A DNA stretch of 64,000 nucleotides from Phycisphaerae bacterium (lineage in GTDB: Bacteria > Planctomycetota > Phycisphaerae > UBA1845 > Fen-1342), in NCBI GenBank assembly GCA_030428945.1, contig JAUIEC010000001.1, positions 468,438-532,437 on the forward strand. The letters are read 5' to 3'. The notes under the pieces were generated by a model. The model did not search any database. It worked only from the letters and a program-made list of their open reading frames with translations, and had not been told where the DNA came from. Positions 1 through 64,000 of the stretch are shown piece by piece. The position numbers were made by a program, and so were the translations under genes. Positions within the stretch are counted from its first letter, which is position 1; each line of letters opens with the position of its first letter.

Positions 1-2
1 AG

Positions 3-1040
3 CACACCGTCGGCGTCATCGCCCGCCGGGTCTTCGACACCATGAGCGTGATCGAATCCGGCGCCACGATCATGTACACCGAGGGCCGGGCCACGCACAC
101 GCACTCGGCTACGGTCCTGGCCAGCGACGCGAAGGACAAGGCGATCTACCCGGTGATGGCCGGGCACGAGCAGATCAAGGACTGGGCCCGCTACCTGCCG
201 GTCGAAACGACCGACTTCGCGGTCTCGGCCGGGTTCTCGCTGCCGGCCCTCTACACCTTCATCCAGGACTCGTTCACCGAGGCCGGTGACGGCGGCAAGG
301 AAGCCTGGCAGATGTGGGAAGGCTTCCAGCGGGAGCACGACTTCAGCATGCAGCGTGACATTCTCGACTGGCTCGACACGGCCTCGATTTCGACCAGCTT
401 CGAGCTGGACGGGCAGGATGCCTGGGCGGTGCTGCTCAAGGTCCGCAACGAGAAGGTCGCCCGCGAGAAGCTGACGATGGCCCTCGAGTTCGTGTCCGAG
501 GAACTGGCCGACCTGGCGTCCGAGGTGCCGCCGCTGGCGATGCTGGCGATGCAGGTCGAGCCGACCATGAGCGACCTGGACGGCTTCCTCGACGTGCGGA
601 TGGCGATGCTGCCCGAGCCGATGGTCTGCGGCGTCCGCGACGGCTGGATGATGATGGCCTCGTCCGAGGATGCCATGCTGACCGTGCTGGCGACCGCGGC
701 CGGCGATCACGCCAACGTCACGCAGAACCCGTTCATCGCCGAGCGGGCCCTGCTCCCGACCCGGCCGGTCGAGGCGATCACCTTCGCCGATCATCGCGGC
801 GACGCGGAGGAAGTCGGCCAGGCGATCGGCGGCATCGGTGCGATGGCCGGGATGGTCACGTCGATGATCCCGGAACCGGAAGCCCGCGAGATGGTCGCCC
901 CGGTCTTCAACATGATCAGCCGCCTCGGCCCGGTCATCGCGAAGATCAACTTCTTCGAAGCCACCGGCACGGTGACCGAGTTCGACGGCAAGGTCTACCT
1001 GGTGCGCAGCGTGACGCACTATGCGCCCAAGGCGCAGTGA
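3..1040 (+). CDS. Hypothetical protein, 5'-truncated at the window edge
   Basis: The reading frame is open from base 3 and continues upstream of the window, so the true start is not visible. The ATG at 42 is only the first in-frame ATG. The visible 345 residues contain no membrane segment or catalytic motif that I recognise. The protein is rich in Met, Glu and Ala. Its style (cycles of short strands and helices, a late FDGKVYLVRS strand) loosely recalls the large secreted protein at 3509-5686, and both may be DUF3352-like, but this is only an impression. A strong hairpin with a T-rich tail follows the stop (1062-1097). Function unknown. Confidence 0.75.
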   Translation, partial: HTVGVIARRVFDTMSVIESGATIMYTEGRATHTHSATVLASDAKDKAIYPVMAGHEQIKDWARYLPVETTDFAVSAGFSLPALYTFIQDSFTEAGDGGKEAWQMWEGFQREHDFSMQRDILDWLDTASISTSFELDGQDAWAVLLKVRNEKVAREKLTMALEFVSEELADLASEVPPLAMLAMQVEPTMSDLDGFLDVRMAMLPEPMVCGVRDGWMMMASSEDAMLTVLATAAGDHANVTQNPFIAERALLPTRPVEAITFADHRGDAEEVGQAIGGIGAMAGMVTSMIPEPEAREMVAPVFNMISRLGPVIAKINFFEATGTVTEFDGKVYLVRSVTHYAPKAQ

Positions 1041-1061
1041 GCAGGTAAGCAGGAACGGAGT

Positions 1062-1097
1062 TGGGCCGCTTCCGGAAACGGAGCGGCCCACTTTCTT
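1062..1097 (+). terminator. Rho-independent terminator after the first gene
   Basis: A perfect 9-bp stem (TGGGCCGCT at 1062-1070 with AGCGGCCCA at 1082-1090) and an 11-nt loop are followed by CTTTCTT. It lies 22 nt after the stop of the truncated gene. A near-copy of the same hairpin lies at 1211-1250. Confidence 0.7.
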
Positions 1098-1140
1098 CGA
1101 GAGGGAAGAGGGGGCGAGGGAGCGAGCGACCGGAAGCGTG

Positions 1141-1179
1141 TGTGCCACTGCGGTTTTCGACGATTCTCGCGGTGGCACA
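1141..1179. repeat. Palindromic element, family C (GTGCCACTGCGA...TCGCAGTGGCAC)
   Basis: TGTGCCACTGCG pairs with CGCGGTGGCACA around a degenerate centre. This is one of about five copies of the same palindrome in intergenic DNA of this window (others near 39115, 44408, 45786 and 49498). No gene overlaps it. Confidence 0.55.
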
Positions 1180-1210
1180 CCACAGACCAGGCAAGTCACC
1201 AGGCAGGCAG

Positions 1211-1250
1211 GTGGGCCGCTCCTTTGTCGGCAGCGACCCACTTCTTTTCT
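1211..1250 (+). terminator. Second hairpin with T-rich tail
   Basis: GTGGGCCGCT (1211-1220) pairs with AGCGACCCAC (1232-1241) with one mismatch and is followed by TTCTTTTCT. It nearly duplicates the terminator at 1062. It sits between a plus gene and the 3' end of mqnC. The AAGTAAGC-type repeat (family E) then occupies 1246-1284 and runs to the mqnC stop. Confidence 0.5.
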
Positions 1251-1277
1251 TGCTTGCCTGGCTACGTGCTCACTTGC

Positions 1278-2477
1278 TTACTTCTTCAAGGGCAGCGGGC
1301 GGCGGGTGCGGGTCGTCTCGACCGGGCGGTAGTACTGATCGCGTTGCTGCGGGGTCCAGCCCGAGTCGGTGATGATCCGTCGGATCTGGTCCTCGTCGAG
1401 CCGGAAGGTTGCCCCGGCCGTGGAGACCACGTTCTCTTCCATCATCACCGAGCCCATGTCGTTGGCGCCGTAGAACAGGGCCAGTTGCCCGATCTTCGGA
1501 CCCATCGTCACCCAACTGCTCTGGATGTTCGGGACGTTGTCGAAGTACAGCCGCGAGATCGCCAGCCAGACCAGGTACTCGTGCCCGTCCGCCAGCAGCA
1601 GGTGCTTGCCGTCGGGAACCGGACGTCCGCTGACCGGGTGACGATTCTCGGGCGTATCGGGCAGGTGCTTCATCCGGCCGAGCGGCGTGTTCTCGGGCTG
1701 GAACGGCCAGTGGATGAAGGCCGTGAACCCGCCGTGCTCGTCCTGCAGGTCCCGCAGCAGACGCATGTGTTCGAGCCGCTCCTCGATCGTCTCGATGTGG
1801 CCCATCATCATCGTGCCGCTGGTCTTCATGCCCAGTTCGTGGGCCGCCCGCATGACCGCCATCCACTCGTGCGAGAGCGTCTTGCCCTGGCCGATCTTCG
1901 TGCGGATCCGGTCGACCAGGATCTCGCCCCCGCCGCCCGGGATGGTCGCCAGCCCGGCATCACGCAGCCGCTGCAGCACGTCCTTCAGCGGCATCTTGAA
2001 GATCTGGTGCATCGCCCAGATCTCGGGCGGGCTGAACGCGTGGATGTGAATGCTCGGGTAGTTGCCGCGAATGAACCGCAGCAGGTCCAGGTACCAACTG
2101 AACGGCAGGCCGTGCCCGCTCGGATCGTCCGCGGTCGGAACCAGGCCGCCCTGCATCAGGATCTGCGTTCCGCCGATCTCGATCAGTTCCTCGATCTTCC
2201 GCCCGATCTGCTCGAAGCTCAGGATGTAGGCCGCCTCGTCGCCCGGATCGGCCTTGAAGTTGCAGAAGATGCACTTGGCCGTGCAGACGTTCGAGTAGTT
2301 GATGTTCCGATCGACCACGTAGGTCCGGTAGGGCTCCGGGTGCATCTGCTGCACGCGCTCGAACGCCAGCCGACCCAGTTCGTGGATGCTCAGTTCGTGG
2401 TACATCCGCAGGGCGTCGGCTTCGCTGATCCGCGCGAATCCCGTTCCGGCCTCGCTCTCGGTCTGCATCGTGCTCAT
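1278..2477 (-). CDS. mqnC: Cyclic dehypoxanthinyl futalosine synthase (radical SAM)
   Basis: MqnC is the radical SAM enzyme that cyclises dehypoxanthine futalosine in the futalosine route to menaquinone. The 399-residue protein has the radical SAM cysteines C65-x3-C69-x2-C72 (VCTAKCIFC), the MqnC-type HAFSPPEI segment and a GGGGEILVDR glycine-rich stretch. These distinguish it from MqnE. I chose the ATG at 2477 because it overlaps the mqnA stop as ATGA and has GGAGG about 10 nt upstream; an in-frame ATG at 2501 would add eight residues. It is translationally coupled behind mqnA. The 3' end abuts an AAGTAAGC repeat tract. The remaining pathway genes (mqnB/D/E) are not in the window. Confidence 0.93.
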   Translation of the reverse strand: MSTMQTESEAGTGFARISEADALRMYHELSIHELGRLAFERVQQMHPEPYRTYVVDRNINYSNVCTAKCIFCNFKADPGDEAAYILSFEQIGRKIEELIEIGGTQILMQGGLVPTADDPSGHGLPFSWYLDLLRFIRGNYPSIHIHAFSPPEIWAMHQIFKMPLKDVLQRLRDAGLATIPGGGGEILVDRIRTKIGQGKTLSHEWMAVMRAAHELGMKTSGTMMMGHIETIEERLEHMRLLRDLQDEHGGFTAFIHWPFQPENTPLGRMKHLPDTPENRHPVSGRPVPDGKHLLLADGHEYLVWLAISRLYFDNVPNIQSSWVTMGPKIGQLALFYGANDMGSVMMEENVVSTAGATFRLDEDQIRRIITDSGWTPQQRDQYYRPVETTRTRRPLPLKK

Positions 2478-3313
2478 CGCGTCGCCGCCTCCGGTGTGCA
2501 TTCCGCCGGCCAGATGATCCGGGCGCCCGGGCGGGCCAGCCCGTAGCGGCCGCAGCCTTCCGCGAACAGGTCCGCACCGGCCACCATCCGCGGCGCCAGC
2601 GTGAACCGCAGACTCTCGGTCAGGTAGTGGGCGGCCAGTTCCTCCGACCAGCCCAGGTCCGGGCCGAACGTGCGGGCCAGTTCGCGGGCCTGCCCGGTGC
2701 CGAGGTCGCGGGCCGTCCGCAGGGTTTCGGCCAGGGCGTCAAACTGCGGCCCGGGCTCCAGGCGCGTCGCCCAGACGGCGAAGACGAACGGATGCCCGCT
2801 GTGCTGCCGCCACGCGCCGCCCAGGTCGACCTGGTAGGCGAACTTCGCCCGCCGCGGATCAACCACCTTGTCGCCGATCAGCAGGACCGATTCGTGCGCG
2901 GCCAGCGAATCACGCCGGGCGTCGATCTCCTCGACGTCCAGCCGCGTGCCGTACAACTGGTGCCACAGCAGCCGCGCCAGGGCAACCGAGGTGTGCGAGT
3001 CGCCGTCGGCCGCCAGCGTTCGGATCCGGTCCGGCGGGACCTGCGAGAAGACCCGCACCGTCAGCGTTTCACCGTCGCAGGCGATGCAGGCATCGGAGAC
3101 CACCCGCAGGCGACCGTTGCTGCGAATCACGTCGATGATCGGGATCAGGGCCGCATCGACGCGCCCCTCCTCCAGCAGCGCCGGCAGACGCGCCGGTACG
3201 TCCAGATGCAGGTCGACATCGCTCCGCTCGGCCAGACCCGCGATCAGCGGCTTGGAGTTGAGAAAGGAAACCGCGCCCAGACGTTGCACTGTGCTGGCCC
3301 TCGCTGCCAGCAC
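2474..3313 (-). CDS. mqnA: Chorismate dehydratase (menaquinone biosynthesis)
   Basis: MqnA removes water from chorismate to give 3-[(1-carboxyvinyl)oxy]benzoate, the entry step of the futalosine pathway. The 279-residue protein opens with the family signature AVSFLNSKPL near residue 14. It has the periplasmic-binding-protein-like two-lobe pattern, including ESVLLIGDKVV in the middle. The start given is GTG at 3313 without a clear ribosome site. A GTG eight codons later (3289), preceded by GAGGG, is an alternative. It overlaps mqnC by 4 nt (ATGA). The upstream gap to the plus-strand gene at 3509 must hold divergent promoters. Confidence 0.92.
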   Translation of the reverse strand: MLAARASTVQRLGAVSFLNSKPLIAGLAERSDVDLHLDVPARLPALLEEGRVDAALIPIIDVIRSNGRLRVVSDACIACDGETLTVRVFSQVPPDRIRTLAADGDSHTSVALARLLWHQLYGTRLDVEEIDARRDSLAAHESVLLIGDKVVDPRRAKFAYQVDLGGAWRQHSGHPFVFAVWATRLEPGPQFDALAETLRTARDLGTGQARELARTFGPDLGWSEELAAHYLTESLRFTLAPRMVAGADLFAEGCGRYGLARPGARIIWPAECTPEAATR

Positions 3314-3508
3314 ATCGATGCTGGCTGAAGCTTCTGAAACCGGTACAATTCCCTCGAAGTATATCCGGCCCCGCGGCGCAGAACCAAACGGCCGGAGTCG
3401 GGCGCAGAACTTTCAAAATCCCTGAAAAACACGTCGCGCAGCGGCGCATGCCGGACCGCTGGCGACCGCGGCACGGACAGGTACCCCCAACCCACCGGAG
3501 ACTTCGCG

Positions 3509-5686
3509 ATGAAGTTCTATCGCAGCGCGAGCATCGCCCACGCGGCCCTGGTCGGCATGTTCTTCTCCCTGGTCGCCCCGGCCCTGGCCGACGACCCGGC
3601 CGGTCACCTGCCGCGGCAGACGCTGGCCTACGTCGGCTGGGACGGCGTGCTGGACGACAGCAACGCCGGCATCCTCGACGCGATCCCCGCGATCCTGAAA
3701 CTGGTCGAGGAGGACACCGGACCGCAGGGCATGATCCTGCGGGTGCTTCCGCTGCTCGACCAGGCCCTGCGGGCCGACGGCGCCGCCGCGCTGCTCGGCT
3801 TCGCCTGGGACCGGGGCCCCATGCCGGTCTTCGCGATCGTCATGCACGGCCCCGGCCGGCAGATCATGGCCGCGGTCGACGCCATGCACGGCGACGCCAG
3901 CGAGGACTCGGTCGGCGGCGTGGTCTGCAAGCACGCCGGCGACTTCGCCTGGGGCGTTCACCGCGACACGTTCTTTTTCTGCTCGCGGTCCGCGACCGAG
4001 CAGGTCATCGCCAGCCTGGTCGACCCCGGCCAGTCGCTCGCCGGCACCACGGCCTTTCGCGAGGCCCGCGACGCGGCCCGCATTCCGGCCGATCCCGACT
4101 GGCACTTCACCGTCTACAAGAACATCCCGCAGTTGCTGCAGGCCCTGAAGACCGCCTCGGAAGACGCCGGCGACCCGGCCCCGGATGAGTTCTGGCAGGT
4201 GATCGACGAACTCGGCATCAACCAGATGCGGCAGGGCATCCTGCATGTCGCCCCCGACGACAAGTACACCGCCACCCGCATCTTCCTCGGCTACGAGGGA
4301 ACGCCCCGCGGACTGCTCAAACTCTGGCAGCAGGCGGCCGTCACCGGCAAGGACCTCAACCGCGTCCCGGCCGACGCCTACTGGGCCTCGGTCTGCAACC
4401 TGAACCTGGCCGAGGTCTGGCAGGAGGTCCTTCGCGTCATCGAGGAAATCGAACCGGACCTGATCAGCGACATCGAGGGCGGCGACGCGATGGCCGCCTC
4501 GATGCTCGGCTTCTCGCCCACCCAGGACCTGCTGCCGATCTTCGCCGACACCTGGATCTGGCACGACGCGCCCGACAACGGCGGCCTGCTGATCACCGGG
4601 GCCGTCCTCCAGGTCGAAACCCACGACGCCGAAGGCCTGCGGGCGATCTTCGGACGCCTGATGCAGATTGCCGCACCCGTGGCCGCCGCCCAGGAGGTCA
4701 GCCTGACCGTCCGGCAGGCCGACCACAACGGGCACACGATCGATTACCTGACCCTGCCCGGCCTGCCGGTCCCGATCGCGCCGGCCGTCGCCTTTCACGA
4801 CGGCTTCGCGGTCTGCGGCTTGAGCCCTCAGGCGGTCAAGGTCGTGCTCGACCACCTCGACACGCCCGCGGCCCGCGGCGGCCTGGCCAGCCACCAGGAC
4901 GTCGAGGAGATCCAGGCCAGGCTCGGCGGCCCGCTGCAGGCGTTCTACTACTCCGATGCCCGCTACACCACGCAGATGAGCTACGGCCTGAACCTGCTGG
5001 TGCAGACGATGGCCACCTCGCTGGCCGGGGCGGACATCGCCGATCTGCCGACGCTGCCGCAGGTGCTGGACGGAATGGGCGCGACCGTCGGTGGCTGCCG
5101 CGAAGTCGACGGCGGCGTGCTGTACGAAAGCTACGCGACCGGCGGCATGCCCGCGCTGCTTCCGACCGACCTGGCGGTGGTCGGCCTGCTGCTGTCGATC
5201 CTGCTGCCCTCGCTGGCCCGGGCCCGCACGCTCGCCAAGCGCGCGGTCAGCGCGTCGAATCTGCGCGGCCTCGGCCAGGGCTTCCACATCTACTCCAACG
5301 AAAACCGCGAAGACTTCCCGGATTCGTTCGAGGAACTGGTGGCCGCGGGGTATGTCACGCCCGACATGCTGGTCGCGCCGGAATACTGGGAAGAGCCGAC
5401 CAGCGATGCGGAAGTGGCCGCGCTGCAGGCCCGGGGTCTGCTGACCGCCGACAACCCCGGCAGCGATCTGCTGCGGACCAGCTACGTGCTGATCCCGGGG
5501 CAGAGCCAGGCCGCCGACGTGCGCAATGTCCTCGTATACGAAAAGCGCTTCAACGAGGACGGAGCCAACGTGCTGTTCCTCGACGGCCACGTCCAGTTCC
5601 TGCCCTGGTGGGAAGTCGGGCAGAAGGTCCGCGAGACCTACCAGCGCCTGGGGCGCGAGGATGAGATTCCCGCAGAGTTCCGCTAG
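3509..5686 (+). CDS. Large secreted protein with C-terminal pseudopilin-like, H-X9-DG-type module
   Basis: The 725-residue protein starts with a signal peptide (residues 1-27, cleavage after PALA). A long alpha/beta region (about 30-550) resembles planctomycete DUF3352-type proteins, beginning HLPRQTLAYVGW. Around residues 553-590 there is one hydrophobic stretch (VVGLLLSILLPSLARAR) followed by SNLRGLGQGFHIYS. This is the sequence normally found at the N-terminus of planctomycete DUF1559 or pseudopilin-like proteins. The C-terminus carries NVLFLDGHVQFLPW, the H-X9-DG-type motif of those proteins. A pseudopilin-like module thus seems fused to the end of a secreted protein. Start ATG; no strong ribosome site. 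Molecular function unknown. Confidence 0.8.
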   Translation: MKFYRSASIAHAALVGMFFSLVAPALADDPAGHLPRQTLAYVGWDGVLDDSNAGILDAIPAILKLVEEDTGPQGMILRVLPLLDQALRADGAAALLGFAWDRGPMPVFAIVMHGPGRQIMAAVDAMHGDASEDSVGGVVCKHAGDFAWGVHRDTFFFCSRSATEQVIASLVDPGQSLAGTTAFREARDAARIPADPDWHFTVYKNIPQLLQALKTASEDAGDPAPDEFWQVIDELGINQMRQGILHVAPDDKYTATRIFLGYEGTPRGLLKLWQQAAVTGKDLNRVPADAYWASVCNLNLAEVWQEVLRVIEEIEPDLISDIEGGDAMAASMLGFSPTQDLLPIFADTWIWHDAPDNGGLLITGAVLQVETHDAEGLRAIFGRLMQIAAPVAAAQEVSLTVRQADHNGHTIDYLTLPGLPVPIAPAVAFHDGFAVCGLSPQAVKVVLDHLDTPAARGGLASHQDVEEIQARLGGPLQAFYYSDARYTTQMSYGLNLLVQTMATSLAGADIADLPTLPQVLDGMGATVGGCREVDGGVLYESYATGGMPALLPTDLAVVGLLLSILLPSLARARTLAKRAVSASNLRGLGQGFHIYSNENREDFPDSFEELVAAGYVTPDMLVAPEYWEEPTSDAEVAALQARGLLTADNPGSDLLRTSYVLIPGQSQAADVRNVLVYEKRFNEDGANVLFLDGHVQFLPWWEVGQKVRETYQRLGREDEIPAEFR

Positions 5687-5703
5687 ACCGGCGGCACAAG
5701 GTA

Positions 5704-5786
5704 CGCAGGAGTGAGCGAGTGAATCAGGAAGAACAGGCAGCGCGGCCGGCTTGCTTCGCGCTTCCACCCATTCGCCCGTTCACCCC
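5704..5786. repeat. Family F repeat block (GTGAAAGAGTGAA-type, inverted)
   Basis: A degenerate GAGTGAGCGAGTGAATCAGG arm is followed by a GC-rich centre and a TTCCACCCATTCGCCCGTTCACC arm. This matches the hairpin-like blocks at 39145, 49415, 50998, 59774 and 61389. It fills the gap before the oxidoreductase gene. Confidence 0.45.
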
Positions 5787-5801
5787 GCCGGAGGCCCGCT
5801 A

Positions 5802-8006
5802 GTGCAGACGCCCCGATCCGGTGGTGGCTGGCCGGCCCTGGCCTACACGTGGCGGATGGCCCGCCAGGTCGGCGGGATCGGCAGGCTCTACCAGGCGCTG
5901 CGCCGCCGCAACGCCTGCAAGACCTGCGCACTCGGCATGGGCGGGCAGCAGGGCGGACTGGTCAACGAAGCCGGACACTTCCCCGAGGTCTGCAAGAAGT
6001 CGATGCAGGCCATGGCCGCCGACATGCAGGACGGGCTGACGCCGGCTTTCTTCGAGCGCTACAGCGTCGCCGAGCTTCAGGCGCTGTCGCCCCATGACCT
6101 CGAACACGCCGGACGCCTGGCCGAACCGCTGGTGCTCGAACCCGGCGCGACCCACTATCGACCGATCACCTGGGACGCGGCCCTCGACCTGTGCGGCGCG
6201 TCCCTGCGGGCGACCGATCCGAACGAGGCGTTCTTCTACTTCAGCGGGCGGGCGTCCAACGAGGCCGCCTTCGCCTGGCAGTTGTTCGCCCGCCTGTATG
6301 GAACGAACCACGTCAACAACTGCAGCTATTACTGCCACCAGGCCAGCGGGGTCGGGCTCACCAGCAGCATCGGCACGGGAACCGCCACGGTGCAGCTTGA
6401 CGACCTGCACCACTGCGACCTGTTCTTCCTGATCGGCGGCAATCCGGCCTCGAACCACCCCCGGCTGATGACGACCCTGGCCGACATCCGCCGGCGGGGC
6501 GGTGACGTGATCGTGATCAACCCGCTGCGCGAGACCGGGCTGGTCAACTTCAGCATCCCCTCGCGCCCGCTGTCGCTGCTGTTCGGCACGTCGATCGCCA
6601 GCGAGTACGTACAGCCGAACATCGGCGGCGACATCGCCGTCCTGGTCGGCATCGCCAAGCAGCTTGACGCCTGGAACACGCTCGATCGCCCGTTCCTGAC
6701 GCAGGCCACCGAAGGACTCGACGAGTACATCCAGTTCCTGCGGGCCTGCCCGTGGGAACAGATCGAGCAGGCCGGCGGCGTCAAACGCGGCGTCATCCGC
6801 CGGATCGCAAAAATCTACGCCGATGCGCGGGCGGCCGTCTTCGCCTGGACGATGGGCATCACGCACCACACCCACGGCGTCGACAACGTCCGCGCGATCG
6901 CCAACCTGGCCCTGCTGCGCGGCATGATCGGCCGGCCGCACGCGGGTCTGCTGCCGATCCGCGGACACAGCAACGTGCAGGGCGTCGGCTCGGTCGGCGT
7001 GACGCCCACGCTGAAGAAAGCCATCTTCGAACGGATCGAGCAGCACTTCGGCCTGCAACTGCCGACCACGCCCGGGCTCGACACGCTCGGCTGCATGCAG
7101 GCCATGCAGGCCGGAAGAATGCGGATGGCCGTCTGCCTGGGCGGCAACCTGTTCGGCTCGAACCCCGACGCGCGGGCCACCGCGGCCGCGTTCGCCGAAA
7201 CGGACACGGTCGTCTACCTGAGCACGACCCTCAACACCGGGCACGCCTGGGGCCTCGGCAAACGGACGCTGATCCTGCCGGTCCGGGCCCGCGACGAGGA
7301 GGAACAGGCCACCACCCAGGAGTCGATGTTCAACTTCGTCCGCCAGAGCGACGGCGGACCCGCCCGCATCCCCGGCGCCCGCAGCGAAGTCGCCATCGTC
7401 GCCGACCTGGCCGACCGCGTGCTCGGCTCGGACGGACCGGTCGACTGGGCCGAACTGCGCGATCACCGCAACCTGCGCCGCACGATCGCCGCCGTCGTCC
7501 CCGGCTTCCAGGCCCTCGAACGAATCGAGACCGACGGCGAATTCCAGATCGACGGCCGCACGCTGCACCGTCCGACCTTCCCGACCGAAACCGGCCGGGC
7601 CCGCCTGCACGTCACGCCGATTCCGCAACGCGACCTGGCCCCCGACGAGTTGCTGATGATGACCATCCGCAGCGAAGGCCAGTTCAACACCGTCGTCTAC
7701 GAAGAGCACGACCTGTACCGCGGACAGGAACGCCGCGACGTGATCCTGCTCAGCCGCGAGGACATCGACCGCCTCGGCCTGCGACCCGAACAGCGCATCC
7801 GCGTCTACAACGACACCGGCGAGATGACCGTGCTGGTCCGGGTCTTCGACCTGCCGCCCGGCAACGCGGCCATGTACTTCCCCGAGGCCAACGTGCTGGT
7901 CCCGCGCGTACGCGACGACGAGTCCCGCACGCCCGCGTTCAAGGCGGTCGCCGTGCGGATCGCGGCCGAGGCATCCGGCACGCCGCTGCCGGTGCGGTCC
8001 GGGTGA
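5802..8006 (+). CDS. FdhF/YdeP-family molybdopterin oxidoreductase
   Basis: This is a large-subunit oxidoreductase expected to carry bis-MGD molybdenum or tungsten. Its closest style is the FdhF/YdeP family (formate-dehydrogenase-like, true substrate usually unknown). The 734 residues carry an N-terminal C39-x2-C42 with C64, fewer cysteines than a full 4Fe-4S ligand set. They also have the YdeP-type CSYYCHQASGVGL segment and GGNPASNHPRL, with the C-terminal molydopterin-dinucleotide-binding domain from about residue 600. I chose GTG 5802 because GGAGG lies 9 nt upstream; an earlier TTG at 5751 lacks a ribosome site. It is coupled to mobA through a GTGA overlap, which fits a need for the guanylylated cofactor. 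No electron-transfer subunit is nearby. Confidence 0.88.
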   Translation: MQTPRSGGGWPALAYTWRMARQVGGIGRLYQALRRRNACKTCALGMGGQQGGLVNEAGHFPEVCKKSMQAMAADMQDGLTPAFFERYSVAELQALSPHDLEHAGRLAEPLVLEPGATHYRPITWDAALDLCGASLRATDPNEAFFYFSGRASNEAAFAWQLFARLYGTNHVNNCSYYCHQASGVGLTSSIGTGTATVQLDDLHHCDLFFLIGGNPASNHPRLMTTLADIRRRGGDVIVINPLRETGLVNFSIPSRPLSLLFGTSIASEYVQPNIGGDIAVLVGIAKQLDAWNTLDRPFLTQATEGLDEYIQFLRACPWEQIEQAGGVKRGVIRRIAKIYADARAAVFAWTMGITHHTHGVDNVRAIANLALLRGMIGRPHAGLLPIRGHSNVQGVGSVGVTPTLKKAIFERIEQHFGLQLPTTPGLDTLGCMQAMQAGRMRMAVCLGGNLFGSNPDARATAAAFAETDTVVYLSTTLNTGHAWGLGKRTLILPVRARDEEEQATTQESMFNFVRQSDGGPARIPGARSEVAIVADLADRVLGSDGPVDWAELRDHRNLRRTIAAVVPGFQALERIETDGEFQIDGRTLHRPTFPTETGRARLHVTPIPQRDLAPDELLMMTIRSEGQFNTVVYEEHDLYRGQERRDVILLSREDIDRLGLRPEQRIRVYNDTGEMTVLVRVFDLPPGNAAMYFPEANVLVPRVRDDESRTPAFKAVAVRIAAEASGTPLPVRSG

Positions 8007-8584
8007 ACGGCCTGGTCGGCGGCATCCTGATCGGCGGGTCCAGTCGCCGCATGGGCACCCCCAAGCACCTGCTGAAGCGCGACGGGCAGACCCTGCTCGA
8101 TCGAACCATCGACCTGCTCGCGCCGCGCGTCGAAGAGATCGTCGTGCTCGGGAGCGGCGCCCTGCCACCCGGATGCACCTGCCGGCAACTGTCGGACTGG
8201 GGACTGGCCCGCGGTCCGGTGGCCGGGATCCGGGCCGGGCTCGCCTGGGCGGAACCGCGCGGCCTGCTGCTGGTGGCCTGCGACCTGCCGCACCTGGATG
8301 CCGCGGCCCTGGACTGGCTGCTGGCGGCCCGCACGGGAAGCGGTGTCGTGCCGGTGACGCCGGACGGCCGCGTGCAACCGCTGCTGGCGATCTACGAGTC
8401 CGCGCTGGTTCCTGATCTGGATCAGAGCCTGGCGCTGCGCCCGGCGCTGCCGGCCCGGGCCCTGGCGGCGCTGCCCGGCGTCATCCGGGAATCGGTGCCG
8501 GATCCGCTCGGGCCCGCGTGGACCAATGCCAACACGCCCGAAGACTGGCGCTCAGCCGGCGGTCGCGCTGCCGAGGATCGATAG
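8003..8584 (+). CDS. mobA: Molybdenum cofactor guanylyltransferase (MobA-like)
   Basis: MobA attaches GMP to molybdopterin to make the MGD cofactor. The 193-residue protein has the nucleotidyltransferase signature GGILIGGSSRRMGTPKHLL at the N-terminus, a variant of LAGGxSxRMGxxK. It also has ARGPVAGIRAGL and the metal-binding VACDLPHL. GTG 8003 overlaps the oxidoreductase stop (GTGA), so translation is probably coupled. The last 33 bases overlap the convergent CPBP gene. A related MobA-like domain transferring CMP (MocA) is possible, but a bis-MGD enzyme next door favours GMP. Confidence 0.85.
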   Translation: MNGLVGGILIGGSSRRMGTPKHLLKRDGQTLLDRTIDLLAPRVEEIVVLGSGALPPGCTCRQLSDWGLARGPVAGIRAGLAWAEPRGLLLVACDLPHLDAAALDWLLAARTGSGVVPVTPDGRVQPLLAIYESALVPDLDQSLALRPALPARALAALPGVIRESVPDPLGPAWTNANTPEDWRSAGGRAAEDR

Positions 8585-9286
8585 CACGTCGAAGATCACG
8601 TGCGTGCAGGTCGCGATCCCGAGGCCGCGGTTCCAGAAGACGAATCCGAGGTAGAGCCCGCCGACGGTCCGGACCGTGAACAGGCTGGCGTTCCACGCCT
8701 CGCCGCCGATCGGCTGCAGGTGGCAGGCCGAGAAGGCCACGGCGGCCAGCAGCAGGGCGATCAGTCCGGCCGGCGTTTCGGTCAGGCCGAGGGCTTTCAG
8801 CAGGGCGGCCAGTCCGAGCAGCAGGTAGCAGCGGAAGATCAGTTCCTCGTAGAGCCCCGCGCCGACCGCGCCGAGCAGTCGGCTGTCGAGTCCGAGCGGA
8901 GCGCCCTGCGCCAGGGCCATCTGGGTGACGAACCCGCCCAGCACGAACAGCGGGATCGTCAGCAGCAGGCTCTCACCAAGCATCCCCAGCGGTACGAACC
9001 CGGGCGTCCGGCTGCGATCGCGCCGCCGAATGTGCCAGATCACCAGCGTCGCGACCCACAGCAGGGCCGGCGTCCAGCGCAGCAGCGGTCCGACCAGGGC
9101 GACCAGTTCGATCAGCAGGCGTTCGGCAATCAGGCTGGTCGTCCCCTCGCGACCGAGCAGGCGTCCGCCGACCTCGTAGAGCAGCAGCAGCGGAAGACAG
9201 ACCAGCAGGCTGGCGAACGGCCGCGAAGACTCGCGCAGGTACCGCCGGAACAGCCGCTGCCAGGGGATCGCGGATTGCGCGGACAT
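8552..9286 (-). CDS. CPBP-family intramembrane metalloprotease
   Basis: The 244-residue polytopic membrane protein has about six hydrophobic segments and a charged N-terminus. It carries the CPBP (Abi/Rce1-like) motifs: YEELIFR with E147-E148 and R152, AFSACHL near residue 190, and a late THVIFDVL histidine/aspartate motif. Members cleave membrane or prenylated proteins, or protect against bacteriocins; no substrate can be deduced here. The start is ATG 9286 without a visible Shine-Dalgarno. The 3' end overlaps mobA by 33 nt on the opposite strand. Confidence 0.9.
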   Translation of the reverse strand: MSAQSAIPWQRLFRRYLRESSRPFASLLVCLPLLLLYEVGGRLLGREGTTSLIAERLLIELVALVGPLLRWTPALLWVATLVIWHIRRRDRSRTPGFVPLGMLGESLLLTIPLFVLGGFVTQMALAQGAPLGLDSRLLGAVGAGLYEELIFRCYLLLGLAALLKALGLTETPAGLIALLLAAVAFSACHLQPIGGEAWNASLFTVRTVGGLYLGFVFWNRGLGIATCTHVIFDVLSILGSATAG

Positions 9287-9299
9287 GCTGGGGATTATC

Positions 9300-9345
9300 T
9301 GGGAAGGAAGCGAGGGAGCAAGGGAGCACGGGCGCGAGAGAGGCG
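9300..9345. repeat. Family D octamer tract (GGGAGCRA)
   Basis: GGAAGCGAGGGAGCAAGGGAGC lies just upstream of the CPBP start. It is one member of the purine-rich octamer repeat found in most gaps here. Confidence 0.5.
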
Positions 9346-9371
9346 GATGCAGGCGGGGCCGGAAACGGACG

Positions 9372-9400
9372 GGGCCCGACGTCGTGCGGACGCCGGGCCC
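9372..9400 (-). terminator. Strong GC hairpin after the DUF1570 gene
   Basis: GGGCCCGACGTC (9372-9383) pairs with GACGCCGGGCCC (9389-9400) with one mismatch across a 5-nt loop. It is located 43 nt after the minus-strand stop at 9443. The minus-strand tail is only weakly T-rich (GTCCGTTTCC), so terminator function is inferred. Confidence 0.45.
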
Positions 9401-9442
9401 TGGTCCCGCTGAGGTCGCGGGGGTTGCCTGCTGCGGGTCGGC

Positions 9443-10807
9443 CTACGGTTCGGGCGGCAGGACCGACGGACGCAACTGGATCCCGTTGATGAACGTGCGG
9501 AAATCGTTGACCCACTTGTCGTTGATTTCGCCGAAGATCTCCTCGAACTGCTCCTGCTTCTCGGACACGTCGACCCGCATGCTCAGGTCGTCGTCCCGGC
9601 TGGCCAGCAGTCGCATCCACTTGGCGTACGCGTCGCGATGCTTCTGGTACATGTAGTGGTTCAGCGCCCAGCCGATCGAGTAGCCGTGGAAGCCGAACTG
9701 GAAGAACATCCCGTCGTTCAGGATGAAGGTCCGCATCGGCGGCAGGTTCTGCAGTTCCTCGCCGAACTGGCGCCGCAGGTGGTACAGGCGATAGTGGTTC
9801 GTCGCGCCCAGGCTCGCCCCCACGTCGCTCGGCGGAACCTCGAACATCGTCGCCAGGCCCTCGCTCATCCACCGCGGAATGTCGCCCTGGGCCGGGAAGA
9901 TCCCGATGTTGAAGTGAATGTGGTGGGCGGCCTCGTGCTGCACGACCTCGATGTTCTTGTGCTCGACCTCGCGGGCCAGTTCCGACTTGATCTTCTGCCG
10001 GTCGCGATACGGAACCTGCGGGTCCTTGCTGGCCGCGATCCGGCCCGCGTACGGCGGGTAGGTCATCATGTCGAAGAACGCCGACCGGTTGTTGGTCCGC
10101 ATGAAGAACCCGATCGCCCCCAGTTCACGCCAGCCGTTGATCGTCTGGTAGTTCTCGTATTCCTTGTGCTGCCCGAAGAAGAAGATCTCGAGCTTGGCCT
10201 CCGGCTGGTGGATCCGCGGAATGTTCAGGATCTCCATGTACCGCACGTTCCACTCGTAGACCGACTCCAGCCGCGAGCCAAGCTGCCGGGCCTGCTCGGG
10301 CGTCGACGTGTACACCAGCACGAAATGGTCGAAGTCGTCCATGAAGCGGGCCTTCGGACCCGCCATTCGCATCATCTCGTTGACCGAAGCCTGGTCGATC
10401 GGCAGCGGCGCACGCAGGTCAACCTGCTCGATCCGGTCCGCCGGACCGATGTCCACGTGCTCCGATCCCAGGATCGTCGCGATCTCCTCGTCCGAAATCG
10501 TCCGCCGGACAAGCTCCGCGTCCCGACCGCGGGCACCGGGCAGGTTCCGCCCGCCGGCCGGCGGGGCCGCTTCCTCCATCGGAACGATCTTCGCCACCCG
10601 GTTCTTCGGCACCCGGATCGTGATGCCCGAGGCGTACCGGACCACGTAGGTCCCGTCCTCTTCGGTCACCGTGCCGCGAATCTCCTTGCCGTTGGTCTGC
10701 AGGATTCGGTACTCCTGGCCTTCGACAATCTGGTCCTGCAGCGCCAGCCCGGAGGCCAGGGCCGCGGAGACGACAATTCCAACCAGGAGCACGGCGCGTC
10801 GTATCAT
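9443..10807 (-). CDS. Secreted DUF1570-type zinc metallopeptidase
   Basis: The 454-residue protein has an N-terminal signal peptide (MIRRAVLLVGIVVSAALASG). A beta-rich stretch at 30-75 (GKEIRGTVTEEDGTYVV) resembles domains that read out gene-specific constants in planctomycete proteins. A peptidase-like region with H291-E292-x-x-H295 (HEAAHH) and E316 in WMSEGLA follows. This HExxH plus downstream Glu layout is that of DUF1570/gluzincin-like peptidases. I prefer ATG 10807, preceded by AGAGGGTGAAC, over a GTG two codons earlier. It stands alone between convergent and divergent neighbours. The substrate is unknown; action outside the cytoplasm is inferred. Confidence 0.8.
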   Translation of the reverse strand: MIRRAVLLVGIVVSAALASGLALQDQIVEGQEYRILQTNGKEIRGTVTEEDGTYVVRYASGITIRVPKNRVAKIVPMEEAAPPAGGRNLPGARGRDAELVRRTISDEEIATILGSEHVDIGPADRIEQVDLRAPLPIDQASVNEMMRMAGPKARFMDDFDHFVLVYTSTPEQARQLGSRLESVYEWNVRYMEILNIPRIHQPEAKLEIFFFGQHKEYENYQTINGWRELGAIGFFMRTNNRSAFFDMMTYPPYAGRIAASKDPQVPYRDRQKIKSELAREVEHKNIEVVQHEAAHHIHFNIGIFPAQGDIPRWMSEGLATMFEVPPSDVGASLGATNHYRLYHLRRQFGEELQNLPPMRTFILNDGMFFQFGFHGYSIGWALNHYMYQKHRDAYAKWMRLLASRDDDLSMRVDVSEKQEQFEEIFGEINDKWVNDFRTFINGIQLRPSVLPPEP

Positions 10808-10918
10808 GTTCACCCTCTTGTGTTAACCGGCAGGCGGGTCGGTTCGCTGCCAAATTCTACCCGATCTGTTTGCCCCGGACAGAAAAAGCCCTTCCTTTGC
10901 CACTAAAATCACCGCACC

Positions 10919-11854
10919 ATGCCGACCGAATCCGACCAGCCACGCGGTGAACGGGCCCTGGTGGCCGACATCCGCCGCCTGCTTCGCACACCCGCCCCCG
11001 GCGGACCGCCGCCCGGCGATGACCTCGCGGCCATCTGCCCCGACGGCCCCGAGGACCTGCTCTGGAGCGCCGATCTGCTGATGGACGGCGTCGATTTCGA
11101 CAGCCGGATCCACGACTGGGCCGGAATCGGCGCGAAGGCGCTCAAGGTCAACCTCAGCGACTGCGCCGCATGCGGCACCCGGCCGGTGTCCTGTCTTCTG
11201 TCTCTAAGCCTCTGCAATGATTTGGATTACGAGAGTGCGACGCGGCTCGTGCAGGGCCTGGTCGAGGTCGCCGGACGCTACGACTGCCCCCTGATGGGCG
11301 GCGACACCAACAGTTGGGACCAGCCGACCGCCATCAACGTCACCGTCGCGGCACGCCCCGTCCCCGGCACCCGCCCGGTCCTCCGCCGCGGCGCCCGACC
11401 CGGGGATCTCGTCTGCCTGAGCGGGCCGGTCGGCGGCTCACTGCTCGGCCGGCACCTGACCTTCGAGCCGCGGGTGGCCCTCGGACTGGACCTCGCCCGC
11501 CTGCCGGCCACGGCGATGATCGACGTCAGCGACGGCGTCGCGATCGATCTGTGGCACCTCTGCGACGAGTCCGGCTGCGGGGCCGTGATCGATCCCGACG
11601 CGATCGATCGCCTGGTCCACCCCGACGCGCACCGCCGGGCGGCCGGGACCGGTTGGCCGGCCCGCGATCACGCGCTCTACGACGGCGAGGACTTCGAACT
11701 GATCGCCACCGTCGACCCTGCCACGCCGCCGACCCGCCTGGCGGAACTCGGCCTGCAGGTCTTCGGGCGGATGACCGCGACCGGCGGCGTCGTGATCGGG
11801 CACGGCGCAGCGGTGCAGCCGGTGCCGCGCCGCGGCTGGGAGCATTTCACGTGA
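10919..11854 (+). CDS. thiL: Thiamine-monophosphate kinase
   Basis: ThiL phosphorylates thiamine monophosphate to thiamine diphosphate with ATP. The 311-residue protein is of PurM/AIRS fold. It has G33-DD near the N-terminus (metal and ATP), LMGGDTNSW in the middle, DVSDGVAIDLWHL and DGEDFELIATV toward the C-terminus, all ThiL signatures. It overlaps tsaE as GTGA. The divergent DUF1570 gene starts 111 nt upstream. No other thiamine gene is present, and thiL with tsaE is a cytoplasmic housekeeping pair. Confidence 0.92.
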   Translation: MPTESDQPRGERALVADIRRLLRTPAPGGPPPGDDLAAICPDGPEDLLWSADLLMDGVDFDSRIHDWAGIGAKALKVNLSDCAACGTRPVSCLLSLSLCNDLDYESATRLVQGLVEVAGRYDCPLMGGDTNSWDQPTAINVTVAARPVPGTRPVLRRGARPGDLVCLSGPVGGSLLGRHLTFEPRVALGLDLARLPATAMIDVSDGVAIDLWHLCDESGCGAVIDPDAIDRLVHPDAHRRAAGTGWPARDHALYDGEDFELIATVDPATPPTRLAELGLQVFGRMTATGGVVIGHGAAVQPVPRRGWEHFT

Positions 11855-12345
11855 AACACCTGTTGTTCGAAAGCGTCAGCCCTGAACAGACCGAGGCCCT
11901 CGGGGCGGCCCTCGGCGGGCTGCTGCGAGGCGGCGAGGTCCTGGCACTCGAGGGGCCGCTCGGGGTCGGCAAGACCCAGCTTGTCCGGGGGCTGGCCCGC
12001 GGGCTGGACGTGCCGGGCGGGCAGCCCGTCATCAGCCCGACCTTCGTCCTGATCCGCGAGTACGCCGGCCGCCGCGATCTGCTGCACTGCGACGCCTATC
12101 GGCTGGGCGGTGCGGAGGAACTGCTCGATCTCGGCCTGTTCGACGAGGCCGCCGAGCGCGGGGCCGTCGTCGCGATCGAGTGGGCCAGTCGCGTGGCAGA
12201 GGTCCTCCCCGACGGCACCTGGTGGATCACCGGCCGGCACGCCGGCGAAACCACGCGGCGGTATCGGCTGGAACTGCCGGAAGCGGTGGCCGCTGAGGTG
12301 GCGGCGGCGGCCGCGGCGGCGGGGCTGGTGACGGTGGTGGCCTGA
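11851..12345 (+). CDS. tsaE: tRNA threonylcarbamoyladenosine biosynthesis ATPase
   Basis: TsaE is the ATPase that works with TsaB and TsaD to make t6A37 in tRNAs. The 164-residue protein has Walker A GPLGVGKT (35-42), the SPTFVLIREY segment and the HCDAYRL motif typical of the family. Its C-terminus ends in an alanine-rich tail (AAEVAAAAAAAGL). GTG 11851 is inside the thiL stop (GTGA) and implies coupling. tsaB and tsaD are not in the window. Confidence 0.92.
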   Translation: MKHLLFESVSPEQTEALGAALGGLLRGGEVLALEGPLGVGKTQLVRGLARGLDVPGGQPVISPTFVLIREYAGRRDLLHCDAYRLGGAEELLDLGLFDEAAERGAVVAIEWASRVAEVLPDGTWWITGRHAGETTRRYRLELPEAVAAEVAAAAAAAGLVTVVA

Positions 12346-12358
12346 GCGCGGCCGCGGG

Positions 12359-12388
12359 TTGACAGCACACATGGGAGGCCGGACACTA
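12359..12388 (+). promoter_or_regulatory. Candidate sigma-70 promoter for the small lipoprotein
   Basis: A perfect TTGACA at 12359-12364 is followed after 17-18 nt by GACACT/ACACTA, a weak -10. It lies 14 nt after the tsaE stop and 44 nt before the lipoprotein start. Confidence 0.4.
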
Positions 12389-12431
12389 CCTCGTCAGACC
12401 TACCTGAGCTTTGAACGGAAGGAAGAACCTG

Positions 12432-12638
12432 ATGCGACGCACCCTGATCCTGCTGATGTTGGCTGGCGCGCTGACCGCGACCGGATGCTCCTCGCCTGGT
12501 GTGGCGAAGACGCCCGGGGACCGGTCGAACACGTATCGCCGGGCGCTGGATATGGACATGCGGCAGTTGGCCGACGACTGGGACGTCCTCTGGTTCGCCG
12601 ACCGGCAGTATCGCCTGACGAAGTACTACACCCGTTAG
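12432..12638 (+). CDS. Small lipoprotein of unknown function
   Basis: The 68-residue protein starts MRRTLILLMLAGALTATGC, a lipoprotein signal peptide with the lipidated Cys at 19. The mature part is about 50 charged residues, DRSNTYRRALDMDMRQLADDWD, ending RLTKYYTR. I chose ATG 12432, preceded by GGAAGGAAG, over an upstream TTG at 12411. A rho-independent terminator follows at 12715-12746, so it is probably a single-gene transcript. No family recognised. Confidence 0.75.
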   Translation: MRRTLILLMLAGALTATGCSSPGVAKTPGDRSNTYRRALDMDMRQLADDWDVLWFADRQYRLTKYYTR

Positions 12639-12714
12639 ATTGAAATCGAGACGGTGCGAGGGGGACGGCGCTTCCGCCGCCATCGTTCGTTCCCGGTTTC
12701 GCCGCGCATTGTCG

Positions 12715-12746
12715 AACGGCCCGCTCATGTGACGAGGGGCCGTTTT
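12715..12746 (+). terminator. Rho-independent terminator
   Basis: AACGGCCC (12715-12722) and GGGCCGTT (12737-12744) form a perfect 8-bp stem continued by TTCC, about 75 nt after the small lipoprotein stop. Confidence 0.7.
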
Positions 12747-12864
12747 CCATGCGCGGACGGAATGCGCGCGGGCCTCATACGTTTGGGGGATGGGCGACGG
12801 ATTGAAGCGGTCGCGAGGGGGGACGGTGTCCCGGCGGGTTTCAGCCTGCCGGGTTCGCGACGGA

Positions 12865-12933
12865 TCAGACGAAGAAGAAGATCAGGTTGAGAATGGCGAA
12901 GATCAGGTTGATGACGACATCAAAAACGCCCAT
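12865..12933 (-). CDS. Candidate 22-residue hydrophobic peptide
   Basis: ATG at 12933 to TGA at 12865 encodes MGVFDVVINLIFAILNLIFFFV. Nearly the whole peptide is hydrophobic, with two near-repeats (INLIFAI and LNLIFFF), long enough to cross a membrane once. GGAG lies 6 nt upstream of the ATG. A TAGAAT -10-like box lies about 40 nt further up (around 12967). The stretch is A+T-richer than its surroundings and is not part of any larger frame. I cannot show that it is translated. Toxin-like or regulatory small membrane proteins have this look, but no family is recognised. Confidence 0.45.
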   Translation of the reverse strand: MGVFDVVINLIFAILNLIFFFV

Positions 12934-13062
12934 GTGGGTCTCCGAAAGCCTCAGTTAACTAACCGAATTCTAACAGTTTGGGTCGCCTGCCACCAGTGGG
13001 GGTGAAAATCTGCCGGGGCCACGATGGAAGGGCCGGCTTCCCCCGCCTCTTTCATCACTCGA

Positions 13063-14319
13063 TCACCGGGTTTCGGTGGTCCGGCGGATCAGGACGGCGG
13101 TCAGGTCGTCGGCCTGGGGCTGGCCTTCGACGAAGTCCTCGATGCGGGTGTGCAGGTCGGTGATCAGTTCGGGCAGGGGGCTGTCGGCCTGCTGGCGGAC
13201 GAATTCGACCACGCGTTCCTCGCCGAACAGGTCGCCGCTGGGGCTGGCGGCCTCGTAGAAGCCGTCGGTCATCAGCAGCAGCGTGCCGTTGGGGGCGAAC
13301 TCGAAGCGGGCGGGCGGGTCGAACATCAGTTCGCCGATCACCGCGAACGGCATGGTCGTCGCCATCCGCGTGTCACACCGTTCCCCGGCGACCATGATCA
13401 GCGGGCCCTGCCCGGCCGCGATGTACTCGATCGCGTTCTCCTTCGGATCGAGGATCCCGATGAAGGCGGTGACGAAGCGGTCGTCGGCCAGGTCGTCGGC
13501 CAGCAGTTTGTTGACGCTGCCGGCGATGGTCTGCAGGTCTTCGGTGACCGACAGCATGGCCCGGACCAGCGAGCGGCATTCGGCGATGACCAGTGCGGCC
13601 CCGATGCCGTGCCCGGTGGCGTCGGCGAGCACGACGGCCAGGCGTCCGTCGTCGAGGGGGATGAAGTCGTAGGTGTCGCCGCCGGTTTCGTCGGCGCTGC
13701 GGTTCCACCCGGCGACCTCGAAGCCCTCGACGGTCGGGTTGCTGGACGGCAGCAGGCCCTGCTGGATCGAGCGGGCGATGTCGAGGTCGCGTTCCATCCG
13801 CTGCTTCTCGGCGTACTGTTCGATCAGGCGTCCGCGATCGAGGGCCACGCCGGCCTGGGCGGAGAGGACGCGGGCGAGGCCTTCGTCCTCGGCATCGAAC
13901 GGGCCGGTCTCCTTGTTGAGGGCCTGGAGGACGCCGATCAGGTCGCCCTGCAGGTTCTCGAGCGGAAAGGTCAGCAGGTTGCGGGTGACGAAGCCGGTCT
14001 TCTTGTCGACTTCCTTGTTGAATCGCTCGTCGGCGTAGGCGTCGGGCACGTTGACGAACACGCGGCCCTGGGCGGCGGCCCCGGCGATGCCGACGTCGGC
14101 CGGGAAGCGGATGCCGTCGACGCCCTTGGCGACGCGGGAGAAGAGTTCGTTGCTGCTGTCGTCGTAGAGGAAGATGGTGGCGCGTTCGCAGTCGAGGACC
14201 TCGCAGGTGGCCTCGATGATGGTGCCGAGCAGGACGTCCAGATCGTTGGTGATCGCCATGTAACGGGCGACGTCGAGGATCCGCCGGAGGTTTTCGTTTT
14301 CTCTGCTGAGATCTGCCAT
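13063..14319 (-). CDS. GAF-domain SpoIIE/RsbU-type serine phosphatase
   Basis: The 418-residue cytoplasmic protein has a short N-terminal coiled coil, a GAF sensor domain (about 20-165, LDCERATIFLYDDSSNELFS) and a linker helix (RMERDLDIARSIQQGLLP). A PP2C-like SpoIIE phosphatase domain (about 195-410) carries the metal-binding GGDTYDF and ATGHGIGAAL motifs. RsbU-like enzymes dephosphorylate anti-anti-sigma factors, so a partner-switching role is likely; no rsbV or rsbW gene is adjacent. No transmembrane segment. Start ATG 14319 with only a weak ribosome site. Confidence 0.92.
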   Translation of the reverse strand: MADLSRENENLRRILDVARYMAITNDLDVLLGTIIEATCEVLDCERATIFLYDDSSNELFSRVAKGVDGIRFPADVGIAGAAAQGRVFVNVPDAYADERFNKEVDKKTGFVTRNLLTFPLENLQGDLIGVLQALNKETGPFDAEDEGLARVLSAQAGVALDRGRLIEQYAEKQRMERDLDIARSIQQGLLPSSNPTVEGFEVAGWNRSADETGGDTYDFIPLDDGRLAVVLADATGHGIGAALVIAECRSLVRAMLSVTEDLQTIAGSVNKLLADDLADDRFVTAFIGILDPKENAIEYIAAGQGPLIMVAGERCDTRMATTMPFAVIGELMFDPPARFEFAPNGTLLLMTDGFYEAASPSGDLFGEERVVEFVRQQADSPLPELITDLHTRIEDFVEGQPQADDLTAVLIRRTTETR

Positions 14320-14452
14320 GTCGGGCTCAGAACTGGATTTCCGTCACCGGTCGCCGGCAACGCCAAAGCGTAAGCCTGAGGGGGGGAAAAGGCAATCTGG
14401 GCCGCTTCCCGGGGGGGCTCGGAGAGGACGCTGCCGCGAGCGGACCGAGCCC

Positions 14453-17263
14453 TTACGGACATCGCTCGCCGAAGTTGCTCAGCAGCAGGGCGAGGTCGGT
14501 CAGGTCGGTGGCGCCGTCCTCGTTCAGGTCGCCGCCCGGGCCGCTGCCGAACGCGACCAGCAGGATCGCCAGGTCCGACAGGCTGATGTGACCATCCGCG
14601 TCGAGGTCGCCGATCAGCACACCCAGGTCCAGGGCCAGCAGATCGCCGCGCACGCCGCCGAACGTGCCGGTCCCCCGCCCGCCGAACAGCAGGATCCGCC
14701 CGCCGCGGGCATCGTAGGTGACGCTGTATTCCTCGAGGTACCGGCCGGGCTGCTCGATCGGAACCGCCTGCCAGTCAAACTGGGCGTCGAGACTGTGCAG
14801 CGACAGCGGGCTCAGTCGGCCGAGGTGCAGCACCCGGGCGCGGCCGACGCTGTAGACCAGGTCGCCCCACAGCGAGGGGGCCACCTGGTTGACCTGGCGC
14901 CAGTCGTTCGGGTCGGGGCCTTCCTGGATCCACGCCCGGTACGCCAGGGTCGGGATCACCACCGGGGCGTCGCGGCCAGCGTCGAACGTGGCCGAGGACC
15001 CGAAGGCCATCGTGAACGGCAGGCCGACGGGGCCGATCCACTGGCCGTCCTGCAGCACGTACGCGCCGTCGCTGGCGTAGCAGACGACGGCCGCGCGGCG
15101 CTGGTCCCAGACCAGTTGGGCGTACGCGCCGTTCGGGCTGGTCGGCTGGTCGTCGGGGATCACCTCGGTCCACTGTCCCCCGTCCCATTCCCACAGGTCG
15201 CTGAGGATTCCGCTTCGCCCCGCTCCACCGAACAGCAGGATCGTGTTGGTGTCCGGACGGAAGCAGGTGGCGGCACGGGACCGGGCCGGTGGCTGGGGGC
15301 CGGCGACAGCGTGCCACTTGTCGTCTCGCAGGACCCAGGTGTCGTCGTAGTACTCGGGCGCTGCGGACCGCACGCCGTTGTCGCCGCCGAACAGCAGCGT
15401 CTCGTTCCGTGACGGGTCGTGCTGCAGGGCGGGCAGGGTGCGCGGAGACGGGGTCGTGCCGCGGGCGGGGATCCACGACGCGCCGTCCCATTCGACGATC
15501 ACATCGCTGAGGCGCTGCTGCGCGGTGCGTCCACCGGCGAGAACCACACGCTCGGCGACGGGGTCGTAGGCCAGGTCAAACGCGGTCGCGGCCTGCAGTC
15601 CACCGACGTCGACCTGCTGCCAGATGCCGGCCCGGTCGAGCGTCCAGGTTTCAACGGTCGAACCGACCCGTCCGACGGCGACGAAGACGTCGCGGGCGGC
15701 GTCGAAGGCAACCTGGGGGCGGTACAGGAACGGCGGGGCCGGACTGCTGACGGGGACCGGCACCCAGCCGAGCAGCGTCCGCTCGAACACGTTGCCGGCC
15801 GAGAACAGGACCACGGTTCCGCGGGTGGAGTCGCTGACCAGGTCCCACTCGAGGCAGTCGCTGGCGGGCAGCGGATCGAGCGGGCTCCAGAACCGCCCGT
15901 CCCACAGCCAGGCGGCGGCACAGTCCCCCTCGTCGGAGCCGGTCACGACCACGCCACCCAGGCCTTCGTGCCAGGCCGCGGCCACCTCGCCCGAGAAGGG
16001 GGCCGCGCCGCTGACCTGCGTCCAGGTTCCATCGTGGCGTTCCCAGGTGCCGACCGGAGTCGCGTCGGAGTAATACAGGCCGCCGAGCAGCACGACCACA
16101 TCGCGCAGCGGATCGTGCACGAGCGTGTGGCCGGTCACGATGCCGTTGCCGAGACCGGCCGCTACGCCCCAGGCGTCGCCGCTGCGCAGCCAGGTCGTGT
16201 CGGAATCGTCGGGGTCGGGGTACTCGGCCAGGCCGCCGTAGAGCACCACCTGGTGGTTGCGGCTGTCCCAGGTGATGGCCGGTTCGGCCCGGCGGGACGG
16301 CAGCGTGTCCGGCGACATCCAGGTGCGCCCGTTCCAGGTGTGCTGCCGGATCGTCAGGTCGGCGACCGTCGGGCCCTGCACGACTCGGCCGCCGCCGACG
16401 AGTCGGCATGTGCCGCTGGCGTCGACGACCATCGCCGCGCCGCTGCGGGCGGGGCCGGCCGCGCTGCGCTGCCGCCAGAGGTGTCGGTCCCACTCCCAGG
16501 TGTCGGTGAAGACGGTTCCGTTGTCGTTTCCGCCGTGCAGGACGATCACCGATCGCTCGGTGTCGGCCGCCATGCCTGCCCCGGCGCGCGGCGCGGGTCC
16601 GACCGCGCTGATCTGCTGCCAGGTCTGCTGATCGAGTCGCCAGGTCGTGCCGCTGGTGGCGTGGAACGTGATGATGCTGTCGCTGGTCGCATCGAAGGCC
16701 GCAAGGATCTGGCCGGGGCCGAACGGTGCCGATCCGGCAAACGGGGACCACGTCGCGCCGTCCCAGGTCCAGGCACCGGCCGCGGAGACCAGCATGACGG
16801 CTTCGAGATCGGGTCGGTACACGAGAGCCGGATCGTCGAGCGGGCCGGGGCCGGTCAGGCTGACGAGCGACCAGTGGTTTCCGTCCCATTCCCAGGTGTC
16901 GTCGAAGGCGTCCGATTCGTTCCGGCCGCCGTAGAGGACGACCGTGTCGCGGGCGGCGTCGTAGGCCATCGCGTGTCCGTGCCGCGGGTCGGGGCCGGGC
17001 GTCCGGTGCAGGGTCCAGCAGTCGTGGGCGTAGGTCCACGTGTCTCCGAGCAGGTGTTCGTCCGCGGCCTGTCCGCCGCCGGCCTGTCCGCCGCCGGCCT
17101 GCCCGCCGAACAGCACCAGGGTGGCGGTGCCGGTCTGCGTGGCGGCCGCGTGTCCGAAGCGGGGCTGGGGTTGGGCGGCCTGGCGCCACGTCACGGGGCA
17201 GGTCTGCGCGACCAGGCCGCTGGTGGACAGAACCAGGACCACGATGAGGGCGATGGATCGCAT
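14453..17263 (-). CDS. Secreted kelch-like beta-propeller protein with dockerin-like C-terminus
   Basis: The 936-residue protein has a signal peptide (MRSIALIVVLVLSTSGLVAQ). It carries a dozen or so kelch-type blades (recurring DTWEWDG, VVLYGG, WDRHLW patterns), probably forming two propellers. The C-terminus holds two EF-hand-like repeats, DLDADGHISLSDLAILL and DLNEDGATDLTDLALLL, in planctomycete dockerin-like style. Dockerin pairs bind calcium and may act as surface-attachment or sorting tags. AGGTGA 6-7 nt before ATG 17263 supports the start. A 15-bp repeat in the DNA (about 17070-17112) yields AGGGQAGGGQA near residue 55. Ligand unknown. Confidence 0.85.
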   Translation of the reverse strand: MRSIALIVVLVLSTSGLVAQTCPVTWRQAAQPQPRFGHAAATQTGTATLVLFGGQAGGGQAGGGQAADEHLLGDTWTYAHDCWTLHRTPGPDPRHGHAMAYDAARDTVVLYGGRNESDAFDDTWEWDGNHWSLVSLTGPGPLDDPALVYRPDLEAVMLVSAAGAWTWDGATWSPFAGSAPFGPGQILAAFDATSDSIITFHATSGTTWRLDQQTWQQISAVGPAPRAGAGMAADTERSVIVLHGGNDNGTVFTDTWEWDRHLWRQRSAAGPARSGAAMVVDASGTCRLVGGGRVVQGPTVADLTIRQHTWNGRTWMSPDTLPSRRAEPAITWDSRNHQVVLYGGLAEYPDPDDSDTTWLRSGDAWGVAAGLGNGIVTGHTLVHDPLRDVVVLLGGLYYSDATPVGTWERHDGTWTQVSGAAPFSGEVAAAWHEGLGGVVVTGSDEGDCAAAWLWDGRFWSPLDPLPASDCLEWDLVSDSTRGTVVLFSAGNVFERTLLGWVPVPVSSPAPPFLYRPQVAFDAARDVFVAVGRVGSTVETWTLDRAGIWQQVDVGGLQAATAFDLAYDPVAERVVLAGGRTAQQRLSDVIVEWDGASWIPARGTTPSPRTLPALQHDPSRNETLLFGGDNGVRSAAPEYYDDTWVLRDDKWHAVAGPQPPARSRAATCFRPDTNTILLFGGAGRSGILSDLWEWDGGQWTEVIPDDQPTSPNGAYAQLVWDQRRAAVVCYASDGAYVLQDGQWIGPVGLPFTMAFGSSATFDAGRDAPVVIPTLAYRAWIQEGPDPNDWRQVNQVAPSLWGDLVYSVGRARVLHLGRLSPLSLHSLDAQFDWQAVPIEQPGRYLEEYSVTYDARGGRILLFGGRGTGTFGGVRGDLLALDLGVLIGDLDADGHISLSDLAILLVAFGSGPGGDLNEDGATDLTDLALLLSNFGERCP

Positions 17264-17419
17264 CGGAAGTCACCTGTGCGGAGGTTTGCTCGCTGGAACG
17301 CCGAGAATAGCGTTTTCGTCGCGGCCGAGGCAAGCCACGGGGAGGGAGCGCGGGGGCGCGGTTGTGCCACCGCTCTCGCGCAGTGTCTTCTCGGGGTTGG
17401 TTTGTCTGCCTGACGGAAT

Positions 17420-17500
17420 TGCCACGCGGTGCGGCATCGACGCCCGCGGGTCCCGCGTCGGAGGCGACCGTGGACTGCTGCGTCGATGACGCACCCTACG
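17420..17500. repeat. REP-like element, family A, copy 1
   Basis: The element has ends GCGGTGCGGCATCGACGC and GCGTCGATGACGCACCCTAC, which are inverted relative to each other, with about 40 nt of variable centre. It is one of five copies in this window. It lies in the 419-nt gap 17264-17682, which holds only repeats. Confidence 0.7.
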
Positions 17501-17536
17501 GGATTACGGATCCACGTTGACGAATGGTGCCACACC

Positions 17537-17629
17537 CAGTCGCCCACCCTTCCGCTCGCCGCGCTCGCTCAAAGATGGGGTCCCCGGGCTCAAAGATGGG
17601 CACCCGGGCTCAAAGATGGGGCACCCGGG
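17537..17629. repeat. REP-like element, family B, copy 1, with a 3-unit tandem repeat
   Basis: CCCACCCTTCCGCTCGCC (17543-17560) is followed by three tandem units of about 20-22 bp (GCTCAAAGATGGGGTCCCCGG, then two variants) at 17567-17629. The CCACCCTT core and AAAGATGGGG are partly complementary. Related copies lie near 39239, 45714, 51135 and 59872. Confidence 0.6.
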
Positions 17630-17639
17630 GAGTTACACC

Positions 17640-17692
17640 CCCCTCGCTCCCTCGCTCCCTTGCTCCCTCGCTCCCTCGCTCCCTATCCAAGC
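17640..17692. repeat. Family D octamer tract at the esterase 3' end
   Basis: CTCGCTCCCTTGCTCCCT repeats run up to and into the esterase stop. On the minus-strand mRNA the tract is purine-rich (GGGAGCGAGGGAGCAA). Confidence 0.6.
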
Positions 17693-18660
17693 AATTGCTG
17701 CAGGGCGAATCGCAGACCGAGTTCGCGTTGCGTGACGCCGCCGCCTTCGTGGCCGTTGTAGCGATAGACCTCGATCCGGCGCGGGGCCGGGATCCGGTTG
17801 CAGACCGAGAAGACCGTGCTGGGCGGGCAGATCAGGTCGCACAGACCGACCGACAGCAGGCTCGGGGCGGTCACCTTCGGCGCGAAGTGCAGCCCGTCGA
17901 AGTACCGCAGCGTCTCCAGCACGCGGGCTTCGGAGCCGCGGTGGACGGCCAGGTAGCGCGACAGTTCCGCGTACGGCTCGGCGTCCGTCAGTTCCAGCGC
18001 CCGCCGGTAGTTGCACAGGAACGGCACGTCACAGATCAGCGCGCGTACCGCGTCACCGCACAGGCCCGCCGCCGCCAGCGCCAGGCCGCCACCCTGGCTG
18101 GCGCCGGACACCGCGATCCGCTCGGCATCGACGGCCGCGTGGCTGCCGGCCGCTGTGACCGCGCAGACCGCGTCGGTGATCAGTCGCCGGTAGTAGTAGC
18201 GCCGCGGGTCCTCGATCCCGCGCGTCAGGAAGCCGGGCACCGACGGTCCGTTGGCCGGGTGAGGATCGCCGGTGCTGCCGGCCGACCATCCGGCGCCCTG
18301 TCCGCGGGTATCCATGATGAAGTGCGCCAGGCCGGCGGTCGCGACGTGCAGATGGTCGAGCGGCGTGCTGCGTCCGCCGCCGTAGCCGACGAACTGCACG
18401 ACGCATGGCAGCGGTCCGGGCGCGTCGGCGGGCGTGATCAGCCATCCGCGGATCGCATCGCCCGCGAAGCCCGAGAACGTCACGTCGTGAACGGCGACCG
18501 TCCGGAAGAGCGGGTCGCTGCCGCGGACGAATTCGGCCGGACGGGCGGCCGCGCGGGCCTCGGCCAGGGTGGCCTCCCAGAAGGCGTCGAAGTCATCCGG
18601 GGGCTGCTGGTCCGACTGGTACCCGCGGAGCTGATCAAGCGGCAGATCGAACGGAGGCAT
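17683..18660 (-). CDS. CE7-family acetyl esterase (acetylxylan esterase/cephalosporin deacetylase type)
   Basis: CE7 enzymes remove acetyl groups from xylo-oligosaccharides, cephalosporins and other acetylated sugars, usually as cytoplasmic hexamers. The 325 residues match the usual family size. They carry the RGQGxG motif (TRGQGAGWS, 118-126), nucleophile S188 in SGASQGGGLAL and the catalytic aspartate region GLCDLICPP. The histidine lies in GHEGGG. No signal peptide, so the site is probably cytoplasmic. ATG 18660 overlaps the stop of the upstream gene by one base (TGATG), indicating coupling. It is the last gene of a four-gene minus-strand operon starting at lysA. Confidence 0.9.
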   Translation of the reverse strand: MPPFDLPLDQLRGYQSDQQPPDDFDAFWEATLAEARAAARPAEFVRGSDPLFRTVAVHDVTFSGFAGDAIRGWLITPADAPGPLPCVVQFVGYGGGRSTPLDHLHVATAGLAHFIMDTRGQGAGWSAGSTGDPHPANGPSVPGFLTRGIEDPRRYYYRRLITDAVCAVTAAGSHAAVDAERIAVSGASQGGGLALAAAGLCGDAVRALICDVPFLCNYRRALELTDAEPYAELSRYLAVHRGSEARVLETLRYFDGLHFAPKVTAPSLLSVGLCDLICPPSTVFSVCNRIPAPRRIEVYRYNGHEGGGVTQRELGLRFALQQLLG

Positions 18661-19724
18661 CAGTCGTCTCCCGGTCGGGGCAGGTCGTCGGCCCGCGGCC
18701 CGCGTCCGGGCAGCACGAGGCCGAGGTTGTTGGCCACCTGGCGGAGCGTGTCCGGGGCGCGGTTGCCGACCGGCGTGTTGACGACCCGGTGCGTGCCGTC
18801 GGCGTCGCGCAGGACGAGGGTCGAACTGCCGCCGCCGTCGAGGTTCAGGGCGTCCCAGGCGCCGAGCGTCTCGAACAGCACGGCCAGTTCCACCAGCGTC
18901 ATGCCCATGCTGACGTCGGGCTGCCGCCCGTCGGCGACGACGATCCACAGGCGCCGGCCGTCCTGGCTGGTGCCGACGGCGGTGCGCGGGTTGACGCCGC
19001 CGAAGTTGCTGCTCGCCCGGACCGGGTCGACCACGATGCGGCGATCATCGAGCAGCATGCTGAAGCCGGGGACCACGTGCCAGAGTTCATCCGTCGGCAG
19101 GGGCGGCGCCTTCAGGCGGACGGTCGCGTCGCGGCCGATGTACATCGCGCCGAACGGTGCCTGCGGGTCGGAGTAGCGTTGCCCGTCGCGGGCGGCCAGT
19201 CCGACGACATCCATCGGCAGACCGCTGCGGGCGCGGAACGGGCGAAAGGCGCTGGTGTTGATCGCCAGGCTGGAACCGCTGCGTTCGGCGAACCCGAGGG
19301 TCGTTTCGCAGGCCGTCTCGAACCCGGCGTTCTCGCCGTCGAACGTCCGCGGCGCGGTCAGCCTGAATCCGATCTCCGGGTGCCGCAGGTCGACTTCGGC
19401 GATCCAGAGACGCAGCGGACGCGGGGCCGTGTAGCGGCGGTACTCCATCCGCAGGGCGGGCGCGTAGGCCGGAATCACCGTCCGCTGCGCCGGTGCGGCC
19501 AGCAGGGTGCGCACTTCGCCCGGGTCCTGCGGAAGCGTCGCCGGCGGTTCCTGGCCCCACGCCAGCGGCGCCGTCAGCAGCACGCAGGTCAGCAGGGCGG
19601 AGCATGGCAGGCGCGCGGGGTACCCCGAGCGGTGTCGCGTCGAGGCTCGCCGGGGCGTCGCGTTGGCGTGTCGAGCAGCGTGTGCGGTAGCGTCCGCGGT
19701 GTGTGGTCCTTCGCGTTCTCTCAC
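18660..19724 (-). CDS. Secreted phosphodiester-glycosidase-like protein (NAGPA/DUF2233 type)
   Basis: The NAGPA-like fold hydrolyses or binds phosphodiester-linked sugars such as N-acetylglucosamine-1-phosphate diesters. The 354 residues include a hydrophobic signal (SALLTCVLLTAPLAWG) unusually far in, near residue 45. The conserved SSNFGGVNPRTAVGTSQDG core and the hallmark ALNLDGGGSSTLVL follow. GTG 19724 is supported by AGGAG 8 nt upstream, so the long charged pre-signal stretch seems real. An alternative later start cannot be excluded. It begins 28 nt after the amidase stop and overlaps the esterase (TGATG). Confidence 0.82.
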   Translation of the reverse strand: MREREGPHTADATAHAARHANATPRRASTRHRSGYPARLPCSALLTCVLLTAPLAWGQEPPATLPQDPGEVRTLLAAPAQRTVIPAYAPALRMEYRRYTAPRPLRLWIAEVDLRHPEIGFRLTAPRTFDGENAGFETACETTLGFAERSGSSLAINTSAFRPFRARSGLPMDVVGLAARDGQRYSDPQAPFGAMYIGRDATVRLKAPPLPTDELWHVVPGFSMLLDDRRIVVDPVRASSNFGGVNPRTAVGTSQDGRRLWIVVADGRQPDVSMGMTLVELAVLFETLGAWDALNLDGGGSSTLVLRDADGTHRVVNTPVGNRAPDTLRQVANNLGLVLPGRGPRADDLPRPGDD

Positions 19725-19752
19725 GCGGGCACTCCTGCACGGTTCGGTGCAA

Positions 19753-20733
19753 TCAGGGCAGGTAGCCCCGCACGCCGGCGATCAGGCGCTGCCAGTCGAA
19801 GGCCGGGCCGGGGTCGACCTTGTTGGTGGTGATATGATAGTGGCCGATCAGACCCGAGAAGGCGGCGCGTTCGTCGGCGCTGAGGACATCCCAGCGAATG
19901 TTGCCGTCGGCATCGCGGGGCGCATCCGGAGCGATCTTCGGCAGCACCCGGCAGAGCGTGGCCGTCAGCTTGATCAGCGAGTCGTACTGGGCGTCGGTCA
20001 GGTCGTACTGCATCAGGTCGCGGCCGTGCACGGCGCCTTCGACCGGAATGTCGCGGGCGGGTCGCGCGACGTAGTCGGCCGTGCGCAGTCCGCCGTCGCC
20101 GAAGGACTCGGGCAGCGTGACCCGCACGCCGTCGTCGTCGCGGGCGTACCAGCGCTCGAGCACCTCCATGTCGGCATAGGCGCCGATGTTGGCGATCTCG
20201 ATGCCGACGCTGCGGTCGTTGGCGGCCCCGGCGTGCCAGGCTCGTTCCTTGACGTCCAGCGTCTGGTAGATGGTGCCGTCGAGGTCGAGCATGAAGTGCA
20301 CGCTCAGGCCGCGCAGGTCGTGCAGCACGCGGAAGCACTGCCGCGAGGTGCCGCACACGTCGTAGTGCAGGACGAACTGGTCGACGTGTTCCTGCAGCAG
20401 CGGCAGGTCCCAGCCTTCGGTCCGGATCCGCTGCGCGACGTCCTCGGGCACGTGCCGGCGGAAGGAACCGTACCGGACCGGGTCGTCGCTGACGGGGTTG
20501 CGGGGCCGGTCCTGGCTCGGGTCGAAGTGGCAGTGCGCCCGGTAGGCGTCGTAGCCGCCCGGATCGGTCCACAGTACGACCGGGGCCCCGGTATGGAACA
20601 ACTGCCCGCAGACGACGATCTCGTCGCCGCTGCGCTCCAGCGGTTCGCCCGGCGCCGCGAACCGCCCGCCGCTGGCACATCCACCGAGCAGCAGCAGGCC
20701 CGCGGCCGTCATCACACGCACGATCTGGGTCAT
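19753..20733 (-). CDS. N-acetylmuramoyl-L-alanine amidase, lipoprotein
   Basis: This is a peptidoglycan amidase of the amidase_2 (zinc, PGRP-like) family. It cuts between N-acetylmuramic acid and the peptide. The 326 residues start with a lipoprotein signal, LLLLGGC with Cys19. The amidase core is QFVLHYDVCG, then YQTLDVKERAWHAGAANDRSVGIEIAN, then IGHYHITTNKVDPGPAFDW, with zinc-ligand histidines in each block. It is anchored in a membrane leaflet and probably acts in wall turnover. ATG 20733 overlaps the lysA stop (ATGA). Confidence 0.9.
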   Translation of the reverse strand: MTQIVRVMTAAGLLLLGGCASGGRFAAPGEPLERSGDEIVVCGQLFHTGAPVVLWTDPGGYDAYRAHCHFDPSQDRPRNPVSDDPVRYGSFRRHVPEDVAQRIRTEGWDLPLLQEHVDQFVLHYDVCGTSRQCFRVLHDLRGLSVHFMLDLDGTIYQTLDVKERAWHAGAANDRSVGIEIANIGAYADMEVLERWYARDDDGVRVTLPESFGDGGLRTADYVARPARDIPVEGAVHGRDLMQYDLTDAQYDSLIKLTATLCRVLPKIAPDAPRDADGNIRWDVLSADERAAFSGLIGHYHITTNKVDPGPAFDWQRLIAGVRGYLP

Positions 20734-22031
20734 GGTTCCATCTCCGGAAGGTCGCGTTCGGCCGCGACGAGGTCATCGTAGGTCTCGCGGCGTCGAATCC
20801 GTTGCTGTCGCCGGCCGGCAACCAGCACCTCGGCCGCCCGGGGGCGCGAGTTGTACTGGCTGGCCATCGTCATTGAATACGCCCCGGTCGCAAAGACCGC
20901 CAGCAGGTCGCCGCGTTCGAGCGGTGGCAGCGGTCGCCCGCGGGCGAGGAAGTCGGTCGTCTCGCAGATCGGGCCGACCACGTCGGTCGGTACCAGGTCC
21001 GGCCAGGGCTGATCGGCGCTCTGGGACTGCGGCACGCGCTTCCCGGCCCGGACCGGCCAGATGAAGTGGTACGCCTGGTAGAGGGCCGGTCGGAGCAGTT
21101 CGTTCATCGACGCGTCGGTGACGACGAAGACGCGCGATCCGTTCCGTTTGACGTGCAGCACGCGGGTCAGCAGCAGGCCGGCGGTGGCGGCGATCACGCG
21201 GCCGGGTTCGAGGACGGTCTCGACGCCGGCCTCCCGCAGCGGGCCGCAGACGGCGTCGGCGAATTCCTGGAGCGGGGGGTGCGGGTGGTCGCCGTACTGG
21301 GCGGGCAGGCCGCCGCCGAGGTCGAGCGTGTCGATCGTGAAGCCGTCCCGCTGCAGGGTGTCGCGGATGGCGAGGACCTGGGCGATCGCGTCGCGGAACG
21401 AGGCGACCTGCGTGATCGGCGAGCCGATGTGGACGTGCAGGCCGCGGAGGCAGACCGCGGGCAGTTCGGCGGCCCGGGCGAAGACCTGGCGGACATGGTG
21501 CATGTCGACGCCGAACTTGTTTTCGCGGGTGCCGGTGGTGGTGTAGGCGTGGGTGTGGGCGTCGACGTCGGGGTTGATCCGCAGGGCGGCGTGGGCCTGC
21601 GTGCCGGTCTCGCGGGCGAGGCCAGCCAGCACCTCGAGTTCCGACAGCGACTCGACGTTCAGCAGGCCGACGCCGGCCGCGAGGGCGGCCCGGATCTCGT
21701 GGTCGGTCTTGCCGACGCCGGCGAAGACGATCTGGCGGGGGTCGGCCCCGGCCTCCAGGGCCCGCTGCAGTTCGCCGCCGCTGACCACATCGAAACCGCA
21801 CCCGTGCCCGGCCAGCAGTCGCAGCAGGTGCAGGTTCTGGCAGCTTTTGAGCGAGAAGCAGATGCGGGGGTCGAGGGGGGCGAAGGCCGACCGGAGGGCC
21901 TCGAGGTTGCTCAGAAGGGCCTGGCGGGAATAGACGTACAGCGGCGTTCCGTGCCCGGCCGCCAGTTCCTCCGCCGGGACCTGCTCGCAGTGGAGGGCCC
22001 CGTCCTGGTACTCGAAACAGCCGGTGGTCAT
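20730..22031 (-). CDS. lysA: Diaminopimelate decarboxylase
   Basis: LysA decarboxylates meso-diaminopimelate to L-lysine with pyridoxal phosphate. The 433-residue fold-III PLP enzyme has K62 in CFSLKSCQN as the Schiff-base lysine. It also has HVHIGSPI, a glycine-rich LDLGGGLP, EPGR for phosphate binding, and CETTDFLARGRPLPP. The CFSLKSCQN block differs from the usual YAxKAN, a variant also seen in other PLP decarboxylases of this fold. First gene of the operon lysA-amidase-glycosidase-esterase. AGGCGAG precedes ATG 22031. The 84-nt divergent gap to 22116 carries an AT-rich -10 region readable both ways. Confidence 0.9.
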   Translation of the reverse strand: MTTGCFEYQDGALHCEQVPAEELAAGHGTPLYVYSRQALLSNLEALRSAFAPLDPRICFSLKSCQNLHLLRLLAGHGCGFDVVSGGELQRALEAGADPRQIVFAGVGKTDHEIRAALAAGVGLLNVESLSELEVLAGLARETGTQAHAALRINPDVDAHTHAYTTTGTRENKFGVDMHHVRQVFARAAELPAVCLRGLHVHIGSPITQVASFRDAIAQVLAIRDTLQRDGFTIDTLDLGGGLPAQYGDHPHPPLQEFADAVCGPLREAGVETVLEPGRVIAATAGLLLTRVLHVKRNGSRVFVVTDASMNELLRPALYQAYHFIWPVRAGKRVPQSQSADQPWPDLVPTDVVGPICETTDFLARGRPLPPLERGDLLAVFATGAYSMTMASQYNSRPRAAEVLVAGRRQQRIRRRETYDDLVAAERDLPEMEP

Positions 22032-22075
22032 AGAACTCGCCTGCGGTAAAGGGGATGCAGTCGTCCGTAAATGCT

Positions 22076-22085
22076 TATATAATGC
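22076..22085. promoter_or_regulatory. Shared -10 region of a divergent promoter pair
   Basis: TATAAT at 22078-22083 on the plus strand can serve the lipoprotein gene at 22116. The same AT-rich site reads ATTATATAAG on the minus strand and can serve lysA. No convincing -35 was found on either side. Confidence 0.45.
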
Positions 22086-22115
22086 TCGCCGTCCGCCAGA
22101 GCAAGGAGCGAAGCG

Positions 22116-24029
22116 TTGTCGTGCTGGATGTCACGAGCCCACCTGATGATTCTCGCCGGAGTTGCGGGCGGACTGCTGCTTTCCGGCTGTGCTTCCCGGG
22201 GGGGTGACGTGGTCCGAGACCCTGCCATTGCGACCCGGGCGGTCCTGACGCCCGAGACCCGGCCCGACCCCGACCTGCAGCGGGCCGTCGAGGCCGCCGA
22301 TGCGCGGATCCGCGACGAGCTCGGGCTGGCCGACGACCGGCGGGCCTTCGGCGTGCTGGACCTGGTGGACGCCCGGGCGGCACTGATCCGCCCGGACGCG
22401 CAGTTCTACGGCGCCAGCGTACCGAAGATCGCGATCGCGCTGGGGTATTTCGAGCGCTTTCCGGAGGCGGCGGTCGACCTCGACCCGGCCGTCCGGCGGG
22501 AACTCGAACTGGTCATCAAGCGGTCGGACAACGACCTGGCCGCCAGGTACAGCCAACTGGTCGGGCTCGATTTCCTGCAGGAAATGCTGACCGGCCAGAA
22601 GTACCGCCTGTACGACGCCGGGCACGGCGGCGGGATCTGGTGTGGCAAGCACTACGGCCTCGACACGCCGCGGACCGGCGACCCGCTCGATGATCACTCG
22701 CACGCGGTGACCGTGCGGCAGTGCCTGCGGTACTACCTGATGCTGGAGCGGGGCGACTTCGGTCCGCAGGCATCGGCCCGGCTGCGGGAGATCTTCCGCG
22801 CGCCCGAGCTTGAATTCCACGACAGCAACTTCGTCACCGGCCTGACCGGCCGCGACGTGACGATGGTCCGCAAGAGCGGCCTGTGGGAGGACTGGCGGCT
22901 CGACACGGCCCGCGTGCGGCATGGCGAGCGGGTCTACCTGCTGGCCGGCGCGACGCATCATCCCGAGGGCGGGACCTACCTCGCGCGAATGGCCGCCGCG
23001 GTCGATGAGATCCTGTGCGGGGCGAGCGATCCGGTGCCGGCGCGGCATCGGCTGGCGTTGCACGACCTCGCCGGGGTGTCGGGCTGGAAGCTCGCGCCCG
23101 GCAGCCAGGGGACCTCCGAGACGGTCACGCCGGGGGACTGGTTCAACGAAGTGGTGCCGTCGTGGAACGTGACGACCGAACCGGGCGACGGGTTCGTGGT
23201 CGAACTGCGTGTCGGCCGGGCGTTCGAGGAGCGCTGGTCGCCGTGGCTGCATGTCGGCGACTGGGGCCCCGCACCGGCCCGCGACGCGCGGGTGACCGAG
23301 TTCCCGGGCGGGGCGATCGACATCGACTACTTCCGTTCGGACCAGCGCTACGATCGGCTGCAGTACCGCGTGACGGCGGCGGCCGGCAACGCCGCGCCGC
23401 TGTTCGTTGAGCGTTTCGCGGCGTGTGTGAGCGATACGACCGGGCGTCCGCTGGCGGTGCGTCCGGTGGTGGAGCCCCAGCCGCGTCCGTCGCGGTCGGA
23501 CTGGCAGCGGAACCTGGCGGTGCCGTTCCGCAGTCAGAAGTCCGAGCCGGCCGAGATCGCGGGTCGGATCTGCAGTCCGACTTCGGTTTCGATGGTGCTG
23601 GACTACCACGGGCTGGCCCGCAGCACGCGGACGGTCGCGGACGCCTGCCTGGACGCCGCGCACGACCTGTACGGCGTCTGGCCGCGGAACGTGCAGGCGG
23701 CCTGGACGTTCGGCAGTCCCGGCTACCTGGCGCGCTTCTCGGACTGGGCCGCGGTGGAGCGGATGATCGCGGCGGGGCAGCCGCTGGTGATTTCGATTCG
23801 GGTCCGAAGGGAAGGCGACCTGCGCGGCGCCCCGTACAAGACCACGGCCGGGCACCTGCTGGTGCTGACCGGCTTCGCGGGCGACGACCTGGTGCAGGTC
23901 AACGATCCGGCCGGGAAGACGCCGGAGGCCGGCCAGGTGCGTTACCACCGCGAAGACCTCGAGAAGGTCTGGATGCGGGCGACCGGCGGCCTGGCTTACG
24001 TACTGAAGCCGGCCGAGTCGAACCGATAG
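22116..24029 (+). CDS. Lipoprotein fusing a beta-lactamase-like serine hydrolase to a C39-type cysteine peptidase
   Basis: The 637 residues begin with a lipoprotein signal, LLLSGC, Cys25. The N-terminal domain (about 60-300) has class-A beta-lactamase/transpeptidase-like motifs: SxxK at S101-K104 (ASVPK), SDN at 137-139 and a KSG triad near 253-255. A middle beta-rich region (about 300-470) follows. The C-terminal domain resembles C39-like peptidases: C486 in ICSPTSVSMVLDY, H580 in GHLLVLTG and D597 in VNDPA. TTG 22116 has AGGAG 7 nt upstream. Both catalytic sets look intact, so it could hydrolyse two bonds in a peptide or wall substrate. Substrate unknown; beta-lactam resistance is not implied. 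Confidence 0.8.
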   Translation: MSCWMSRAHLMILAGVAGGLLLSGCASRGGDVVRDPAIATRAVLTPETRPDPDLQRAVEAADARIRDELGLADDRRAFGVLDLVDARAALIRPDAQFYGASVPKIAIALGYFERFPEAAVDLDPAVRRELELVIKRSDNDLAARYSQLVGLDFLQEMLTGQKYRLYDAGHGGGIWCGKHYGLDTPRTGDPLDDHSHAVTVRQCLRYYLMLERGDFGPQASARLREIFRAPELEFHDSNFVTGLTGRDVTMVRKSGLWEDWRLDTARVRHGERVYLLAGATHHPEGGTYLARMAAAVDEILCGASDPVPARHRLALHDLAGVSGWKLAPGSQGTSETVTPGDWFNEVVPSWNVTTEPGDGFVVELRVGRAFEERWSPWLHVGDWGPAPARDARVTEFPGGAIDIDYFRSDQRYDRLQYRVTAAAGNAAPLFVERFAACVSDTTGRPLAVRPVVEPQPRPSRSDWQRNLAVPFRSQKSEPAEIAGRICSPTSVSMVLDYHGLARSTRTVADACLDAAHDLYGVWPRNVQAAWTFGSPGYLARFSDWAAVERMIAAGQPLVISIRVRREGDLRGAPYKTTAGHLLVLTGFAGDDLVQVNDPAGKTPEAGQVRYHREDLEKVWMRATGGLAYVLKPAESNR

Positions 24030-24125
24030 TGTGGATGAGGAGTGCTCATCGCGTGTTGAAGCTACTCGTGTTGTCCTGCCCGTGCGCCCGTGTTGGCCGG
24101 CGCCCTTGTTCCCTGGAGTTTTCCG

Positions 24126-26099
24126 ATGCCCGATGAGCCGCAGACGTTCCGCTATCCGCTGCAGGCGGACGGCAACTTCCTGGCCCAGACGAACGCCCAC
24201 GTGGGCGTGTACCGTTCGAGCGACGACGCCAGTTACGCGGTCGCCCGCGAGATGGCCGACCTGATCCGCGAGAAGTCGGCGGCCGGGGGCAAGGCGGTGC
24301 TGGGGCTGGCGACCGGTTCGACGCCGACGCGGGTGTACGACGAACTGATCCGGATGCATCGCGACGAGGGGCTTTCGTTCAGGAGCGTGGTCACGTTCAA
24401 CCTGGACGAGTACTGGCCGATCGAGCCGACCGCGCTGCAGAGCTACGTGCGGTTCATGCGCGAGATGCTGTTCGATCACGTCGACATCCTGCCGGAGAAC
24501 GTGCATGTGCCGAACGGGCAACTGGCCCGCGAGGACATCGCCGCGTACTGCGACGAGTACGAGCGGCGGATCGACGAGGCCGGCGGCATCGACTACCAGA
24601 TCCTGGGCGTGGGCCGCACGGGGCACATCGGTTTCAACGAGCCCGGTTCGCCGCGCGAGAGCCGCACGCGACTGATCACGCTCGACAAGGTGACCCGCCT
24701 GGACGCGGCCAGCGACTTCTTCGGCGAATGGCAGGTTCCGCGGCAGGCGATCACGATGGGGGTCGGGACGATCCTCTCGGCCCGCCGGGTGGCGCTGCTG
24801 GCGTTCGGCGAGGGCAAGGCCCGCATCCTGCGGCAGGCGATCGAGGAGCCCGTCACCAACACGGTCGCCGCCAGTTTCCTGCAGCAGCATCCCAACGCGA
24901 GTTTCTTCCTGGACCCGGCCGCGGCGAGTCAGTTGACGCCGGTGGCGACGCCGTGGCTGCTGGGCCCGATCAGCGCGTACGGGCAGGAGTGGGACCGGGC
25001 CAACACGCGCCGCGCGGTCATCTGGCTGAGCGAGAAGGTCGAGAAGCCGATCCTGAAGCTGGTCGAAGAGGACTACAACGAACACGGTCTGCAGGAACTG
25101 ATTTCGGCTCGCGGGGCGGCCTACGACATCAACATCGAGGTCTTCAAGACGATGAGCCGGACGATCACGGGCTGGCCGGGCGGCAAGCCGGGTCGGCCGC
25201 GACGCGACGGGGGCGACGATCCGTTCCCGAAGCGGGTGATCGTCTTCAGTCCGCACCCGGACGACGACGTGATCTCGATGGGCGGCACGTTCATCCGCCT
25301 GTGCGACCAGGGGCACGAGGTGCACGTCGCCTACCAGACGTCGGGCAACATCGCCGTCTGGGATGACGAGGCCGTCCGGCACACGGACTTCGTGGCCGAG
25401 TTCTGCCGGGCGTTCGAGATGGTCGACGAGACGGAAGTGCTGCGGATCGAGGAGGGCATTCGGGCGTTCCTGCGGGACAAGGCCCCCGGGGAGGTTGACA
25501 GCGAAGCGCTGCGGCGGGTCAAGACGATGATCCGGCGGACCGAGGCCCGCGCGGCGGCCCTGTTCTGCGGCGTCAGGCCCGAGCGGATTCACTTCCTGGA
25601 TCTGCCGTTCTACGAGACCGGGCGGGTTCGCAAGAAGCCGCTGGGCGAGGACGACCTGCAGATCACGATTGACCTGCTGGAGCGGGTCAAGCCGCACCAG
25701 GTCTACGCGGCCGGCGACCTGTCGGATCCGCACGGCACGCACCGGGTCTGCCTGGCGGCGATCGAGGGGGCGTTTGAACGGATCGCCGATCGTCCGTGGG
25801 TGCGGGACTGCGCGGTGCTGCACTACCGCGGGGCGTGGCAGGAATGGGAGCCGCACGAGATCGACATGGCGGTCCCGATCAGCCCGGACGAGGTCGGCCG
25901 CAAGCGGCGGGCGATCTTCAAGCACGAGTCGCAGAAGGACGCGGCGCTGTTCCCGGGACCGTGGGACCAACGCGAGTTCTGGAAGCGGGCCGAGGACCGC
26001 AACCGCGAGACGGCCGAAGCCTATGACCGGCTGGGCCTGCCGGAATACGAAGCGATCGAAGCGTTCGTGATCCGCAAGCCGGTCGAAGTGCACGAGTGA
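24126..26099 (+). CDS. nagB: Glucosamine-6-phosphate deaminase fused to a PIG-L (LmbE-like) deacetylase domain
   Basis: The 657 residues join two enzymes. The N-terminal NagB domain (about 25-300) has LATGSTP (62-67), FNLDEYW (91-97) and the GVGRTGHIGFNEPGS catalytic loop. It isomerises and deaminates glucosamine-6-phosphate to fructose-6-phosphate plus ammonia. The C-terminal domain, from about residue 365, has the PIG-L zinc motif FSPHPDDDVISMGG and a late DPHGTHR histidine region, as in N-acetylglucosaminyl deacetylases. This architecture is known in Bacteroidetes and some planctomycetes. GGAG precedes ATG 24126. It ends VEVHE at a stop that is itself part of a GAGTGAGC repeat. Confidence 0.9.
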   Translation: MPDEPQTFRYPLQADGNFLAQTNAHVGVYRSSDDASYAVAREMADLIREKSAAGGKAVLGLATGSTPTRVYDELIRMHRDEGLSFRSVVTFNLDEYWPIEPTALQSYVRFMREMLFDHVDILPENVHVPNGQLAREDIAAYCDEYERRIDEAGGIDYQILGVGRTGHIGFNEPGSPRESRTRLITLDKVTRLDAASDFFGEWQVPRQAITMGVGTILSARRVALLAFGEGKARILRQAIEEPVTNTVAASFLQQHPNASFFLDPAAASQLTPVATPWLLGPISAYGQEWDRANTRRAVIWLSEKVEKPILKLVEEDYNEHGLQELISARGAAYDINIEVFKTMSRTITGWPGGKPGRPRRDGGDDPFPKRVIVFSPHPDDDVISMGGTFIRLCDQGHEVHVAYQTSGNIAVWDDEAVRHTDFVAEFCRAFEMVDETEVLRIEEGIRAFLRDKAPGEVDSEALRRVKTMIRRTEARAAALFCGVRPERIHFLDLPFYETGRVRKKPLGEDDLQITIDLLERVKPHQVYAAGDLSDPHGTHRVCLAAIEGAFERIADRPWVRDCAVLHYRGAWQEWEPHEIDMAVPISPDEVGRKRRAIFKHESQKDAALFPGPWDQREFWKRAEDRNRETAEAYDRLGLPEYEAIEAFVIRKPVEVHE

Positions 26100-26178
26100 G
26101 CAAGTGAGCAGGTGAGCAAGTAAGCAAGTGAGCAAGTAAGCAGGTGAGCACGTAAGCAAGTGAGCAAGTGAGCACGTG
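26096..26178. repeat. Family E octamer tract (AAGTGAGC/AAGTAAGC)
   Basis: GAGTGAGCAAGTGAGCAGG and ten or so further octamers run directly out of the nagB stop codon. They are purine-rich in the sense direction of nagB. Confidence 0.7.
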
Positions 26179-26186
26179 CGCAGCGC

Positions 26187-26270
26187 CGTAGGGTGCGTCA
26201 TCGACGCGGCAGACCGCGCTGACCTGCTGCCGGGGTGCTTCAGGCGTCGATGCCGCACCGCGTGGCAACT
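26187..26270. repeat. REP-like element, family A, copy 2
   Basis: CGTAGGGTGCGTCATCGACGC at one end and GGCGTCGATGCCGCACCGC at the other, in inverted orientation relative to copy 1. The rest of the gap to 26374 holds a GGGAGC octamer tract at 26330-26366. Confidence 0.7.
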
Positions 26271-26374
26271 TCGTCGGTCGCCGGGGTCAACCCGCGCACT
26301 GCTCAAGAGCCCTGGACGAGCCGCCCCGCTCTTTCCCCTCGCTCCCTCGCTCCCTAGCTCCCTTCCCCGGGGTG

Positions 26375-27160
26375 CTAGAGCTTTCCCCGTTCCAGTGTCA
26401 GCACGCGGTCGGCGAATTCGGCTACGCCGGGGTCGTGGGTCACCATCACGATGGTCTGGCCTTCCTTGTGCAGGCCGCTGAGCAGTTCCATGATCTTGCG
26501 GCCGGCGGCGGCGTCGAGGTTGCCGGTCGGCTCGTCGGCGAACAGGATCCGCGGCTTGTGCACCAGGGCCCGGGCGATCGCGACCCGCTGGCGTTCGCCG
26601 CCGGACAGTTCGTTGGGGCGATGCTTCATCCGCTCGCCGAGGCCGACCCGTTCCAGGATCGCGGCGGCGTCTTGGCGGGCGGCCTCCCGACGGGCGAACC
26701 AGGCCCGGGTCGAGGCGGCCACCATCCGCGGAAGCAGCACGTTTTCGAGGACGCTCAGTTCCGGCAGCAGGTGGTAGAACTGGAAGACGAAGCCGAACTG
26801 CCGTCGGCGGAGTCCGTTGCGTCGTTTCTCGAACGGCGACAGGAAGTCGAGCAGGCGGATGGCCGTGCGTCGCGCGGACTCCGGTGCGAACACGTCCTGC
26901 CCGTCGAACCGGACCTGCCCGCGCTGCGGGACGTCGAGCGCCCCGAGCACGTGCAGCAGGGTGCTCTTGCCGCTGCCGGACTTGCCCATGATGCCGACGA
27001 ACTCGCCGTCGGCCACGTGCAGGCTGCAGTCGGTCAGCACGTTCAGTTTGACCTGTCCGAGCTGGTACGTGCGGTGGATGCCGTCGGCCTGCAGCAGGGC
27101 GTCCGGGTTGGCAGCGCCGGTGGTGTCCTCCGGGCGGGTGGTCGGGGCGGCGTTACTCAT
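26375..27160 (-). CDS. lolD: LolD-type ABC transporter ATPase
   Basis: ATPase of a LolCDE/MacB-like exporter that extracts lipoproteins or other substrates from the inner membrane. The 261 residues have Walker A GKSGSGKST (59-67), a long insertion after the A-loop (FAPESARRTAIRLLDFLSP), ABC signature LSGGERQR and Walker B ILFADEPTG. It overlaps the permease gene upstream by 8 nt, so the two are coupled. The gene symbol rests on the pairing and the family; other FtsX-type exporters are possible. Confidence 0.85.
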   Translation of the reverse strand: MSNAAPTTRPEDTTGAANPDALLQADGIHRTYQLGQVKLNVLTDCSLHVADGEFVGIMGKSGSGKSTLLHVLGALDVPQRGQVRFDGQDVFAPESARRTAIRLLDFLSPFEKRRNGLRRRQFGFVFQFYHLLPELSVLENVLLPRMVAASTRAWFARREAARQDAAAILERVGLGERMKHRPNELSGGERQRVAIARALVHKPRILFADEPTGNLDAAAGRKIMELLSGLHKEGQTIVMVTHDPGVAEFADRVLTLERGKL

Positions 27161-28790
27161 AGCGCAGCGCCTCCACCGGGTGCATCGTGCCGGCCCGCCA
27201 GGCCGCGACCAGGGAACCGATCGTCGAGGCGGCCACGCCGATCACGCCGACGATGATCGCGTCCCAGACCTTCATCTGGTCGGGGATCCGGTCGAAGGAG
27301 TAGACCTGCAGGTCCCAGATCCGCCAGTCTTCGCGCCACGAGATCAGCCAGTCCTGGATCTCGTTGATGTTGGTGATGAACACGTATCCCAGGCCGGTGC
27401 CGAAGATCGCACCGACCAGTCCGACGAAGGCGCCGTAGAGGACGAAGATCGAGGCGACGCCGCTGGCCGATCCGCCGATGCTCTTGATGATGCCGATGTC
27501 GCGCGTCTTCTGCAGCACGATCATGTAGAGGATGCAGAGGATCAGGGCCACCGCGACCAGCGAGATGATCCCGAACAGCAGCGTGACGAGCATCTTCTCT
27601 TTCTGCACCGGACCGATGATGTGGGCCTGGCTCTGCTGCCAGGTCTTGGCCTCGACGCTCGCGGCCATCTGCAGTTCGTCCACGTCCAGGCCGGCTTCGG
27701 GGTCCTGGGTGATCCGCTGGTAGACGGCTTCCATCCGCTGCGTCAGCGCGAGCAGCGCTTCGTCGGTGACATCCTCGCGGACCTTGACCTGGATCTGCGA
27801 GCAGCGGGCCGCGATCCGGCCGCCGTCGTCGACCCGTTCGCCTTCCTCCATCCGCAGCAGTTGCTGCAGGCGTTCGAACTCGACGTAGACGTGCCGCGAA
27901 TCGATGTCGTAGATCCCGGTCCGCGAGTCGTCGACGTAGCGGAAGTGCGCGATCGTCGGCGTCACGTCGACCATCCCGCTGTCGCTGGTCGCCCAGAGTG
28001 TCAGCGAGAAGTTGATGCCCTTCGGCAGCCAGGAGAAGCGGTGGTAGCGCCCGTCCGATTCGCGGCGGGCGACGATGTCGCGTCCGATGATCATGCCCGG
28101 CAGCGGTTCGCCGGTCAGGACGGGTTCGGACGGAACGAACTCGAAGACGCCGGGGAACTGCGGGCCGCCCCATTCGCGCATCACGCGGTTGGTTTCGGTT
28201 TCGGTCGACTGCGGGTCGAACGGTTCGCTGCTGCCGGACTCGGCGTGCCGCCGGCGGGCTTCGCGCAGGGCGCCGGCATAGGGCTCGGGCAGGGCCGGCG
28301 GGCGGAACGGCTGGCCGTCGACCGCCGAGTTGAGCGTCGTGTCGGCCAGGCCGAGCAGCGGCCGGCGGGCGGGCGCCAGGGTCGTGGTGCCGGGATAGAA
28401 CTTCTCGTAGAAGAGGCTGCCGCGGAAGTCGGTCACGCGATCGGCCTCGTCGAGGCGGATGCCGACCACGCTGACGGTGCGGGTGATCGGCTGGTCGGGG
28501 AAGCGGAGCATGCCGAGGGTGTGGATCACCGGGGTCGCCTGGGTGATCTCGTCCCACCGGCTGATTTCGGCGATGAACTCCTCGTACATCGGGAAACCGG
28601 TGTAGGAGCGGTTCTCGACGATCACGTCGCCGAGCAGGTTCTTGGCCCGCCACATCAACTGGTCGAGCCAGCCTCCCATGACCGACATGACGATCAGGAC
28701 CATCGCCACGCAGAGCGTCACGGCCGCCATCGCGAAATAGGCGATTTTCCGACTGCGGAGATAGCGGAGCGTCAGGAAGAGCTTGTACAC
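27153..28790 (-). CDS. LolC/LolE-type ABC exporter permease (FtsX domain)
   Basis: The 545-residue membrane protein has one N-terminal transmembrane helix (about 18-42). A large extracytoplasmic MacB_PCD-like domain (about 45-400) follows, with three C-terminal helices in the FtsX arrangement (from about 405). The start is GTG 28790, with GGGG upstream. Its 3' end lies inside lolD. Only one permease is present here, so the functional unit may be a homodimer, unlike E. coli LolC/LolE. Several other FtsX-type exporters share this layout, so the lipoprotein role is inference. Confidence 0.82.
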   Translation of the reverse strand: MYKLFLTLRYLRSRKIAYFAMAAVTLCVAMVLIVMSVMGGWLDQLMWRAKNLLGDVIVENRSYTGFPMYEEFIAEISRWDEITQATPVIHTLGMLRFPDQPITRTVSVVGIRLDEADRVTDFRGSLFYEKFYPGTTTLAPARRPLLGLADTTLNSAVDGQPFRPPALPEPYAGALREARRRHAESGSSEPFDPQSTETETNRVMREWGGPQFPGVFEFVPSEPVLTGEPLPGMIIGRDIVARRESDGRYHRFSWLPKGINFSLTLWATSDSGMVDVTPTIAHFRYVDDSRTGIYDIDSRHVYVEFERLQQLLRMEEGERVDDGGRIAARCSQIQVKVREDVTDEALLALTQRMEAVYQRITQDPEAGLDVDELQMAASVEAKTWQQSQAHIIGPVQKEKMLVTLLFGIISLVAVALILCILYMIVLQKTRDIGIIKSIGGSASGVASIFVLYGAFVGLVGAIFGTGLGYVFITNINEIQDWLISWREDWRIWDLQVYSFDRIPDQMKVWDAIIVGVIGVAASTIGSLVAAWRAGTMHPVEALRYE

Positions 28791-28869
28791 GCGGACCCCG
28801 CGAGCAGGCGGTCGGTTGGGCCGGGCGCGTTCCGTCGCGCCGCCGGCGAAGCGTAAACCCTATAACCGA

Positions 28870-28905
28870 GGGAGCTAGGGAGCAAGGGAGCGGGGGGCTC
28901 GCCGG
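28870..28905. repeat. Family D octamer tract in a divergent gap
   Basis: GAGGGAGCTAGGGAGCAAGGGAGC lies between two divergent genes, about 80-100 nt upstream of the permease start and well upstream of the dockerin-like gene. Confidence 0.5.
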
Positions 28906-29013
28906 AGCCGGCGTCCGGCCGGGTCGGTCCGGGCACCCGGGCCGGGGGCGGGCGGCGGTGAAAAAACCGCCCGGCCGGCCTGAAATAGGGTCGTCGAGGG
29001 GTGGCGCGGACCC

Positions 29014-29019
29014 TATACT
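29014..29019 (+). promoter_or_regulatory. Candidate -10 box for the dockerin-like gene
   Basis: TATACT sits 44 nt before GTG 29063. No clear -35 at 17 nt. Confidence 0.35.
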
Positions 29020-29062
29020 GGGGGAAACCCTGAACCAAAGGTCGTCTTTTGGGAGACTTCTC

Positions 29063-29914
29063 GTGAAGGCATACTGCGTGACACTTGTGGGCCTGCTCTG
29101 CTGTGGTTTTGCCGCGGCGCAGACCGTGACGCTGGATCTGACCTCGACCGAAGACGGCCAGTCCGTCTCGGCCGGTGCGACGATCAACTGGCAGATTACG
29201 GCGTCGGTATCCAGCGGCGACAACGCCGGGCTGGCCGCGGTCACGACCGATCTGGTCCAGGACGCGGGCAACCCGGACACGCTCGACATTCCGCCGGCGG
29301 GATCGGTGCCGGGCGCCATGACGAACTTCTCGCGTCCGGACGGGATCTGCAACCCGGGCGAGCTGAACCCGACCACCGGCTACACGGGTGTCCAGCGCGG
29401 CACCTCGGGTGCGCTGAACCTGATCCAGGTTGGCGGGGCCCAGAACGGCTTCGGCCAGGCCCTCCCGGGCGGATCGGGCGTCGCGGAGAACGCCACGGTC
29501 GTCCCCGGCGTCGGCCAGGGCAGTGCGGTCGTCATCGCCAGCGGCTCGTTCAGCGCCCCGTCGACGGACGGCACCTACATCTTCTCGCTGGCCAACAGCG
29601 CGGCCAACGTCTTTGACAGCGTCGTGGCGGCTCCGGCCGTTTCGCCCGCTGTGGCGGCCACGATGGGCTCGGGCAGCAGCAGCTTCAGCTTCACGGTTAC
29701 GGCCGGCGTGGCCTGCGGCGCGGCCTGCACGATTCCGGGCGGCTGTGCGGACACCAACGGCGACGGCACGGTCGACCTGACCGACCTGGCCAACGTGCTG
29801 AGCAACTTCGGCGGCCCGGGCGGTCTGGCCCAGGGTGACACCGACGGCAGCGGCACGATCGACCTGACCGACCTGGCCAACATCCTGGCCCTGTTCGGCA
29901 CGTCCTGCCCGTAA
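29063..29914 (+). CDS. Secreted protein with dockerin-like calcium-binding C-terminus
   Basis: The 283-residue protein has a signal peptide (VKAYCVTLVGLLCCGFAAAQ). An extracellular beta-rich region of about 190 residues with many Ala, Gly, Ser and Thr follows. Its C-terminal pair of dockerin-like repeats is DTNGDGTVDLTDLANVL and DTDGSGTIDLTDLANIL, ending FGTSCP. These EF-hand-like loops resemble those of the kelch protein at 14453 and end in a similar short tail. I chose GTG 29063 because GGGAG lies about 7 nt upstream; earlier in-frame starts have weak support. A strong terminator follows. Function unknown; extracellular location is well supported. Confidence 0.85.
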   Translation: MKAYCVTLVGLLCCGFAAAQTVTLDLTSTEDGQSVSAGATINWQITASVSSGDNAGLAAVTTDLVQDAGNPDTLDIPPAGSVPGAMTNFSRPDGICNPGELNPTTGYTGVQRGTSGALNLIQVGGAQNGFGQALPGGSGVAENATVVPGVGQGSAVVIASGSFSAPSTDGTYIFSLANSAANVFDSVVAAPAVSPAVAATMGSGSSSFSFTVTAGVACGAACTIPGGCADTNGDGTVDLTDLANVLSNFGGPGGLAQGDTDGSGTIDLTDLANILALFGTSCP

Positions 29915-29936
29915 ACGGCACCACGCTCGAAAACGC

Positions 29937-29979
29937 GATCCCCGTTCGGCCTGCCACGGTCGGACGGGGATCTTCTTTT
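29937..29979 (+). terminator. Rho-independent terminator, possibly bidirectional
   Basis: GATCCCCGT (29937-29945) pairs with ACGGGGATC (29964-29972), followed by TTCTTTTT. The minus strand reads GCGTTTTC after the same stem, so it may also stop plsC transcripts. Confidence 0.85.
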
Positions 29980-30005
29980 TGGCCAGGGAGCCGGGGAGTG
30001 AGCGG

Positions 30006-30641
30006 TCAGCGGCTTTCGGTGAGCAGGGGGTGGTTGCGGTAGCGGGCCATCAGTTCGTGCAGTTGGGTGCTGACGAGTTCGAGGCAGGCGGCTTCGTCGA
30101 GGCTGGCGGTGACTTCCGGCGGGATTGGCCGGCCGTAGGCGACCAGGACCGGGCTGAGCGGGGTCGGCAGTTTCGCGGTCCGTGGCCAGGCTTCGAAGGC
30201 GCCGAGGATCAGCATCGGGACGATCGGGACCTTCGCCTTGCGGGCGACCATGATGACGCCGGAGCGCATCGGCTGCAGGCTGCCGTCCGGCGTACGGGTG
30301 CCTTCCGGGAAGACGGTGATGATCCCGCCGCTCTTCAGGCGTCGCAGGGTTTCCTTGATCGCGCCGATGTCGCCCGCCCCCCGTTTGACCGGGAAGGCGT
30401 TCAGCGATTCGATCAGCCAGCGGAAGGACGGGTTGCCGAACAGCGTGTCGCGGGCCATGAAGTGGCATTCGCGCGGCAGGGCGAGGGCCGACAGGACCGG
30501 ATCGAGAAAGGACTGGTGGTTGCTGACCAGCAGCGCGCCGCCCTCGTTCGGGACGTTGCTGACGTTGAAGACGCGGCCGCGGAAGAGCGTCAGGAACGCC
30601 ACCTGGCACAGGTAGCGCATCACCACGTAGTACGGCCGCAT
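30006..30641 (-). CDS. plsC: 1-acyl-sn-glycerol-3-phosphate acyltransferase
   Basis: PlsC acylates lysophosphatidic acid to phosphatidic acid in membrane lipid synthesis. The 211 residues have the acyltransferase HX4D motif NHQSFLD (41-47), the FPEGTRT substrate motif near residue 116 and a hydrophobic N-terminal segment. It follows cmk by 2 nt, so the two are probably cotranscribed; a cmk-plsC order is common in bacteria. The bidirectional hairpin at 29937 may terminate this operon. Confidence 0.92.
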   Translation of the reverse strand: MRPYYVVMRYLCQVAFLTLFRGRVFNVSNVPNEGGALLVSNHQSFLDPVLSALALPRECHFMARDTLFGNPSFRWLIESLNAFPVKRGAGDIGAIKETLRRLKSGGIITVFPEGTRTPDGSLQPMRSGVIMVARKAKVPIVPMLILGAFEAWPRTAKLPTPLSPVLVAYGRPIPPEVTASLDEAACLELVSTQLHELMARYRNHPLLTESR

Positions 30642-30643
30642 GC

Positions 30644-31339
30644 TCAGGACGAGGCCCCGGTCGGGTGATCGTTGGGCACGTCGACCCCGCAGGCGGCGAG
30701 GTGCTTGAGCAGTTGCTCGAGGACCTGCCCGATGGTCAGGTTGGAGGTGTTGATTTCGATCGCGTCGTCGGGGCGGACGAGGCCGCCCTTCTGCTCGTCG
30801 CTGGCGTCGCGGCTGGAGATGTTCTCCTTGACCTGTTCGAGGGTGACGTCCTCGCCTTCGGCGCGCAGGTCGTGGAAGCGGCGGTCGGCCCGCGTGTCGA
30901 GGTCGGCGACCATGTAGAACTTGAAGTCGGCTTCGGGGAAGGCGACGCTGCCCTGGTCGCGGCCCTCGGAGACCATCGAGCCGAGTTCCCGGCCGATCTC
31001 CTGCTGTTTCTGGACGAGGATGGCGCGGACGCGTTTCAGGCGGGCGATGTCCTTGCTGTGGTTGGCGATCCGCTGGGTGCGGATTTCCTCGGACACGTCC
31101 TGTCCGCGCAGGACGACGCGGACGTGGGTCGGGCCGCAGTCCAGCGAGAAGTCGGCCGTCGCGGCCAGTTCGGTGATGGCGTCCTCGTCGGTCATGTCGA
31201 GGCGGTCGTCGATCGCGGCGAGGGTGACGACGCGGTACATCGCGCCCGTGTCGAGGTAGGGGATGTGCAGCCGCGCGGCGAGCTTGCGAGCGGCCGTACT
31301 CTTCCCCGATCCGGCTGGTCCGTCAATCGTGATTATCAT
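30644..31339 (-). CDS. cmk: Cytidylate kinase
   Basis: Cmk phosphorylates CMP and dCMP with ATP. The 231-residue protein has Walker A GPAGSGKST (7-15), LDTGAMYRVV and a late GRDQGSVAFPEADFKFY nucleoside-kinase motif. The conserved GRDIGTVVFPDA is here GRDQGSVAFPEA. ATG 31339 is the first Met of the real protein; the frame stays open upstream but shows no protein-like content. Cytoplasmic. It is the first gene of cmk-plsC. Confidence 0.93.
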   Translation of the reverse strand: MIITIDGPAGSGKSTAARKLAARLHIPYLDTGAMYRVVTLAAIDDRLDMTDEDAITELAATADFSLDCGPTHVRVVLRGQDVSEEIRTQRIANHSKDIARLKRVRAILVQKQQEIGRELGSMVSEGRDQGSVAFPEADFKFYMVADLDTRADRRFHDLRAEGEDVTLEQVKENISSRDASDEQKGGLVRPDDAIEINTSNLTIGQVLEQLLKHLAACGVDVPNDHPTGASS

Positions 31340-31438
31340 CGTCGCCCCGTGTCCGATATGCTGGTCGAATTCCGGGAGAAACTGTAACGCGTGACCGGCC
31401 CGCTTTCCACAGCGGGGCGGAACGGCGAGGAGGTCGCG

Positions 31439-31756
31439 ATGGCTGCCAAGACGATCATGGTGGACATGGACGGGGTGCTGAGCACCGAGGAACGCGTTTT
31501 TGACAGGCCGCTGGCCCGCCCGATCGAGGGGGCGCGGGAAGGGCTGGCGAAACTGAAGGCGGCCGGTCACACGATCGTGATCTACACCGCCCGGGGGTGG
31601 GCCGAATACAACGTGACGAAGGCATGGCTGGACCAGCACGAGATGCCCTACGACGCGATCCACATGGGCAAGCCGATCGCCCACGTCTGGATCGACGACC
31701 GGGCGATCCGCTTCCGCAACTGGGAACAGGCGGCCGCGGAAGTGGAGGAGTTCTGA
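31439..31756 (+). CDS. Small HAD-superfamily phosphatase-like protein
   Basis: The 105-residue protein is a capless HAD domain. It has the DxD nucleophile pair D9-x-D11 (VDMDGVL), a Thr motif (VIYTARG) and WIDDRAIRF with a DD for metal binding. I chose ATG 31439 because GAGGAGG lies 6 nt upstream; an earlier TTG/GTG at 31391 would add 16 residues. It resembles small phosphatases of capsule or sugar-nucleotide gene clusters, but no such cluster is present. The stop is followed directly by a long GGGAGC octamer tract. Confidence 0.8.
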   Translation: MAAKTIMVDMDGVLSTEERVFDRPLARPIEGAREGLAKLKAAGHTIVIYTARGWAEYNVTKAWLDQHEMPYDAIHMGKPIAHVWIDDRAIRFRNWEQAAAEVEEF

Positions 31757-31871
31757 GGAGGGAGCGAGGGAGCAAGGGAGCGAGGGAGCAAGAGAGCAGG
31801 GGAGCCAGGGAGCGAGGGAGCAAGGGAGCAAGGGAGCGAGGGAGCGAGGGAGCGAGGGCGGGGGAGCGAGC
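31757..31871. repeat. Family D octamer tract (GGGAGCGA/GGGAGCAA), the longest
   Basis: About 14 tandem octamer units follow directly after the HAD stop codon, over 115 nt. It is the longest such tract in the window. It lies in the 383-nt gap 31757-32139, which contains only repeats. Confidence 0.75.
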
Positions 31872-31897
31872 CAGACCAAGGGACATGGAACACGCGG

Positions 31898-31982
31898 CGT
31901 AGGGTGCGTCATCGACGCGGGAGCCCGCGGGTTCGTTCGTTGGAGGGCGCTTCGGGCGTCGATGCCGCACCGCGTGGCAGCT
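31898..31982. repeat. REP-like element, family A, copy 3
   Basis: CGTAGGGTGCGTCATCGACGC to CGTCGATGCCGCACCGC, same orientation as copy 2. Beyond it, 31983-32139 has no gene that I can support. Confidence 0.7.
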
Positions 31983-32139
31983 TCGCGCGTCGCGAACGTA
32001 CGCCGCCACGTGGCAGCCTCGTCGACCGCCGGGGCAATCTGCGAGGGGAAGGCTGCTCGAGCGCAGCGTCACGGTCATTCCGCGGGCGTGGAAGGCGGAT
32101 CGTCCGGCTGGATTACCCCGGGCCGAGTTCCCCGGTTCC

Positions 32140-34113
32140 CTACTCGGCTCCCTGTTCTCGCCCCGGCCTCGTGGCTTCCTCGCCGCCACGCTCCCTTTCG
32201 AGAAAGATCGGACTGCTGAAGATCCAGTGGCCGTCGCGCTGGCGGGCGCGGACGTAGTAGTACGTTCCGTCCGCGGCCGGGGCGTCGTCCTGCCAGGTCC
32301 AGTTGACGAAGGCCGAGTCGCAGACGCGCGTCGCGACGACCTGGTTGTTGCGCAGGATCTCGATGCCGGCCAGGGCGTCGTCGCCGAAGATGCTGATCCT
32401 CAGGTCGCGCGGCTTGTCGGCGTCCGGCCAGGCCACCTCGCTGCCCATCGGGTGTCCGGACAACTGGAAGCGCAGCACCGCGCGGCATCCGGTCGTGGCG
32501 TAGACCCGCCGGGCGTGCAGCGCTTCGAAGATCGCGGCCCGGGTCAGGTCGCGGGCGTAGATGCCGGCCAGGCCGCCGCCGCCACCGGCCGGGCGGAGAC
32601 CCGGGTGCCCGTCGTGCGTATCGCCCGAGCCGATCAGTCCGAGGCGATGCCCCTTTGCGAGCGCGGTCTGCAGCATGCCCGACGCGACCGGATGCGTGAC
32701 GCGGCGGGGGTGATCGATCGACTCGGACACGCCGTGCACACTGCAGATCTCGGCCACGGGCGTCATGGTCGGATCGAGCGGTCCCCAGTGGAAGGGCATC
32801 GTGCTGCCGCCCGGATGGTGCGGAATCGTCACGGCACCGCTGCCGCGCAGGCTGTCCCACAGGGCGGTCGGCGTCTGGCCGTCCTCGTCGTTCCAGGCGA
32901 CCAGGCGGGCGTCGCGCTCGTTCGGAAACAGCACGTGCATGTGACCCCAGGTCCAGTTGGTCCACTCGTAGCCGGGGATCGTCAGGAAGGAACCGGGCTG
33001 ATTGGCGGCCGCGGTTTCGCGGAGGATCGCCTGCCAGGTTCGCGGGTTGTCCCGGAGCGGGGCGTAGCCCCAGCGGTCGTGGTCGGTCAGGGCGATCACA
33101 TCGACGCGGGCCACGTCGCGGGCGTAGGCGAAGTAGTCGGCCGGTGTGCCGGTGCCGTCGCTGCGGTTGGAATGCCCGTGCAGGTCGGCCCAGTAGAGCT
33201 TGCGGGTCTCGCCCGGGGCGCGGACCAGGATCGGGTTGCTGGTGGCGGCCGGCAGGCGCCCGTCCGGATCGCGGACCTCGACCAGCAGGATGCCGGCTTC
33301 GGTCGGGGTGATCGTCACCCGCTGCGCGCCGGCGTGCCCGGCGGTGAAGGTCACGACCTGCGGCGCGTCGGCCGCGGCGCCGGAGAGGGTCAGGCCGATG
33401 TCGCCGCGGAAGGCGCGGGCCCGGTTGCCGCGTGGGTCGAGGGCGGCCACGCTGACTTCGAGGGGTCGGTCGACGAAAGCGTGTCCGGGTCCGTTGCAGA
33501 CAAGCCGGGTGGCGTCGCGCGGCGCGACGGTCAGGCGCGGCTGCTGCGCGAGCGGGACGTAGAAACCGTCGCCGTCGCCGTCGACACGGAAGAAGAAGCG
33601 TTCCTCGCGTTCGGCGTAGGCGTCGGTGTGTCCGGCGGCCCGCGGGTTCTCGCCCTCGCGGGTGTCGCCGTAGATCAGCGTGATGGTTGCGCCGGGCGGC
33701 AGAGGGGTATCGGCCACGCGGGCGTAGACGGCTCGGCTGGGCGCGTGCAGTTCGGTTTCGAGACGCACGTCGGGGTTCGAGCAGGCGACGCTGACGTAGC
33801 CTGGCGCGGTGGGGTCGTCGATCTGCGGCGGGCCCCAGCCCCAGAAGGCGCTGACCAGGCAGACGATTCCGCCGCCGGGCTGAATCCCATCGGGGCCGGC
33901 GGTGTAGATGAAGGTCAGCGTGCAGGGCGCGGCGGCCGGGACGTGGTCGGGGGTGACGACGACGCGACCGCCGCCATCTCCGGGGCCGGCGACGAGGGCG
34001 GATTCATCGGGCAGGACGACGCGCGGGGCGGGCGCGTCCGTCGGTGGCGGATCACCGGCGAGCGGCAGCAGCGCCAGCAGCATGGTCAGGCAGTTCAGCA
34101 TCGAAGATCCCAT
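32140..34113 (-). CDS. Secreted DUF3604-type PHP-fold hydrolase-like protein
   Basis: The 657 residues have a hydrophobic N-terminus from ATG 34113 (MLNCLTMLLALLPLAG). Immunoglobulin-like regions follow to about residue 330. Then comes a PHP-type metal-dependent domain: LYWADLHGHSNRSDGTG, IALTDHDRWG, and a GSGDTHDG block near residue 500. These histidine and aspartate motifs form the PHP metal site. The longer upstream reading frame to 34263 is not protein-like, so I start at 34113, though the ribosome site is weak. The C-terminus (EEATRPGREQGAE) is encoded by repeat-like DNA (GGCTCCCTGTTCTCG). Function unknown. Confidence 0.82.
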   Translation of the reverse strand: MGSSMLNCLTMLLALLPLAGDPPPTDAPAPRVVLPDESALVAGPGDGGGRVVVTPDHVPAAAPCTLTFIYTAGPDGIQPGGGIVCLVSAFWGWGPPQIDDPTAPGYVSVACSNPDVRLETELHAPSRAVYARVADTPLPPGATITLIYGDTREGENPRAAGHTDAYAEREERFFFRVDGDGDGFYVPLAQQPRLTVAPRDATRLVCNGPGHAFVDRPLEVSVAALDPRGNRARAFRGDIGLTLSGAAADAPQVVTFTAGHAGAQRVTITPTEAGILLVEVRDPDGRLPAATSNPILVRAPGETRKLYWADLHGHSNRSDGTGTPADYFAYARDVARVDVIALTDHDRWGYAPLRDNPRTWQAILRETAAANQPGSFLTIPGYEWTNWTWGHMHVLFPNERDARLVAWNDEDGQTPTALWDSLRGSGAVTIPHHPGGSTMPFHWGPLDPTMTPVAEICSVHGVSESIDHPRRVTHPVASGMLQTALAKGHRLGLIGSGDTHDGHPGLRPAGGGGGLAGIYARDLTRAAIFEALHARRVYATTGCRAVLRFQLSGHPMGSEVAWPDADKPRDLRISIFGDDALAGIEILRNNQVVATRVCDSAFVNWTWQDDAPAADGTYYYVRARQRDGHWIFSSPIFLERERGGEEATRPGREQGAE

Positions 34114-34265
34114 GGGGCGGACACCAGATGGTAGCCGAGCGGGGCGGGGACGGGGATGCGCGCGGGGGCCGGGGTCCGGTTCGCCGGGGTGGCCCTCGCA
34201 CGTCCAATACAAACCGCAATCCGCTTTCCGAAACCGGCGTTGAAATGTCGCCTGAAAAGTCATGC

Positions 34266-34294
34266 TTGAAAAGCGGGGCGGGCTGTCGCAGAAT
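34266..34294 (+). promoter_or_regulatory. Candidate sigma-70 promoter for the ECF-kinase operon
   Basis: TTGAAA at 34266-34271 and CAGAAT at 34289-34294, exactly 17 nt apart, lie 54 nt before the ECF start. Confidence 0.45.
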
Positions 34295-34348
34295 GAGACA
34301 ACTTGCCACCGACAACAGGGCCGGACCGGCCCGTGGGGTTAAACGACT

Positions 34349-34918
34349 TTGCAGGCCGAAGACACGCGTGACATCCTGAAACTGCTGCGCGAAGCCCGGG
34401 ACGGGAGTGCGGCCGCCGTCGACCAGTTGCTGCCGAAGGTCTACGACGAGTTGCGCTACCTGGCGGGGGCGTACCTGAATCGTGAGCGGGCGGACCACAC
34501 GCTGCAGCCGACGGCGCTGGTGCACGAGGCGTACCTGCGGCTGATCGGCCAGCGGACGGTCGGCTGGGAGGATCGGGCCCAGTTCCTGGCGGCGGCGGCG
34601 TCGGTGATGCGGCGGATCCTGGTGGATCACGCCCGCCGGACCCAGGCCGCCAAGCGGGGCGGACACGCCAGTCGCACGCCGCTGGACGATGCGATCGCGA
34701 CCTTCGAGGAGCGGGCGATCGACCTGATCAGTCTCGATGACGCCCTGACGCAGTTGGCCGAGGTGGATCGGCGGAAGTGCCAGATCGTGGAACTGCGCTT
34801 TTTCGCGGGCCTGACGGCCGAGGAAACCGCGCGGGTGCTGCAGGTCAACGTGCGGACGATCGAGCGGGAATGGTCGGTCGCGCGGGCCTGGCTGCGGAGT
34901 GCGCTGCAGTCGAGTTAG
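34349..34918 (+). CDS. ECF-family RNA polymerase sigma factor
   Basis: The 189-residue protein has sigma region 2 (YDELRYLAGAYLNRERADHTLQ, PTALVHEAYLRL) and region 4 with LTAEETARVLQVNVRTIEREW as the helix-turn-helix. It resembles the planctomycete ECF subgroup that sits next to a TPR kinase. It starts at TTG 34349; GGGG lies about 10 nt upstream. The kinase-TPR gene begins 108 nt later, a common pairing in this phylum, where the kinase likely controls the sigma factor. No anti-sigma factor is adjacent. Confidence 0.92.
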   Translation: MQAEDTRDILKLLREARDGSAAAVDQLLPKVYDELRYLAGAYLNRERADHTLQPTALVHEAYLRLIGQRTVGWEDRAQFLAAAASVMRRILVDHARRTQAAKRGGHASRTPLDDAIATFEERAIDLISLDDALTQLAEVDRRKCQIVELRFFAGLTAEETARVLQVNVRTIEREWSVARAWLRSALQSS

Positions 34919-35026
34919 CGGACTGGGGCGGGCCGCTCTTTCGCGTGTTCAACTTTCATGGCGACCGAAATCCTGTCGGGTTGTCGGCGCCGCTGACGCG
35001 GTTTCCAACAGGGAGAGCGCTGCCTG

Positions 35027-37792
<2,766 letters not shown>

Positions 37793-37840
37793 GGCTGGCC
37801 GCAACGTATTCCCTGGAAAGCGCTTAGAGATTGGGACTGC

Positions 37841-37869
37841 TTGCGGGCCCCGGGAGCGACCGATAGGAT
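37841..37869 (+). promoter_or_regulatory. Candidate promoter for the polysaccharide-export gene
   Basis: TTGCGG (37841-37846) and TAGGAT (37864-37869) are 17 nt apart, about 65 nt upstream of the start. Weak match to consensus on both boxes. Confidence 0.3.
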
Positions 37870-37935
37870 GGGCGTATCGCCGGGCGCAGCGGTCGCGTCC
37901 CGGCGTTTCCTGTCGACACTTCGAGGTTGCCGAAC

Positions 37936-39072
37936 ATGCGCACGCTCCTGATGGTCCTGGCCGGCCTGATGCTGGTCGGCTGCGCGCCGGATGACACTCG
38001 CATCTCCATGACCCAGCTTGAACAGATGGAAGCCGAGATGGCCGAGGCCGAGCCGGCGACGGTCAGCCGTGGCCAACTGGAACTGGCCGAGGTCAAGCCG
38101 TTCCGTGCTTCGCCCGGGGACGTGCTGCAGATCGTGTTGATCGGGCTGGACGAGGAGGACGCGCTCAAGCCGACGCAACTGCTGGCGCGCGTCACGCGCG
38201 AGGGCACCGTCCGCCTGCCGCTGGTCGGACAGGTGACCGTGTCCGGTCGGCCGCTGGTCGAGATCGAGGCGGCGATCGTCGCGGCCTACGTGGATGCGCA
38301 ACTGTTCAAGACGCTGACGGTGCACACGACGGTGGCGGAGGCGGGTTCGGTCACCGTGCTGGTCAACGGTGCGGCCGGTCGGCGGGGGATGGTCAGCCTG
38401 CCGACGAACAAGCGGAACCTGCTGTATGCCCTGGAACAGGCGGACGGCTTCACGGGCGCGGCTTCGGGGGTGGTGCTGGTGCAGCATGCCAGCAGCAAGC
38501 GTGAGCCCGAGCGGTACGACCTGAACAACATTCACGACATGCGACGGGCGATGACGTCGCGTCCGCTGGATTCGGGGGCGGTGATCACGGTCGAGGCGGG
38601 TGAGGCGCCGGCCGTGTACGTGACCGGGCTGGTCAACACGCCGGGTCCGGTGCTGCTGGGCGAGAACAGCCGCATCTCGGTGATGCAGGCGCTGTCGGCG
38701 GGATCGGGCGTGTTGGACTTCCTCGAGCCGAAGGAAGCGACGTTGTGGCGGCGTCTGCCGGACGGGCAGCGCGTGCGGGTCAGGCTGGCGCTGGACGAGA
38801 TCATGTCGGGTCAGGCCCCGGACGTGGCGCTGCACGCGGGCGACATCCTGGACGTGCCGCACACGCTCGAGACGCGAGCCCGGCAGTGGTTCGTCGAGAA
38901 CGTGCGGCTCGGTCCCTTCGGCGTGACGGCGGTCTACGACCCGCTGGCTGACCGCCGGGCGCGGATCGTCAGCGACAACAACAACAACGGCAACCTGCTG
39001 CAGTCGGTCTTCCTGAGCGGCCTGAACTCGGCGATTCCGACCCTGATTCAGCCTTCGGTGGTGGCGCCGTAA
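37936..39072 (+). CDS. Polysaccharide biosynthesis/export lipoprotein (Wza-like)
   Basis: The 378-residue lipoprotein has the signal MRTLLMVLAGLMLVGC (Cys16). The poly_export domain is SPGDVLQIVLIGLDE... LPLVGQVTVSGRPLVEIE, followed by SLBB-like repeats (VYVTGLVNTPGPVLLGE, ISVMQALSAGSG). Wza-type proteins form the outer-membrane polysaccharide export channel. The tail after 350 is Asn-rich (DNNNNGNLL) and hydrophobic. I chose ATG 37936 over TTG 37927 because it gives a clean lipoprotein signal. No glycosyltransferase, Wzc or Wzy gene is adjacent. The stop is followed by GGGAACA heptamers. Confidence 0.88.
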   Translation: MRTLLMVLAGLMLVGCAPDDTRISMTQLEQMEAEMAEAEPATVSRGQLELAEVKPFRASPGDVLQIVLIGLDEEDALKPTQLLARVTREGTVRLPLVGQVTVSGRPLVEIEAAIVAAYVDAQLFKTLTVHTTVAEAGSVTVLVNGAAGRRGMVSLPTNKRNLLYALEQADGFTGAASGVVLVQHASSKREPERYDLNNIHDMRRAMTSRPLDSGAVITVEAGEAPAVYVTGLVNTPGPVLLGENSRISVMQALSAGSGVLDFLEPKEATLWRRLPDGQRVRVRLALDEIMSGQAPDVALHAGDILDVPHTLETRARQWFVENVRLGPFGVTAVYDPLADRRARIVSDNNNNGNLLQSVFLSGLNSAIPTLIQPSVVAP

Positions 39073-39075
39073 AGA

Positions 39076-39100
39076 AGGGAACAGGGAACAGGGAACAGGG
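39076..39100. repeat. Family G heptamer tract (GGGAACA)
   Basis: Four tandem GGGAACA heptamers follow the export-gene stop. Similar tracts lie at 51596, 60050 and 61506. This begins the 364-nt gap 39073-39436, which holds only repeats and the cysC terminator. Confidence 0.65.
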
Positions 39101-39114
39101 CGCGGACGTTGTGT

Positions 39115-39131
39115 TACTGCGATCTTCGCAG
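39115..39131. repeat. Palindromic element, family C, partial
   Basis: ACTGCGATCTTCGCAGT, the inner arms of the family C palindrome. Confidence 0.5.
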
Positions 39132-39144
39132 TGTCTTCCGGTTG

Positions 39145-39231
39145 AGAGTGAAGACGTGAAGAGTGAATGAGTGAAAGAGGCTGCGTGTTCAGGCGCTTTC
39201 CTCTTTCACTCCTTCACCCATTCACGTTTCA
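39145..39231. repeat. Family F inverted block (GTGAAAGAGTGAA...TTCACTCTTTCAC)
   Basis: A GAGTGAATGAGTGAAAGAGG arm and a CCTCTTTCACTCCTTCACCC arm enclose a GC-rich centre (CTGCGTGTTCAGGCGC). Part of a second copy lies at 39395-39428, next to the cysC stop. Confidence 0.6.
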
Positions 39232-39238
39232 GCCGGCC

Positions 39239-39300
39239 CAGCGCAGCCCCGGTGTCCCATCCTTGCGTGACCGCAGCGAGCGGAAACGCGGGGGACTGCA
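39239..39300. repeat. REP-like element, family B, copy 2
   Basis: GCGCAGCCCCGGTGTCCCATCCTT with GCAGCGAGCGGAAACGCGGGGGACTGC, more degenerate than copies at 51135 and 59872. Confidence 0.55.
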
Positions 39301-39322
39301 CCCCCGGCCGGGTGGTCGCGCG

Positions 39323-39358
39323 TAAGAAACGCGTGCCCGGGACTGGCCGGACACGCGT
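39323..39358 (-). terminator. Rho-independent terminator after cysK-cysC
   Basis: On the minus strand ACGCGTG pairs with CACGCGT (39329-39335 and 39352-39358), with an inner CCGG/CCGG pairing, followed by TTCTTACG. It lies about 80 nt after the cysC stop. Confidence 0.6.
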
Positions 39359-39436
39359 CGTGATCTCGCGGTGAGGCGGAGCAGGGGGCGGACCCTCTTT
39401 CACTCCTTCACCCATTCACGTTTTCACCGGCGCAGC

Positions 39437-40048
39437 CTAGTCGAGCAGGCTGCGGCTCTTCAGGTAGGCGATCACCTCGTCGGCCGAGGCGTTCGGGTCC
39501 TTGCCTTCGTTCTTGATGACCAGTTCCGGCTTGTGCGGCTCCTCGTAGGGGGCCGAGATGCCGGTGAATTCCGGAATCTCGCCGGCGCGGGCCTTCTTGT
39601 AGAGGCCTTTCGGGTCGCGCTCTTCGCAGGTTTCGAGCTGCACGTCGACGTAGACCTCGATGAACGGCAGGCCGGCTTCCTCGTGGATCTTGCGGCACAG
39701 GTCGCGGTCGGCCCGATACGGGCTGATGAAGCTGGTGAAGGTGATCACGCCGGTGTCGGCGAACAGCTTGGCGACTTCGCCGATCCGGCGGATGTTCTCG
39801 GTCCGGTCGGCCGGCGAGAAGCCCAGGTTGCTGTTCAGCCCGTGACGGATGTTGTCACCGTCCAGGCAGTAGGCCAGCTTGCCCTGCTCGACCAGCTTGT
39901 GCTCGGCCGTGAACGCGATCGTGCTCTTGCCGGAACCGCTCAGGCCGGTCATCCAGATCGTGGCGCCCTTCTGCTTGAGTTGCTTGAAACGGTCCTCGCG
40001 CGAGACGTGACCTTCGTGCCAGGTGATGTTGGTCGCTTTCTGTGCCAA
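39437..40048 (-). CDS. cysC: Adenylylsulfate (APS) kinase
   Basis: CysC phosphorylates adenylyl sulfate to PAPS during sulfate assimilation. The 203-residue protein has Walker A GLSGSGKST (35-43), LDGDNIRHGLNSNLGFSPADR and the conserved ISPYRADRD and FIEVYVD motifs. The start is TTG 40048 with AAGGAGG 9 nt upstream; an ATG a few bases upstream is out of frame. It follows cysK by 15 nt, so both probably form a sulfur-assimilation operon. Cytoplasmic. Confidence 0.94.
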   Translation of the reverse strand: MAQKATNITWHEGHVSREDRFKQLKQKGATIWMTGLSGSGKSTIAFTAEHKLVEQGKLAYCLDGDNIRHGLNSNLGFSPADRTENIRRIGEVAKLFADTGVITFTSFISPYRADRDLCRKIHEEAGLPFIEVYVDVQLETCEERDPKGLYKKARAGEIPEFTGISAPYEEPHKPELVIKNEGKDPNASADEVIAYLKSRSLLD

Positions 40049-40063
40049 GGGACATTCCCTCCT

Positions 40064-41005
40064 TTATTGCTGAAACAGCGGCGTCGAGAGATACCGTTCC
40101 CCGGCCGACGCCAAAACGACGATGATCGTCTTTCCCGCATTCTCCGGCCGCTGGGCGACCTGGGCGGCGGCGGACAGCGCAGCCCCTGATGAGATACCAC
40201 AGCAGATGCCTTCCTCGCGGGCCGCGCGGCGCGACCAGGTGAAGGCCTCGTCATTGCTTATCTGTACGACGTCGTCAATCACGTCGAGGTTCAGGATCTC
40301 CGGGATGAAACCCGCCCCGATGCCCTGGATCTTGTGCGGCCGCGGATCGAGCGGCTGGCCGGCCCGGGTCTGGGTGATGACCGGCGAGTCGACCGGTTCG
40401 ACCGCGACGCACCGGAAGGTCGGCTTGCGTTCCTTGAGGGCTTCGCCGACGCCAGAGATCGTCCCGCCGGTGCCGACGCCGGCCACCAGCATGTCGGCCG
40501 CGCCGTCGGTATCGTCCCAGATCTCGACGGCGGTGGTTTCGCGGTGGACCCGCTTGTTGGCGGGATTGCGGAACTGCTGGGGCATGAAGGTCCGGTCGCC
40601 GGTCGCGGTCAGTTCCTCGGCCCGGTTCATCGCGCCCTTCATGCCTTCGGCGGCGGGTGTCAGGACCAGTTCGGCCCCGAGGTGCCGCAGGATCGCGCGG
40701 CGTTCGAGGCTCATGCTCTCGGGCATGGTCAGGGTCAGCTTGAGGCCGCGGGCGGCGCAGACGAAGGCCAGCCCGATGCCGGTGTTGCCGGAGGTCGGTT
40801 CGATAATGTGGGTGTCGGGCTGGATCGAGCCGTCGGCGAGGCCGGCCTCGATCATCGCCCGGCCGATGCGGTCCTTGACGCTCAGCATCGGGTTGAAGAA
40901 CTCGAGCTTGGCGTAGACGTTGGCGGGCGCGTCAAACAGCCGCCGGATGCGTACGAGTGGCGTCCGGCCGATCGCGGCGGGCATACTTTCGTACAGGCGT
41001 GGCAT
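40064..41005 (-). CDS. cysK: Cysteine synthase (O-acetylserine sulfhydrylase)
   Basis: CysK makes L-cysteine from O-acetylserine and sulfide with pyridoxal phosphate. The 313-residue fold-II PLP enzyme has K44 in [11 protein letters not shown], the substrate loop [11 protein letters not shown] (70-80), [10 protein letters not shown] for the phosphate and SGAALSAA near the C-terminus. I chose ATG 41005 because GGAG lies 6 nt upstream; the frame extends upstream without protein character. A likely promoter with TTGACA and AACAAT lies at 41113-41141. It is cotranscribed with cysC. Confidence 0.94.
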
Positions 41006-41112
41006 GCGGACTCCGTGTGTGATGCTGGGTGCGCGCCGATACGCAAACGCGGCGGGGCCGGCATCCTGAGCGGGGGGTCCGACCGTTTCCGCCATCGCCA
41101 CAGCAACCGGCG

Positions 41113-41141
41113 ATTGTTGACAATGGGTCGGCCGTTGTCAA
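41113..41141 (-). promoter_or_regulatory. Candidate cysK promoter inside a perfect inverted repeat
   Basis: TTGACAA (41117-41123) and TTGTCAA (41135-41141) are perfect mirror arms 11 nt apart, a possible operator. On the minus strand, TTGACA (41141-41136) is followed after 17 nt by AACAAT, a good -35/-10 pair 108 nt upstream of cysK. The opposite TTGACA could serve trmB. Confidence 0.5.
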
Positions 41142-41237
41142 ACGCGGCGAGCGGGCGGTTGCGAGCCGGCTTTGCGGGCGGGTAGCATCAGCGGGCGAGC
41201 CCGACTTCCGGGCGGTATTCAGGGCGATTTTCGGAAT

Positions 41238-41882
41238 ATGGGACCTGCCACGCACGATGAACGGAACGGTCCGGGGCCGGCGGCGCCGGAGGTGGCGGTA
41301 ACGCTGGAGCAGCTCGAAGGGCTGGTCTGGGCGGAGCTGTTCGGCAACGATCATCCGGTCGAACTCGAGATCGGGACCGGCAAGGCGGGCTTCCTGCTGC
41401 GGCGGGCCCGGGCGGTGCCGGAGCGGAACTTCCTCGGGATCGAGTGGTGCAACCAGATCTACAAGTACGCGGTCGACCGCATGCAGCGCTGGCGGGTGCC
41501 GAACGTCCGGATGCTGCGGACCGACGCCGATCACTTCGTCCGCGTGCTGTGTCCGAAGGACTCGCTGCAGGTGCTGCACGTCTATCACCCCGACCCGTGG
41601 CCGAAGAAGCGGCATCACAAGCGGCGGCTGATCAAGCAGCCGTTCATCGAGGCGGCCATCGACCGGCTCGTCCCGGGCGGCTACTGGCGGCTGCAGACGG
41701 ATCACGCCGGTTACTTCGAGCAGATGACGGCCCTGCTGGGCGACCACCCGCGGCTGCGCCGGGTCGAGTTCGAGGACGAGTCGCTGGGCTACACGCCCGA
41801 CGGCATCGCGACGAACTTCGAAATCAAGTACCTGCGCGAAGGCCGGTCGATCTACCGGCTGGCCCTGCAGCGGTGCAGGTAA
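41238..41882 (+). CDS. trmB: tRNA (guanine-N7-)-methyltransferase
   Basis: TrmB makes m7G46 in tRNA with S-adenosylmethionine. The 214-residue protein has the SAM-binding ELEIGTGKAGFLL, LGIEW, and the TrmB hallmark HPDPWPKKRHHKRRL followed by LQTDH and a TNFEIKYLREGRSIYRL C-terminus. I chose ATG 41238; an earlier in-frame start at 41172 is less protein-like. Its stop runs into AAGTAAGC octamers. Confidence 0.93.
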   Translation: MGPATHDERNGPGPAAPEVAVTLEQLEGLVWAELFGNDHPVELEIGTGKAGFLLRRARAVPERNFLGIEWCNQIYKYAVDRMQRWRVPNVRMLRTDADHFVRVLCPKDSLQVLHVYHPDPWPKKRHHKRRLIKQPFIEAAIDRLVPGGYWRLQTDHAGYFEQMTALLGDHPRLRRVEFEDESLGYTPDGIATNFEIKYLREGRSIYRLALQRCR

Positions 41883-41945
41883 CTAAGTAAGCAAGTAAGC
41901 AAGTAAGCAAGTGAGCAAGTAAGCAAGTCAGCAAGTCAGCAAGTC
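41881..41945. repeat. Family E octamer tract (AAGTAAGC)
   Basis: Eight tandem octamers begin at the trmB stop region: GTAACTAAGTAAGCAAGTAAGC and onward. Confidence 0.7.
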
Positions 41946-41977
41946 AGTCGCCCTGCGAAGCGAACTGTGCCACTGCC

Positions 41978-42060
41978 ATCTCGCTCCCTCGCCCCTCGCT
42001 TACTTGCTCCCTCGCTCCCTCGCTCCCTTGCTCCCTTGCTCCCTCACTTACTTGCTCCCT
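41978..42060. repeat. Family D tract, pyrimidine strand, upstream of the coiled-coil gene
   Basis: CTCGCTCCCTCGCTCCCTTGCTCCCT repeats interspersed with TTACTTGC, opposite in strand to the trmB-side tract, so the gap could fold back on itself. Confidence 0.65.
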
Positions 42061-42161
42061 ATGAGGCGCATGCGTTGCGCGTTCGGGATGATCCTCGCAC
42101 GCCTTGCCCTGTCCGGTGCCGATTCTGCCTGTGAAGAACCTCATCGAACAGGATGCCCGCC

Positions 42162-43133
42162 ATGGCCGATCAGCCCGTGCAGACTTCGTTTCCGACCGTC
42201 GCCGATTCCGTCGATCCGCCGACCGACGCCCCGCCCGAACGTGGGTCGGCCGCGACCGACCGGCAGGTCCGCTGGAACGAACTGCGGCGGGAACTGCGGG
42301 ACCGGGCGGCCCGGATTCATCGACTGCGGGACGAGATCAAGCCGGACGGCGGCGTGCCGGACGACCGGCAGCGGGCAGACCGCATCGAGGCCCGCGCGGC
42401 CCGGGTGACGGCGCTGATGGAGGCGATCGAGGAGATCGCCTCGGAACTGAAGATCCGCCGCGGCGACCTGCACACGCGGGCGGCCGACCTGGATCGCCGC
42501 GAACTCGACCTGCGGCGCCAGGCCCAGGAACTGAACGACTGCGGTGCCGCCCTCCAGCAGCGGCAGGCGGAACTGCAGGACGAGGCCGCCGAGCAGGAGC
42601 GGCAGCGACAGGAGCGCCTGGCCGAGATCCAGGAACTGGAGGCCCGGATCGAAGTACTGCGGGGCCGCGAGGAGGAACTCGAAGCGCGGGCGGCCGGACT
42701 GCTGCAGGCGGAGAACGAGATTCGCGGGCAGCAGGAGGAACTGGCCGGGCGCGAGCAGGACCTGCGGCTGCGGACGGCGAACCTGAACGAACGCTGCCAG
42801 ATGCTGCGGGCTCAGACCGAAGCGATGGCCGAGGATCGCCGCGGCCTGGAAGACCTCGATCGGCAACTGGCCGAGCGCGAGCGGGAACTGGCGGAGCGGT
42901 CGCTCGAACTGGCCGGCACGGCCGAGGAACAGGAACAGCGAGCCCGCCTGCTGCAGCAGTACGCCGGGGCGCTCGAACGGCAGGAGGCCGGGATGGCGGC
43001 CCGCTACCAGGCGATCCTGGACCAGGAAGCCCAGTTGATCGCGGCCGAGGAAGTGCTGGCGACGCGTCAGGCCGAGATCAACGCCCGCCTGCGGCAGGTG
43101 CACGAGGCGACGGCGGAACTGCTCAGCGAGTAG
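42162..43133 (+). CDS. Coiled-coil protein of unknown function
   Basis: The 323-residue protein has a 40-residue acidic/Pro-rich leader. An almost uninterrupted heptad array of Glu, Arg, Gln, Leu and Ala follows (about 60-320, QRQAELQDEAAEQERQRQE and similar). No signal peptide, membrane segment or enzymatic motif is seen. Such proteins act as scaffolds or filament-like spacers. I chose ATG 42162, with AGGA 9 nt upstream; the ATG at 42153 is an alternative. It stands alone, flanked by repeat-filled gaps. Confidence 0.82.
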   Translation: MADQPVQTSFPTVADSVDPPTDAPPERGSAATDRQVRWNELRRELRDRAARIHRLRDEIKPDGGVPDDRQRADRIEARAARVTALMEAIEEIASELKIRRGDLHTRAADLDRRELDLRRQAQELNDCGAALQQRQAELQDEAAEQERQRQERLAEIQELEARIEVLRGREEELEARAAGLLQAENEIRGQQEELAGREQDLRLRTANLNERCQMLRAQTEAMAEDRRGLEDLDRQLAERERELAERSLELAGTAEEQEQRARLLQQYAGALERQEAGMAARYQAILDQEAQLIAAEEVLATRQAEINARLRQVHEATAELLSE

Positions 43134-43137
43134 CCGA

Positions 43138-43304
43138 AGGGAGCAAGGGAGCGAGGGAGCGAGGGAGCGAGGGGGCGTGAATCGTCCTTCACTCACTCTT
43201 TCATCCACTCATCTTTCCACCTGCGGTGCGCAGCGAGACGGTGAATGGGTCAAGCGGCCAGCGCGCCAGAACGACCTCCTTCACCCATCCACTCTTTCAC
43301 ATGT
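43138..43304. repeat. Mixed family D and family F repeats
   Basis: GGGAGCAAGGGAGCGAGGGAGC follows the coiled-coil stop. After it come TTCACTCACTCTTTCATCC and a second CCTTCACCCATCCACTCTTTCAC tract, which runs up to the radical SAM gene stop. Confidence 0.65.
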
Positions 43305-43309
43305 TCACA

Positions 43310-44257
43310 TCAGAGAACCGGTAGCTGTGCGACGGCGACGGCGTTGCGTTGCTGCTGGGTGGATTCGGTGTCGGCGCTGACGTGCCATTCGCACCGGCGG
43401 CAGAGTTCGGGGGGGCAGGTGCCGCGCAGGTCCTGGCGGATGGCTTCGAACGCCAGGCCGTGCCAGATCTCCTCCAGCGTCTGCGTTCGCAGGTCGCCGA
43501 GAATCACCTGCTGGCCGTAGTCCATGCAGCAGAGCGTGACGCGCCCGTCGCTGAGGATGTGCAGCCAGTCGGAGTCGCGCCGCTGGCGGCAGACGTAGGG
43601 CGGTTCGCCCTTGGCTCGCACGTAGAGGGTCGGGTCGGCCGTCGCCTGTCCGAAGGTGGTCAGGTCGACCTGGCTGCTGCGGGAGACGACCCGCCACTGG
43701 GCCAGTTCGACGCCCTGGTCCCGCCAGTAGGCCGCGATCTCGGCCTCGCGCTGCGGCGACCAGAGTCCCCACAGGCACACGATCGCGAGCTTGTAGGGCT
43801 GCGCGCTCTGCCACTGCTCGATGAAGTCGTGGATGTTCCGCCAGGCCTTCTCGAACGGGACGCCGGGCATGGTCCGGGCGTACTCGGCGGCCGAGATGCC
43901 GTGGCTGCTGATCCGCAGTTCGTCGAGCGGCGCTGCGAGCAGTTGCTGCGCGAGTTTCGGCACGAGGTACTTGCCGGTCGTGCTGATTTCGAGCGTGGCG
44001 TTCGGCAGGGCGTCACGCAGACGGGCGATCCGCTCGAAGATCCTGCGGTCCGAGAGCGGGTCGGCCATCAGGTAGGGCGAGACGTACTCGATCGGATGCG
44101 GGGCGAGTTGTTCGAGGATCGAGTCGAACAGGGCTTCATCCATCCGCCCGTTGGTCCAGTGCGGCGACTGCTCGGGATGCGGGCAGATCGAACAGTCCGC
44201 GCCACAGGCGACGGTCGTCTGAATCTGCACCTTCCGCGGAAAGGCCGGCCCGGACAT
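43310..44257 (-). CDS. Radical SAM/SPASM-domain enzyme
   Basis: The 315-residue protein has the radical SAM cluster C18-x3-C22-x2-C25 (ACGADCSICPHPEQ). A C-terminal SPASM-type auxiliary iron-sulfur region has VTLCCMDYGQQVILGD, IWHG, and CPPELCRRC. SPASM enzymes modify peptides, proteins or small molecules, often in maturation or RiPP pathways. I saw no obvious precursor peptide nearby; the adjacent 370-residue protein has no such look. ATG 44257 has GGAG 7 nt upstream; a longer frame to 44278 exists. The substrate is unknown. Confidence 0.88.
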   Translation of the reverse strand: MSGPAFPRKVQIQTTVACGADCSICPHPEQSPHWTNGRMDEALFDSILEQLAPHPIEYVSPYLMADPLSDRRIFERIARLRDALPNATLEISTTGKYLVPKLAQQLLAAPLDELRISSHGISAAEYARTMPGVPFEKAWRNIHDFIEQWQSAQPYKLAIVCLWGLWSPQREAEIAAYWRDQGVELAQWRVVSRSSQVDLTTFGQATADPTLYVRAKGEPPYVCRQRRDSDWLHILSDGRVTLCCMDYGQQVILGDLRTQTLEEIWHGLAFEAIRQDLRGTCPPELCRRCEWHVSADTESTQQQRNAVAVAQLPVL

Positions 44258-44329
44258 TGCAAGCTCCGAAGGAACCATGGTTCTTCGTTGTTCTATCGGA
44301 CGGGGGCGAGCGCAGGCTTGAGCGTGCGA

Positions 44330-44376
44330 GGGGACCAGGGAGCAAGGGAGCGAGGGAGCGAGGGAGCGAGGGGGGC
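44330..44376. repeat. Family D octamer tract upstream of the radical SAM gene
   Basis: CAGGGAGCAAGGGAGCGAGGG repeats, pyrimidine-rich on the radical SAM mRNA side. Confidence 0.6.
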
Positions 44377-44407
44377 GTCGACGCATCGTGGGCGGTAAAC
44401 CGCGCAG

Positions 44408-44432
44408 GTGTGCCACTGCGATTCTCGCAGTG
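44408..44432. repeat. Palindromic element, family C
   Basis: GTGCCACTGCGATTCTCGCAGTGG, a near-perfect stem with a 3-4 nt loop. Confidence 0.65.
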
Positions 44433-44453
44433 GTATCTCTAACGAATCGGGGT

Positions 44454-45566
44454 TCAGGCTTGCCAGGCGACGTCAAGCGGATAGGCGGCAAGCGACTGCG
44501 GCCAGATACGCCGGGTCCAACCCGTCCGACCGGACACGCACAGCAAACGGCCGGTGATCGGGTCGTGGTGCCACGAGCCTCGGATCGGCAGCGTCCGATC
44601 CCGGCCGCGCGCGTCAAAGGACCAGAGGCCACGCAGACCATCGGCATGCACGGAACCATCACCCGGGATAATCAGGCTTGGTGAGAGAATGTGTCCGAGC
44701 CCGGGGGTTGTCGGCAACGGCGTCTGCAAGCCAACATTGCCATCTCTGTCGAACCAGACGACGGTGCCGCCACAGCCGGTGCTGGCGACGAAGGTGTTGC
44801 CGTCCTTGTGGATGCGGTTTCCGCAGCAGGCGCCGCCGAGCGTTCGACACCAGCGAAACGCGCCCTCGCGGGTAAAGCAGATCGCCACGAATGGGGCGAG
44901 ACGGTTGCAGGCGAAGAGCAGGTCCGGGTCGGCATCCGCGGTCACCACCCAGCTTGACAGATCATGGAGCTTGCCCGGGTCCGTCAGTCGCACCTCCGTG
45001 CCGTCCTCGGATGTCCAGACCGGCACCCGCCCGTACGCCTTGACCGCGGCCAACACCTGCTCCCCGGGGAAGGGTGCGAGTGTGCGGACCTGCCCAATCC
45101 AGTCGCAGACCTGCAGTCCCTTGCTTCCGCAGCAGAACATTCCATCCGCGGCCAGGGCGTGCCGGAACCAGCCAACGTCGAAGCCCTCGGGACTGGGGAA
45201 GCGGGCGATGCATGCCAACCGCGGATCAAACAGGTGCACCTCGGCACCGCTCTCATAGGCCAGGTTGAACCCGGCGGAGCCAAGAAAGTGGGGCCGATCG
45301 AACGCGTAACGGAGGACGCTGCGGTCACCGGCGGGGTTGTCCCAACGCTCAACGCCACCCGCGTCATGGACGATCAGCGCACCGTCGGGAAGCGCCGCAA
45401 CCGCCGCCTTGCCGCGGATCCTCGTTTGCCGGCGACCGTTCGGACGGAAGGCCTGAAGTCCGACATCGCCCCCGAGCCAGATCGTGCCATCGGTCGTGAC
45501 GAGGAGGGCGTCGTTGTTCCTGCCACGCAGAGCGGTGCACCAGGTTGCTCGGGGCGTCATGGGCAT
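44454..45566 (-). CDS. Unrecognised 370-residue protein, possibly a beta-propeller
   Basis: The protein has no signal peptide or membrane helix. It shows repeating strand-turn-strand units with W, D and G (DGTIWLGGDVG, DGALIVHDAGGVERW, FNLAYESGAEVHLF, HKDGNTFVASTGCGG), the look of a WD40- or PQQ-like propeller. No catalytic motif is recognised. Its third-position base use looks slightly less GC-biased than neighbours, by eye. ATG 45566 and ATG 45560 are both possible starts. It stands between two family C palindromes. Function unknown. Confidence 0.75.
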   Translation of the reverse strand: MPMTPRATWCTALRGRNNDALLVTTDGTIWLGGDVGLQAFRPNGRRQTRIRGKAAVAALPDGALIVHDAGGVERWDNPAGDRSVLRYAFDRPHFLGSAGFNLAYESGAEVHLFDPRLACIARFPSPEGFDVGWFRHALAADGMFCCGSKGLQVCDWIGQVRTLAPFPGEQVLAAVKAYGRVPVWTSEDGTEVRLTDPGKLHDLSSWVVTADADPDLLFACNRLAPFVAICFTREGAFRWCRTLGGACCGNRIHKDGNTFVASTGCGGTVVWFDRDGNVGLQTPLPTTPGLGHILSPSLIIPGDGSVHADGLRGLWSFDARGRDRTLPIRGSWHHDPITGRLLCVSGRTGWTRRIWPQSLAAYPLDVAWQA

Positions 45567-45713
45567 CGAGACCCTTTCGCGTGCTCACGCCAGGATGTCG
45601 CAGCGCTGCAGCCACAGGGCATCCTAACGCCCCGCGCACCAGGTGCAGCGAGGTCGCCGGTTTTCAAGACTCGTGCATGCCACAGGGGGGGCGGTGGTGG
45701 AATTGACGCCGAA

Positions 45714-45760
45714 CGCAGTCCCCCACCCTTCCGCTGCGCTGAAGGGCGGGGCACCCCCAT
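45714..45760. repeat. REP-like element, family B, copy 3 (short)
   Basis: GCAGTCCCCCACCCTTCCGC pairs with GCGCTGAAGGGCGGGGC. Confidence 0.55.
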
Positions 45761-45785
45761 GTCGGGATCGGCCTGCTAACTCAAA

Positions 45786-45813
45786 CACCACTGCGAGAAT
45801 CGCAGTGGCACAC
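45786..45813. repeat. Palindromic element, family C
   Basis: CACCACTGCGAGAATCGCAGTGGC. On the minus strand it is followed by TGTTTGAGTT and could terminate rny transcripts. A short AAGTAAGC tract (45828-45850) runs into the rny stop. Confidence 0.65.
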
Positions 45814-45849
45814 GGCGCGCGATCGGCCTTGCTTACTTGCTGACTCGCG

Positions 45850-47445
45850 CTAGCGAGCGTATTCCGTCGCGCGGATCTCGCGCAGCACCGTGACCTTGAT
45901 CTCGCCCGGGTAGGTCATGTTCGCCTCGATCTGCTGGGCCACGTCGCGGGCCAGCTTCAGGGAACTGCGGTCGTCGACCTTGACCGCGTCGACGATCACC
46001 CGCACTTCGCGGCCGGCTTCGACCGCGTAGGCCTGGCGGACACCGTCGAAACCCGTCGCGATCGCTTCCAGTTCCTGCAGGCGCTTGATGTACCGCTCGA
46101 GGCTCTCGCGGCGACCGCCCGGACGCGACGCGCTGACCGCATCCGCGGCCGTGACGAGCGGCGTGAAGACGTGGATGGCCGGGACGTCACCGTGGTGACC
46201 TTCGGCCGCGTTGACGACGGCCTCGTGCTCGTTGAAGCGGCGGCAGAACTCGGCGCCGAGACGCGTGTGCGTTCCTTCCTGCTCGTGGTCGAGGGCCTTG
46301 CCGATGTCGTGCAGCAGGCCGCAGCGGCGGGCAAGCTGCCCGTCGAGCCCGAGTTCCTCGGCCATCATCCCGGTCAGGAAGGCGACCTCGATGCTGTGCC
46401 GCAGGACGTTCTGGCCGTAGCTGGTGCGGAACTGCAGGCGGCCGAGGGCTTCGACGATCTTCTTCGGCACGTTGTGCAGGTTGACTTCGAGCACGGCGTG
46501 CTTGCCGGCCTCCATCACCCGTTCCAGGACCTGCTTCTCGGTCTCTTCGATCAGTTCCTCGATCCGGGTCGGGTGGATTCGGCCGTCCTTGATCAGGCGT
46601 TCGAGGGCCAGGCGTGAGACTTCCTTGCGGATCGGGTCGAAGCAGGAAATGCTGACCACGCCGGGGGTGTCGTCGACGATCACCGTCACGCCGGTGGCCT
46701 TCTCGAAGGCCCGGATGTTGCGGCCTTCGCGGCCGATGATGCGGCCCTTCATGTCGTCGGAGGGGACGTCGACGGTCGCGACGGTCGCCTCGCAGGTGTG
46801 CTCGGCGGCGTAGCGCTGGATGGCTTCGATGGTGATCTTGCGGGCCTTGTCGCGGGCCTGTTCCTCGGCGGCCAGCAGGGTTTTCTCGACGATCTGTCCG
46901 GCCTCGCGCTCGACCTCGTGGCTGACGCGCGAGAGGGCCATTTCGCGGGCCTCCTCGCGGGTCAGGTCGGCGATCCGGAGCAGTTCGACCCGCTGCTCTT
47001 CGAGCTTGCCGTCGAGGTCCTCTTTCAGGCCGGCGATCTCGGCCTCGCGCCCGGCGATGCGTTCCTCGGCGTCCTCGATCTTCTTTTCCTTGGTGTTCAG
47101 GACGTCGAGTTTCTTGTCGAGGTTGTCCTCGCGCTTGGCGAGCCGTTTCTCGGCCTGCTTGATTTCGTCGCGGGTTTCGGCGGTTTCCTTTTCGAAGCGG
47201 TCCATCGTTTCGAGCAGTTTCTTCTGGGCCTGGACCTCGGCCTCTCGGAGGGTTTCATCGCGTTTGGCGCGGGCCTGTTCGAGGATCCGGTCGGCTTCGA
47301 GCTGCTTTTCGCGGGCGAAGGCCTGGGTGCGGGCGTTGAGCAGGAACCAGCAGCCGCCGGCGCCGGCCGCGGCCCCCAGGATCAGCCAGAGGACGACCCA
47401 GGCGCCGCTGGTCTGTGCCAGCAGGAGGGGAAGGGAGGGGTTCAT
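45850..47445 (-). CDS. rny: Ribonuclease Y
   Basis: RNase Y is a membrane-anchored endoribonuclease that starts mRNA decay. The 531-residue protein has one N-terminal transmembrane helix ([16 protein letters not shown], 15-30). A long charged coiled coil runs to about residue 200. A KH domain ([17 protein letters not shown]) and an HD domain with HSIEVAF and [12 protein letters not shown] follow. Size and order match the family. The start is ATG 47445, after a weak ribosome site. The 559-nt upstream gap separates it from a divergent gene. Confidence 0.94.
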
Positions 47446-48004
47446 GATGTTGGATTCCGTCGCGTGCTTGTGCTTTGTTGCGGCCGCGGGATGCGCAGCG
47501 TCACGGGGGCCCCGGGAGGTACGGGCGCTTCTCAGCCGACGGACATGGTCAAGAGACGTCTACGGTCGCGGCCCCATCAGCCGGCGACCCGGACGGAAGC
47601 TCCAATCACAGCGTCGCGCGGGCGGGGATGATACGGAGAAATATGGGATAATCATGAGCCCTGCGACCAAAATCCGTTGACGACCGACCCGCGTTGGAAT
47701 CGGCCGGATTCTCTTCACCATGCGGCCGGAACCGTGCGGATCCCGTAACCGGCGTCCCGTCAACAACCTATGTTGACGCGAGGCATGATAGGGCACTTCC
47801 GCCGGCAACGCCAGCGGGTGGCCGTGGGGGGAGTTGGCGGAGGTGGGGGCGTTCGGACCGGGGGTGACGGAGAGGTTGCGGTGCGGTTCGCGCGTTGATG
47901 GAAGCGCTGGCGGGGAAGGTGCTTGCAGCCCGATCGGGGGCAAGCTACCATCCTTTGCTGCAGGGCATGAACCCACCTGGTCCGGCAAGCAGGGCAGTAC
48001 GAAC
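47446..48004. other. 559-nt gap with a short perfect palindrome
   Basis: No gene is supported here. A perfect palindrome GTCAACA-ACCTA-TGTTGAC lies at 47759-47777, possibly an operator. An AT-richer island (GAAATATGGGATAATCATG, around 47640) contains a GATAAT -10-like box. None of the usual repeat families are obvious in this gap. Confidence 0.4.
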
Positions 48005-48436
48005 GTGAAGGCAGACGGCAGCAAAACCGTGGATCGCACGGTCGCGACACCTATCTGGCTGGGTGTCTGCCTGCTCGCGTTCATTGCCGGCAGCCTCTGG
48101 AACCAGGGGGGCGGCTCCGGATTGCCGGCCGCGCTGGCCCAGAGCGGGCCGATGGCGGGTGCCCGCGGGATCTACGCGTTCACGGGGCAGCTCGACAGTG
48201 CCGGACGGCAGGGGCTGTTCATGCTGGATATCGAGCAGGGTACCGTCTGGTGCTACGCGATCGAGCAGGCCGGCGGCAATCGCAAGCTGCGGCTGATCGC
48301 GGCCCGCTCGTGGCTGTACGATCGGTACCTGCGTGACTTTAACAACGCCGAGCCGAGCTACCGGATGGTGCAGGATCTCGTCGCCAAGCAGCGACTGGCA
48401 CCGGCCGGGGCGGAGACGGAATCGGACGGGAACTGA
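48005..48436 (+). CDS. Membrane-anchored hypothetical protein
   Basis: The 143-residue protein has one N-terminal transmembrane or signal-anchor helix (IWLGVCLLAFIAGSLW, about 18-33). A Gly/Ala linker and a small soluble domain of about 90 residues (AFTGQLDSAGRQGLFMLDIEQGTVWCYAI) facing outside follow. I chose GTG 48005 because it begins the protein-like sequence. It is followed after 41 nt by the HTH membrane protein and may be cotranscribed with it. No family recognised. Confidence 0.65.
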   Translation: MKADGSKTVDRTVATPIWLGVCLLAFIAGSLWNQGGGSGLPAALAQSGPMAGARGIYAFTGQLDSAGRQGLFMLDIEQGTVWCYAIEQAGGNRKLRLIAARSWLYDRYLRDFNNAEPSYRMVQDLVAKQRLAPAGAETESDGN

Positions 48437-48477
48437 CAGCGCCGCCCGCGGCGCGTTCTGCGAAGGAGTTGCCTGGC

Positions 48478-49371
48478 ATGGCCAAGCCGTTCTACTCGAT
48501 GGAAGAGGTCTGCGAGAAACTCGGCAAGAGCGAGGACGAGGTCAAGGAACTGGTCCGCGACGGCCAGCTCCGCGAGTTCCGCGACGCCGGCAAGGTCTTC
48601 TTCAAGTCGGACGAAGTCGACAAGCTCGGCGGCGGTGGCGGCGCGGCGGACGAAGACGAAATCACCCTCGAGCCGGCCGACGAGGAACTCCCGTCGCTGG
48701 CCGACGACTCCGGCGGCACCAGCGTTCTCGGACTGGCTTCGGTCGCCGACGAGGACGACTCGCCCGCCCCGGCCTCCTCGGAGAAGAGTTCCGGGACGGT
48801 CATCACGGCCAGCGGCATCGGCGTGTTCGACGATGACGAACTCGAGATCGACGCGGACCCGATGGCCGCGACGCAGGTGGACGCCGATTCCGGCGTCGAT
48901 CACGTCTCCCTGGAAGGGACCGGTGGCGGTTCGGGCCTGCTGGATCTGACCCGCGAGTCGGACGACACCTCGCTGGGCGCGGAACTGCTGGACGAGATCT
49001 ACCCCGGCGAGGAAGAATCGTCCGAAACGCCGGACGAGCCCGTCGCCGCGATGGAAGATTCCGACGCCGGCGGGTCGGCCCTCGCCGAGGAACCGCCGAT
49101 GGAGGCAGAGCCCGTCGCGGCCGCCCCGATCGCGGCGGCGGCAACCGCCGTGGCCGTCGGCGACTCGAGCGAAGGCATGTTCGCGGGGATGGAATTCGGC
49201 TCGAGCCTGCTGCTGGTGGTGGCCGGCAGCGTCGCGGCCGCCTCGCTGCAGGGCTTCTACCCGGACTTCGCCCGCCTGCTGACGAACAACTTCTGGTTCT
49301 TCCTTGGCGGGGCCGTGCTGCTGCCGATGATCTGCCTGATGGTCGGCTGGGTCGTCGGCCGGGCGCGCTGA
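48478..49371 (+). CDS. HTH-domain protein with long acidic linker and two C-terminal membrane helices
   Basis: The 297-residue protein starts with a small helix-turn-helix domain of MerR/excisionase type (about 3-50, YSMEEVCEKLGKSEDEVKEL, KVFFKSDEVDKLG). A 190-residue acidic, Ser/Ala-rich, disordered-looking linker follows. Two transmembrane helices (about 238-260 and 270-293) end the protein. This layout suggests a membrane-tethered regulator or structural protein, but the target is unknown. ATG 48478 is preceded by AAGGAG at 9 nt. It follows the 48005 gene by 41 nt. Confidence 0.75.
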   Translation: MAKPFYSMEEVCEKLGKSEDEVKELVRDGQLREFRDAGKVFFKSDEVDKLGGGGGAADEDEITLEPADEELPSLADDSGGTSVLGLASVADEDDSPAPASSEKSSGTVITASGIGVFDDDELEIDADPMAATQVDADSGVDHVSLEGTGGGSGLLDLTRESDDTSLGAELLDEIYPGEEESSETPDEPVAAMEDSDAGGSALAEEPPMEAEPVAAAPIAAAATAVAVGDSSEGMFAGMEFGSSLLLVVAGSVAAASLQGFYPDFARLLTNNFWFFLGGAVLLPMICLMVGWVVGRAR

Positions 49372-49414
49372 ACGCAGTCGGCCGGGTAAGCAAGTTGGCC
49401 GGGCGAGCAAGGCT

Positions 49415-49476
49415 CAGGTGAAGGAGGAAGAGCGCGCCCGGCAGGCGACTCTCTTCACTCATTCAAGTTCCCGTGT
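49415..49476. repeat. Family F repeat block
   Basis: GGTGAAGGAGGAAGAGCGCG, then CGGCAGGCGACTCTCTTCACTC; the centre matches copies at 50998, 59774 and 61389. Confidence 0.55.
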
Positions 49477-49497
49477 TTTCACTACGTCGACGGACGG

Positions 49498-49519
49498 CAC
49501 TGCGAAGATCGCAGTGGCA
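49498..49519. repeat. Palindromic element, family C
   Basis: GCACTGCGAAGATCGCAGTGGC. Confidence 0.6.
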
Positions 49520-49533
49520 GACACTTCCTGTGT

Positions 49534-50847
49534 TCACTCGCTCCCTGGCTCCTTCGTTCCCTCGCCCCCTCCTTCGCCGCCCTCGCTCGCTTCCCCGAGC
49601 AGCACCTCCCACGCGCCCTCGCTCCAGCCGAGCAGGCGGCGGCCGTTCAGGTAGAGGGCCGGTACGGCCGTGACGCCGGTCTGATGACCGGCCGCAATGT
49701 CTTCCCGCAGTTGCTCGGTTGCGGCGGTGTCGAGCAGGGCGGACCAGGCGTCGTGGTCCCAGCCCTGTGCCGCGGCCAGCGTGCGGGCTTCGCGGTCGTT
49801 CAGCGGACGGCCACGCTGGTAGAGGGCGGTCTTGATCGCCCGGAACGCGTCGGGTCCGGCCAGGGCGCGGGCCGCTTCGGCCTGCACGGCCGCCTGGCAG
49901 GCGCCGGGATGCAGGCTGCGTTGCAGGTCGGGGTTGCAGGCGTGGTCGAGCGGGAACTGGCGGAAGTCGACGCGCAGCCTTTGCGGGTAGCGCTCGAGGG
50001 CGGCGCGAATCGCGCGGTCGGCCTCGCGGCAGTTCGGGCAGGCGAAGTCGAGGAACGCGACCAGCGTGTGCGGCGCATCGGGCGGGCCGAACCAGGCGGG
50101 CCGGCTGCGGGGCGGGATCTCGACCCGCTCCTGCTGCCGGTACTTCCAGACGATGTAGGCGGGGTCCTCGATGACCCGCGCGTAGGCCCCGGCGACCTGT
50201 CTGGTGAGGGCGCCCTGCACCTGCATCAGTCCGACCGTCAGGTGCAGCAGGAACAGGAAGCCGCCGCCCATGAACGTCGCGATCACCAGTCGGCCACGCG
50301 GGTGCGGCTCATACGGCAGCGCTTCGCCGCGCCATGGAAAGGCGGCGATCGTCGCCAGGCCGATCAGCAGGTTGGTGACATGCACGGCGACGCACCCGGC
50401 GCACCACTGCTTCAGCGTGCCGGCCATCAGCAGCGTGTACTGGGCCGAGGCGAGCAGCCCCAGGGCGACGACGGCGACGATCACGCTGTGCCAGGCCCGC
50501 CGACTGCGGGTCGGGCAGCCGATCAGCAGGAACCAGAAACCGACGAACGCGAAGTAGGCCATCCCGAAAACCGAGACCGGCATGCGGGCGCCGCTGCCTG
50601 GCGAGATCGCCACGCCGCCCCACGGCGAGCCGAGCACACTGCCGCACGGCCCGTCGGTGGCGGTGTCGCAGAGGGCGCCGAGCAGGGGATTGCTGGGGGC
50701 GACCTGAAAGCTCAGGCGATACAGATCGAAACTCAGCCACCAGCCAAGCGCCGCCAGCAGCACGGTCACCCAGCGCAGCCAGCGCCGCGGCACGGCCGGG
50801 ATCATCGGTGCCGCGTGTTCAGGGGTTGTCGTTTCGGACGTACTCAT
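49534..50847 (-). CDS. VKOR-DsbA fusion protein (disulfide-bond formation)
   Basis: The 437-residue protein has a VKOR-like membrane domain with about five helices. It carries loop cysteines C60 and C68 and the redox centre C149-A-G-C152. A thioredoxin/DsbA domain follows, with C270-P-N-C273 in FLDFACPNCREADRAI. Such fusions oxidise exported proteins and reoxidise the DsbA part via quinone. I chose ATG 50847 because GGAG is 7 nt upstream; the frame continues to 51051 but that part is repeat-derived. The last residues (EGGEGGGEGTKEPGSE) are encoded by GGGAGCGA-type repeats, so the C-terminal tail was probably added by repeat expansion. Confidence 0.9.
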   Translation of the reverse strand: MSTSETTTPEHAAPMIPAVPRRWLRWVTVLLAALGWWLSFDLYRLSFQVAPSNPLLGALCDTATDGPCGSVLGSPWGGVAISPGSGARMPVSVFGMAYFAFVGFWFLLIGCPTRSRRAWHSVIVAVVALGLLASAQYTLLMAGTLKQWCAGCVAVHVTNLLIGLATIAAFPWRGEALPYEPHPRGRLVIATFMGGGFLFLLHLTVGLMQVQGALTRQVAGAYARVIEDPAYIVWKYRQQERVEIPPRSRPAWFGPPDAPHTLVAFLDFACPNCREADRAIRAALERYPQRLRVDFRQFPLDHACNPDLQRSLHPGACQAAVQAEAARALAGPDAFRAIKTALYQRGRPLNDREARTLAAAQGWDHDAWSALLDTAATEQLREDIAAGHQTGVTAVPALYLNGRRLLGWSEGAWEVLLGEASEGGEGGGEGTKEPGSE

Positions 50848-50892
50848 CGGCGCGCTCCGCAGGGCTGACCGCGCAAGAGTAGAAGCGCGGAA

Positions 50893-50951
50893 GCACGGGA
50901 GCAAGGGAGCCCGAAGAAGGGAGCAAGGGAGCGAGGGAGCGAGGGAGCGAG
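50893..50951. repeat. Family D octamer tract upstream of the VKOR-DsbA gene
   Basis: AAGGGAGCAAGGGAGCGAGG repeated. The 784-nt gap 50848-51631 is the longest non-coding stretch in the window and consists almost entirely of repeats. Confidence 0.7.
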
Positions 50952-50997
50952 GGAATGCCCGGGGCGTGTGCCACCTCGGCGAGTGGGGACGTGACAG

Positions 50998-51135
50998 ATT
51001 GAAAGAGTGGAAGAGTGGAAGAGTGGAAGAGTGAAAGAGTCTGGGTGTCAAAGAGTCAAAGAGTGGAAGCGCGAAGGAGTCCGCCTGCCGGGCGCGTTTC
51101 CTCCTTCACTCTTCCACCCATTCACTTTTCCACCC
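50998..51135. repeat. Family F inverted block, long copy
   Basis: GAAAGAGTGGAAGAGTGGAAG repeats, then a GCCTGCCGGGCGCG centre, then TTCCTCCTTCACTCTTCCACCC. The two arms are complementary and could form a stem of 30-40 bp. Confidence 0.7.
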
Positions 51136-51200
51136 GCGCAGCGCCGGGGGCCCCTCCTTGAGCGAGCGCGGCGAGCGGAAGGGTGGGCGACTGCGTTGGA
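51135..51200. repeat. REP-like element, family B, copy 4
   Basis: GCGCAGCGCCGGGGGCCCCTCC to GAGCGGAAGGGTGGGCGACTGC; almost identical in layout to copy 5 at 59872. Confidence 0.7.
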
Positions 51201-51237
51201 CCGCGACGCGAAAGAACGCCCGCCAGGCTGACGAGCC

Positions 51238-51313
51238 GAGCGGTGCGGCATCGACGCCCGCGGCCTCCTCGGCCGATGTGATCGCGGACTGCCGCGTCGA
51301 TGACGCACCCTAC
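51238..51313. repeat. REP-like element, family A, copy 4
   Basis: GAGCGGTGCGGCATCGACGC to GCGTCGATGACGCACCCTAC. It is directly preceded by a family B copy, as at 59872-60042, so A and B behave as a composite. Confidence 0.75.
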
Positions 51314-51324
51314 AGATTCACTTG

Positions 51325-51540
51325 CTCCCGCGCTCCTCGCACCCCACGGATTCCCTCGCCCCGGCGCTCCTCGGACCCTACAAATTCCCGCGCTCTTCGC
51401 ACCCCACGGATTCTCTCGCTCCCTCGCTCCCGCGGACCCTACGAATTCCCGCGCTCGTCGCACCAACCGGATTCTCTCGCTCCCTCGCTCCCTCGTTCCC
51501 TCGCTCCCTGGCTCTCTGGCTCCCCGGCTCCCTCCCCCCG
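51325..51540. repeat. Tandem CGCGCTCxTCGCACCCC repeat block
   Basis: Four degenerate units containing CGCTCCTCGCACCCCACGG or CGCTCTTCGCACCCCACGG alternate with GGGAGCGA-complement octamers (CTCGCTCC). The unit is about 35-45 bp. Confidence 0.55.
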
Positions 51541-51563
51541 CGCGAGCGAAGGGGCCGGCGCGC

Positions 51564-51595
51564 AAAAAAAACAGCGGCACCAGGCGGCGCCGCTG
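51564..51595 (-). terminator. Rho-independent terminator of the rpsB-tsf operon
   Basis: On the minus strand CAGCGGC and GCCGCTG form a 7-bp stem followed by eight T. It lies 37 nt after the tsf stop. Confidence 0.85.
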
Positions 51596-51620
51596 TTCCC
51601 TGTTCCCTGTTCCCTGTTCC
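51596..51620. repeat. Family G heptamer tract
   Basis: TTCCCTG units between the tsf stop and its terminator. Confidence 0.55.
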
Positions 51621-51631
51621 CGGCTGCCTTC

Positions 51632-52459
51632 TCAGAGACCGCCGACTTCGTAGCGGATCATCTTCGTCACGGTCAGGTCCGGGTTGACGGCCTTCAGCGC
51701 GTCCTTGACGGCGATCTTGTCGTCCTTGACGAACGGCTGATCCAGCAGGACGAACTCCGAGTACCAGCGGTCCATCTTGCCGCCGATGATCTTCTCGGCG
51801 ATCTCGGGCGGCTTGCCCTTGGCCGCTTCGGCGTACTCGGCCCGGGCCTTTTCGACCTCGGCCGGGTCGGCGCCGCTGCGATCCATCGCCGGCGGGTTCA
51901 TCGCGGTCACATGCATGCAGACGCCGGCGCCGACTTCCTCGGGGCACGCGGCGTTGAAGCCGAGCAGGGCGCCCTTCTGGCCGTCGAAGTGCACGTAGTG
52001 CCCGGCGTGCCCTTCGATCCGGTCGATCCGGGCGATCTGCATGTTCTCACGCAGCTTGTTGAACACGTCCGTCATGTACTGGCCCAGCGTCTGGCCGGGG
52101 TTGTCGATCAGGGCCTGGTCCTTGATGTTCTCGGGGGTCGCGTCGTCGAGCAGGGCGGCCTGCTTGGCGATCGTGTTCGCCAGCGCCATGAAGTCGTCGG
52201 TCGAGGCCACCGGGGCGGTCTCGCAGCGGACTTCGACGATCGCGGCCTTGCCGGCGGCGGCGTCGACATAGACGGCGATCCGGCCTTCGCCGGCCTCGCG
52301 GTCCATGAACTTGGCCAGCTTGTCGCCCGCTTTCTCGCGGAGCAGCTCGATCGCGCGGGCTTCGTCGCCCTCGGCCTGTTCGAGCGCCTTCTTGCAGTCC
52401 ATCATCGGCAGGTCGGTCTTCTCGCGAAGCGCCTTGACCATCGCGGCGGAAATCGCCAT
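51632..52459 (-). CDS. tsf: Translation elongation factor Ts
   Basis: EF-Ts exchanges GDP for GTP on EF-Tu. The 275-residue protein has an N-terminal UBA-like TS domain (MVKALREKTDLPMMDCKKAL). A dimerisation/core domain (FMDREAGEGRIAVYVD, then GAGVCMHVTAMNP) continues to the C-terminus. GAGGAGA 9 nt upstream of ATG 52459 supports the start. It lies downstream of rpsB with a 133-nt gap that contains a 10-bp GC hairpin (52521-52544). A terminator with an eight-T tail follows. Confidence 0.95.
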   Translation of the reverse strand: MAISAAMVKALREKTDLPMMDCKKALEQAEGDEARAIELLREKAGDKLAKFMDREAGEGRIAVYVDAAAGKAAIVEVRCETAPVASTDDFMALANTIAKQAALLDDATPENIKDQALIDNPGQTLGQYMTDVFNKLRENMQIARIDRIEGHAGHYVHFDGQKGALLGFNAACPEEVGAGVCMHVTAMNPPAMDRSGADPAEVEKARAEYAEAAKGKPPEIAEKIIGGKMDRWYSEFVLLDQPFVKDDKIAVKDALKAVNPDLTVTKMIRYEVGGL

Positions 52460-52520
52460 CGAGTGCTTCTCCTCAGAACGTCACGTTCCCAGAAATCCAG
52501 TTGCTTATCTGACGGAAGTC

Positions 52521-52544
52521 GCGCGGCCGGGCGGCCGGCCGCGC
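52521..52544 (-). promoter_or_regulatory. Perfect GC hairpin in the rpsB-tsf intercistronic region
   Basis: GCGCGGCCGG pairs with CCGGCCGCGC over 10 bp with a 4-nt loop, without a T-run. It may attenuate, protect mRNA ends or allow autoregulation, as suggested for the rpsB-tsf gap in other bacteria. Confidence 0.45.
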
Positions 52545-52592
52545 TGTGCCATGTTGTCGCTGCGGGCCCGCAGGCGGGACGGTTGTGCCGTC

Positions 52593-53411
52593 CTAGCCCT
52601 CGGCCGGCTTGTCGCCCGCGCCGGCCGCGGCCGGTTCGGGAGTCGCCCCGGCGGGGGCCGGGCGTCGGGTGCGGCGTCGCGGCTGCGTGCCGCCGGCGGC
52701 GTCGGCCTCGTCGCGGGGTGCCGGCCGGCTGTGCATGCCGAGTTCGACCGCGTCGGCCAGCTTGGTGATGATCAGGTTGATCGCCCGCATGGCGTCGTCG
52801 TTGCCGGGGATCGGCAGGCTGACGCGATCGGGATCGCTGTCGGTGTCGATCAGGCAGACGGTCGGGATGCCGAGCTTGCGGGCCTCGCGCAGCGCGTTGT
52901 GCTCTTTGCGGGCATCGACGACGACCAGCGCGCCGGGCAGGCGCGTCATGCGTCGGACGCCTTCGAGGTTCCGCTTGATCTTCCGCAGTTCACGCGACAG
53001 CATCGACTGCATCTTCTTTGAGTAGCCGGTGTCCCAGGCGGGACTGGCCTGCAGCCCTTCGAGTTCCTCGAGACGCTGCAGACGCGAGCGGATCGTGCGG
53101 AAGTTCGTCAGCATGCCACCCAGCCAGCGCTCGGTGACGTAGTGCATCGAGCAGCGCTCGGTCTGCTGCTGAATGCACTCGCCGGCCTGACGCTTGGTGC
53201 CGACGAACAGCACGTCCTTGCCGGACTGCACGACCGACGTGATGAACTTCTGGGCCCGAATCAGACCCTTGAGCGTCTCACGAATGTCGACAATGTGAAT
53301 GTTGTTGCGGCTGCCGAAAATGTAGGGCTTCATCTTCGGGTTCCACCGACTGGTGTGGTGGCCGAAGTGAATCCCGGCATCCAGCATTTCGCGTACGAGT
53401 TCCGAAGCCAA
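52593..53411 (-). CDS. rpsB: 30S ribosomal protein S2
   Basis: RpsB is a small-subunit protein. The 272 residues have the S2 core: [58 protein letters not shown], and [19 protein letters not shown]-terminal Ala/Pro/Arg-rich extension (about 40 residues) is typical of longer S2 proteins. I chose TTG 53411 because GGGAGG lies just upstream; a longer frame to 53483 is not S2-like. It is upstream of tsf in an operon. Confidence 0.95.
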
Positions 53412-53760
53412 ACGACACCTCCCACGTCTCGGGTTTGTGGAGTCGTGTCCCGGCCGATATCCCCGGCGCACCCCCCGCAACACGCGTGGGGCACAGGCTG
53501 CCAGCCCGTTCCGCCTTGTTCATGGGGCCCGCCGGGGTCTGAAGACCCGAGCTGATCCGTGAATCGATGAATGTACCGGAGAGGGAGCGAGGGAGCAAGG
53601 GAGCGCGGGCGCACGCGAGCCAGGGAGCCAGAGGTCTGATAACTGCAGGTCGGCTTCGGGCGCGGGGGGTTTTGGCTGCGTCGCTGCGGGGCCGGGTGCC
53701 GATAGGGGAGTTGGAGAACCATTGTCAGACGTTGTCAGTCCTTGATGAGGGGCCAGCCCG
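53412..53760. other. 349-nt divergent gap between rpsB and fliM
   Basis: It contains a family D octamer tract (53581-53628, GAGGGAGCGAGGGAGCAAGG) and no gene that I can support. Promoters for rpsB and fliM must lie here; no consensus pair was convincing. Confidence 0.4.
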
Positions 53761-54768
53761 GTGCCGGACGCGTTGGAACAGAACGAGATCGATGCCCTGC
53801 TGGCGTCCGTCGGGGACGATGAGGCCGCCGAGGGCGGGACGCCGGCCCCGGTCCGGGCGGCCGTGGCCGGGGACGATGACGGGGTCCAGCCGTACGACTT
53901 CAAGCGGCCAGAGCGGGTCAGCAAGGACCAGATCCGTGCGATCGCCAGCATTCACGAGGTCTTCGCCCGCAACTTCGGGGTGGCGCTTTCGGGGCTGATG
54001 CGGACGATCGTCGATGTCCGCGTCGTCGGCGTCGAGCAGTTGACCTACAACGAGTTCATCCACTCCCTGCCCAATCCGACCTGCTTCATGATCCTCGAAG
54101 GCCCGCCGCTGGAAGGCCAGATGTGTCTCGAGATGAGCCCGCTCATCGTCTACCCGATGATCGACCGTCTGCTCGGCGGCACCAACCGGCAGTCGTTCAT
54201 CCCCCCCAGGCCCCTGACCAGCATCGAATGGCGGCTGATCCAGCGGCTGATCGGGCGGGCCCTCGAGCAGCTTTCCGAGGTCTGGCGGAACCTGGTGGCC
54301 GCCACGTTCGAACTGAAGCAGACCGAGAGCAACCCGCAACTGGTGCACATTGTCGCCCCGAACGAGGTGGTCGTGTTCATCACGTTCGAGATCAAGCTCG
54401 GGCACACGGCCGGGACGATGAGCCTGTGCGTGCCGTTCAACACGATCGAGAGCGTGCTGGGCCGCCTGACGACGCAAAGCTGGTTCTACAAGCCCAAGGA
54501 CCCGACCGAGACGCAGCAGAACCGCCTGCTGCGGAACCTGGTGAAGGGGACGGTCGAGATGGTCACCTACCTGGGGCAGTCGCGGATCCGGCTGAGCGAC
54601 CTGCGCAGCCTGCGTCCGGGCGACGTCCTGCCGCTGGACAAGCGCAGCAGCGAGGAACTGGTCATCCAGATCGCCGGCCGCAACAAGTTCGCCGGCCGCC
54701 CGGGCCAGTTTCGCGGCAACAAGGCCCTCCGGATCACCCGCACCGCCGAACCGGATGAATTGCTCTGA
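53761..54768 (+). CDS. fliM: Flagellar motor switch protein FliM
   Basis: FliM is part of the C-ring and binds CheY-P. The 335-residue protein has the N-terminal CheY-binding ALEQNEIDALLAS motif. Acidic residues follow, then the FliM middle domain (HEVFARNFGVALSG, LEGPPLEGQMCLEMSP, MIDRLLGG). A C-terminal SpoA-like domain (MVTYLGQSRIRLSDLRSLRPGDVLPLD) ends the protein. The start is GTG 53761, after GAGGGG. No other flagellar gene is in the window; fliM is usually in a flagellar operon with fliN. The stop is followed by GGGAGC octamers. Confidence 0.93.
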   Translation: MPDALEQNEIDALLASVGDDEAAEGGTPAPVRAAVAGDDDGVQPYDFKRPERVSKDQIRAIASIHEVFARNFGVALSGLMRTIVDVRVVGVEQLTYNEFIHSLPNPTCFMILEGPPLEGQMCLEMSPLIVYPMIDRLLGGTNRQSFIPPRPLTSIEWRLIQRLIGRALEQLSEVWRNLVAATFELKQTESNPQLVHIVAPNEVVVFITFEIKLGHTAGTMSLCVPFNTIESVLGRLTTQSWFYKPKDPTETQQNRLLRNLVKGTVEMVTYLGQSRIRLSDLRSLRPGDVLPLDKRSSEELVIQIAGRNKFAGRPGQFRGNKALRITRTAEPDELL

Positions 54769-54772
54769 CAAG

Positions 54773-54804
54773 GAGCGAGGGAGCCAGGGAGCGAGGGAGC
54801 GAGG
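54773..54804. repeat. Family D octamer tract after fliM
   Basis: AGGAGCGAGGGAGCCAGGGAGC on the sense strand right after the stop. An inverse CTCGCTCCCTTGCTCCC tract lies at 54926-54966 before the OPT gene, so the two can pair. Confidence 0.65.
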
Positions 54805-55019
54805 AGCATCCCGGGCTCCTTCGGCCGCGTGACCGCGGCACCCGGTTTTGCCTCCCGAGCCCTGACGCGCGCGGGTCCCCCGATCCTCTCCGCGCTGTCG
54901 CCCACGCCCGATCCGGTACCCCGCCCTTGCTCCCTCGCTCCCTTGCTCCCTCGCTCCCTCTTTCCCTAGACTGTGTCTCCGTTCCGAACTGAAGCCGAGA
55001 CAACCTGGGGTACGCGACG

Positions 55020-57509
55020 GTGAGCAGCACGCCCAATCCGCCGGACTATGAACCGACCGAACCGACGACCGAGGCGCCGCCGGAGGGGGCCGCGGGCGAG
55101 GAACTCGAGGACGAACTGACGCCGCGGCCGCTGGACCTGCACTCGCCGCAGTTCACGCTGCGGGCGGTGCTGACCGGGATGCTGCTGGCGGCGATCCTGA
55201 GTGTCTGCAACGTGTATGCCGGGCTGAAGGTCGGCTGGTCGTTCAACATGTCGATCGTGGCCGCCCTGGCGAGCTACGGGATCTGGCAGGGGCTGCACGT
55301 CACGCTCGGGACCCGCAAGTGGGGGATCCTCGAGAACAACATCAACCAGACCGCCTGTTCGTCGGGGGCGGCGGTGTCGTCGGCCGGACTGGTAGCGCCG
55401 ATTCCGGCCCTGGCACTGCTGACCGGGCAGACGCTGTCGTGGCATTACCTGGCGCTGTGGTGTTTCTCGGTGATGCTGGTCGGCATCACGGTCGCGATCG
55501 CGATCCGTCGGCAGATGCTGATCGTCGACAAGCTGCCGTTCGCGTTCGGGATTGCCAGCGCCGAGACGCTCAAGCAGATGTACGGCGACGGGGCCGAGGC
55601 GATGAAACGGCTCGGCATGCTGGTCTTCGGGGCCCTGACGGCCGGGCTGGTGCAGTTGCTCTCAAAGCTTGGCATCTGGTGGAAGACGCTGTACGTCAAG
55701 GCGTCGATCAAGGGCTACTCGGTCAAGGCGCTCGGCTTCGGTCTGGACCCGACGCTGTTGTTCTATGGCGTCGGCGGGCTGATCGGAATCCGGGCCGGCG
55801 TCTCGATGCTGATCGGGGCCGTGCTGGGCTACGCGATCCTGAGTCCCTACATGATCGACGCGGGCGGGGCGCGACTCGAAGCACGCGTCGGACTGGCGGA
55901 ACTGCCGCCGGAAATCAGCGCCCAGTTCAAGAAACCGCCCGAAGGCTTCCTCGAATACAACCGCAACCGTCGACGGCTGGAGTGGAAGGGCGTCATGACG
56001 GCCGAGCAGCGTGACGAACTGCTGGCCCTCTACGACGACGCCGCCTACCAGGCCGCCCTGCAGAAACTGTACGTCGCCTCGCAACTCGAGGTCGTCCGTT
56101 CCTTCGACGCCTTCGCCGAAGAAGTTCGAATCGTCGATCAGGACGTTTCCGCCGCGGGCGTCAACAGGCTGGGGACCCCGGAAGACGTCGAGACGACCGC
56201 CCGTGCCAACATGACGCTGCCTGCCGAGCGGTTCGCCTCGCGGATGGATGCGGAGTTCTCGGCGATCGAGGCCGGAGGCATGACGGACGAGCAGGTGGCC
56301 GAGTACCTGGCGCTGCGGGCCGGACTCGAAGACCAGTTGGAACAGTCGATCAAGAGCGTGCACGTCGCCAGTCAGCCCGAGGTCCAGCAGGCCCGGGCCG
56401 CGTTCGCCGACGCCGTCCGCGGCGTCGACCGCGAGGCCGAGGTCGTCTCCGTCGCGCCGCCCGCCCCGAGCTTCGGCTCGCTGGTCAAGTGGCTGCTGTG
56501 GCCGGGCGTCACGTTGATGGTCGTGTCGTCGCTGGTCTCGTTTTCGTTCTCGTGGCGGAGCGTGCTGGCCGCCATGGGGATGGGCGGCAGCGGCGAGAAG
56601 CAGCCTTCGGCCGCCGAGCGCGGCGAGGTTTCGCGCAGCGTGTTCCTGCTGGCACTCGTCGTCGTGCTGGCGACGAGTACGTACCTGCAGGTGTCGTTCT
56701 TCGCGATTGTCTGGTGGGCGGCCATCCTGGGCGTGCTGCTGACGTTCGTCCTGGCGCTGGTCGCCGCGCGGGTCGCCGGCGAGACGAGCATCACGCCGGT
56801 CGGTGCCATGGGCAAGGTCACCCAACTGTTCTTCGGAGCGCTGATCCCGGGCGAGGTCGCCCCGAACCTGATGGCCGCCAACGTGACCGGTGGTGCCGCC
56901 AGCCAGTGTGCCGACCTGCTGCACGACATGCGCTGCGGTCACCTGCTGGGCGCGTCGCCGCGGCTGCAGGCCCTCGCGCAGGTCTGCGGGGCGTTCGCCG
57001 GCGCGATGGCCGGTTCGGCCGTCTACCTTCTGCTGATTCACGACCCGCAGGAGCAGTTGCTGACGCAGGACTGGCCGGGACCGGCCGTGGTCACCTGGAA
57101 GGCGGTGGCCGAACTGTTCGCGATCGGCTGGGACGCTCTGCCGCAGTATGCGATGCTGGCCAGCATCATCGCGGCCGTGATCGGTGTGATCTTCCCCGTG
57201 CTGGAAAAGACGCTGCCGAAACGGGCCGCGGCGTTCGTGCCGAGTGCGGCCAGCATCGGTCTGGCGCTGGTGGTTCCGGCCAACTACGCGATCACGATGT
57301 TCGCCGGCGCGCTGCTGGCGTGGCTGCTGTCGCACGTGTTCAAGAAGTGGTCGACCCGCTTCCTGGTCACGCTGTGTGCGGGCATCGTGGCGGGCGACAC
57401 GCTGGTCGGCGCCGGTTGGGGCATCTTCGTTCAGACCGACTGGATGGACATCTGGGACAACATCTACCAGCAGATCACGGCGGGCGCCGGCGTTGGCGGC
57501 GATTCGTAG
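55020..57509 (+). CDS. OPT-family oligopeptide/metal-chelate transporter
   Basis: OPT transporters import oligopeptides or metal-siderophore-type complexes with protons. The 829-residue protein has about 14-16 hydrophobic segments. The OPT blocks NVYAGLKVGWSFNMSIVAALAS and ENNINQTACSSGAAVSS lie near the N-terminus. GAMGKVTQLFFGALIPG and ANVTGGAASQCADLLHDMRCG lie in the second half. A long soluble central insert (about 285-475, very Ala/Glu/Arg-rich) faces the cytoplasm. Start GTG 55020. The M29 aminopeptidase begins 30 nt after its stop, which suggests that imported peptides are trimmed by it. Confidence 0.9.
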   Translation: MSSTPNPPDYEPTEPTTEAPPEGAAGEELEDELTPRPLDLHSPQFTLRAVLTGMLLAAILSVCNVYAGLKVGWSFNMSIVAALASYGIWQGLHVTLGTRKWGILENNINQTACSSGAAVSSAGLVAPIPALALLTGQTLSWHYLALWCFSVMLVGITVAIAIRRQMLIVDKLPFAFGIASAETLKQMYGDGAEAMKRLGMLVFGALTAGLVQLLSKLGIWWKTLYVKASIKGYSVKALGFGLDPTLLFYGVGGLIGIRAGVSMLIGAVLGYAILSPYMIDAGGARLEARVGLAELPPEISAQFKKPPEGFLEYNRNRRRLEWKGVMTAEQRDELLALYDDAAYQAALQKLYVASQLEVVRSFDAFAEEVRIVDQDVSAAGVNRLGTPEDVETTARANMTLPAERFASRMDAEFSAIEAGGMTDEQVAEYLALRAGLEDQLEQSIKSVHVASQPEVQQARAAFADAVRGVDREAEVVSVAPPAPSFGSLVKWLLWPGVTLMVVSSLVSFSFSWRSVLAAMGMGGSGEKQPSAAERGEVSRSVFLLALVVVLATSTYLQVSFFAIVWWAAILGVLLTFVLALVAARVAGETSITPVGAMGKVTQLFFGALIPGEVAPNLMAANVTGGAASQCADLLHDMRCGHLLGASPRLQALAQVCGAFAGAMAGSAVYLLLIHDPQEQLLTQDWPGPAVVTWKAVAELFAIGWDALPQYAMLASIIAAVIGVIFPVLEKTLPKRAAAFVPSAASIGLALVVPANYAITMFAGALLAWLLSHVFKKWSTRFLVTLCAGIVAGDTLVGAGWGIFVQTDWMDIWDNIYQQITAGAGVGGDS

Positions 57510-57539
57510 ACAAGACAGGACGCAGACGGGGAGACAATG

Positions 57540-58661
57540 ATGCTTGATCCACGCATGACCAGACTGGCCGAGACGCTGGTGAACTACTCGTGCGGGCTGC
57601 AGCCCGGCGAGAAGATCCTGATCGAGGCGATCGATATTCCGCACGAGTTCACGGCCGAGGCCGTCCGCGTCGCCCGGGCGGCCGGGGGTGACCCGCTCGT
57701 GCTGCTGAAGAGCAACCAGATCAACCGGGCCCTGATGCTGGCCGGCAGCGAATCGCAGTGGCAGACGATCAGCGAGATCGAGGCCCGGCAGATGCGGAGC
57801 GTGCAGTGCTACCTGGGCGTCCGCGGCAACCCCAACATCGCCGAACTGTCCGACGTGCCCGGCGACAAGATGAAACTCTACGAGTCGACCGTCTGGAAGC
57901 AGGTCCACGGCGAGATCCGCATCAAGGACACCCGCTGGTGCGTGCTCCGCTGGCCGAGCCCCAGCATGGCCCAGATGGCCGACATGTCGACCGAGGCCTT
58001 CGAAGAGTTCTACTTCAACGTCTGCACGATGGACTACGCGAAGATGGCCCGCGGGATGGAGCATCTCAAGGCCCGCATGCAGAAGACCGACAAGGTCCGC
58101 CTGCTCGGCCCGAACGACACCGACCTGACCTTCAGCATCAAGGACATCCCCGCCATTCCGTGTGCCGGCAAGATGAACATCCCCGACGGCGAGGTCTTCA
58201 CCGCCCCGGTCCGCGAAAGCGTCAACGGCGTGATCCGCTACAACATGCCGAGCATCTACCGCGGCGTGACCCACGATGACGTCCGCCTCGTCTTCCGCGA
58301 CGGCAAGATCGTCGAAGCGACCAGCTCGAACACCAAGAAGATCGAAGAGGTCTTCAACAGCGACGAAGGCGCCCGCTACGTCGGCGAATTCGCGATCGGC
58401 GTCAACCCGTACATCACGCGTCCGATGAAGGACATCCTCTTCGACGAGAAGATCGCCGGCAGCATTCACTTCACGCCCGGCCGGGCCTACGACGAGGCCT
58501 GGAACGGCAACACCAGCGAGATCCACTGGGACCTGGTGATGAGCCAGCGGCCCGAGTACGGCGGCGGCGAGATGTACTTCGACGACCAGCTCGTTCGCAA
58601 GGACGGCCTGTTCACGGTCGACGATCTGAAGGCACTGAACCCGGATGAACTGAAGAAGTGA
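57540..58661 (+). CDS. Aminopeptidase, M29 (AmpS/thermophilic aminopeptidase) family
   Basis: M29 aminopeptidases release N-terminal residues and use two metal ions. The 373 residues begin LAETLVNYSCGLQPGEKILIEA, typical of the family. They contain GPNDTDLTFSIKDIPAI, GEVFTAPVRESVNGVI and the C-terminal metal-site blocks GRAYDEAWNGNTSEIHWDLV and GGEMYFDDQLV. I chose the second Met (57540) because GGGGAG is then 6 nt upstream; 57537 is equally in frame. It is likely cotranscribed with the OPT transporter. The stop leads into GTGAGC-type repeats. Confidence 0.9.
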   Translation: MLDPRMTRLAETLVNYSCGLQPGEKILIEAIDIPHEFTAEAVRVARAAGGDPLVLLKSNQINRALMLAGSESQWQTISEIEARQMRSVQCYLGVRGNPNIAELSDVPGDKMKLYESTVWKQVHGEIRIKDTRWCVLRWPSPSMAQMADMSTEAFEEFYFNVCTMDYAKMARGMEHLKARMQKTDKVRLLGPNDTDLTFSIKDIPAIPCAGKMNIPDGEVFTAPVRESVNGVIRYNMPSIYRGVTHDDVRLVFRDGKIVEATSSNTKKIEEVFNSDEGARYVGEFAIGVNPYITRPMKDILFDEKIAGSIHFTPGRAYDEAWNGNTSEIHWDLVMSQRPEYGGGEMYFDDQLVRKDGLFTVDDLKALNPDELKK

Positions 58662-58745
58662 GCACGCAAGCACGTGAGCAAGTCAGCAGGGTTCGGCCGC
58701 GAGGCAATCCTCGCTGACTTGCTTACTTGGTGACTTGTTTACTCG
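58660..58745. repeat. Family E repeat pair, inverted
   Basis: AAGTGAGCACGCAAGCACG after the aminopeptidase stop, and CTCGCTGACTTGCTTACTTGG about 40 nt later, are complementary in style; the gap could fold. Confidence 0.65.
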
Positions 58746-58808
58746 GGCCTGGGGAAGGGCCGCTGTTTTCTCATCGCGGCCCCCCACGCAATTCGCTACC
58801 CTTGCTCC

Positions 58809-59792
58809 ATGCGTCGAACCGGGCGACGAGTCCTGATTCCGCTTCTGCTTGCGACCGCGGCCGCCCTGACCCTGGCGCCGGCCCGGCCGGTGCCGCCGGC
58901 CAGCGCGTCCCTGCCTCCGATCGACTGGGGCCTGTACTACCTCTACTGGCGCGGAGACTACCACGAGAAACTGCGGCAGGTGACCGGGGCGTTCGCCCGC
59001 CCGCCCGAGTACGTCATGTTCTTCATCGACCTCGGCCGGCCGTTTCCGCAGGCGCGGGTCGACGCGATCCACGCACTGGGGGCCGTGCCGCAGTTGTCGC
59101 TGGAGCTGATCACCTGGCACGGCCACCGCAACCGCGGCTCGTACCTGCCCGACATCGAGGCCGGCGCGTACGACGCGTTCTTCCGTGACTGGGCCGAGGG
59201 CGCCCGGCGGGACGGACGCCGCGTGCAACTGCGCTTCGGTTACGAGTTCAACGGCGACTGGTTCAGTTGGTCGCACGATCCCGAGGCGTTCCGCCGCTGC
59301 TGGCGGCGGGTCCACGGAATCTTCGAGGAGGTCGGGGCCGACAACGTCGAGTGGGTCTGGTCGCCGAACGTGGTCAGTTGCCCGGACACGCCCGGGAACA
59401 GCATGCACCGCTACTACCCGGGCGATGCGTTCGTCGACTGGATCGGCATCGACGGCTACAACTTCGGCGATCATCACGACGAGTGGCACCAGTGGGAATC
59501 GGCCGAGAGTGTCTTCCGGAAGACGCTCGAAGACCTGCTGCGGACCTATCGCAGACCGCGTTTCCTGATCAGCGAGTTCGGCTGTCCCCCGGGAAGGCCG
59601 GGCGCCCGGGCCGCCTGGATTCGCGCGGCGTACACCTTTCTGCGCCGCTACCCGCGGGTCGAGGCGGCCATCTGGTATCACCAGGACAAACGCCGCGAGG
59701 GCGAGCCGAACTGGAAGCTCGTCGAAGACGACGGCTCGCTCGACGCGTTCAACGCGACCTTTTCGAGGCTCGTTGAAAAAGTGAAAGAGTGA
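58809..59792 (+). CDS. Secreted GH26-like endo-glycosidase
   Basis: GH26 enzymes are retaining endo-mannanases or related beta-glycanases. The 327-residue protein has a signal peptide (VLIPLLLATAAALTLAPA). The TIM-barrel catalytic region has the acid/base E146 in RFGYEFNGDWFSW and the nucleophile E256 in FLISEFGCPPG. VWSPNVVSCPDTPGN and WIGIDGYNFGDHH match as well. Substrate is inferred only to family level. No strong ribosome site before ATG 58809. The last residues VEKVKE and the stop are part of a GTGAAAGAGTGA repeat. Confidence 0.87.
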   Translation: MRRTGRRVLIPLLLATAAALTLAPARPVPPASASLPPIDWGLYYLYWRGDYHEKLRQVTGAFARPPEYVMFFIDLGRPFPQARVDAIHALGAVPQLSLELITWHGHRNRGSYLPDIEAGAYDAFFRDWAEGARRDGRRVQLRFGYEFNGDWFSWSHDPEAFRRCWRRVHGIFEEVGADNVEWVWSPNVVSCPDTPGNSMHRYYPGDAFVDWIGIDGYNFGDHHDEWHQWESAESVFRKTLEDLLRTYRRPRFLISEFGCPPGRPGARAAWIRAAYTFLRRYPRVEAAIWYHQDKRREGEPNWKLVEDDGSLDAFNATFSRLVEKVKE

Positions 59793-59872
59793 GGGCGTGA
59801 AAAGGGGCGCCTGCCGGAAGCCTGCCGGAAGGGCGTCTCCTCTTCACCCTTTCACTCTTTCACCCTTTCACC
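59774..59872. repeat. Family F inverted block, overlapping a stop codon
   Basis: GTTGAAAAAGTGAAAGAGTGA contains the GH26 stop. A GCCTGCCGGAAGCCTGCCGG centre and a TTCACCCTTTCACTCTTTCACC arm follow. Confidence 0.75.
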
Positions 59873-59940
59873 CGCGCAGCGCCGGGTGCCCCATCCTTAG
59901 AGCGAGCGCAGCGAGCGGCAGGGTGGGGGACTGCGTTGAG
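59872..59940. repeat. REP-like element, family B, copy 5
   Basis: GCGCAGCGCCGGGTGCCCCATCC to GAGCGGCAGGGTGGGGGACTGC. Confidence 0.75.
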
Positions 59941-59966
59941 GCCTGAGACCCGGGCCGGCCTGAGCC

Positions 59967-60042
59967 GAGCGGTGCGGCATCGACGCCTGGATCCTCCGCG
60001 GTCGATGCAGGCGTGGTCTGCCGCATCGATGACGCACCCTAC
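59967..60042. repeat. REP-like element, family A, copy 5
   Basis: GAGCGGTGCGGCATCGACGC to GCATCGATGACGCACCCTAC, preceded by family B as at 51135-51313. Then TTCCCTG heptamers (60050-60095) and GCTCCCTCGCTCCCTGG octamers (60103-60135) fill the 394-nt gap. Confidence 0.75.
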
Positions 60043-60142
60043 AAGTCTGCTCCCTGTTCCCTGTTCCCTGTTCCCTGTTCCCGTTTCCCTGTTCCCTTCC
60101 CTTGCTCCCTCGCTCCCTGGCTCCCTCGCTCCCTTCGTGTGC

Positions 60143-60148
60143 TATACT
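60143..60148 (+). promoter_or_regulatory. Candidate -10 box of rnd
   Basis: TATACT 39 nt before ATG 60187, directly after a repeat tract. No -35 match at 17 nt. Confidence 0.35.
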
Positions 60149-60186
60149 GCTCCTTCGTCCGCTGACCCTTCAACTGGGACCTGTAC

Positions 60187-61374
60187 ATGTCTGACGTCCA
60201 GATCGTTCTCGACCAGGACCACCTGGCCGATTGCTGTGCCGCCTGGCGCGAGCAGGGCTGGTTCTGCTTCGACACCGAGTTCATCCGGGACGAGACCTTC
60301 GTGGCCGACCTGTGCCTCGTGCAGGTGCACGACGGGCAGGGGATCACCCTGATCGATCCGATGGTGCCGCTCGACATGGACCCCTTCTGGCAGCTCGTCA
60401 CGACCCCCGACGTCATGGCCGTCGTGCATGCCGGCAAGGAGGACTTCGACGTCTGCCTGCGGGCCACGGGCCATCCGCCGCGAAACGTCTTCGACGTGCA
60501 GATCGCCTCCGGCTTTGTCGGGGCCGGGTATCCGCTCAGCCTCGCCCGCCTCGTCCAGGCCCTGCTCAAGAAACGACTCAGCAAGGGGCAGACCCTGACC
60601 GACTGGGCCCGCCGACCGCTGACCGACGAACAACTGACCTACGCGGCCGACGACGTCCGCTACCTGCCCGCCCTGCACCGCAAGCTGACCGAACGGCTCG
60701 AGCGCAGCGGCCGGCTGGGCTGGGCGACCGAGGAGTTCGCCAAGTTCGAACGCCCCGAGATGTACCGGCCACCGACCGAAGACCGTCTGTTCAAGCTGAA
60801 GGGCAGCAAGCGGCTCGATGCCCTCGGGCTGGCGGTGCTGCGCGACCTGGTCGAGTGGCGCGAGGAGTGGGCGATCGAGAAGAACCGCCCGATCCGGGCG
60901 ATGGTCCGCGACGACGTCCTGGTCGAGATCGCCAAGCGCCGGCCGACGCGGATGGATCAGCTCGAAGTCCTCCGCGGCTTCCCGCAGGCCCGCAACCCGC
61001 GGATCGTCAAGGAGGTCCTGCGGCGGATCGAGCGGGCCCGCGAATCGGACCCGAAGTCGTGGCCGGCCCCGTACCAGCCGCGCGAGGACACGCCGATGAT
61101 CAAGGTCACGCTGGACCTGATGTCGGCCTTCCTGCGGGCGACCTGTCACGCCGAGCAGTTGGACGCCGAACTGGTCGGCAGCAGCCAGAAGCTCCGCGAT
61201 CTGCTCGATTACCTGCGCGAACCGGGCAGCGACGAGCCGCTCCTGATGCAGGGCTGGCGGGCCGAGTTCATCGGCCGACGCCTCGAAGACCTGCTCAACG
61301 GCCGCTGCGAACTGCACCTCTCCGGCGGCCCCCAGGACCCCCGCCTGCACGTCGTGTCCCACGACGCCGACTAG
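60187..61374 (+). CDS. rnd: Ribonuclease D
   Basis: RNase D trims 3' ends of tRNA precursors. The 395-residue protein has the DEDDy exonuclease domain (about 1-200): D29-x-E31 in CFDTEFIRDE, HAGKEDFDVCL and YAADDVRYLPALH. One or two HRDC domains follow (RPIRAMVRDDVLVEIAKRRP, about 220-300, and a second helical region later). GGGA precedes ATG 60187. It is probably a single-gene transcript. Confidence 0.92.
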   Translation: MSDVQIVLDQDHLADCCAAWREQGWFCFDTEFIRDETFVADLCLVQVHDGQGITLIDPMVPLDMDPFWQLVTTPDVMAVVHAGKEDFDVCLRATGHPPRNVFDVQIASGFVGAGYPLSLARLVQALLKKRLSKGQTLTDWARRPLTDEQLTYAADDVRYLPALHRKLTERLERSGRLGWATEEFAKFERPEMYRPPTEDRLFKLKGSKRLDALGLAVLRDLVEWREEWAIEKNRPIRAMVRDDVLVEIAKRRPTRMDQLEVLRGFPQARNPRIVKEVLRRIERARESDPKSWPAPYQPREDTPMIKVTLDLMSAFLRATCHAEQLDAELVGSSQKLRDLLDYLREPGSDEPLLMQGWRAEFIGRRLEDLLNGRCELHLSGGPQDPRLHVVSHDAD

Positions 61375-61388
61375 CCTGCGCTGCGCGG

Positions 61389-61470
61389 GTGGAAAGGTGG
61401 ATGGGTGAAAGGGTGAAGGAGGAGACACCCCTCCCGGCAGGCGGCCGTTCCCACGCTTTCAGGGTCCGAG
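61389..61470. repeat. Family F block
   Basis: GGTGGAAAGGTGGATGGGTGA, then a CTCCCGGCAGGCGG centre. GTTCCCTG heptamers (61506-61535) and CTCGCTCCCTCGCTCCC octamers (61537-61580) follow, ahead of yebC. Confidence 0.6.
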
Positions 61471-61630
61471 GATGGGCCGCCCGCGGTCCCGCGACTTGCT
61501 GTCCCTGTCCTGTTCCCTGTTCCCTGTTCCCTGTCCCTCGCTCCCTCGCTCCCTCGCTCCCTTGCTCCCTTCCTCCCTGACAAGTTATCCTCCGCCCCCT
61601 GAGAGTCTCCTGGTTTGCGAGGTTTGCGGC

Positions 61631-62359
61631 ATGGCTGGCCATTCTCATTGGGCCCGCATCAAGCGGGCGAAGGCGGCGACGGACAAGAAGCGCGGCAAGC
61701 ACTGGAGCAAGCTGTCGCGGGCGATCATCGTCGCGGCCCGGGCCGGCGGCGGCGATCCGAGCATGAACCTGACCCTCCGCTACGCGATCGATGCCGCCAA
61801 GGCCGCCAACATGCCCAAGGACACGATCGAGCGGGCCGTCAAGAAGGGCGCCGGCGACGCCGGGGGCGAGGACTTTCACGAACTGGTCTACGAGGGCTAC
61901 GGGCCCGGCGGGGCCGCCCTGATCTGCGTCGCCCTCAGCGACAACCGCAATCGCACCGCCCCCGAGGTCAAGAAGATCTTCGAGAAGCGCGGCTGCAAGC
62001 TCGGGGCCACCAACTCGGTCGCCTACCTGTTCAGCAAACGCGGCGTGATCGCCATCGAGAAGTCCAGGGTCGACGAGGAACGCCTGACCGAAATCGCCCT
62101 CGAACACGGGGCCGACGACGTCCGTGACGAAGGCGAAGCGTTCGTCATCGAGTGCGACCCGGCCGCCTACATGCCCCTGCGGCAGGCCCTCGACGAGGCC
62201 GGGATTCCGGTCGAGAGCGGCGAAGTCACCATGATCGCCGCCACCAACGTCGAAGTCGCCGGCGAGGACGCCGAGAAACTGCTCGCACTCGTCGAAGACC
62301 TCGAAGACCACGACGACATCCAGAACGTCTACGGCAACTACGAACTCCCCGACGAGTAG
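61631..62359 (+). CDS. yebC: YebC/PmpR-family transcriptional regulator (TACO1-like)
   Basis: YebC family proteins act as DNA-binding regulators or translation factors that help at polyproline stretches. The 242-residue protein has the exact N-terminal MAGHSHWARIKRAKAATDKK signature. AAKAANMPKDTIERAVKKG, EGYGPGGAALICVALSDN, VAYLFSKRGVI and a C-terminal EDLEDHDDIQNVYGNYELPD tail follow. ATG 61631 has GAGG 8 nt upstream. The frame upstream to 61472 is repeat-derived. No ruvC is adjacent. Confidence 0.94.
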   Translation: MAGHSHWARIKRAKAATDKKRGKHWSKLSRAIIVAARAGGGDPSMNLTLRYAIDAAKAANMPKDTIERAVKKGAGDAGGEDFHELVYEGYGPGGAALICVALSDNRNRTAPEVKKIFEKRGCKLGATNSVAYLFSKRGVIAIEKSRVDEERLTEIALEHGADDVRDEGEAFVIECDPAAYMPLRQALDEAGIPVESGEVTMIAATNVEVAGEDAEKLLALVEDLEDHDDIQNVYGNYELPDE

Positions 62360-62418
62360 CCCGCCGCACTCGGGTGAAAAGCCGAGGGCTGCAACCGGGC
62401 CGTCAGGCCTCCGCATGC

Positions 62419-62451
62419 GGCCGGATTCACGCCAGGCGCCTGCATCCGGCC
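62419..62451. other. Inverted repeat upstream of the lipocalin gene
   Basis: GGCCGGAT and ATCCGGCC pair across 17 nt. No T-run; possible regulatory or 3' processing structure between yebC and the lipocalin gene. Confidence 0.35.
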
Positions 62452-62504
62452 AGCCCCGGCGGACGAATTCCCTCCCGATCGGTCATTCAGTCGGAGAGAT
62501 TGCC

Positions 62505-63113
62505 TTGGGAGCCACCGCCCGGTTGCTGGTGTGCGTCGTCGTGCTGCTGGCCGGCTGTGGTCAGCCGGACACGCGTCAGGCTGCGGCCGGGCAGCCTGAG
62601 ATGGCCTCGGATACGCGGCCGGGTCCGGTTCGGGCGGTCAACTGGAAGGTCGATCTGACCCGCTACAGCGGCAAGTGGTACGAAATCGCCTACTACCCGG
62701 CCCGCTTCTCCGAGGGCTGCACGGCCACGACGGCCGAGTACGCGCTGCGGGAGGACGGGCGTCTGGCGTGCGTCAACCGCTGCCGGGACGAGCGGCCGAC
62801 CGGCAAGGCCCGCAGCACGGAAGGGGTCGGCAGAGTGGTCGACCCGGCCACCAACGCGAAGCTGCGGTTCACGTACTACCTGGTGTTCAAGGGCGACTAC
62901 TGGATCATCGACCTCGACCCGGAATACCGCTGGGCCGTGGTCAGCGATCCGAAACGCAAGACGCTGTTCATTCGCAGCCGCACGCCACGGCTCGACCCGC
63001 AGATCTACGCCGGCATCCTCGAACGGCTGGCCGTCCAGGGGTTCGACCTTGAGCGGATTGAGCGGACTGTCTGGCCGGAAAGCGTCGCGGATCCCTCTGA
63101 GCCCAATCCATAA
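62505..63113 (+). CDS. blc: Lipocalin, Blc-type outer-membrane lipoprotein
   Basis: Blc-type bacterial lipocalins bind lysophospholipids or fatty acids in the envelope. The 202-residue lipoprotein has the signal GATARLLVCVVVLLAGC, Cys18. The lipocalin GxW motif is in YSGKWYEIAYYP (about 50-61). The C-terminal pair YWIIDLDPEYRWAVVSDP and TLFIRSRTPRL also fits. TTG 62505 has GGAGAG 7 nt upstream; the longer frame from 62415 is unlikely. A terminator hairpin starts at the stop codon. Confidence 0.87.
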   Translation: MGATARLLVCVVVLLAGCGQPDTRQAAAGQPEMASDTRPGPVRAVNWKVDLTRYSGKWYEIAYYPARFSEGCTATTAEYALREDGRLACVNRCRDERPTGKARSTEGVGRVVDPATNAKLRFTYYLVFKGDYWIIDLDPEYRWAVVSDPKRKTLFIRSRTPRLDPQIYAGILERLAVQGFDLERIERTVWPESVADPSEPNP

Positions 63114-63147
63114 CCCACTGACACCGTGTGGTTTGTGGGTTTCTTCC
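63112..63147 (+). terminator. Terminator-like hairpin after the lipocalin gene
   Basis: AACCCAC (63112-63118) and GTGGGTT (63135-63141) form a 7-bp stem followed by TCTTCCC. Confidence 0.55.
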
Positions 63148-63189
63148 CAAATTGGCACTTTTTCTTGCGCGCCGGCCGGCCGTTTTGAC

Positions 63190-63431
63190 GCTCTTGATTA
63201 ATGAAGGCAGGGTTACCGAAACCAAGACCCGAGAGCGTGGTAGCAGTCGGAGAAAGGCTCTTCCTGCCCGTGAACCAGCTTGAGCTCTTTCTACCCCTCC
63301 GGAGAGCCCCGGTCCGGCCCTTGTGGTCGGGTCGGGGCTGCTCCATTCGGCGCATCTGGGCAGCGCCGGCCTGCATGGCAAACTCGGCCCCTCTCCCGGT
63401 GGGGAGCCCGGCGCAGGGGCCTTTTGATTTT
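63190..63431 (+). ncRNA. Candidate structured non-coding RNA
   Basis: This 317-nt gap has no protein-like frame but holds nested hairpins on the plus strand. GGCAGG (63206) and GAGAGC (63231) pair with GCTCTTCCTGCC (63257-63268), leaving a one-sided bulge GTTACCGAAACCAAGACC. GCTCT/AGAGC pair at 63284/63303. A symmetric stem CCCCGGTCCGGCC with GGTCGGGTCGGGG sits at 63307-63337. GCTGC/GCAGC follows. It ends in GGCCCCT/AGGGGCC plus TTTTGATTTT (63386-63431), a good rho-independent terminator. An ATTAAT box lies near 63197; the start is unknown. The family is not recognised; I rejected SRP, 6S, tmRNA and RNase P by motif. Confidence 0.4.
63386..63431 (+). terminator. Rho-independent terminator
   Basis: GGCCCCT (63386-63392) and AGGGGCC (63415-63421) with an inner CTCCC/GGGGAG stem, then TTTTGATTTT. 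It marks the 3' end of a plus-strand transcript that contains no obvious gene. It overlaps the stop region of the minus-strand gene at 63431. Confidence 0.75.
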
Positions 63432-63715
63432 CAGATCTGTTCGCCGCATTCGGGGCAGCGCGGCTCGCGGAGTCCGCGCAGAATGTAGCGGCATCGCCGG
63501 CAGCGGGTCTCCTCCGACCCGGTCCGGTCCGTCCACCAGACCATCACCCAACCCAGCCCGGTCAGCCCCAGCAGGCCGGTCCCCAGCGGAACCTGCACCG
63601 CCTCGTAGCTGATCATCAGCGACCCGGGCTGCACCGCAACCAGCCACCAGAAGACCACCGACACCGCGGCCAGACCGATCGTCAGGAAGATGTTCACCCG
63701 CTGCATGCGCCGCAA
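63431..63715 (-). CDS. Small membrane protein with C-terminal zinc ribbon
   Basis: The 94-residue protein has two hydrophobic helices (about 9-29 and 40-60). A C-terminal zinc ribbon CRRCRYILRGLREPRCPECG (CxxC...CPEC) follows. This short ribbon is widespread as a tail in planctomycete membrane proteins, and its partner is unknown. No signal peptide is predicted beyond the first helix. The start is uncertain. It lies 67 nt downstream of the truncated GGDEF gene on the same strand. Confidence 0.8.
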   Translation of the reverse strand: MRRMQRVNIFLTIGLAAVSVVFWWLVAVQPGSLMISYEAVQVPLGTGLLGLTGLGWVMVWWTDRTGSEETRCRRCRYILRGLREPRCPECGEQI

Positions 63716-63782
63716 TCCTCACGCCCCCGATCCGGACGCAGTCTACCGCGACTGGCAGGTGGAATCGTCACCCGGTGCCTTT

Positions 63783-64000
63783 TCAGGCCCCGATCGGCTG
63801 CACCGTGACCGTCATCACCCGGTTGCGGCCGGCGTGCTTGGCCGCGTACAGACGCTGGTCCGCCTGCTCGATCAGGTCGCGGACGCTGATCGACAGGCCG
63901 GCCTGCAGCACGGCCACGCCGAAACTGGCCGTGACCCGCAGCGTCTGGTCGTTCCACGGGATGCCGGTCGCTTCGATCGCGGACCGCAACTGCTCCCCGA
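63783..64000 (-). CDS. GGDEF-domain diguanylate cyclase, C-terminal fragment (truncated at the window edge)
   Basis: Only the last 72 residues are visible; the gene continues off the right edge. The piece GEQLRSAIEATG, VTASFGVAVLQAG and LIEQADQRLYAAKHAGRNRV is the C-terminal third of a GGDEF domain, including the AxxxLYxAKxxGRNRV signature. The GG[DE]EF active-site loop lies outside the window, so activity cannot be judged. It makes or senses cyclic di-GMP. Confidence 0.85.
   Translation of the reverse strand, partial: GEQLRSAIEATGIPWNDQTLRVTASFGVAVLQAGLSISVRDLIEQADQRLYAAKHAGRNRVMTVTVQPIGA

What the first reader, a model, noticed from the sequence alone, without database searches (positions are those of the whole stretch)
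26096..61580. Intergenic regions are a mosaic of short-period purine-rich repeats
Seen: nearly every longer gap is built from tandem GGGAGCRA or AAGYRAGC octamers, GTGAAAGAGTGAA tracts and GGGAACA heptamers (longest at 31757-31871). The purine strand often follows a stop codon in sense, and the pyrimidine strand often precedes the next gene, so gaps like 54773-54966 and 41881-42060 can fold back. Exceptions exist: 9300 and 28870. Interpretation: transcript-end structures, supercoiling buffers or replication-slippage debris. I know of no named family for this mixture; heptameric STRR repeats of cyanobacteria are a loose analogue.
Basis: partly seen in the sequence, partly recalled or inferred. 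Interest (0 to 1): 0.75.

Follow-up and report, generated by a model that had tools for sequence, protein, structure and literature searches.

The report
Repeat arrays marking gene borders
This bacterium's spacers between genes carry hundreds of short repeat arrays that start about nine bases after a gene's stop codon, or end just before a promoter, with the purine-rich strand always pointing away from the gene; a matching repeat class was described in Xanthomonas in 2015 without a known function, and the new detail (four-copy arrays, one free letter per repeat unit, promoter abutment) suggests one-way fences for transcription that can be tested.

Summary
In 2.02 Mb of the 5.5-Mb genome, 7/8-bp purine arrays (GGGAGCVA, GGGAACV, AAGTVAGC, GTGAAAGR) occur in 76/121 convergent, 100/316 tandem and 17/172 divergent gaps of at least 150 bp. 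Polarity is nearly absolute: purine array left, pyrimidine array right in 91 gaps, the reverse in 1. Sense arrays start a median 9-12 bp after the stop codon for three of the four words. On the promoter side, 25 of 70 pyrimidine arrays end 6-11 bp before a -10 hexamer (1.4 expected). A relative in another genus repeats the rule with different words.

The class is not nameless. GGGNATC quadruplex repeats of Xanthomonas/Nostoc (Rehm 2015) share position, polarity, pairing and a four-copy preference; their function was left open. New here: non-quadruplex words obeying the same rule, promoter abutment, one free position per word with no correlation between neighbouring units (against slippage debris), and mostly unmatched arms with unique cores (against foldback elements or terminator hairpins).

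Best reading, moderately likely: modules bordering transcription units whose G-rich strand is template only for RNA polymerase entering a unit, so they act as one-way fences. No expression data exist here.

The parts
17644..17683 (-). GGGAGCNA array, purine strand minus, directly at the stop of the minus gene 17683-18660
26102..26173 (+). AAGTRAGC array, sense, 2 bp after the stop of the plus gene 24126-26099 (Glucosamine_iso + PIG-L); the stop TGA lies inside a repeat unit
26339..26354 (-). GGGAGCNA array, 20 bp after the stop of the minus ABC-transporter gene 26375-27160; partner arm in a convergent gap
31760..31869 (+). longest GGGAGCNA array (12 detected units), 3 bp after the stop of gene 31439-31756
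39077..39097 (+). GGGAACA heptamer array, 4 bp after the stop of gene 37936-39072
39396..39411 (-). GTGAAAGR array, 25 bp after the stop of the minus gene 39437-40048
41885..41940 (+). AAGTRAGC array, 2 bp after the stop of methyltransferase gene 41292-41882
41981..42059 (-). GGGAGCNA/AAGTRAGC pyrimidine arm of the same gap (orientation of the next gene uncertain)
43139..43170 (+). GGGAGCNA array, four units, 5 bp after a called stop
43277..43300 (-). GTGAAAGR array, 9 bp after the stop of the minus gene 43310-44257
44338..44369 (+). GGGAGCNA array, four units, 80 bp upstream of the start of the minus gene 43310-44257 (purine strand outward)
50897..50950 (+). GGGAGCNA array, 91 bp upstream of the start of the minus gene 49534-50805
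51477..51524 (-). GGGAGCNA array in the 50806-51631 gap
51594..51621 (-). GGGAACA heptamer array, four units, 10 bp after the stop of the minus gene 51632-52459, between the stop and a hairpin with a T run
54779..54802 (+). GGGAGCNA array, 10 bp after the fliM stop
54927..54958 (-). GGGAGCNA array, four units, ending 8 bp before TAGACT (54967-54972), upstream of the OPT transporter gene 55020-57509
58656..58687 (+). AAGTRAGC array overlapping and supplying the stop of gene 57540-58661
60055..60096 (-). GGGAACA heptamer array upstream of the RNase D-like gene 60187-61374
60102..60133 (-). GGGAGCNA array, four units, ending 9 bp before the -10-like TATACT (60143-60148)
60143..60148 (+). -10-like hexamer TATACT abutted by the array
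61511..61531 (-). GGGAACA heptamer array
61538..61569 (-). GGGAGCNA array, four units, 16 bp before TATCCT (61586-61591)

Best explanation
The repeats are discrete modules that sit at the borders of transcription units. Shown by computation: they lie at the edge of the gap, between a border (stop codon or -10 promoter box) and a mostly unique core, and the purine strand reads away from the gene. Inferred: they are kept because they act as one-way transcription fences. RNA polymerase leaving a unit has the G-rich strand as non-template and makes purine RNA. RNA polymerase entering a unit from the flank (read-through reaching a promoter, antisense from a convergent neighbour) must use the G-rich strand as template and makes pyrimidine RNA. 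For the G-tract words a four-unit quadruplex on the template would block it; for all words the pyrimidine-RNA hybrid is weaker, and for most of them the C-rich, G-poor RNA could load Rho where Rho exists. How new arrays are written is unknown.
For: Polarity 91:1 whatever the gene orientation. All four words obey it and start a median 9, 10, 12 and 25 bp after stops. In convergent gaps with both arms each lies a median 9 bp from its own stop. 25 of 70 start-side arrays end 6-11 bp before a -10-like hexamer, 1.4 expected. Sense arrays at 35% of convergent stops vs 15% of tandem stops (128/364 and 78/507, gaps of 60 bp or more). R and Y arms co-occur: odds ratio 7 convergent, 16 tandem, 259 divergent. 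Runs peak at four units for the two G-tract words only, at stops and at starts alike. One free position per word while the other seven of GGGAGCVA are about 98% fixed, with no neighbour correlation. Same rule with other words in G015. Purine-RNA hybrids stronger than pyrimidine-RNA hybrids for every word (parameters from memory). Rho present; intrinsic terminators found at only 25 of 871 stops. Outside support: 83% of Xanthomonas repeats kept in the same gene context between two species.
Against: No RNA, termination or reporter data. Most relatives in the same family lack the GGGAGC word or carry few arrays, so the function cannot be essential. Divergent gaps also carry some pairs. AAGTVAGC and GTGAAAGR have no G tracts and no four-unit peak, so a quadruplex is not the common denominator. 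Nostoc shares the repeat kind, yet cyanobacteria lack Rho (abstract listed), so Rho is not universal to the class. AAGTAAGC has no YC dimer on its pyrimidine strand. Loops are almost as fixed as G tracts, which a pure quadruplex does not need. Neutral insertion limited by coding and promoter boundaries would give some of the same positions.
Confidence: 0.4

Rival explanations
1. REP-like selfish modules: short mobile or copied DNA that inserts next to stop codons and promoters because these are the tolerated sites, with no host function.
For: A genome-wide vocabulary of nine words, lineage dialects, fairly constant module starts (GGAAGGGA.., [CG]AGTRAGC..) and stops supplied by the module. GTAG REPs behave alike: under 20 bp from 3' ends, rare in divergent gaps, often supplying TAG (PMC3733652). 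GTGAAAGR pairs recur with near-identical flanks at three loci.
Against: Y1_Tnp/RAYT is nearly absent: one marginal hit, among the fewest of 27 genomes. 56 of 70 cores are unique. Unit strings differ between loci, so whole arrays are not copied. Arrays are not palindromes.
Confidence: 0.25
2. Mutational filler: tandem expansion (slippage, perhaps helped by R-loops in untranslated outward RNA) that spreads until it meets coding or promoter sequence.
For: Found only where DNA is free; purine RNA in the outward direction would favour R-loops; length variation in Xanthomonas.
Against: No correlation between neighbouring units, a four-copy peak for G-tract words, the same few words everywhere, polarity 91:1.
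Confidence: 0.2
3. Fold-back elements or bidirectional terminator hairpins: the two arms are one unit that works by pairing.
For: Same-word arms in excess (convergent 21 vs 12.9, p 0.005; tandem 23 vs 12.2, p 0.0002); same-word units fold strongly, median z -5.6.
Against: About half of the pairs are mixed words and do not fold (z -0.6); 133 gaps have one arm and mostly no partner; cores are unique and no more folded than array-free gaps.
Confidence: 0.1

Closest known systems
GGGNATC / GGGGA(T/C)T quadruplex-forming heptamer repeats of Xanthomonas and Nostoc (Rehm et al. 2015, PMC4692102)
   Same: Dispersed short G-rich tandem words in intergenic DNA; within 50 bp after stops on the sense strand or upstream of genes on the antisense strand; rare between divergent genes; inverted pairs (Xanthomonas); preference for four units; one degenerate position; function open.
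   Different: Several words in one genome incl. octamers and words without G tracts; start-side arrays end just before the -10 box; free-position independence measured; much higher load (762 hits of one double word); Planctomycetota.
REP/BIME elements (GTAG and CGTC families, PMC3733652)
   Same: High-copy intergenic repeats hugging 3' ends, rare in divergent gaps, sometimes supplying the stop codon.
   Different: Those are 20-40 bp palindromes tied to RAYT transposases; these are non-palindromic tandem arrays and RAYT is nearly absent here.
Cyanobacterial STRR heptamers
   Same: Short tandem words, 7 bp, intergenic (own knowledge).
Intrinsic terminators
   Same: Position after stops; matched arms can form a hairpin.
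   Different: No T run; half of the pairs unmatched; long loops; a few gaps show a separate terminator hairpin beyond the array.

Membership tests
Rehm-type quadruplex repeats | G-tract word of 7-8 bp repeated in tandem, intergenic, genome-wide | tested here: met
   GGGAGCVA and GGGAACV; AAGTVAGC and GTGAAAGR lack a G3 tract
Rehm-type quadruplex repeats | G-rich strand sense after stops, antisense upstream of starts, under-represented between divergent genes | tested here: met
Rehm-type quadruplex repeats | preference for four units | tested here: met
   peak at 4 for GGGAGCVA (31/64/16 at 3/4/5) and GGGAACV (25/38/7); not met for AAGTVAGC and GTGAAAGV
Rehm-type quadruplex repeats | forms G-quadruplex in vitro | not testable with these tools
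   needs CD or melting of oligonucleotides
REP/BIME | 20-40 bp palindromic unit with GTAG or CGTC tag | tested here: not met
   arrays are non-palindromic tandem words; other dispersed palindromes in the gaps do contain GTAG
REP/BIME | RAYT transposase in the genome | tested here: not met
   one marginal Y1_Tnp hit, 23.2 bits, E 2.5e-4
Fold-back or MITE element | conserved core between inverted ends | tested here: not met
   56 of 70 cores unique; exception: some GTGAAAGR pairs
Intrinsic terminator | GC-rich hairpin followed by T run | tested here: not met
   3 of 206 array-bearing stops vs 22 of 665 others have one
Cyanobacterial STRR | heptamer words as named in cyanobacteria | not tested
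   no cyanobacterial genome compared here

The most novel reading that the evidence does not exclude
The arrays are written in trans by an unknown enzyme that adds about four copies of a 7- or 8-nt word from a template with one error-prone position, in the manner of telomerase, at gene borders. This would explain four-copy runs, one free letter per word, lack of neighbour correlation, shared words across loci and lineage dialects. The only reverse transcriptase found in the genome is a retron-type XIII enzyme, not linked to the arrays.
Probability: 0.07. Interest if true: 0.95.

Novelty: new variant of a known kind. Interest (0 to 1): 0.66.

Why it matters
A repeat class known for a decade without a function gets a sharper anatomy: borders of transcription units, both ends, fixed polarity, four copies, one free letter, several words. 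That turns 'what are these repeats for?' into a two-orientation reporter test. It also offers a cheap sequence mark for transcription-unit ends and promoters in high-GC, uncultured bacteria, and argues against dismissing such spacers as slippage debris.

Tried and rejected
Slippage debris: rejected as main mode. Fold-back element or matched hairpin as general rule: rejected. RAYT-driven REP: transposase nearly absent. Quadruplex as the sole common feature: two words lack G tracts. Multi-frame stop barrier: AAGTRAGC and GTGAAAGA carry stops, GGGAGCRA and GGGAACA do not. Rho as sole reader: Rho is present here, but cyanobacteria lack it while Nostoc shares the class. Generic hairpins with purine 5' arms: weak trend only in convergent gaps, 0.67 in 13 strong hairpins. 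Position-biased decay of G tracts vs loops in GGGAGCVA: 4 vs 16, p 0.03, not seen in the heptamer. Transition/transversion test against palindromes: uninformative. Rfam: no match in the window. My first gene finder called shadow ORFs and was replaced; a chaining fault was fixed before the counts used here. An opposite-orientation array exists in Salinibacterium.
Full report
What was looked at. The window is C10:468438-532437 of a 5,497,002-bp, 33-contig genome. I assembled 2.02 Mb of it from 20-kb stretches, called genes with a small coding-potential model written for the purpose and classed 1040 gaps of 20 bp or more as convergent, tandem or divergent. Pfam agrees with most flanking genes checked, for example FliM, an OPT transporter, an ABC ATPase and an RNase D-like protein; the strand of the gene at 42.1-43.1 kb stays uncertain. 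Single gene calls may be wrong; the bulk statistics should be robust.

The double word GGGAGCRAGGGAGCRA has 762 hits in this genome and 0-2 in each of 60 relatives. In a 392-genome sample of the phylum only the MAG MGR_bin416, from another family (its contigs show roughly 40-47% protein identity in the best matches), has more than a few.

The rule. In 91 gaps with both kinds of array the purine array is on the left and the pyrimidine array on the right, in one it is reversed, in tandem, convergent and divergent gaps alike. Put differently, the purine strand reads away from the nearest gene. After stops, sense coverage in the first 20 bp is 23.0% (convergent) and 9.5% (tandem), antisense 0.0% and 0.2%. 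All four words obey this; sense arrays of three words start a median 9-12 bp after the stop, GTGAAAGR 25 bp. In 47 convergent gaps with both arms each arm lies a median 9 bp from its own stop, and 31 have both within 25 bp. Arms therefore sit at the edges of the gap with other DNA between them. Of 70 cores tested, 56 have no relative in other gaps.

The promoter side is new. Arrays upstream of starts end 6-11 bp before a -10-like hexamer (TAnnnT, at least 4 of 6 matching TATAAT) in 25 of 70 cases; background predicts about 1.4. In the window, the array 60102-60133 is followed by ttcgtgtgc and TATACT. From memory, not checked here: bacterial promoters with symmetric -10 boxes can fire divergent transcripts starting about 18 bp away, close to where these arrays begin; so an array may open every untranslated transcript that leaves a unit.

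What an array is made of. 349 of 366 arrays of three or more copies are within one mismatch of nine words. Each word has one free position: in GGGAGC-V-A it is G 283, A 136, C 132, T 6, while 301 of 348 middle units match all seven other positions. Neighbouring units are not correlated at the free position (0.41 vs 0.40 after within-array shuffling), and strings differ between loci. Unit-by-unit duplication would leave runs of equal letters, and copying of whole arrays would leave repeated strings; neither is seen. Perfect runs peak at four for both G-tract words (GGGAGCVA 31/64/16 at 3/4/5; GGGAACV 25/38/7), at stops and at starts, but not for AAGTVAGC (28/12/5 at 2/3/4) or GTGAAAGV. [quoted passage not shown] T is avoided at the free position in all words; I have no explanation.

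Junctions. Many arrays start with GGAAGGGA or [CG]AGTRAGC, and the stop codon is often formed across the junction or lies in the first unit. Heptamer arrays prefer TAG stops, 27 of 41 against 352 of 1370 genes, p 5e-8. REP elements with GTAG termini also supply stops (PMC3733652).

Pairing of the arms. Arms of one gap share the word more often than chance (convergent 21 vs 12.9, tandem 23 vs 12.2), yet about half are mixed. Same-word units fold strongly (median z -5.6), mixed ones do not (-0.6). So hairpins are a frequent by-product or bonus, not the rule. Presence of the two arms in a gap is strongly linked (odds ratios 7, 16 and 259).

Other genomes. In 580 kb of G015 (same family, other genus) the words are GAGTAGC, GAATAGC, CACGGAGA and GAGGGATC; the order is R..Y in 9 gaps and never the reverse, sense arrays start a median 9 bp after stops, and 0 of 70 divergent gaps carry arrays. 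A Terracidiphilus MAG has a GGGAGCRA array on the sense strand about 11 bp after a stop. MGR_bin416 has GGGAGCRA/GGAAGCA and GGAGTGC pairs with the same polarity. One Salinibacterium array has the opposite orientation. The rule is general, the words are dialects.

What is known. Rehm et al. 2015 (PMC4692102) report for GGGNATC repeats in Xanthomonas and GGGGA(T/C)T in Nostoc: position within 50 bp after stops in sense or upstream in antisense, inverted pairs (common in Xanthomonas, few in Nostoc), rarity between divergent genes, a four-unit preference, quadruplex formation in vitro, 83% retention in the same gene context between two Xanthomonas species, and no identified function. The G-tract arrays here fit that class; the words without G tracts widen it.

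Mechanism. The symmetric polarity cannot come from a function tied to one direction of transcription alone, since it is the same at stops and starts. It fits the direction of invasion: polymerase entering a unit from the flank always has the G-rich strand as template. A template quadruplex would stop it (G-tract words), the pyrimidine RNA forms the weaker hybrid, and C-rich, G-poor RNA suits Rho (present; intrinsic terminators appear rare). These steps are inferred. Rivals are REP-like modules without function, mutational filling, and hairpin units; each explains part. What writes the arrays is open, and an unknown templated synthesis is the most novel reading that I cannot exclude.

Limits. 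One genome per species, no expression data, a home-made gene finder, motif-based promoters, hybrid energies and the divergent-promoter distance from memory.

Noticed in passing
window 26183-26268, 31895-31990, 17243-17682, 50806-51631, 59793-60186: Dispersed palindromes CGTAGGGTGCGTCATCGACGCGG...GCGTCGATGCCGCACCGCGTGGC (69-81 copies per half in 2 Mb) lie between the arms of some gaps; other gaps of the genome have TTGTGGCACAGGCGTCTCGCCTGTG-type palindromes (83 copies). They look like GTAG-type REPs although the genome has only one marginal Y1_Tnp protein.
   Followed up: partly
L071 13381-15178 (G000:C7): The only RVT_1 reverse transcriptase found in the genome, closest to PADLOC RT_XIII (retron type XIII), preceded by a near-perfect inverted repeat of about 18-20 bp (CCCGGTGCGTCACCTACG ... 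CGTAGGTGACGCACCGGG).
   Followed up: partly
2.02 Mb sample, stops with heptamer arrays: GGGAACA arrays sit preferentially after TAG stops (27 of 41 vs 352 of 1370 genes, p 5e-8); unexplained.
   Followed up: partly
window 51326-51492: A 61-bp unit repeated 2.8 times that itself contains octamers (CTCGCTCCC) and GGACCCTACAAAT-like stretches: a higher-order repeat built from the array words.
   Followed up: no
window 17567-17629: 21-bp GCTCAAAGATGGGGCACCCGG repeated three times next to an octamer array.
   Followed up: no
window 44258-45849: 1.6-kb stretch without a called gene although a 370-aa minus ORF (44454-45566) lies in it; may be a decaying or unusual gene.
   Followed up: no
gaps 224, 471 and 718 of the gap list printed: GTGAAAGA/TCTTTCAC pairs recur with near-identical flanks of roughly 100 bp at three loci: this word, unlike the others, behaves like a dispersed element.
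   Followed up: partly

Follow-up and report, generated by a model that had tools for sequence, protein, structure and literature searches.

Genomic Context and Structure of the Locus

The stretch under study (63190-63431) belongs to a 64,000-nucleotide piece of a Phycisphaerae bacterium genome, hereafter the window, and lies between a lipocalin gene on the forward strand and a gene on the reverse strand that codes for a 94-residue protein with a weak zinc-ribbon match (Table 1). The sequence-only reading of this DNA had described the interval as non-coding, and this holds: no recognized gene is placed within 63114-63430 and the open reading frames that cross it have no Pfam match. A coding reading of the stretch was rejected for the same reason and because the seed lengths of the related elements described below differ by non-multiples of three. 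The absence of a match to SRP RNA, 6S RNA, tmRNA, RNase P RNA or a c-di-GMP riboswitch is likewise borne out, since no Rfam family reaches its gathering threshold in the window. A permissive Rfam search of the stretch returned chance-level matches only.

The same reading viewed some 240 nt as a single RNA of nested hairpins, which the folding analysis does not support. The minimum free energy (MFE) of the full 242-nt stretch is -106.8 kcal/mol versus a shuffle mean of -102.1 kcal/mol (z -0.94; 32 of 200 shuffles are as good), so that the impression of nested hairpins is what a GC-rich sequence yields anyway. The excess of structure is local: the segment 63283-63345 has an MFE of -35.5 kcal/mol (z -3.79), a value reached by none of the 200 shuffles, and a weaker excess covers 63213-63345 (z -2.42; 2 of 200 shuffles as good). 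A structured RNA foreign to Rfam is probably present, as had been claimed, but its meaningful unit is the core of about 60 nt at 63285-63345 and not the 240 nt. This core contains an unpaired C/U-rich segment, CUUUCUACCCCUCC, followed by a strong hairpin. In the predicted fold ACCCCUCC (63293-63300) is unpaired. The segment CGGAGAAAG (63248-63256) overlaps the predicted 5' hairpin of Table 1 and, in the MFE fold, pairs in part with the seed region.

The lipocalin gene ends in its own terminator-like hairpin, in agreement with the earlier reading. The terminator attributed to the RNA itself is a more divided case: a hairpin on the plus strand (63386-63421) does occur, and its T-rich tail extends it to 63431, but it is separate, being placed about 40 nt beyond the core, and the fold of 63384-63432 (-22.8 kcal/mol) is not better than its shuffles (z -0.80). 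The RNA was also said to need its own promoter, and none is recognizable. Upstream of the core no sigma-70-like promoter was found, the best candidate being TTGACG at 63185 (7/12, with a poor -10 element); a promoter of another type, or read-through from the lipocalin gene, is possible. A sigma-54-like TTGGCAC-N6-TTGC at 63153-63168 was discarded as probably a chance occurrence, its spacer being one base too long.

Table 1. Features of the locus, in positions of the window.
Feature	Position	Strand	Evidence and remarks
Lipocalin gene	62415..63113	+	Pfam Lipocalin_2, E 7.1e-43; upstream neighbour of the stretch
Terminator-like hairpin ending the lipocalin gene	63105..63141	+	-14.7 kcal/mol, z -2.17
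Predicted 5' hairpin	63251..63292	+	AGAAAGGCUC (5' arm) paired to GAGCUCUUUCU in the seed region; MFE fold only
C/U-rich seed-like stretch CTCTTTCTACCCCTCC	63285..63300	+	Putative counterpart of GCTTCTTTCCCCTCC in intact members; R2/R3 matches, fold
Hairpin GGAGAGCCCCGGUCCGGCC..GGUCGGGUCGGGGCUGCUCC	63301..63344	+	Putative counterpart of the sRNA-family terminator stem; followed by ATTCGG, no U-tract; fold, C26 alignment
Intrinsic-terminator-like hairpin GGCCCCT..AGGGGCC with T-rich tail TTTTGATTTT	63386..63431	+	Sequence; separate from the core
Gene for a 94-aa protein, weak zinc-ribbon	63431..63715	-	Pfam DZR_2, E 0.0089, below cut-off

A Small RNA Family of the Phycisphaerae

A blastn comparison with 60 related genomes revealed no conservation of the full stretch; only a short core recurs. 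The segment 63294-63320 is found again in many genomes of the same taxonomic family, where the shared element has GCTTCTTTCCCCTCCGGAGAGCACCGGG and CCNGGTGCCCTC on either side of a small inner loop, and then a run of T. The hallmark of this small RNA (sRNA) family is GCUUCUUUCCCCUCCGG, which hardly varies and leads into an intrinsic terminator. Across 14 aligned copies no change is seen in the first 28 columns, an invariance that follows in part from the selection of the copies by CCCCTCCGGAGAGC-CCGG. The GCTTCTTT that comes before it played no part in that selection, and it recurs in the copies that the model found later.

A covariance model of these 14 copies, all from one taxonomic family (R1), detected the sRNA in 26 of the 27 genomes of the window's taxonomic family and in 164 of 397 sampled Phycisphaerae genomes, with one to five copies each; the class-level figure describes a sample of mostly incomplete metagenome assemblies, and the model E-values are rough. 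The GTDB records that contain the exact core are Phycisphaerae or Planctomycetota metagenome-assembled genomes. Outside the class, a sample of the phylum gave weak matches only, all of them devoid of the seed. Five blastn or R1 matches (L024, L026, L160, L162 and L163) lack the terminator of the family and were set aside.

The pairing of the terminator stem is conserved through covariation. Among 56 aligned members from throughout the class, each of the 14 stem pairs has changed on both sides and 97.4% of the cells are paired; double changes occupy 118 cells, versus a shuffle mean of 25 and 12-28 in slid controls. The R1 structure guided this alignment and biases it in its own favour, although R1 derives from a single taxonomic family. 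The family exists, is conserved and covaries in its stem, and it almost certainly represents a genuine family of RNA genes. It is recorded in no RNA catalogue searched, and the members submitted to Rfam gave no match at the gathering threshold. To our knowledge, no small regulatory RNA family has been characterized in Phycisphaerae, and none was found in the open literature searched.

Anatomy, Context and Promoters of the Intact Copies

The intact copies are short or long, with start sites assigned from the consensus in both cases. Short copies have a promoter resembling TTGACA-17-TATACT; their RNA would start at about GCUUC and measure about 60 nt. Long copies contain an additional 5' hairpin and would reach about 110-140 nt. 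In the core folds of intact copies the seed is unpaired and abuts the terminator stem. Seed variants, among them CTTTCTCCCC, TTTTCTCCCC and CTTTCTCTCC, occur in other taxonomic families and in the diverged copy C26 of the window's own genome.

The gene upstream of the sRNA is common within taxonomic families and differs between them. In the window's taxonomic family, long copies lie on the same strand, 3' of an mnmE-like gene (L038 and others), and in other taxonomic families 3' of a ribonucleotide-reductase-like gene, again on the same strand (L124, L184); both genes were named by eye. Downstream of the sRNA, in 79 loci, the genes belong to many families; 36 of them share its strand and 43 lie on the opposite one. 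Such varied neighbours fit an independent, trans-acting RNA. They weigh against a cis-acting role of the sRNA, as leader or attenuator of the gene that follows, and so does the next gene in the window, which is on the opposite strand. The terminator at the end of every intact copy would suit a leader, and so would the GGAGG of many long forms, able to pair with the CCUCC beside the terminator stem, but with the downstream strands so divided we regard a leader as very improbable.

Of 44 long copies, 20 have this GGAGG at a distance of 20-90 nt before the core, mostly at 36-53 nt (shuffled mean 4.9, largest 12), where it sits near the presumed 5' end (e.g., L064, L067, L124 and L178). Judging from complementarity, it could mask the molecule's own CCUCC seed. 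The CGGAGAAAG segment of the window may be the same feature, an equivalence that is uncertain.

The promoters described here are consensus matches. In addition to the sigma-70-like type, the motif TNAAG-N16-RHCGA precedes 16 of 17 copies in three taxonomic families (L181-L200, L211-L214), with a shuffled mean of 0.05. In the genomes of two of these three families, the flagellin genes (L225-L248) are preceded by TNAAG-N14-NNCGATAA, which is like sigma-28 promoters. The spacer is two bases shorter at the flagellin genes than at the sRNA copies, and the difference is constant.

Some copies depart from the common plan. L025 (= L136), in genome G011, has a canonical promoter and seed, but the stem of its terminator stops short after CACCGGACCGCCTTA; another hairpin, with TTTT, is found further on, which adds a second copy whose end is altered. 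L161, L165 and L166 are third, weaker copies elsewhere in the taxonomic family, in which the seed (CTTTCCCCCATTGG, CTTTCCCCCTCCGG) or the stem has changed and the U-tract is intact. These three suggest that the sRNA family diversifies within genomes.

The Window Core as a Probable Member of the Family

Within the 5.5-Mb genome that holds the window, R1 recovered a canonical copy (C18, 86.8 bits) and the diverged C26 copy (30.3 bits), and assigned 17.8 bits to the window core (E 1.5 per genome). With a wider model, R2, C26 rose to 45.3 bits and the window core to 24.0 bits (63286-63353; E 0.015), the third score in the genome. Since R2 includes copies of this genome, a further model, R3, was built without any sequence from it. 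R3 gave C26 35.3 bits and the window core 22.0 bits (63286-63349), with an E-value of 0.001 for 70 kb, or about 0.08 scaled to the genome. In 286 kb of other loci the runner-up with R3 reached 17.2 bits and covered the stem only; the single match above it was the window copy again (L001). The local alignment of the stretch to C26 (AGC-TCTTTCT..CCTCCGG--AGAGCCCCG..TCGGGGCT) scored higher than 3000 of 3000 shuffles and higher than any other tile of the window. A second C26 match in the window, near 29950-29985, proved to be only a terminator. The hairpin of C26 also bears a weak resemblance to the F6 sRNA of mycobacteria (RF01791), at 28.1 bits (E 0.19), where the gathering score of that family, 46 bits, is far higher; the other members and the window have no match to F6.

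The window copy has a C/U-rich seed directly before the stem, CUCUUUCUACCCCUCCGG-AGAGC at 63285-63307, and the hairpin at 63301-63344 aligns to the model stem with the pairing pattern of the family, being longer and stronger than in intact copies. Several traits deviate. The seed spacing shows an inserted UA or A versus the other members, and in other species the canonical spacing was present in 31 of 31 GTDB loci. In the predicted fold the seed is partly paired. A U-tract is absent right after the stem, where CTCC-ATTCGGCGC is found instead, and the window copy was therefore classified as a diverged, perhaps decayed, relative rather than an intact member. The strongest hairpin of the core looks like a remnant of the sRNA's own terminator that lacks the U-tract. 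Upstream of the window copy no TNAAG..CGA motif rises above chance, and homology to the corresponding regions of the C18 and C26 copies is no better than in shuffles.

The gene order is not conserved either. The succession of lipocalin, RNA and zinc ribbon was not found in the window's taxonomic family, in which nine other genomes contain lipocalin relatives without these neighbours and without a match to the seed plus hairpin nearby. No orthologue of the window copy was found in the relatives examined, none of which is close to the window's genome.

From the sequence comparisons, the window element is likely to belong to the sRNA family, and, with slightly less assurance, the core at 63285-63345 would be a diverged paralogue that shares a common origin with it. 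The core could also be a GC-rich intergenic hairpin with a fortuitous 14-base match, of no common origin and no function. The R1 E-value and the genome-scaled R3 value are compatible with such a coincidence, as are the exact 14-mer found inside a coding gene of the same genome and the missing U-tract, promoter and synteny. Against it, the match spans seed, stem and spacing in the very stretch chosen beforehand, no shuffle reached the C26 alignment score and nothing comparable appeared in the 286 kb of mostly GC-rich loci; we consider chance a minority reading, though one of some weight.

Alternatively, there may be no separate RNA, and the stretch would be just a 3' untranslated region through which the lipocalin mRNA runs on to the hairpin at 63386-63431. 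The lipocalin gene is on the same strand, that plus-strand hairpin could close its transcript and no promoter of the RNA's own is recognizable; however, a terminator-like hairpin already follows the gene (63105-63141) and the family-like core would be left unexplained, which makes this explanation improbable. It can be reconciled with a paralogue of the sRNA, provided that the copy is a relic or arises by processing of the mRNA. For the favoured reading, a diverged paralogue, the loss of the U-tract and of a recognizable promoter implies that the window copy is decaying or belongs to a longer transcript. Its likely state is that of a relic or of a fragment of a longer transcript ending at 63431, and it is rather doubtful that it is still functional.

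Proposed Mechanism and Comparison with Known Systems

Transcribed from their own promoters, the intact members would expose the C/U-rich seed GCUUCUUUCCCCUCC just before the intrinsic terminator. The CCCCUCC of the seed is complementary to GGAGG, which leads us to infer a trans-acting masking of Shine-Dalgarno sites: the seed would pair with ribosome-binding sites of the GGAGG type and block the translation initiation of several mRNAs. On this complementarity, such pairing is the reasonably probable mechanism of the family. The window copy would keep the seed-like stretch and the hairpin, and would be either decaying or made within a longer transcript that ends at 63431.

A more ambitious picture is a speculation to which we give little credence. 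It combines a class-wide, multi-copy sRNA, whose seed can be masked by its own 5' GGAGG and which in several families has a flagellar-like sigma promoter with a fixed longer spacer, with a third, rewired copy in the window, still transcribed and with its end at the 63431 terminator.

Two characterized systems are comparable, in which the pairing of unpaired stretches of this sort with translation initiation regions is known or proposed. The csRNAs of Streptococcus occur several per genome, measure 51-202 nt and contain an unpaired anti-Shine-Dalgarno stretch and an intrinsic terminator, some of them consisting of the terminator stem-loop only (PMC3091779). They are defined by CiaR-controlled promoters, and their complementarity extends to the start codon (PMC3091779). 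The Phycisphaerae sRNA resembles them in the several copies per genome, the unpaired stretch complementary to the Shine-Dalgarno sequence and the intrinsic terminator; on the other hand, it belongs to another phylum and its promoters are sigma-70-like or TNAAG-N16-RHCGA. The comparison concerns the way of working. The staphylococcal IsrR is a single, Fur-regulated gene whose RNA has three stem-loops, three C-rich regions and a canonical terminator, and its single-stranded C-rich regions pair with the translation initiation region of the targets (PMC9410917). C-rich pairing regions and a terminator are common to both, whereas the Phycisphaerae sRNA has one seed that adjoins the terminator, and the likeness is again one of features.

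The nearly invariant 15-nt seed, the covarying terminator stem, the several copies per genome and the recognizable promoters would together provide the little-studied Phycisphaerae with a defined RNA regulon. The window copy, for its part, would show how copies of such an sRNA decay or change.
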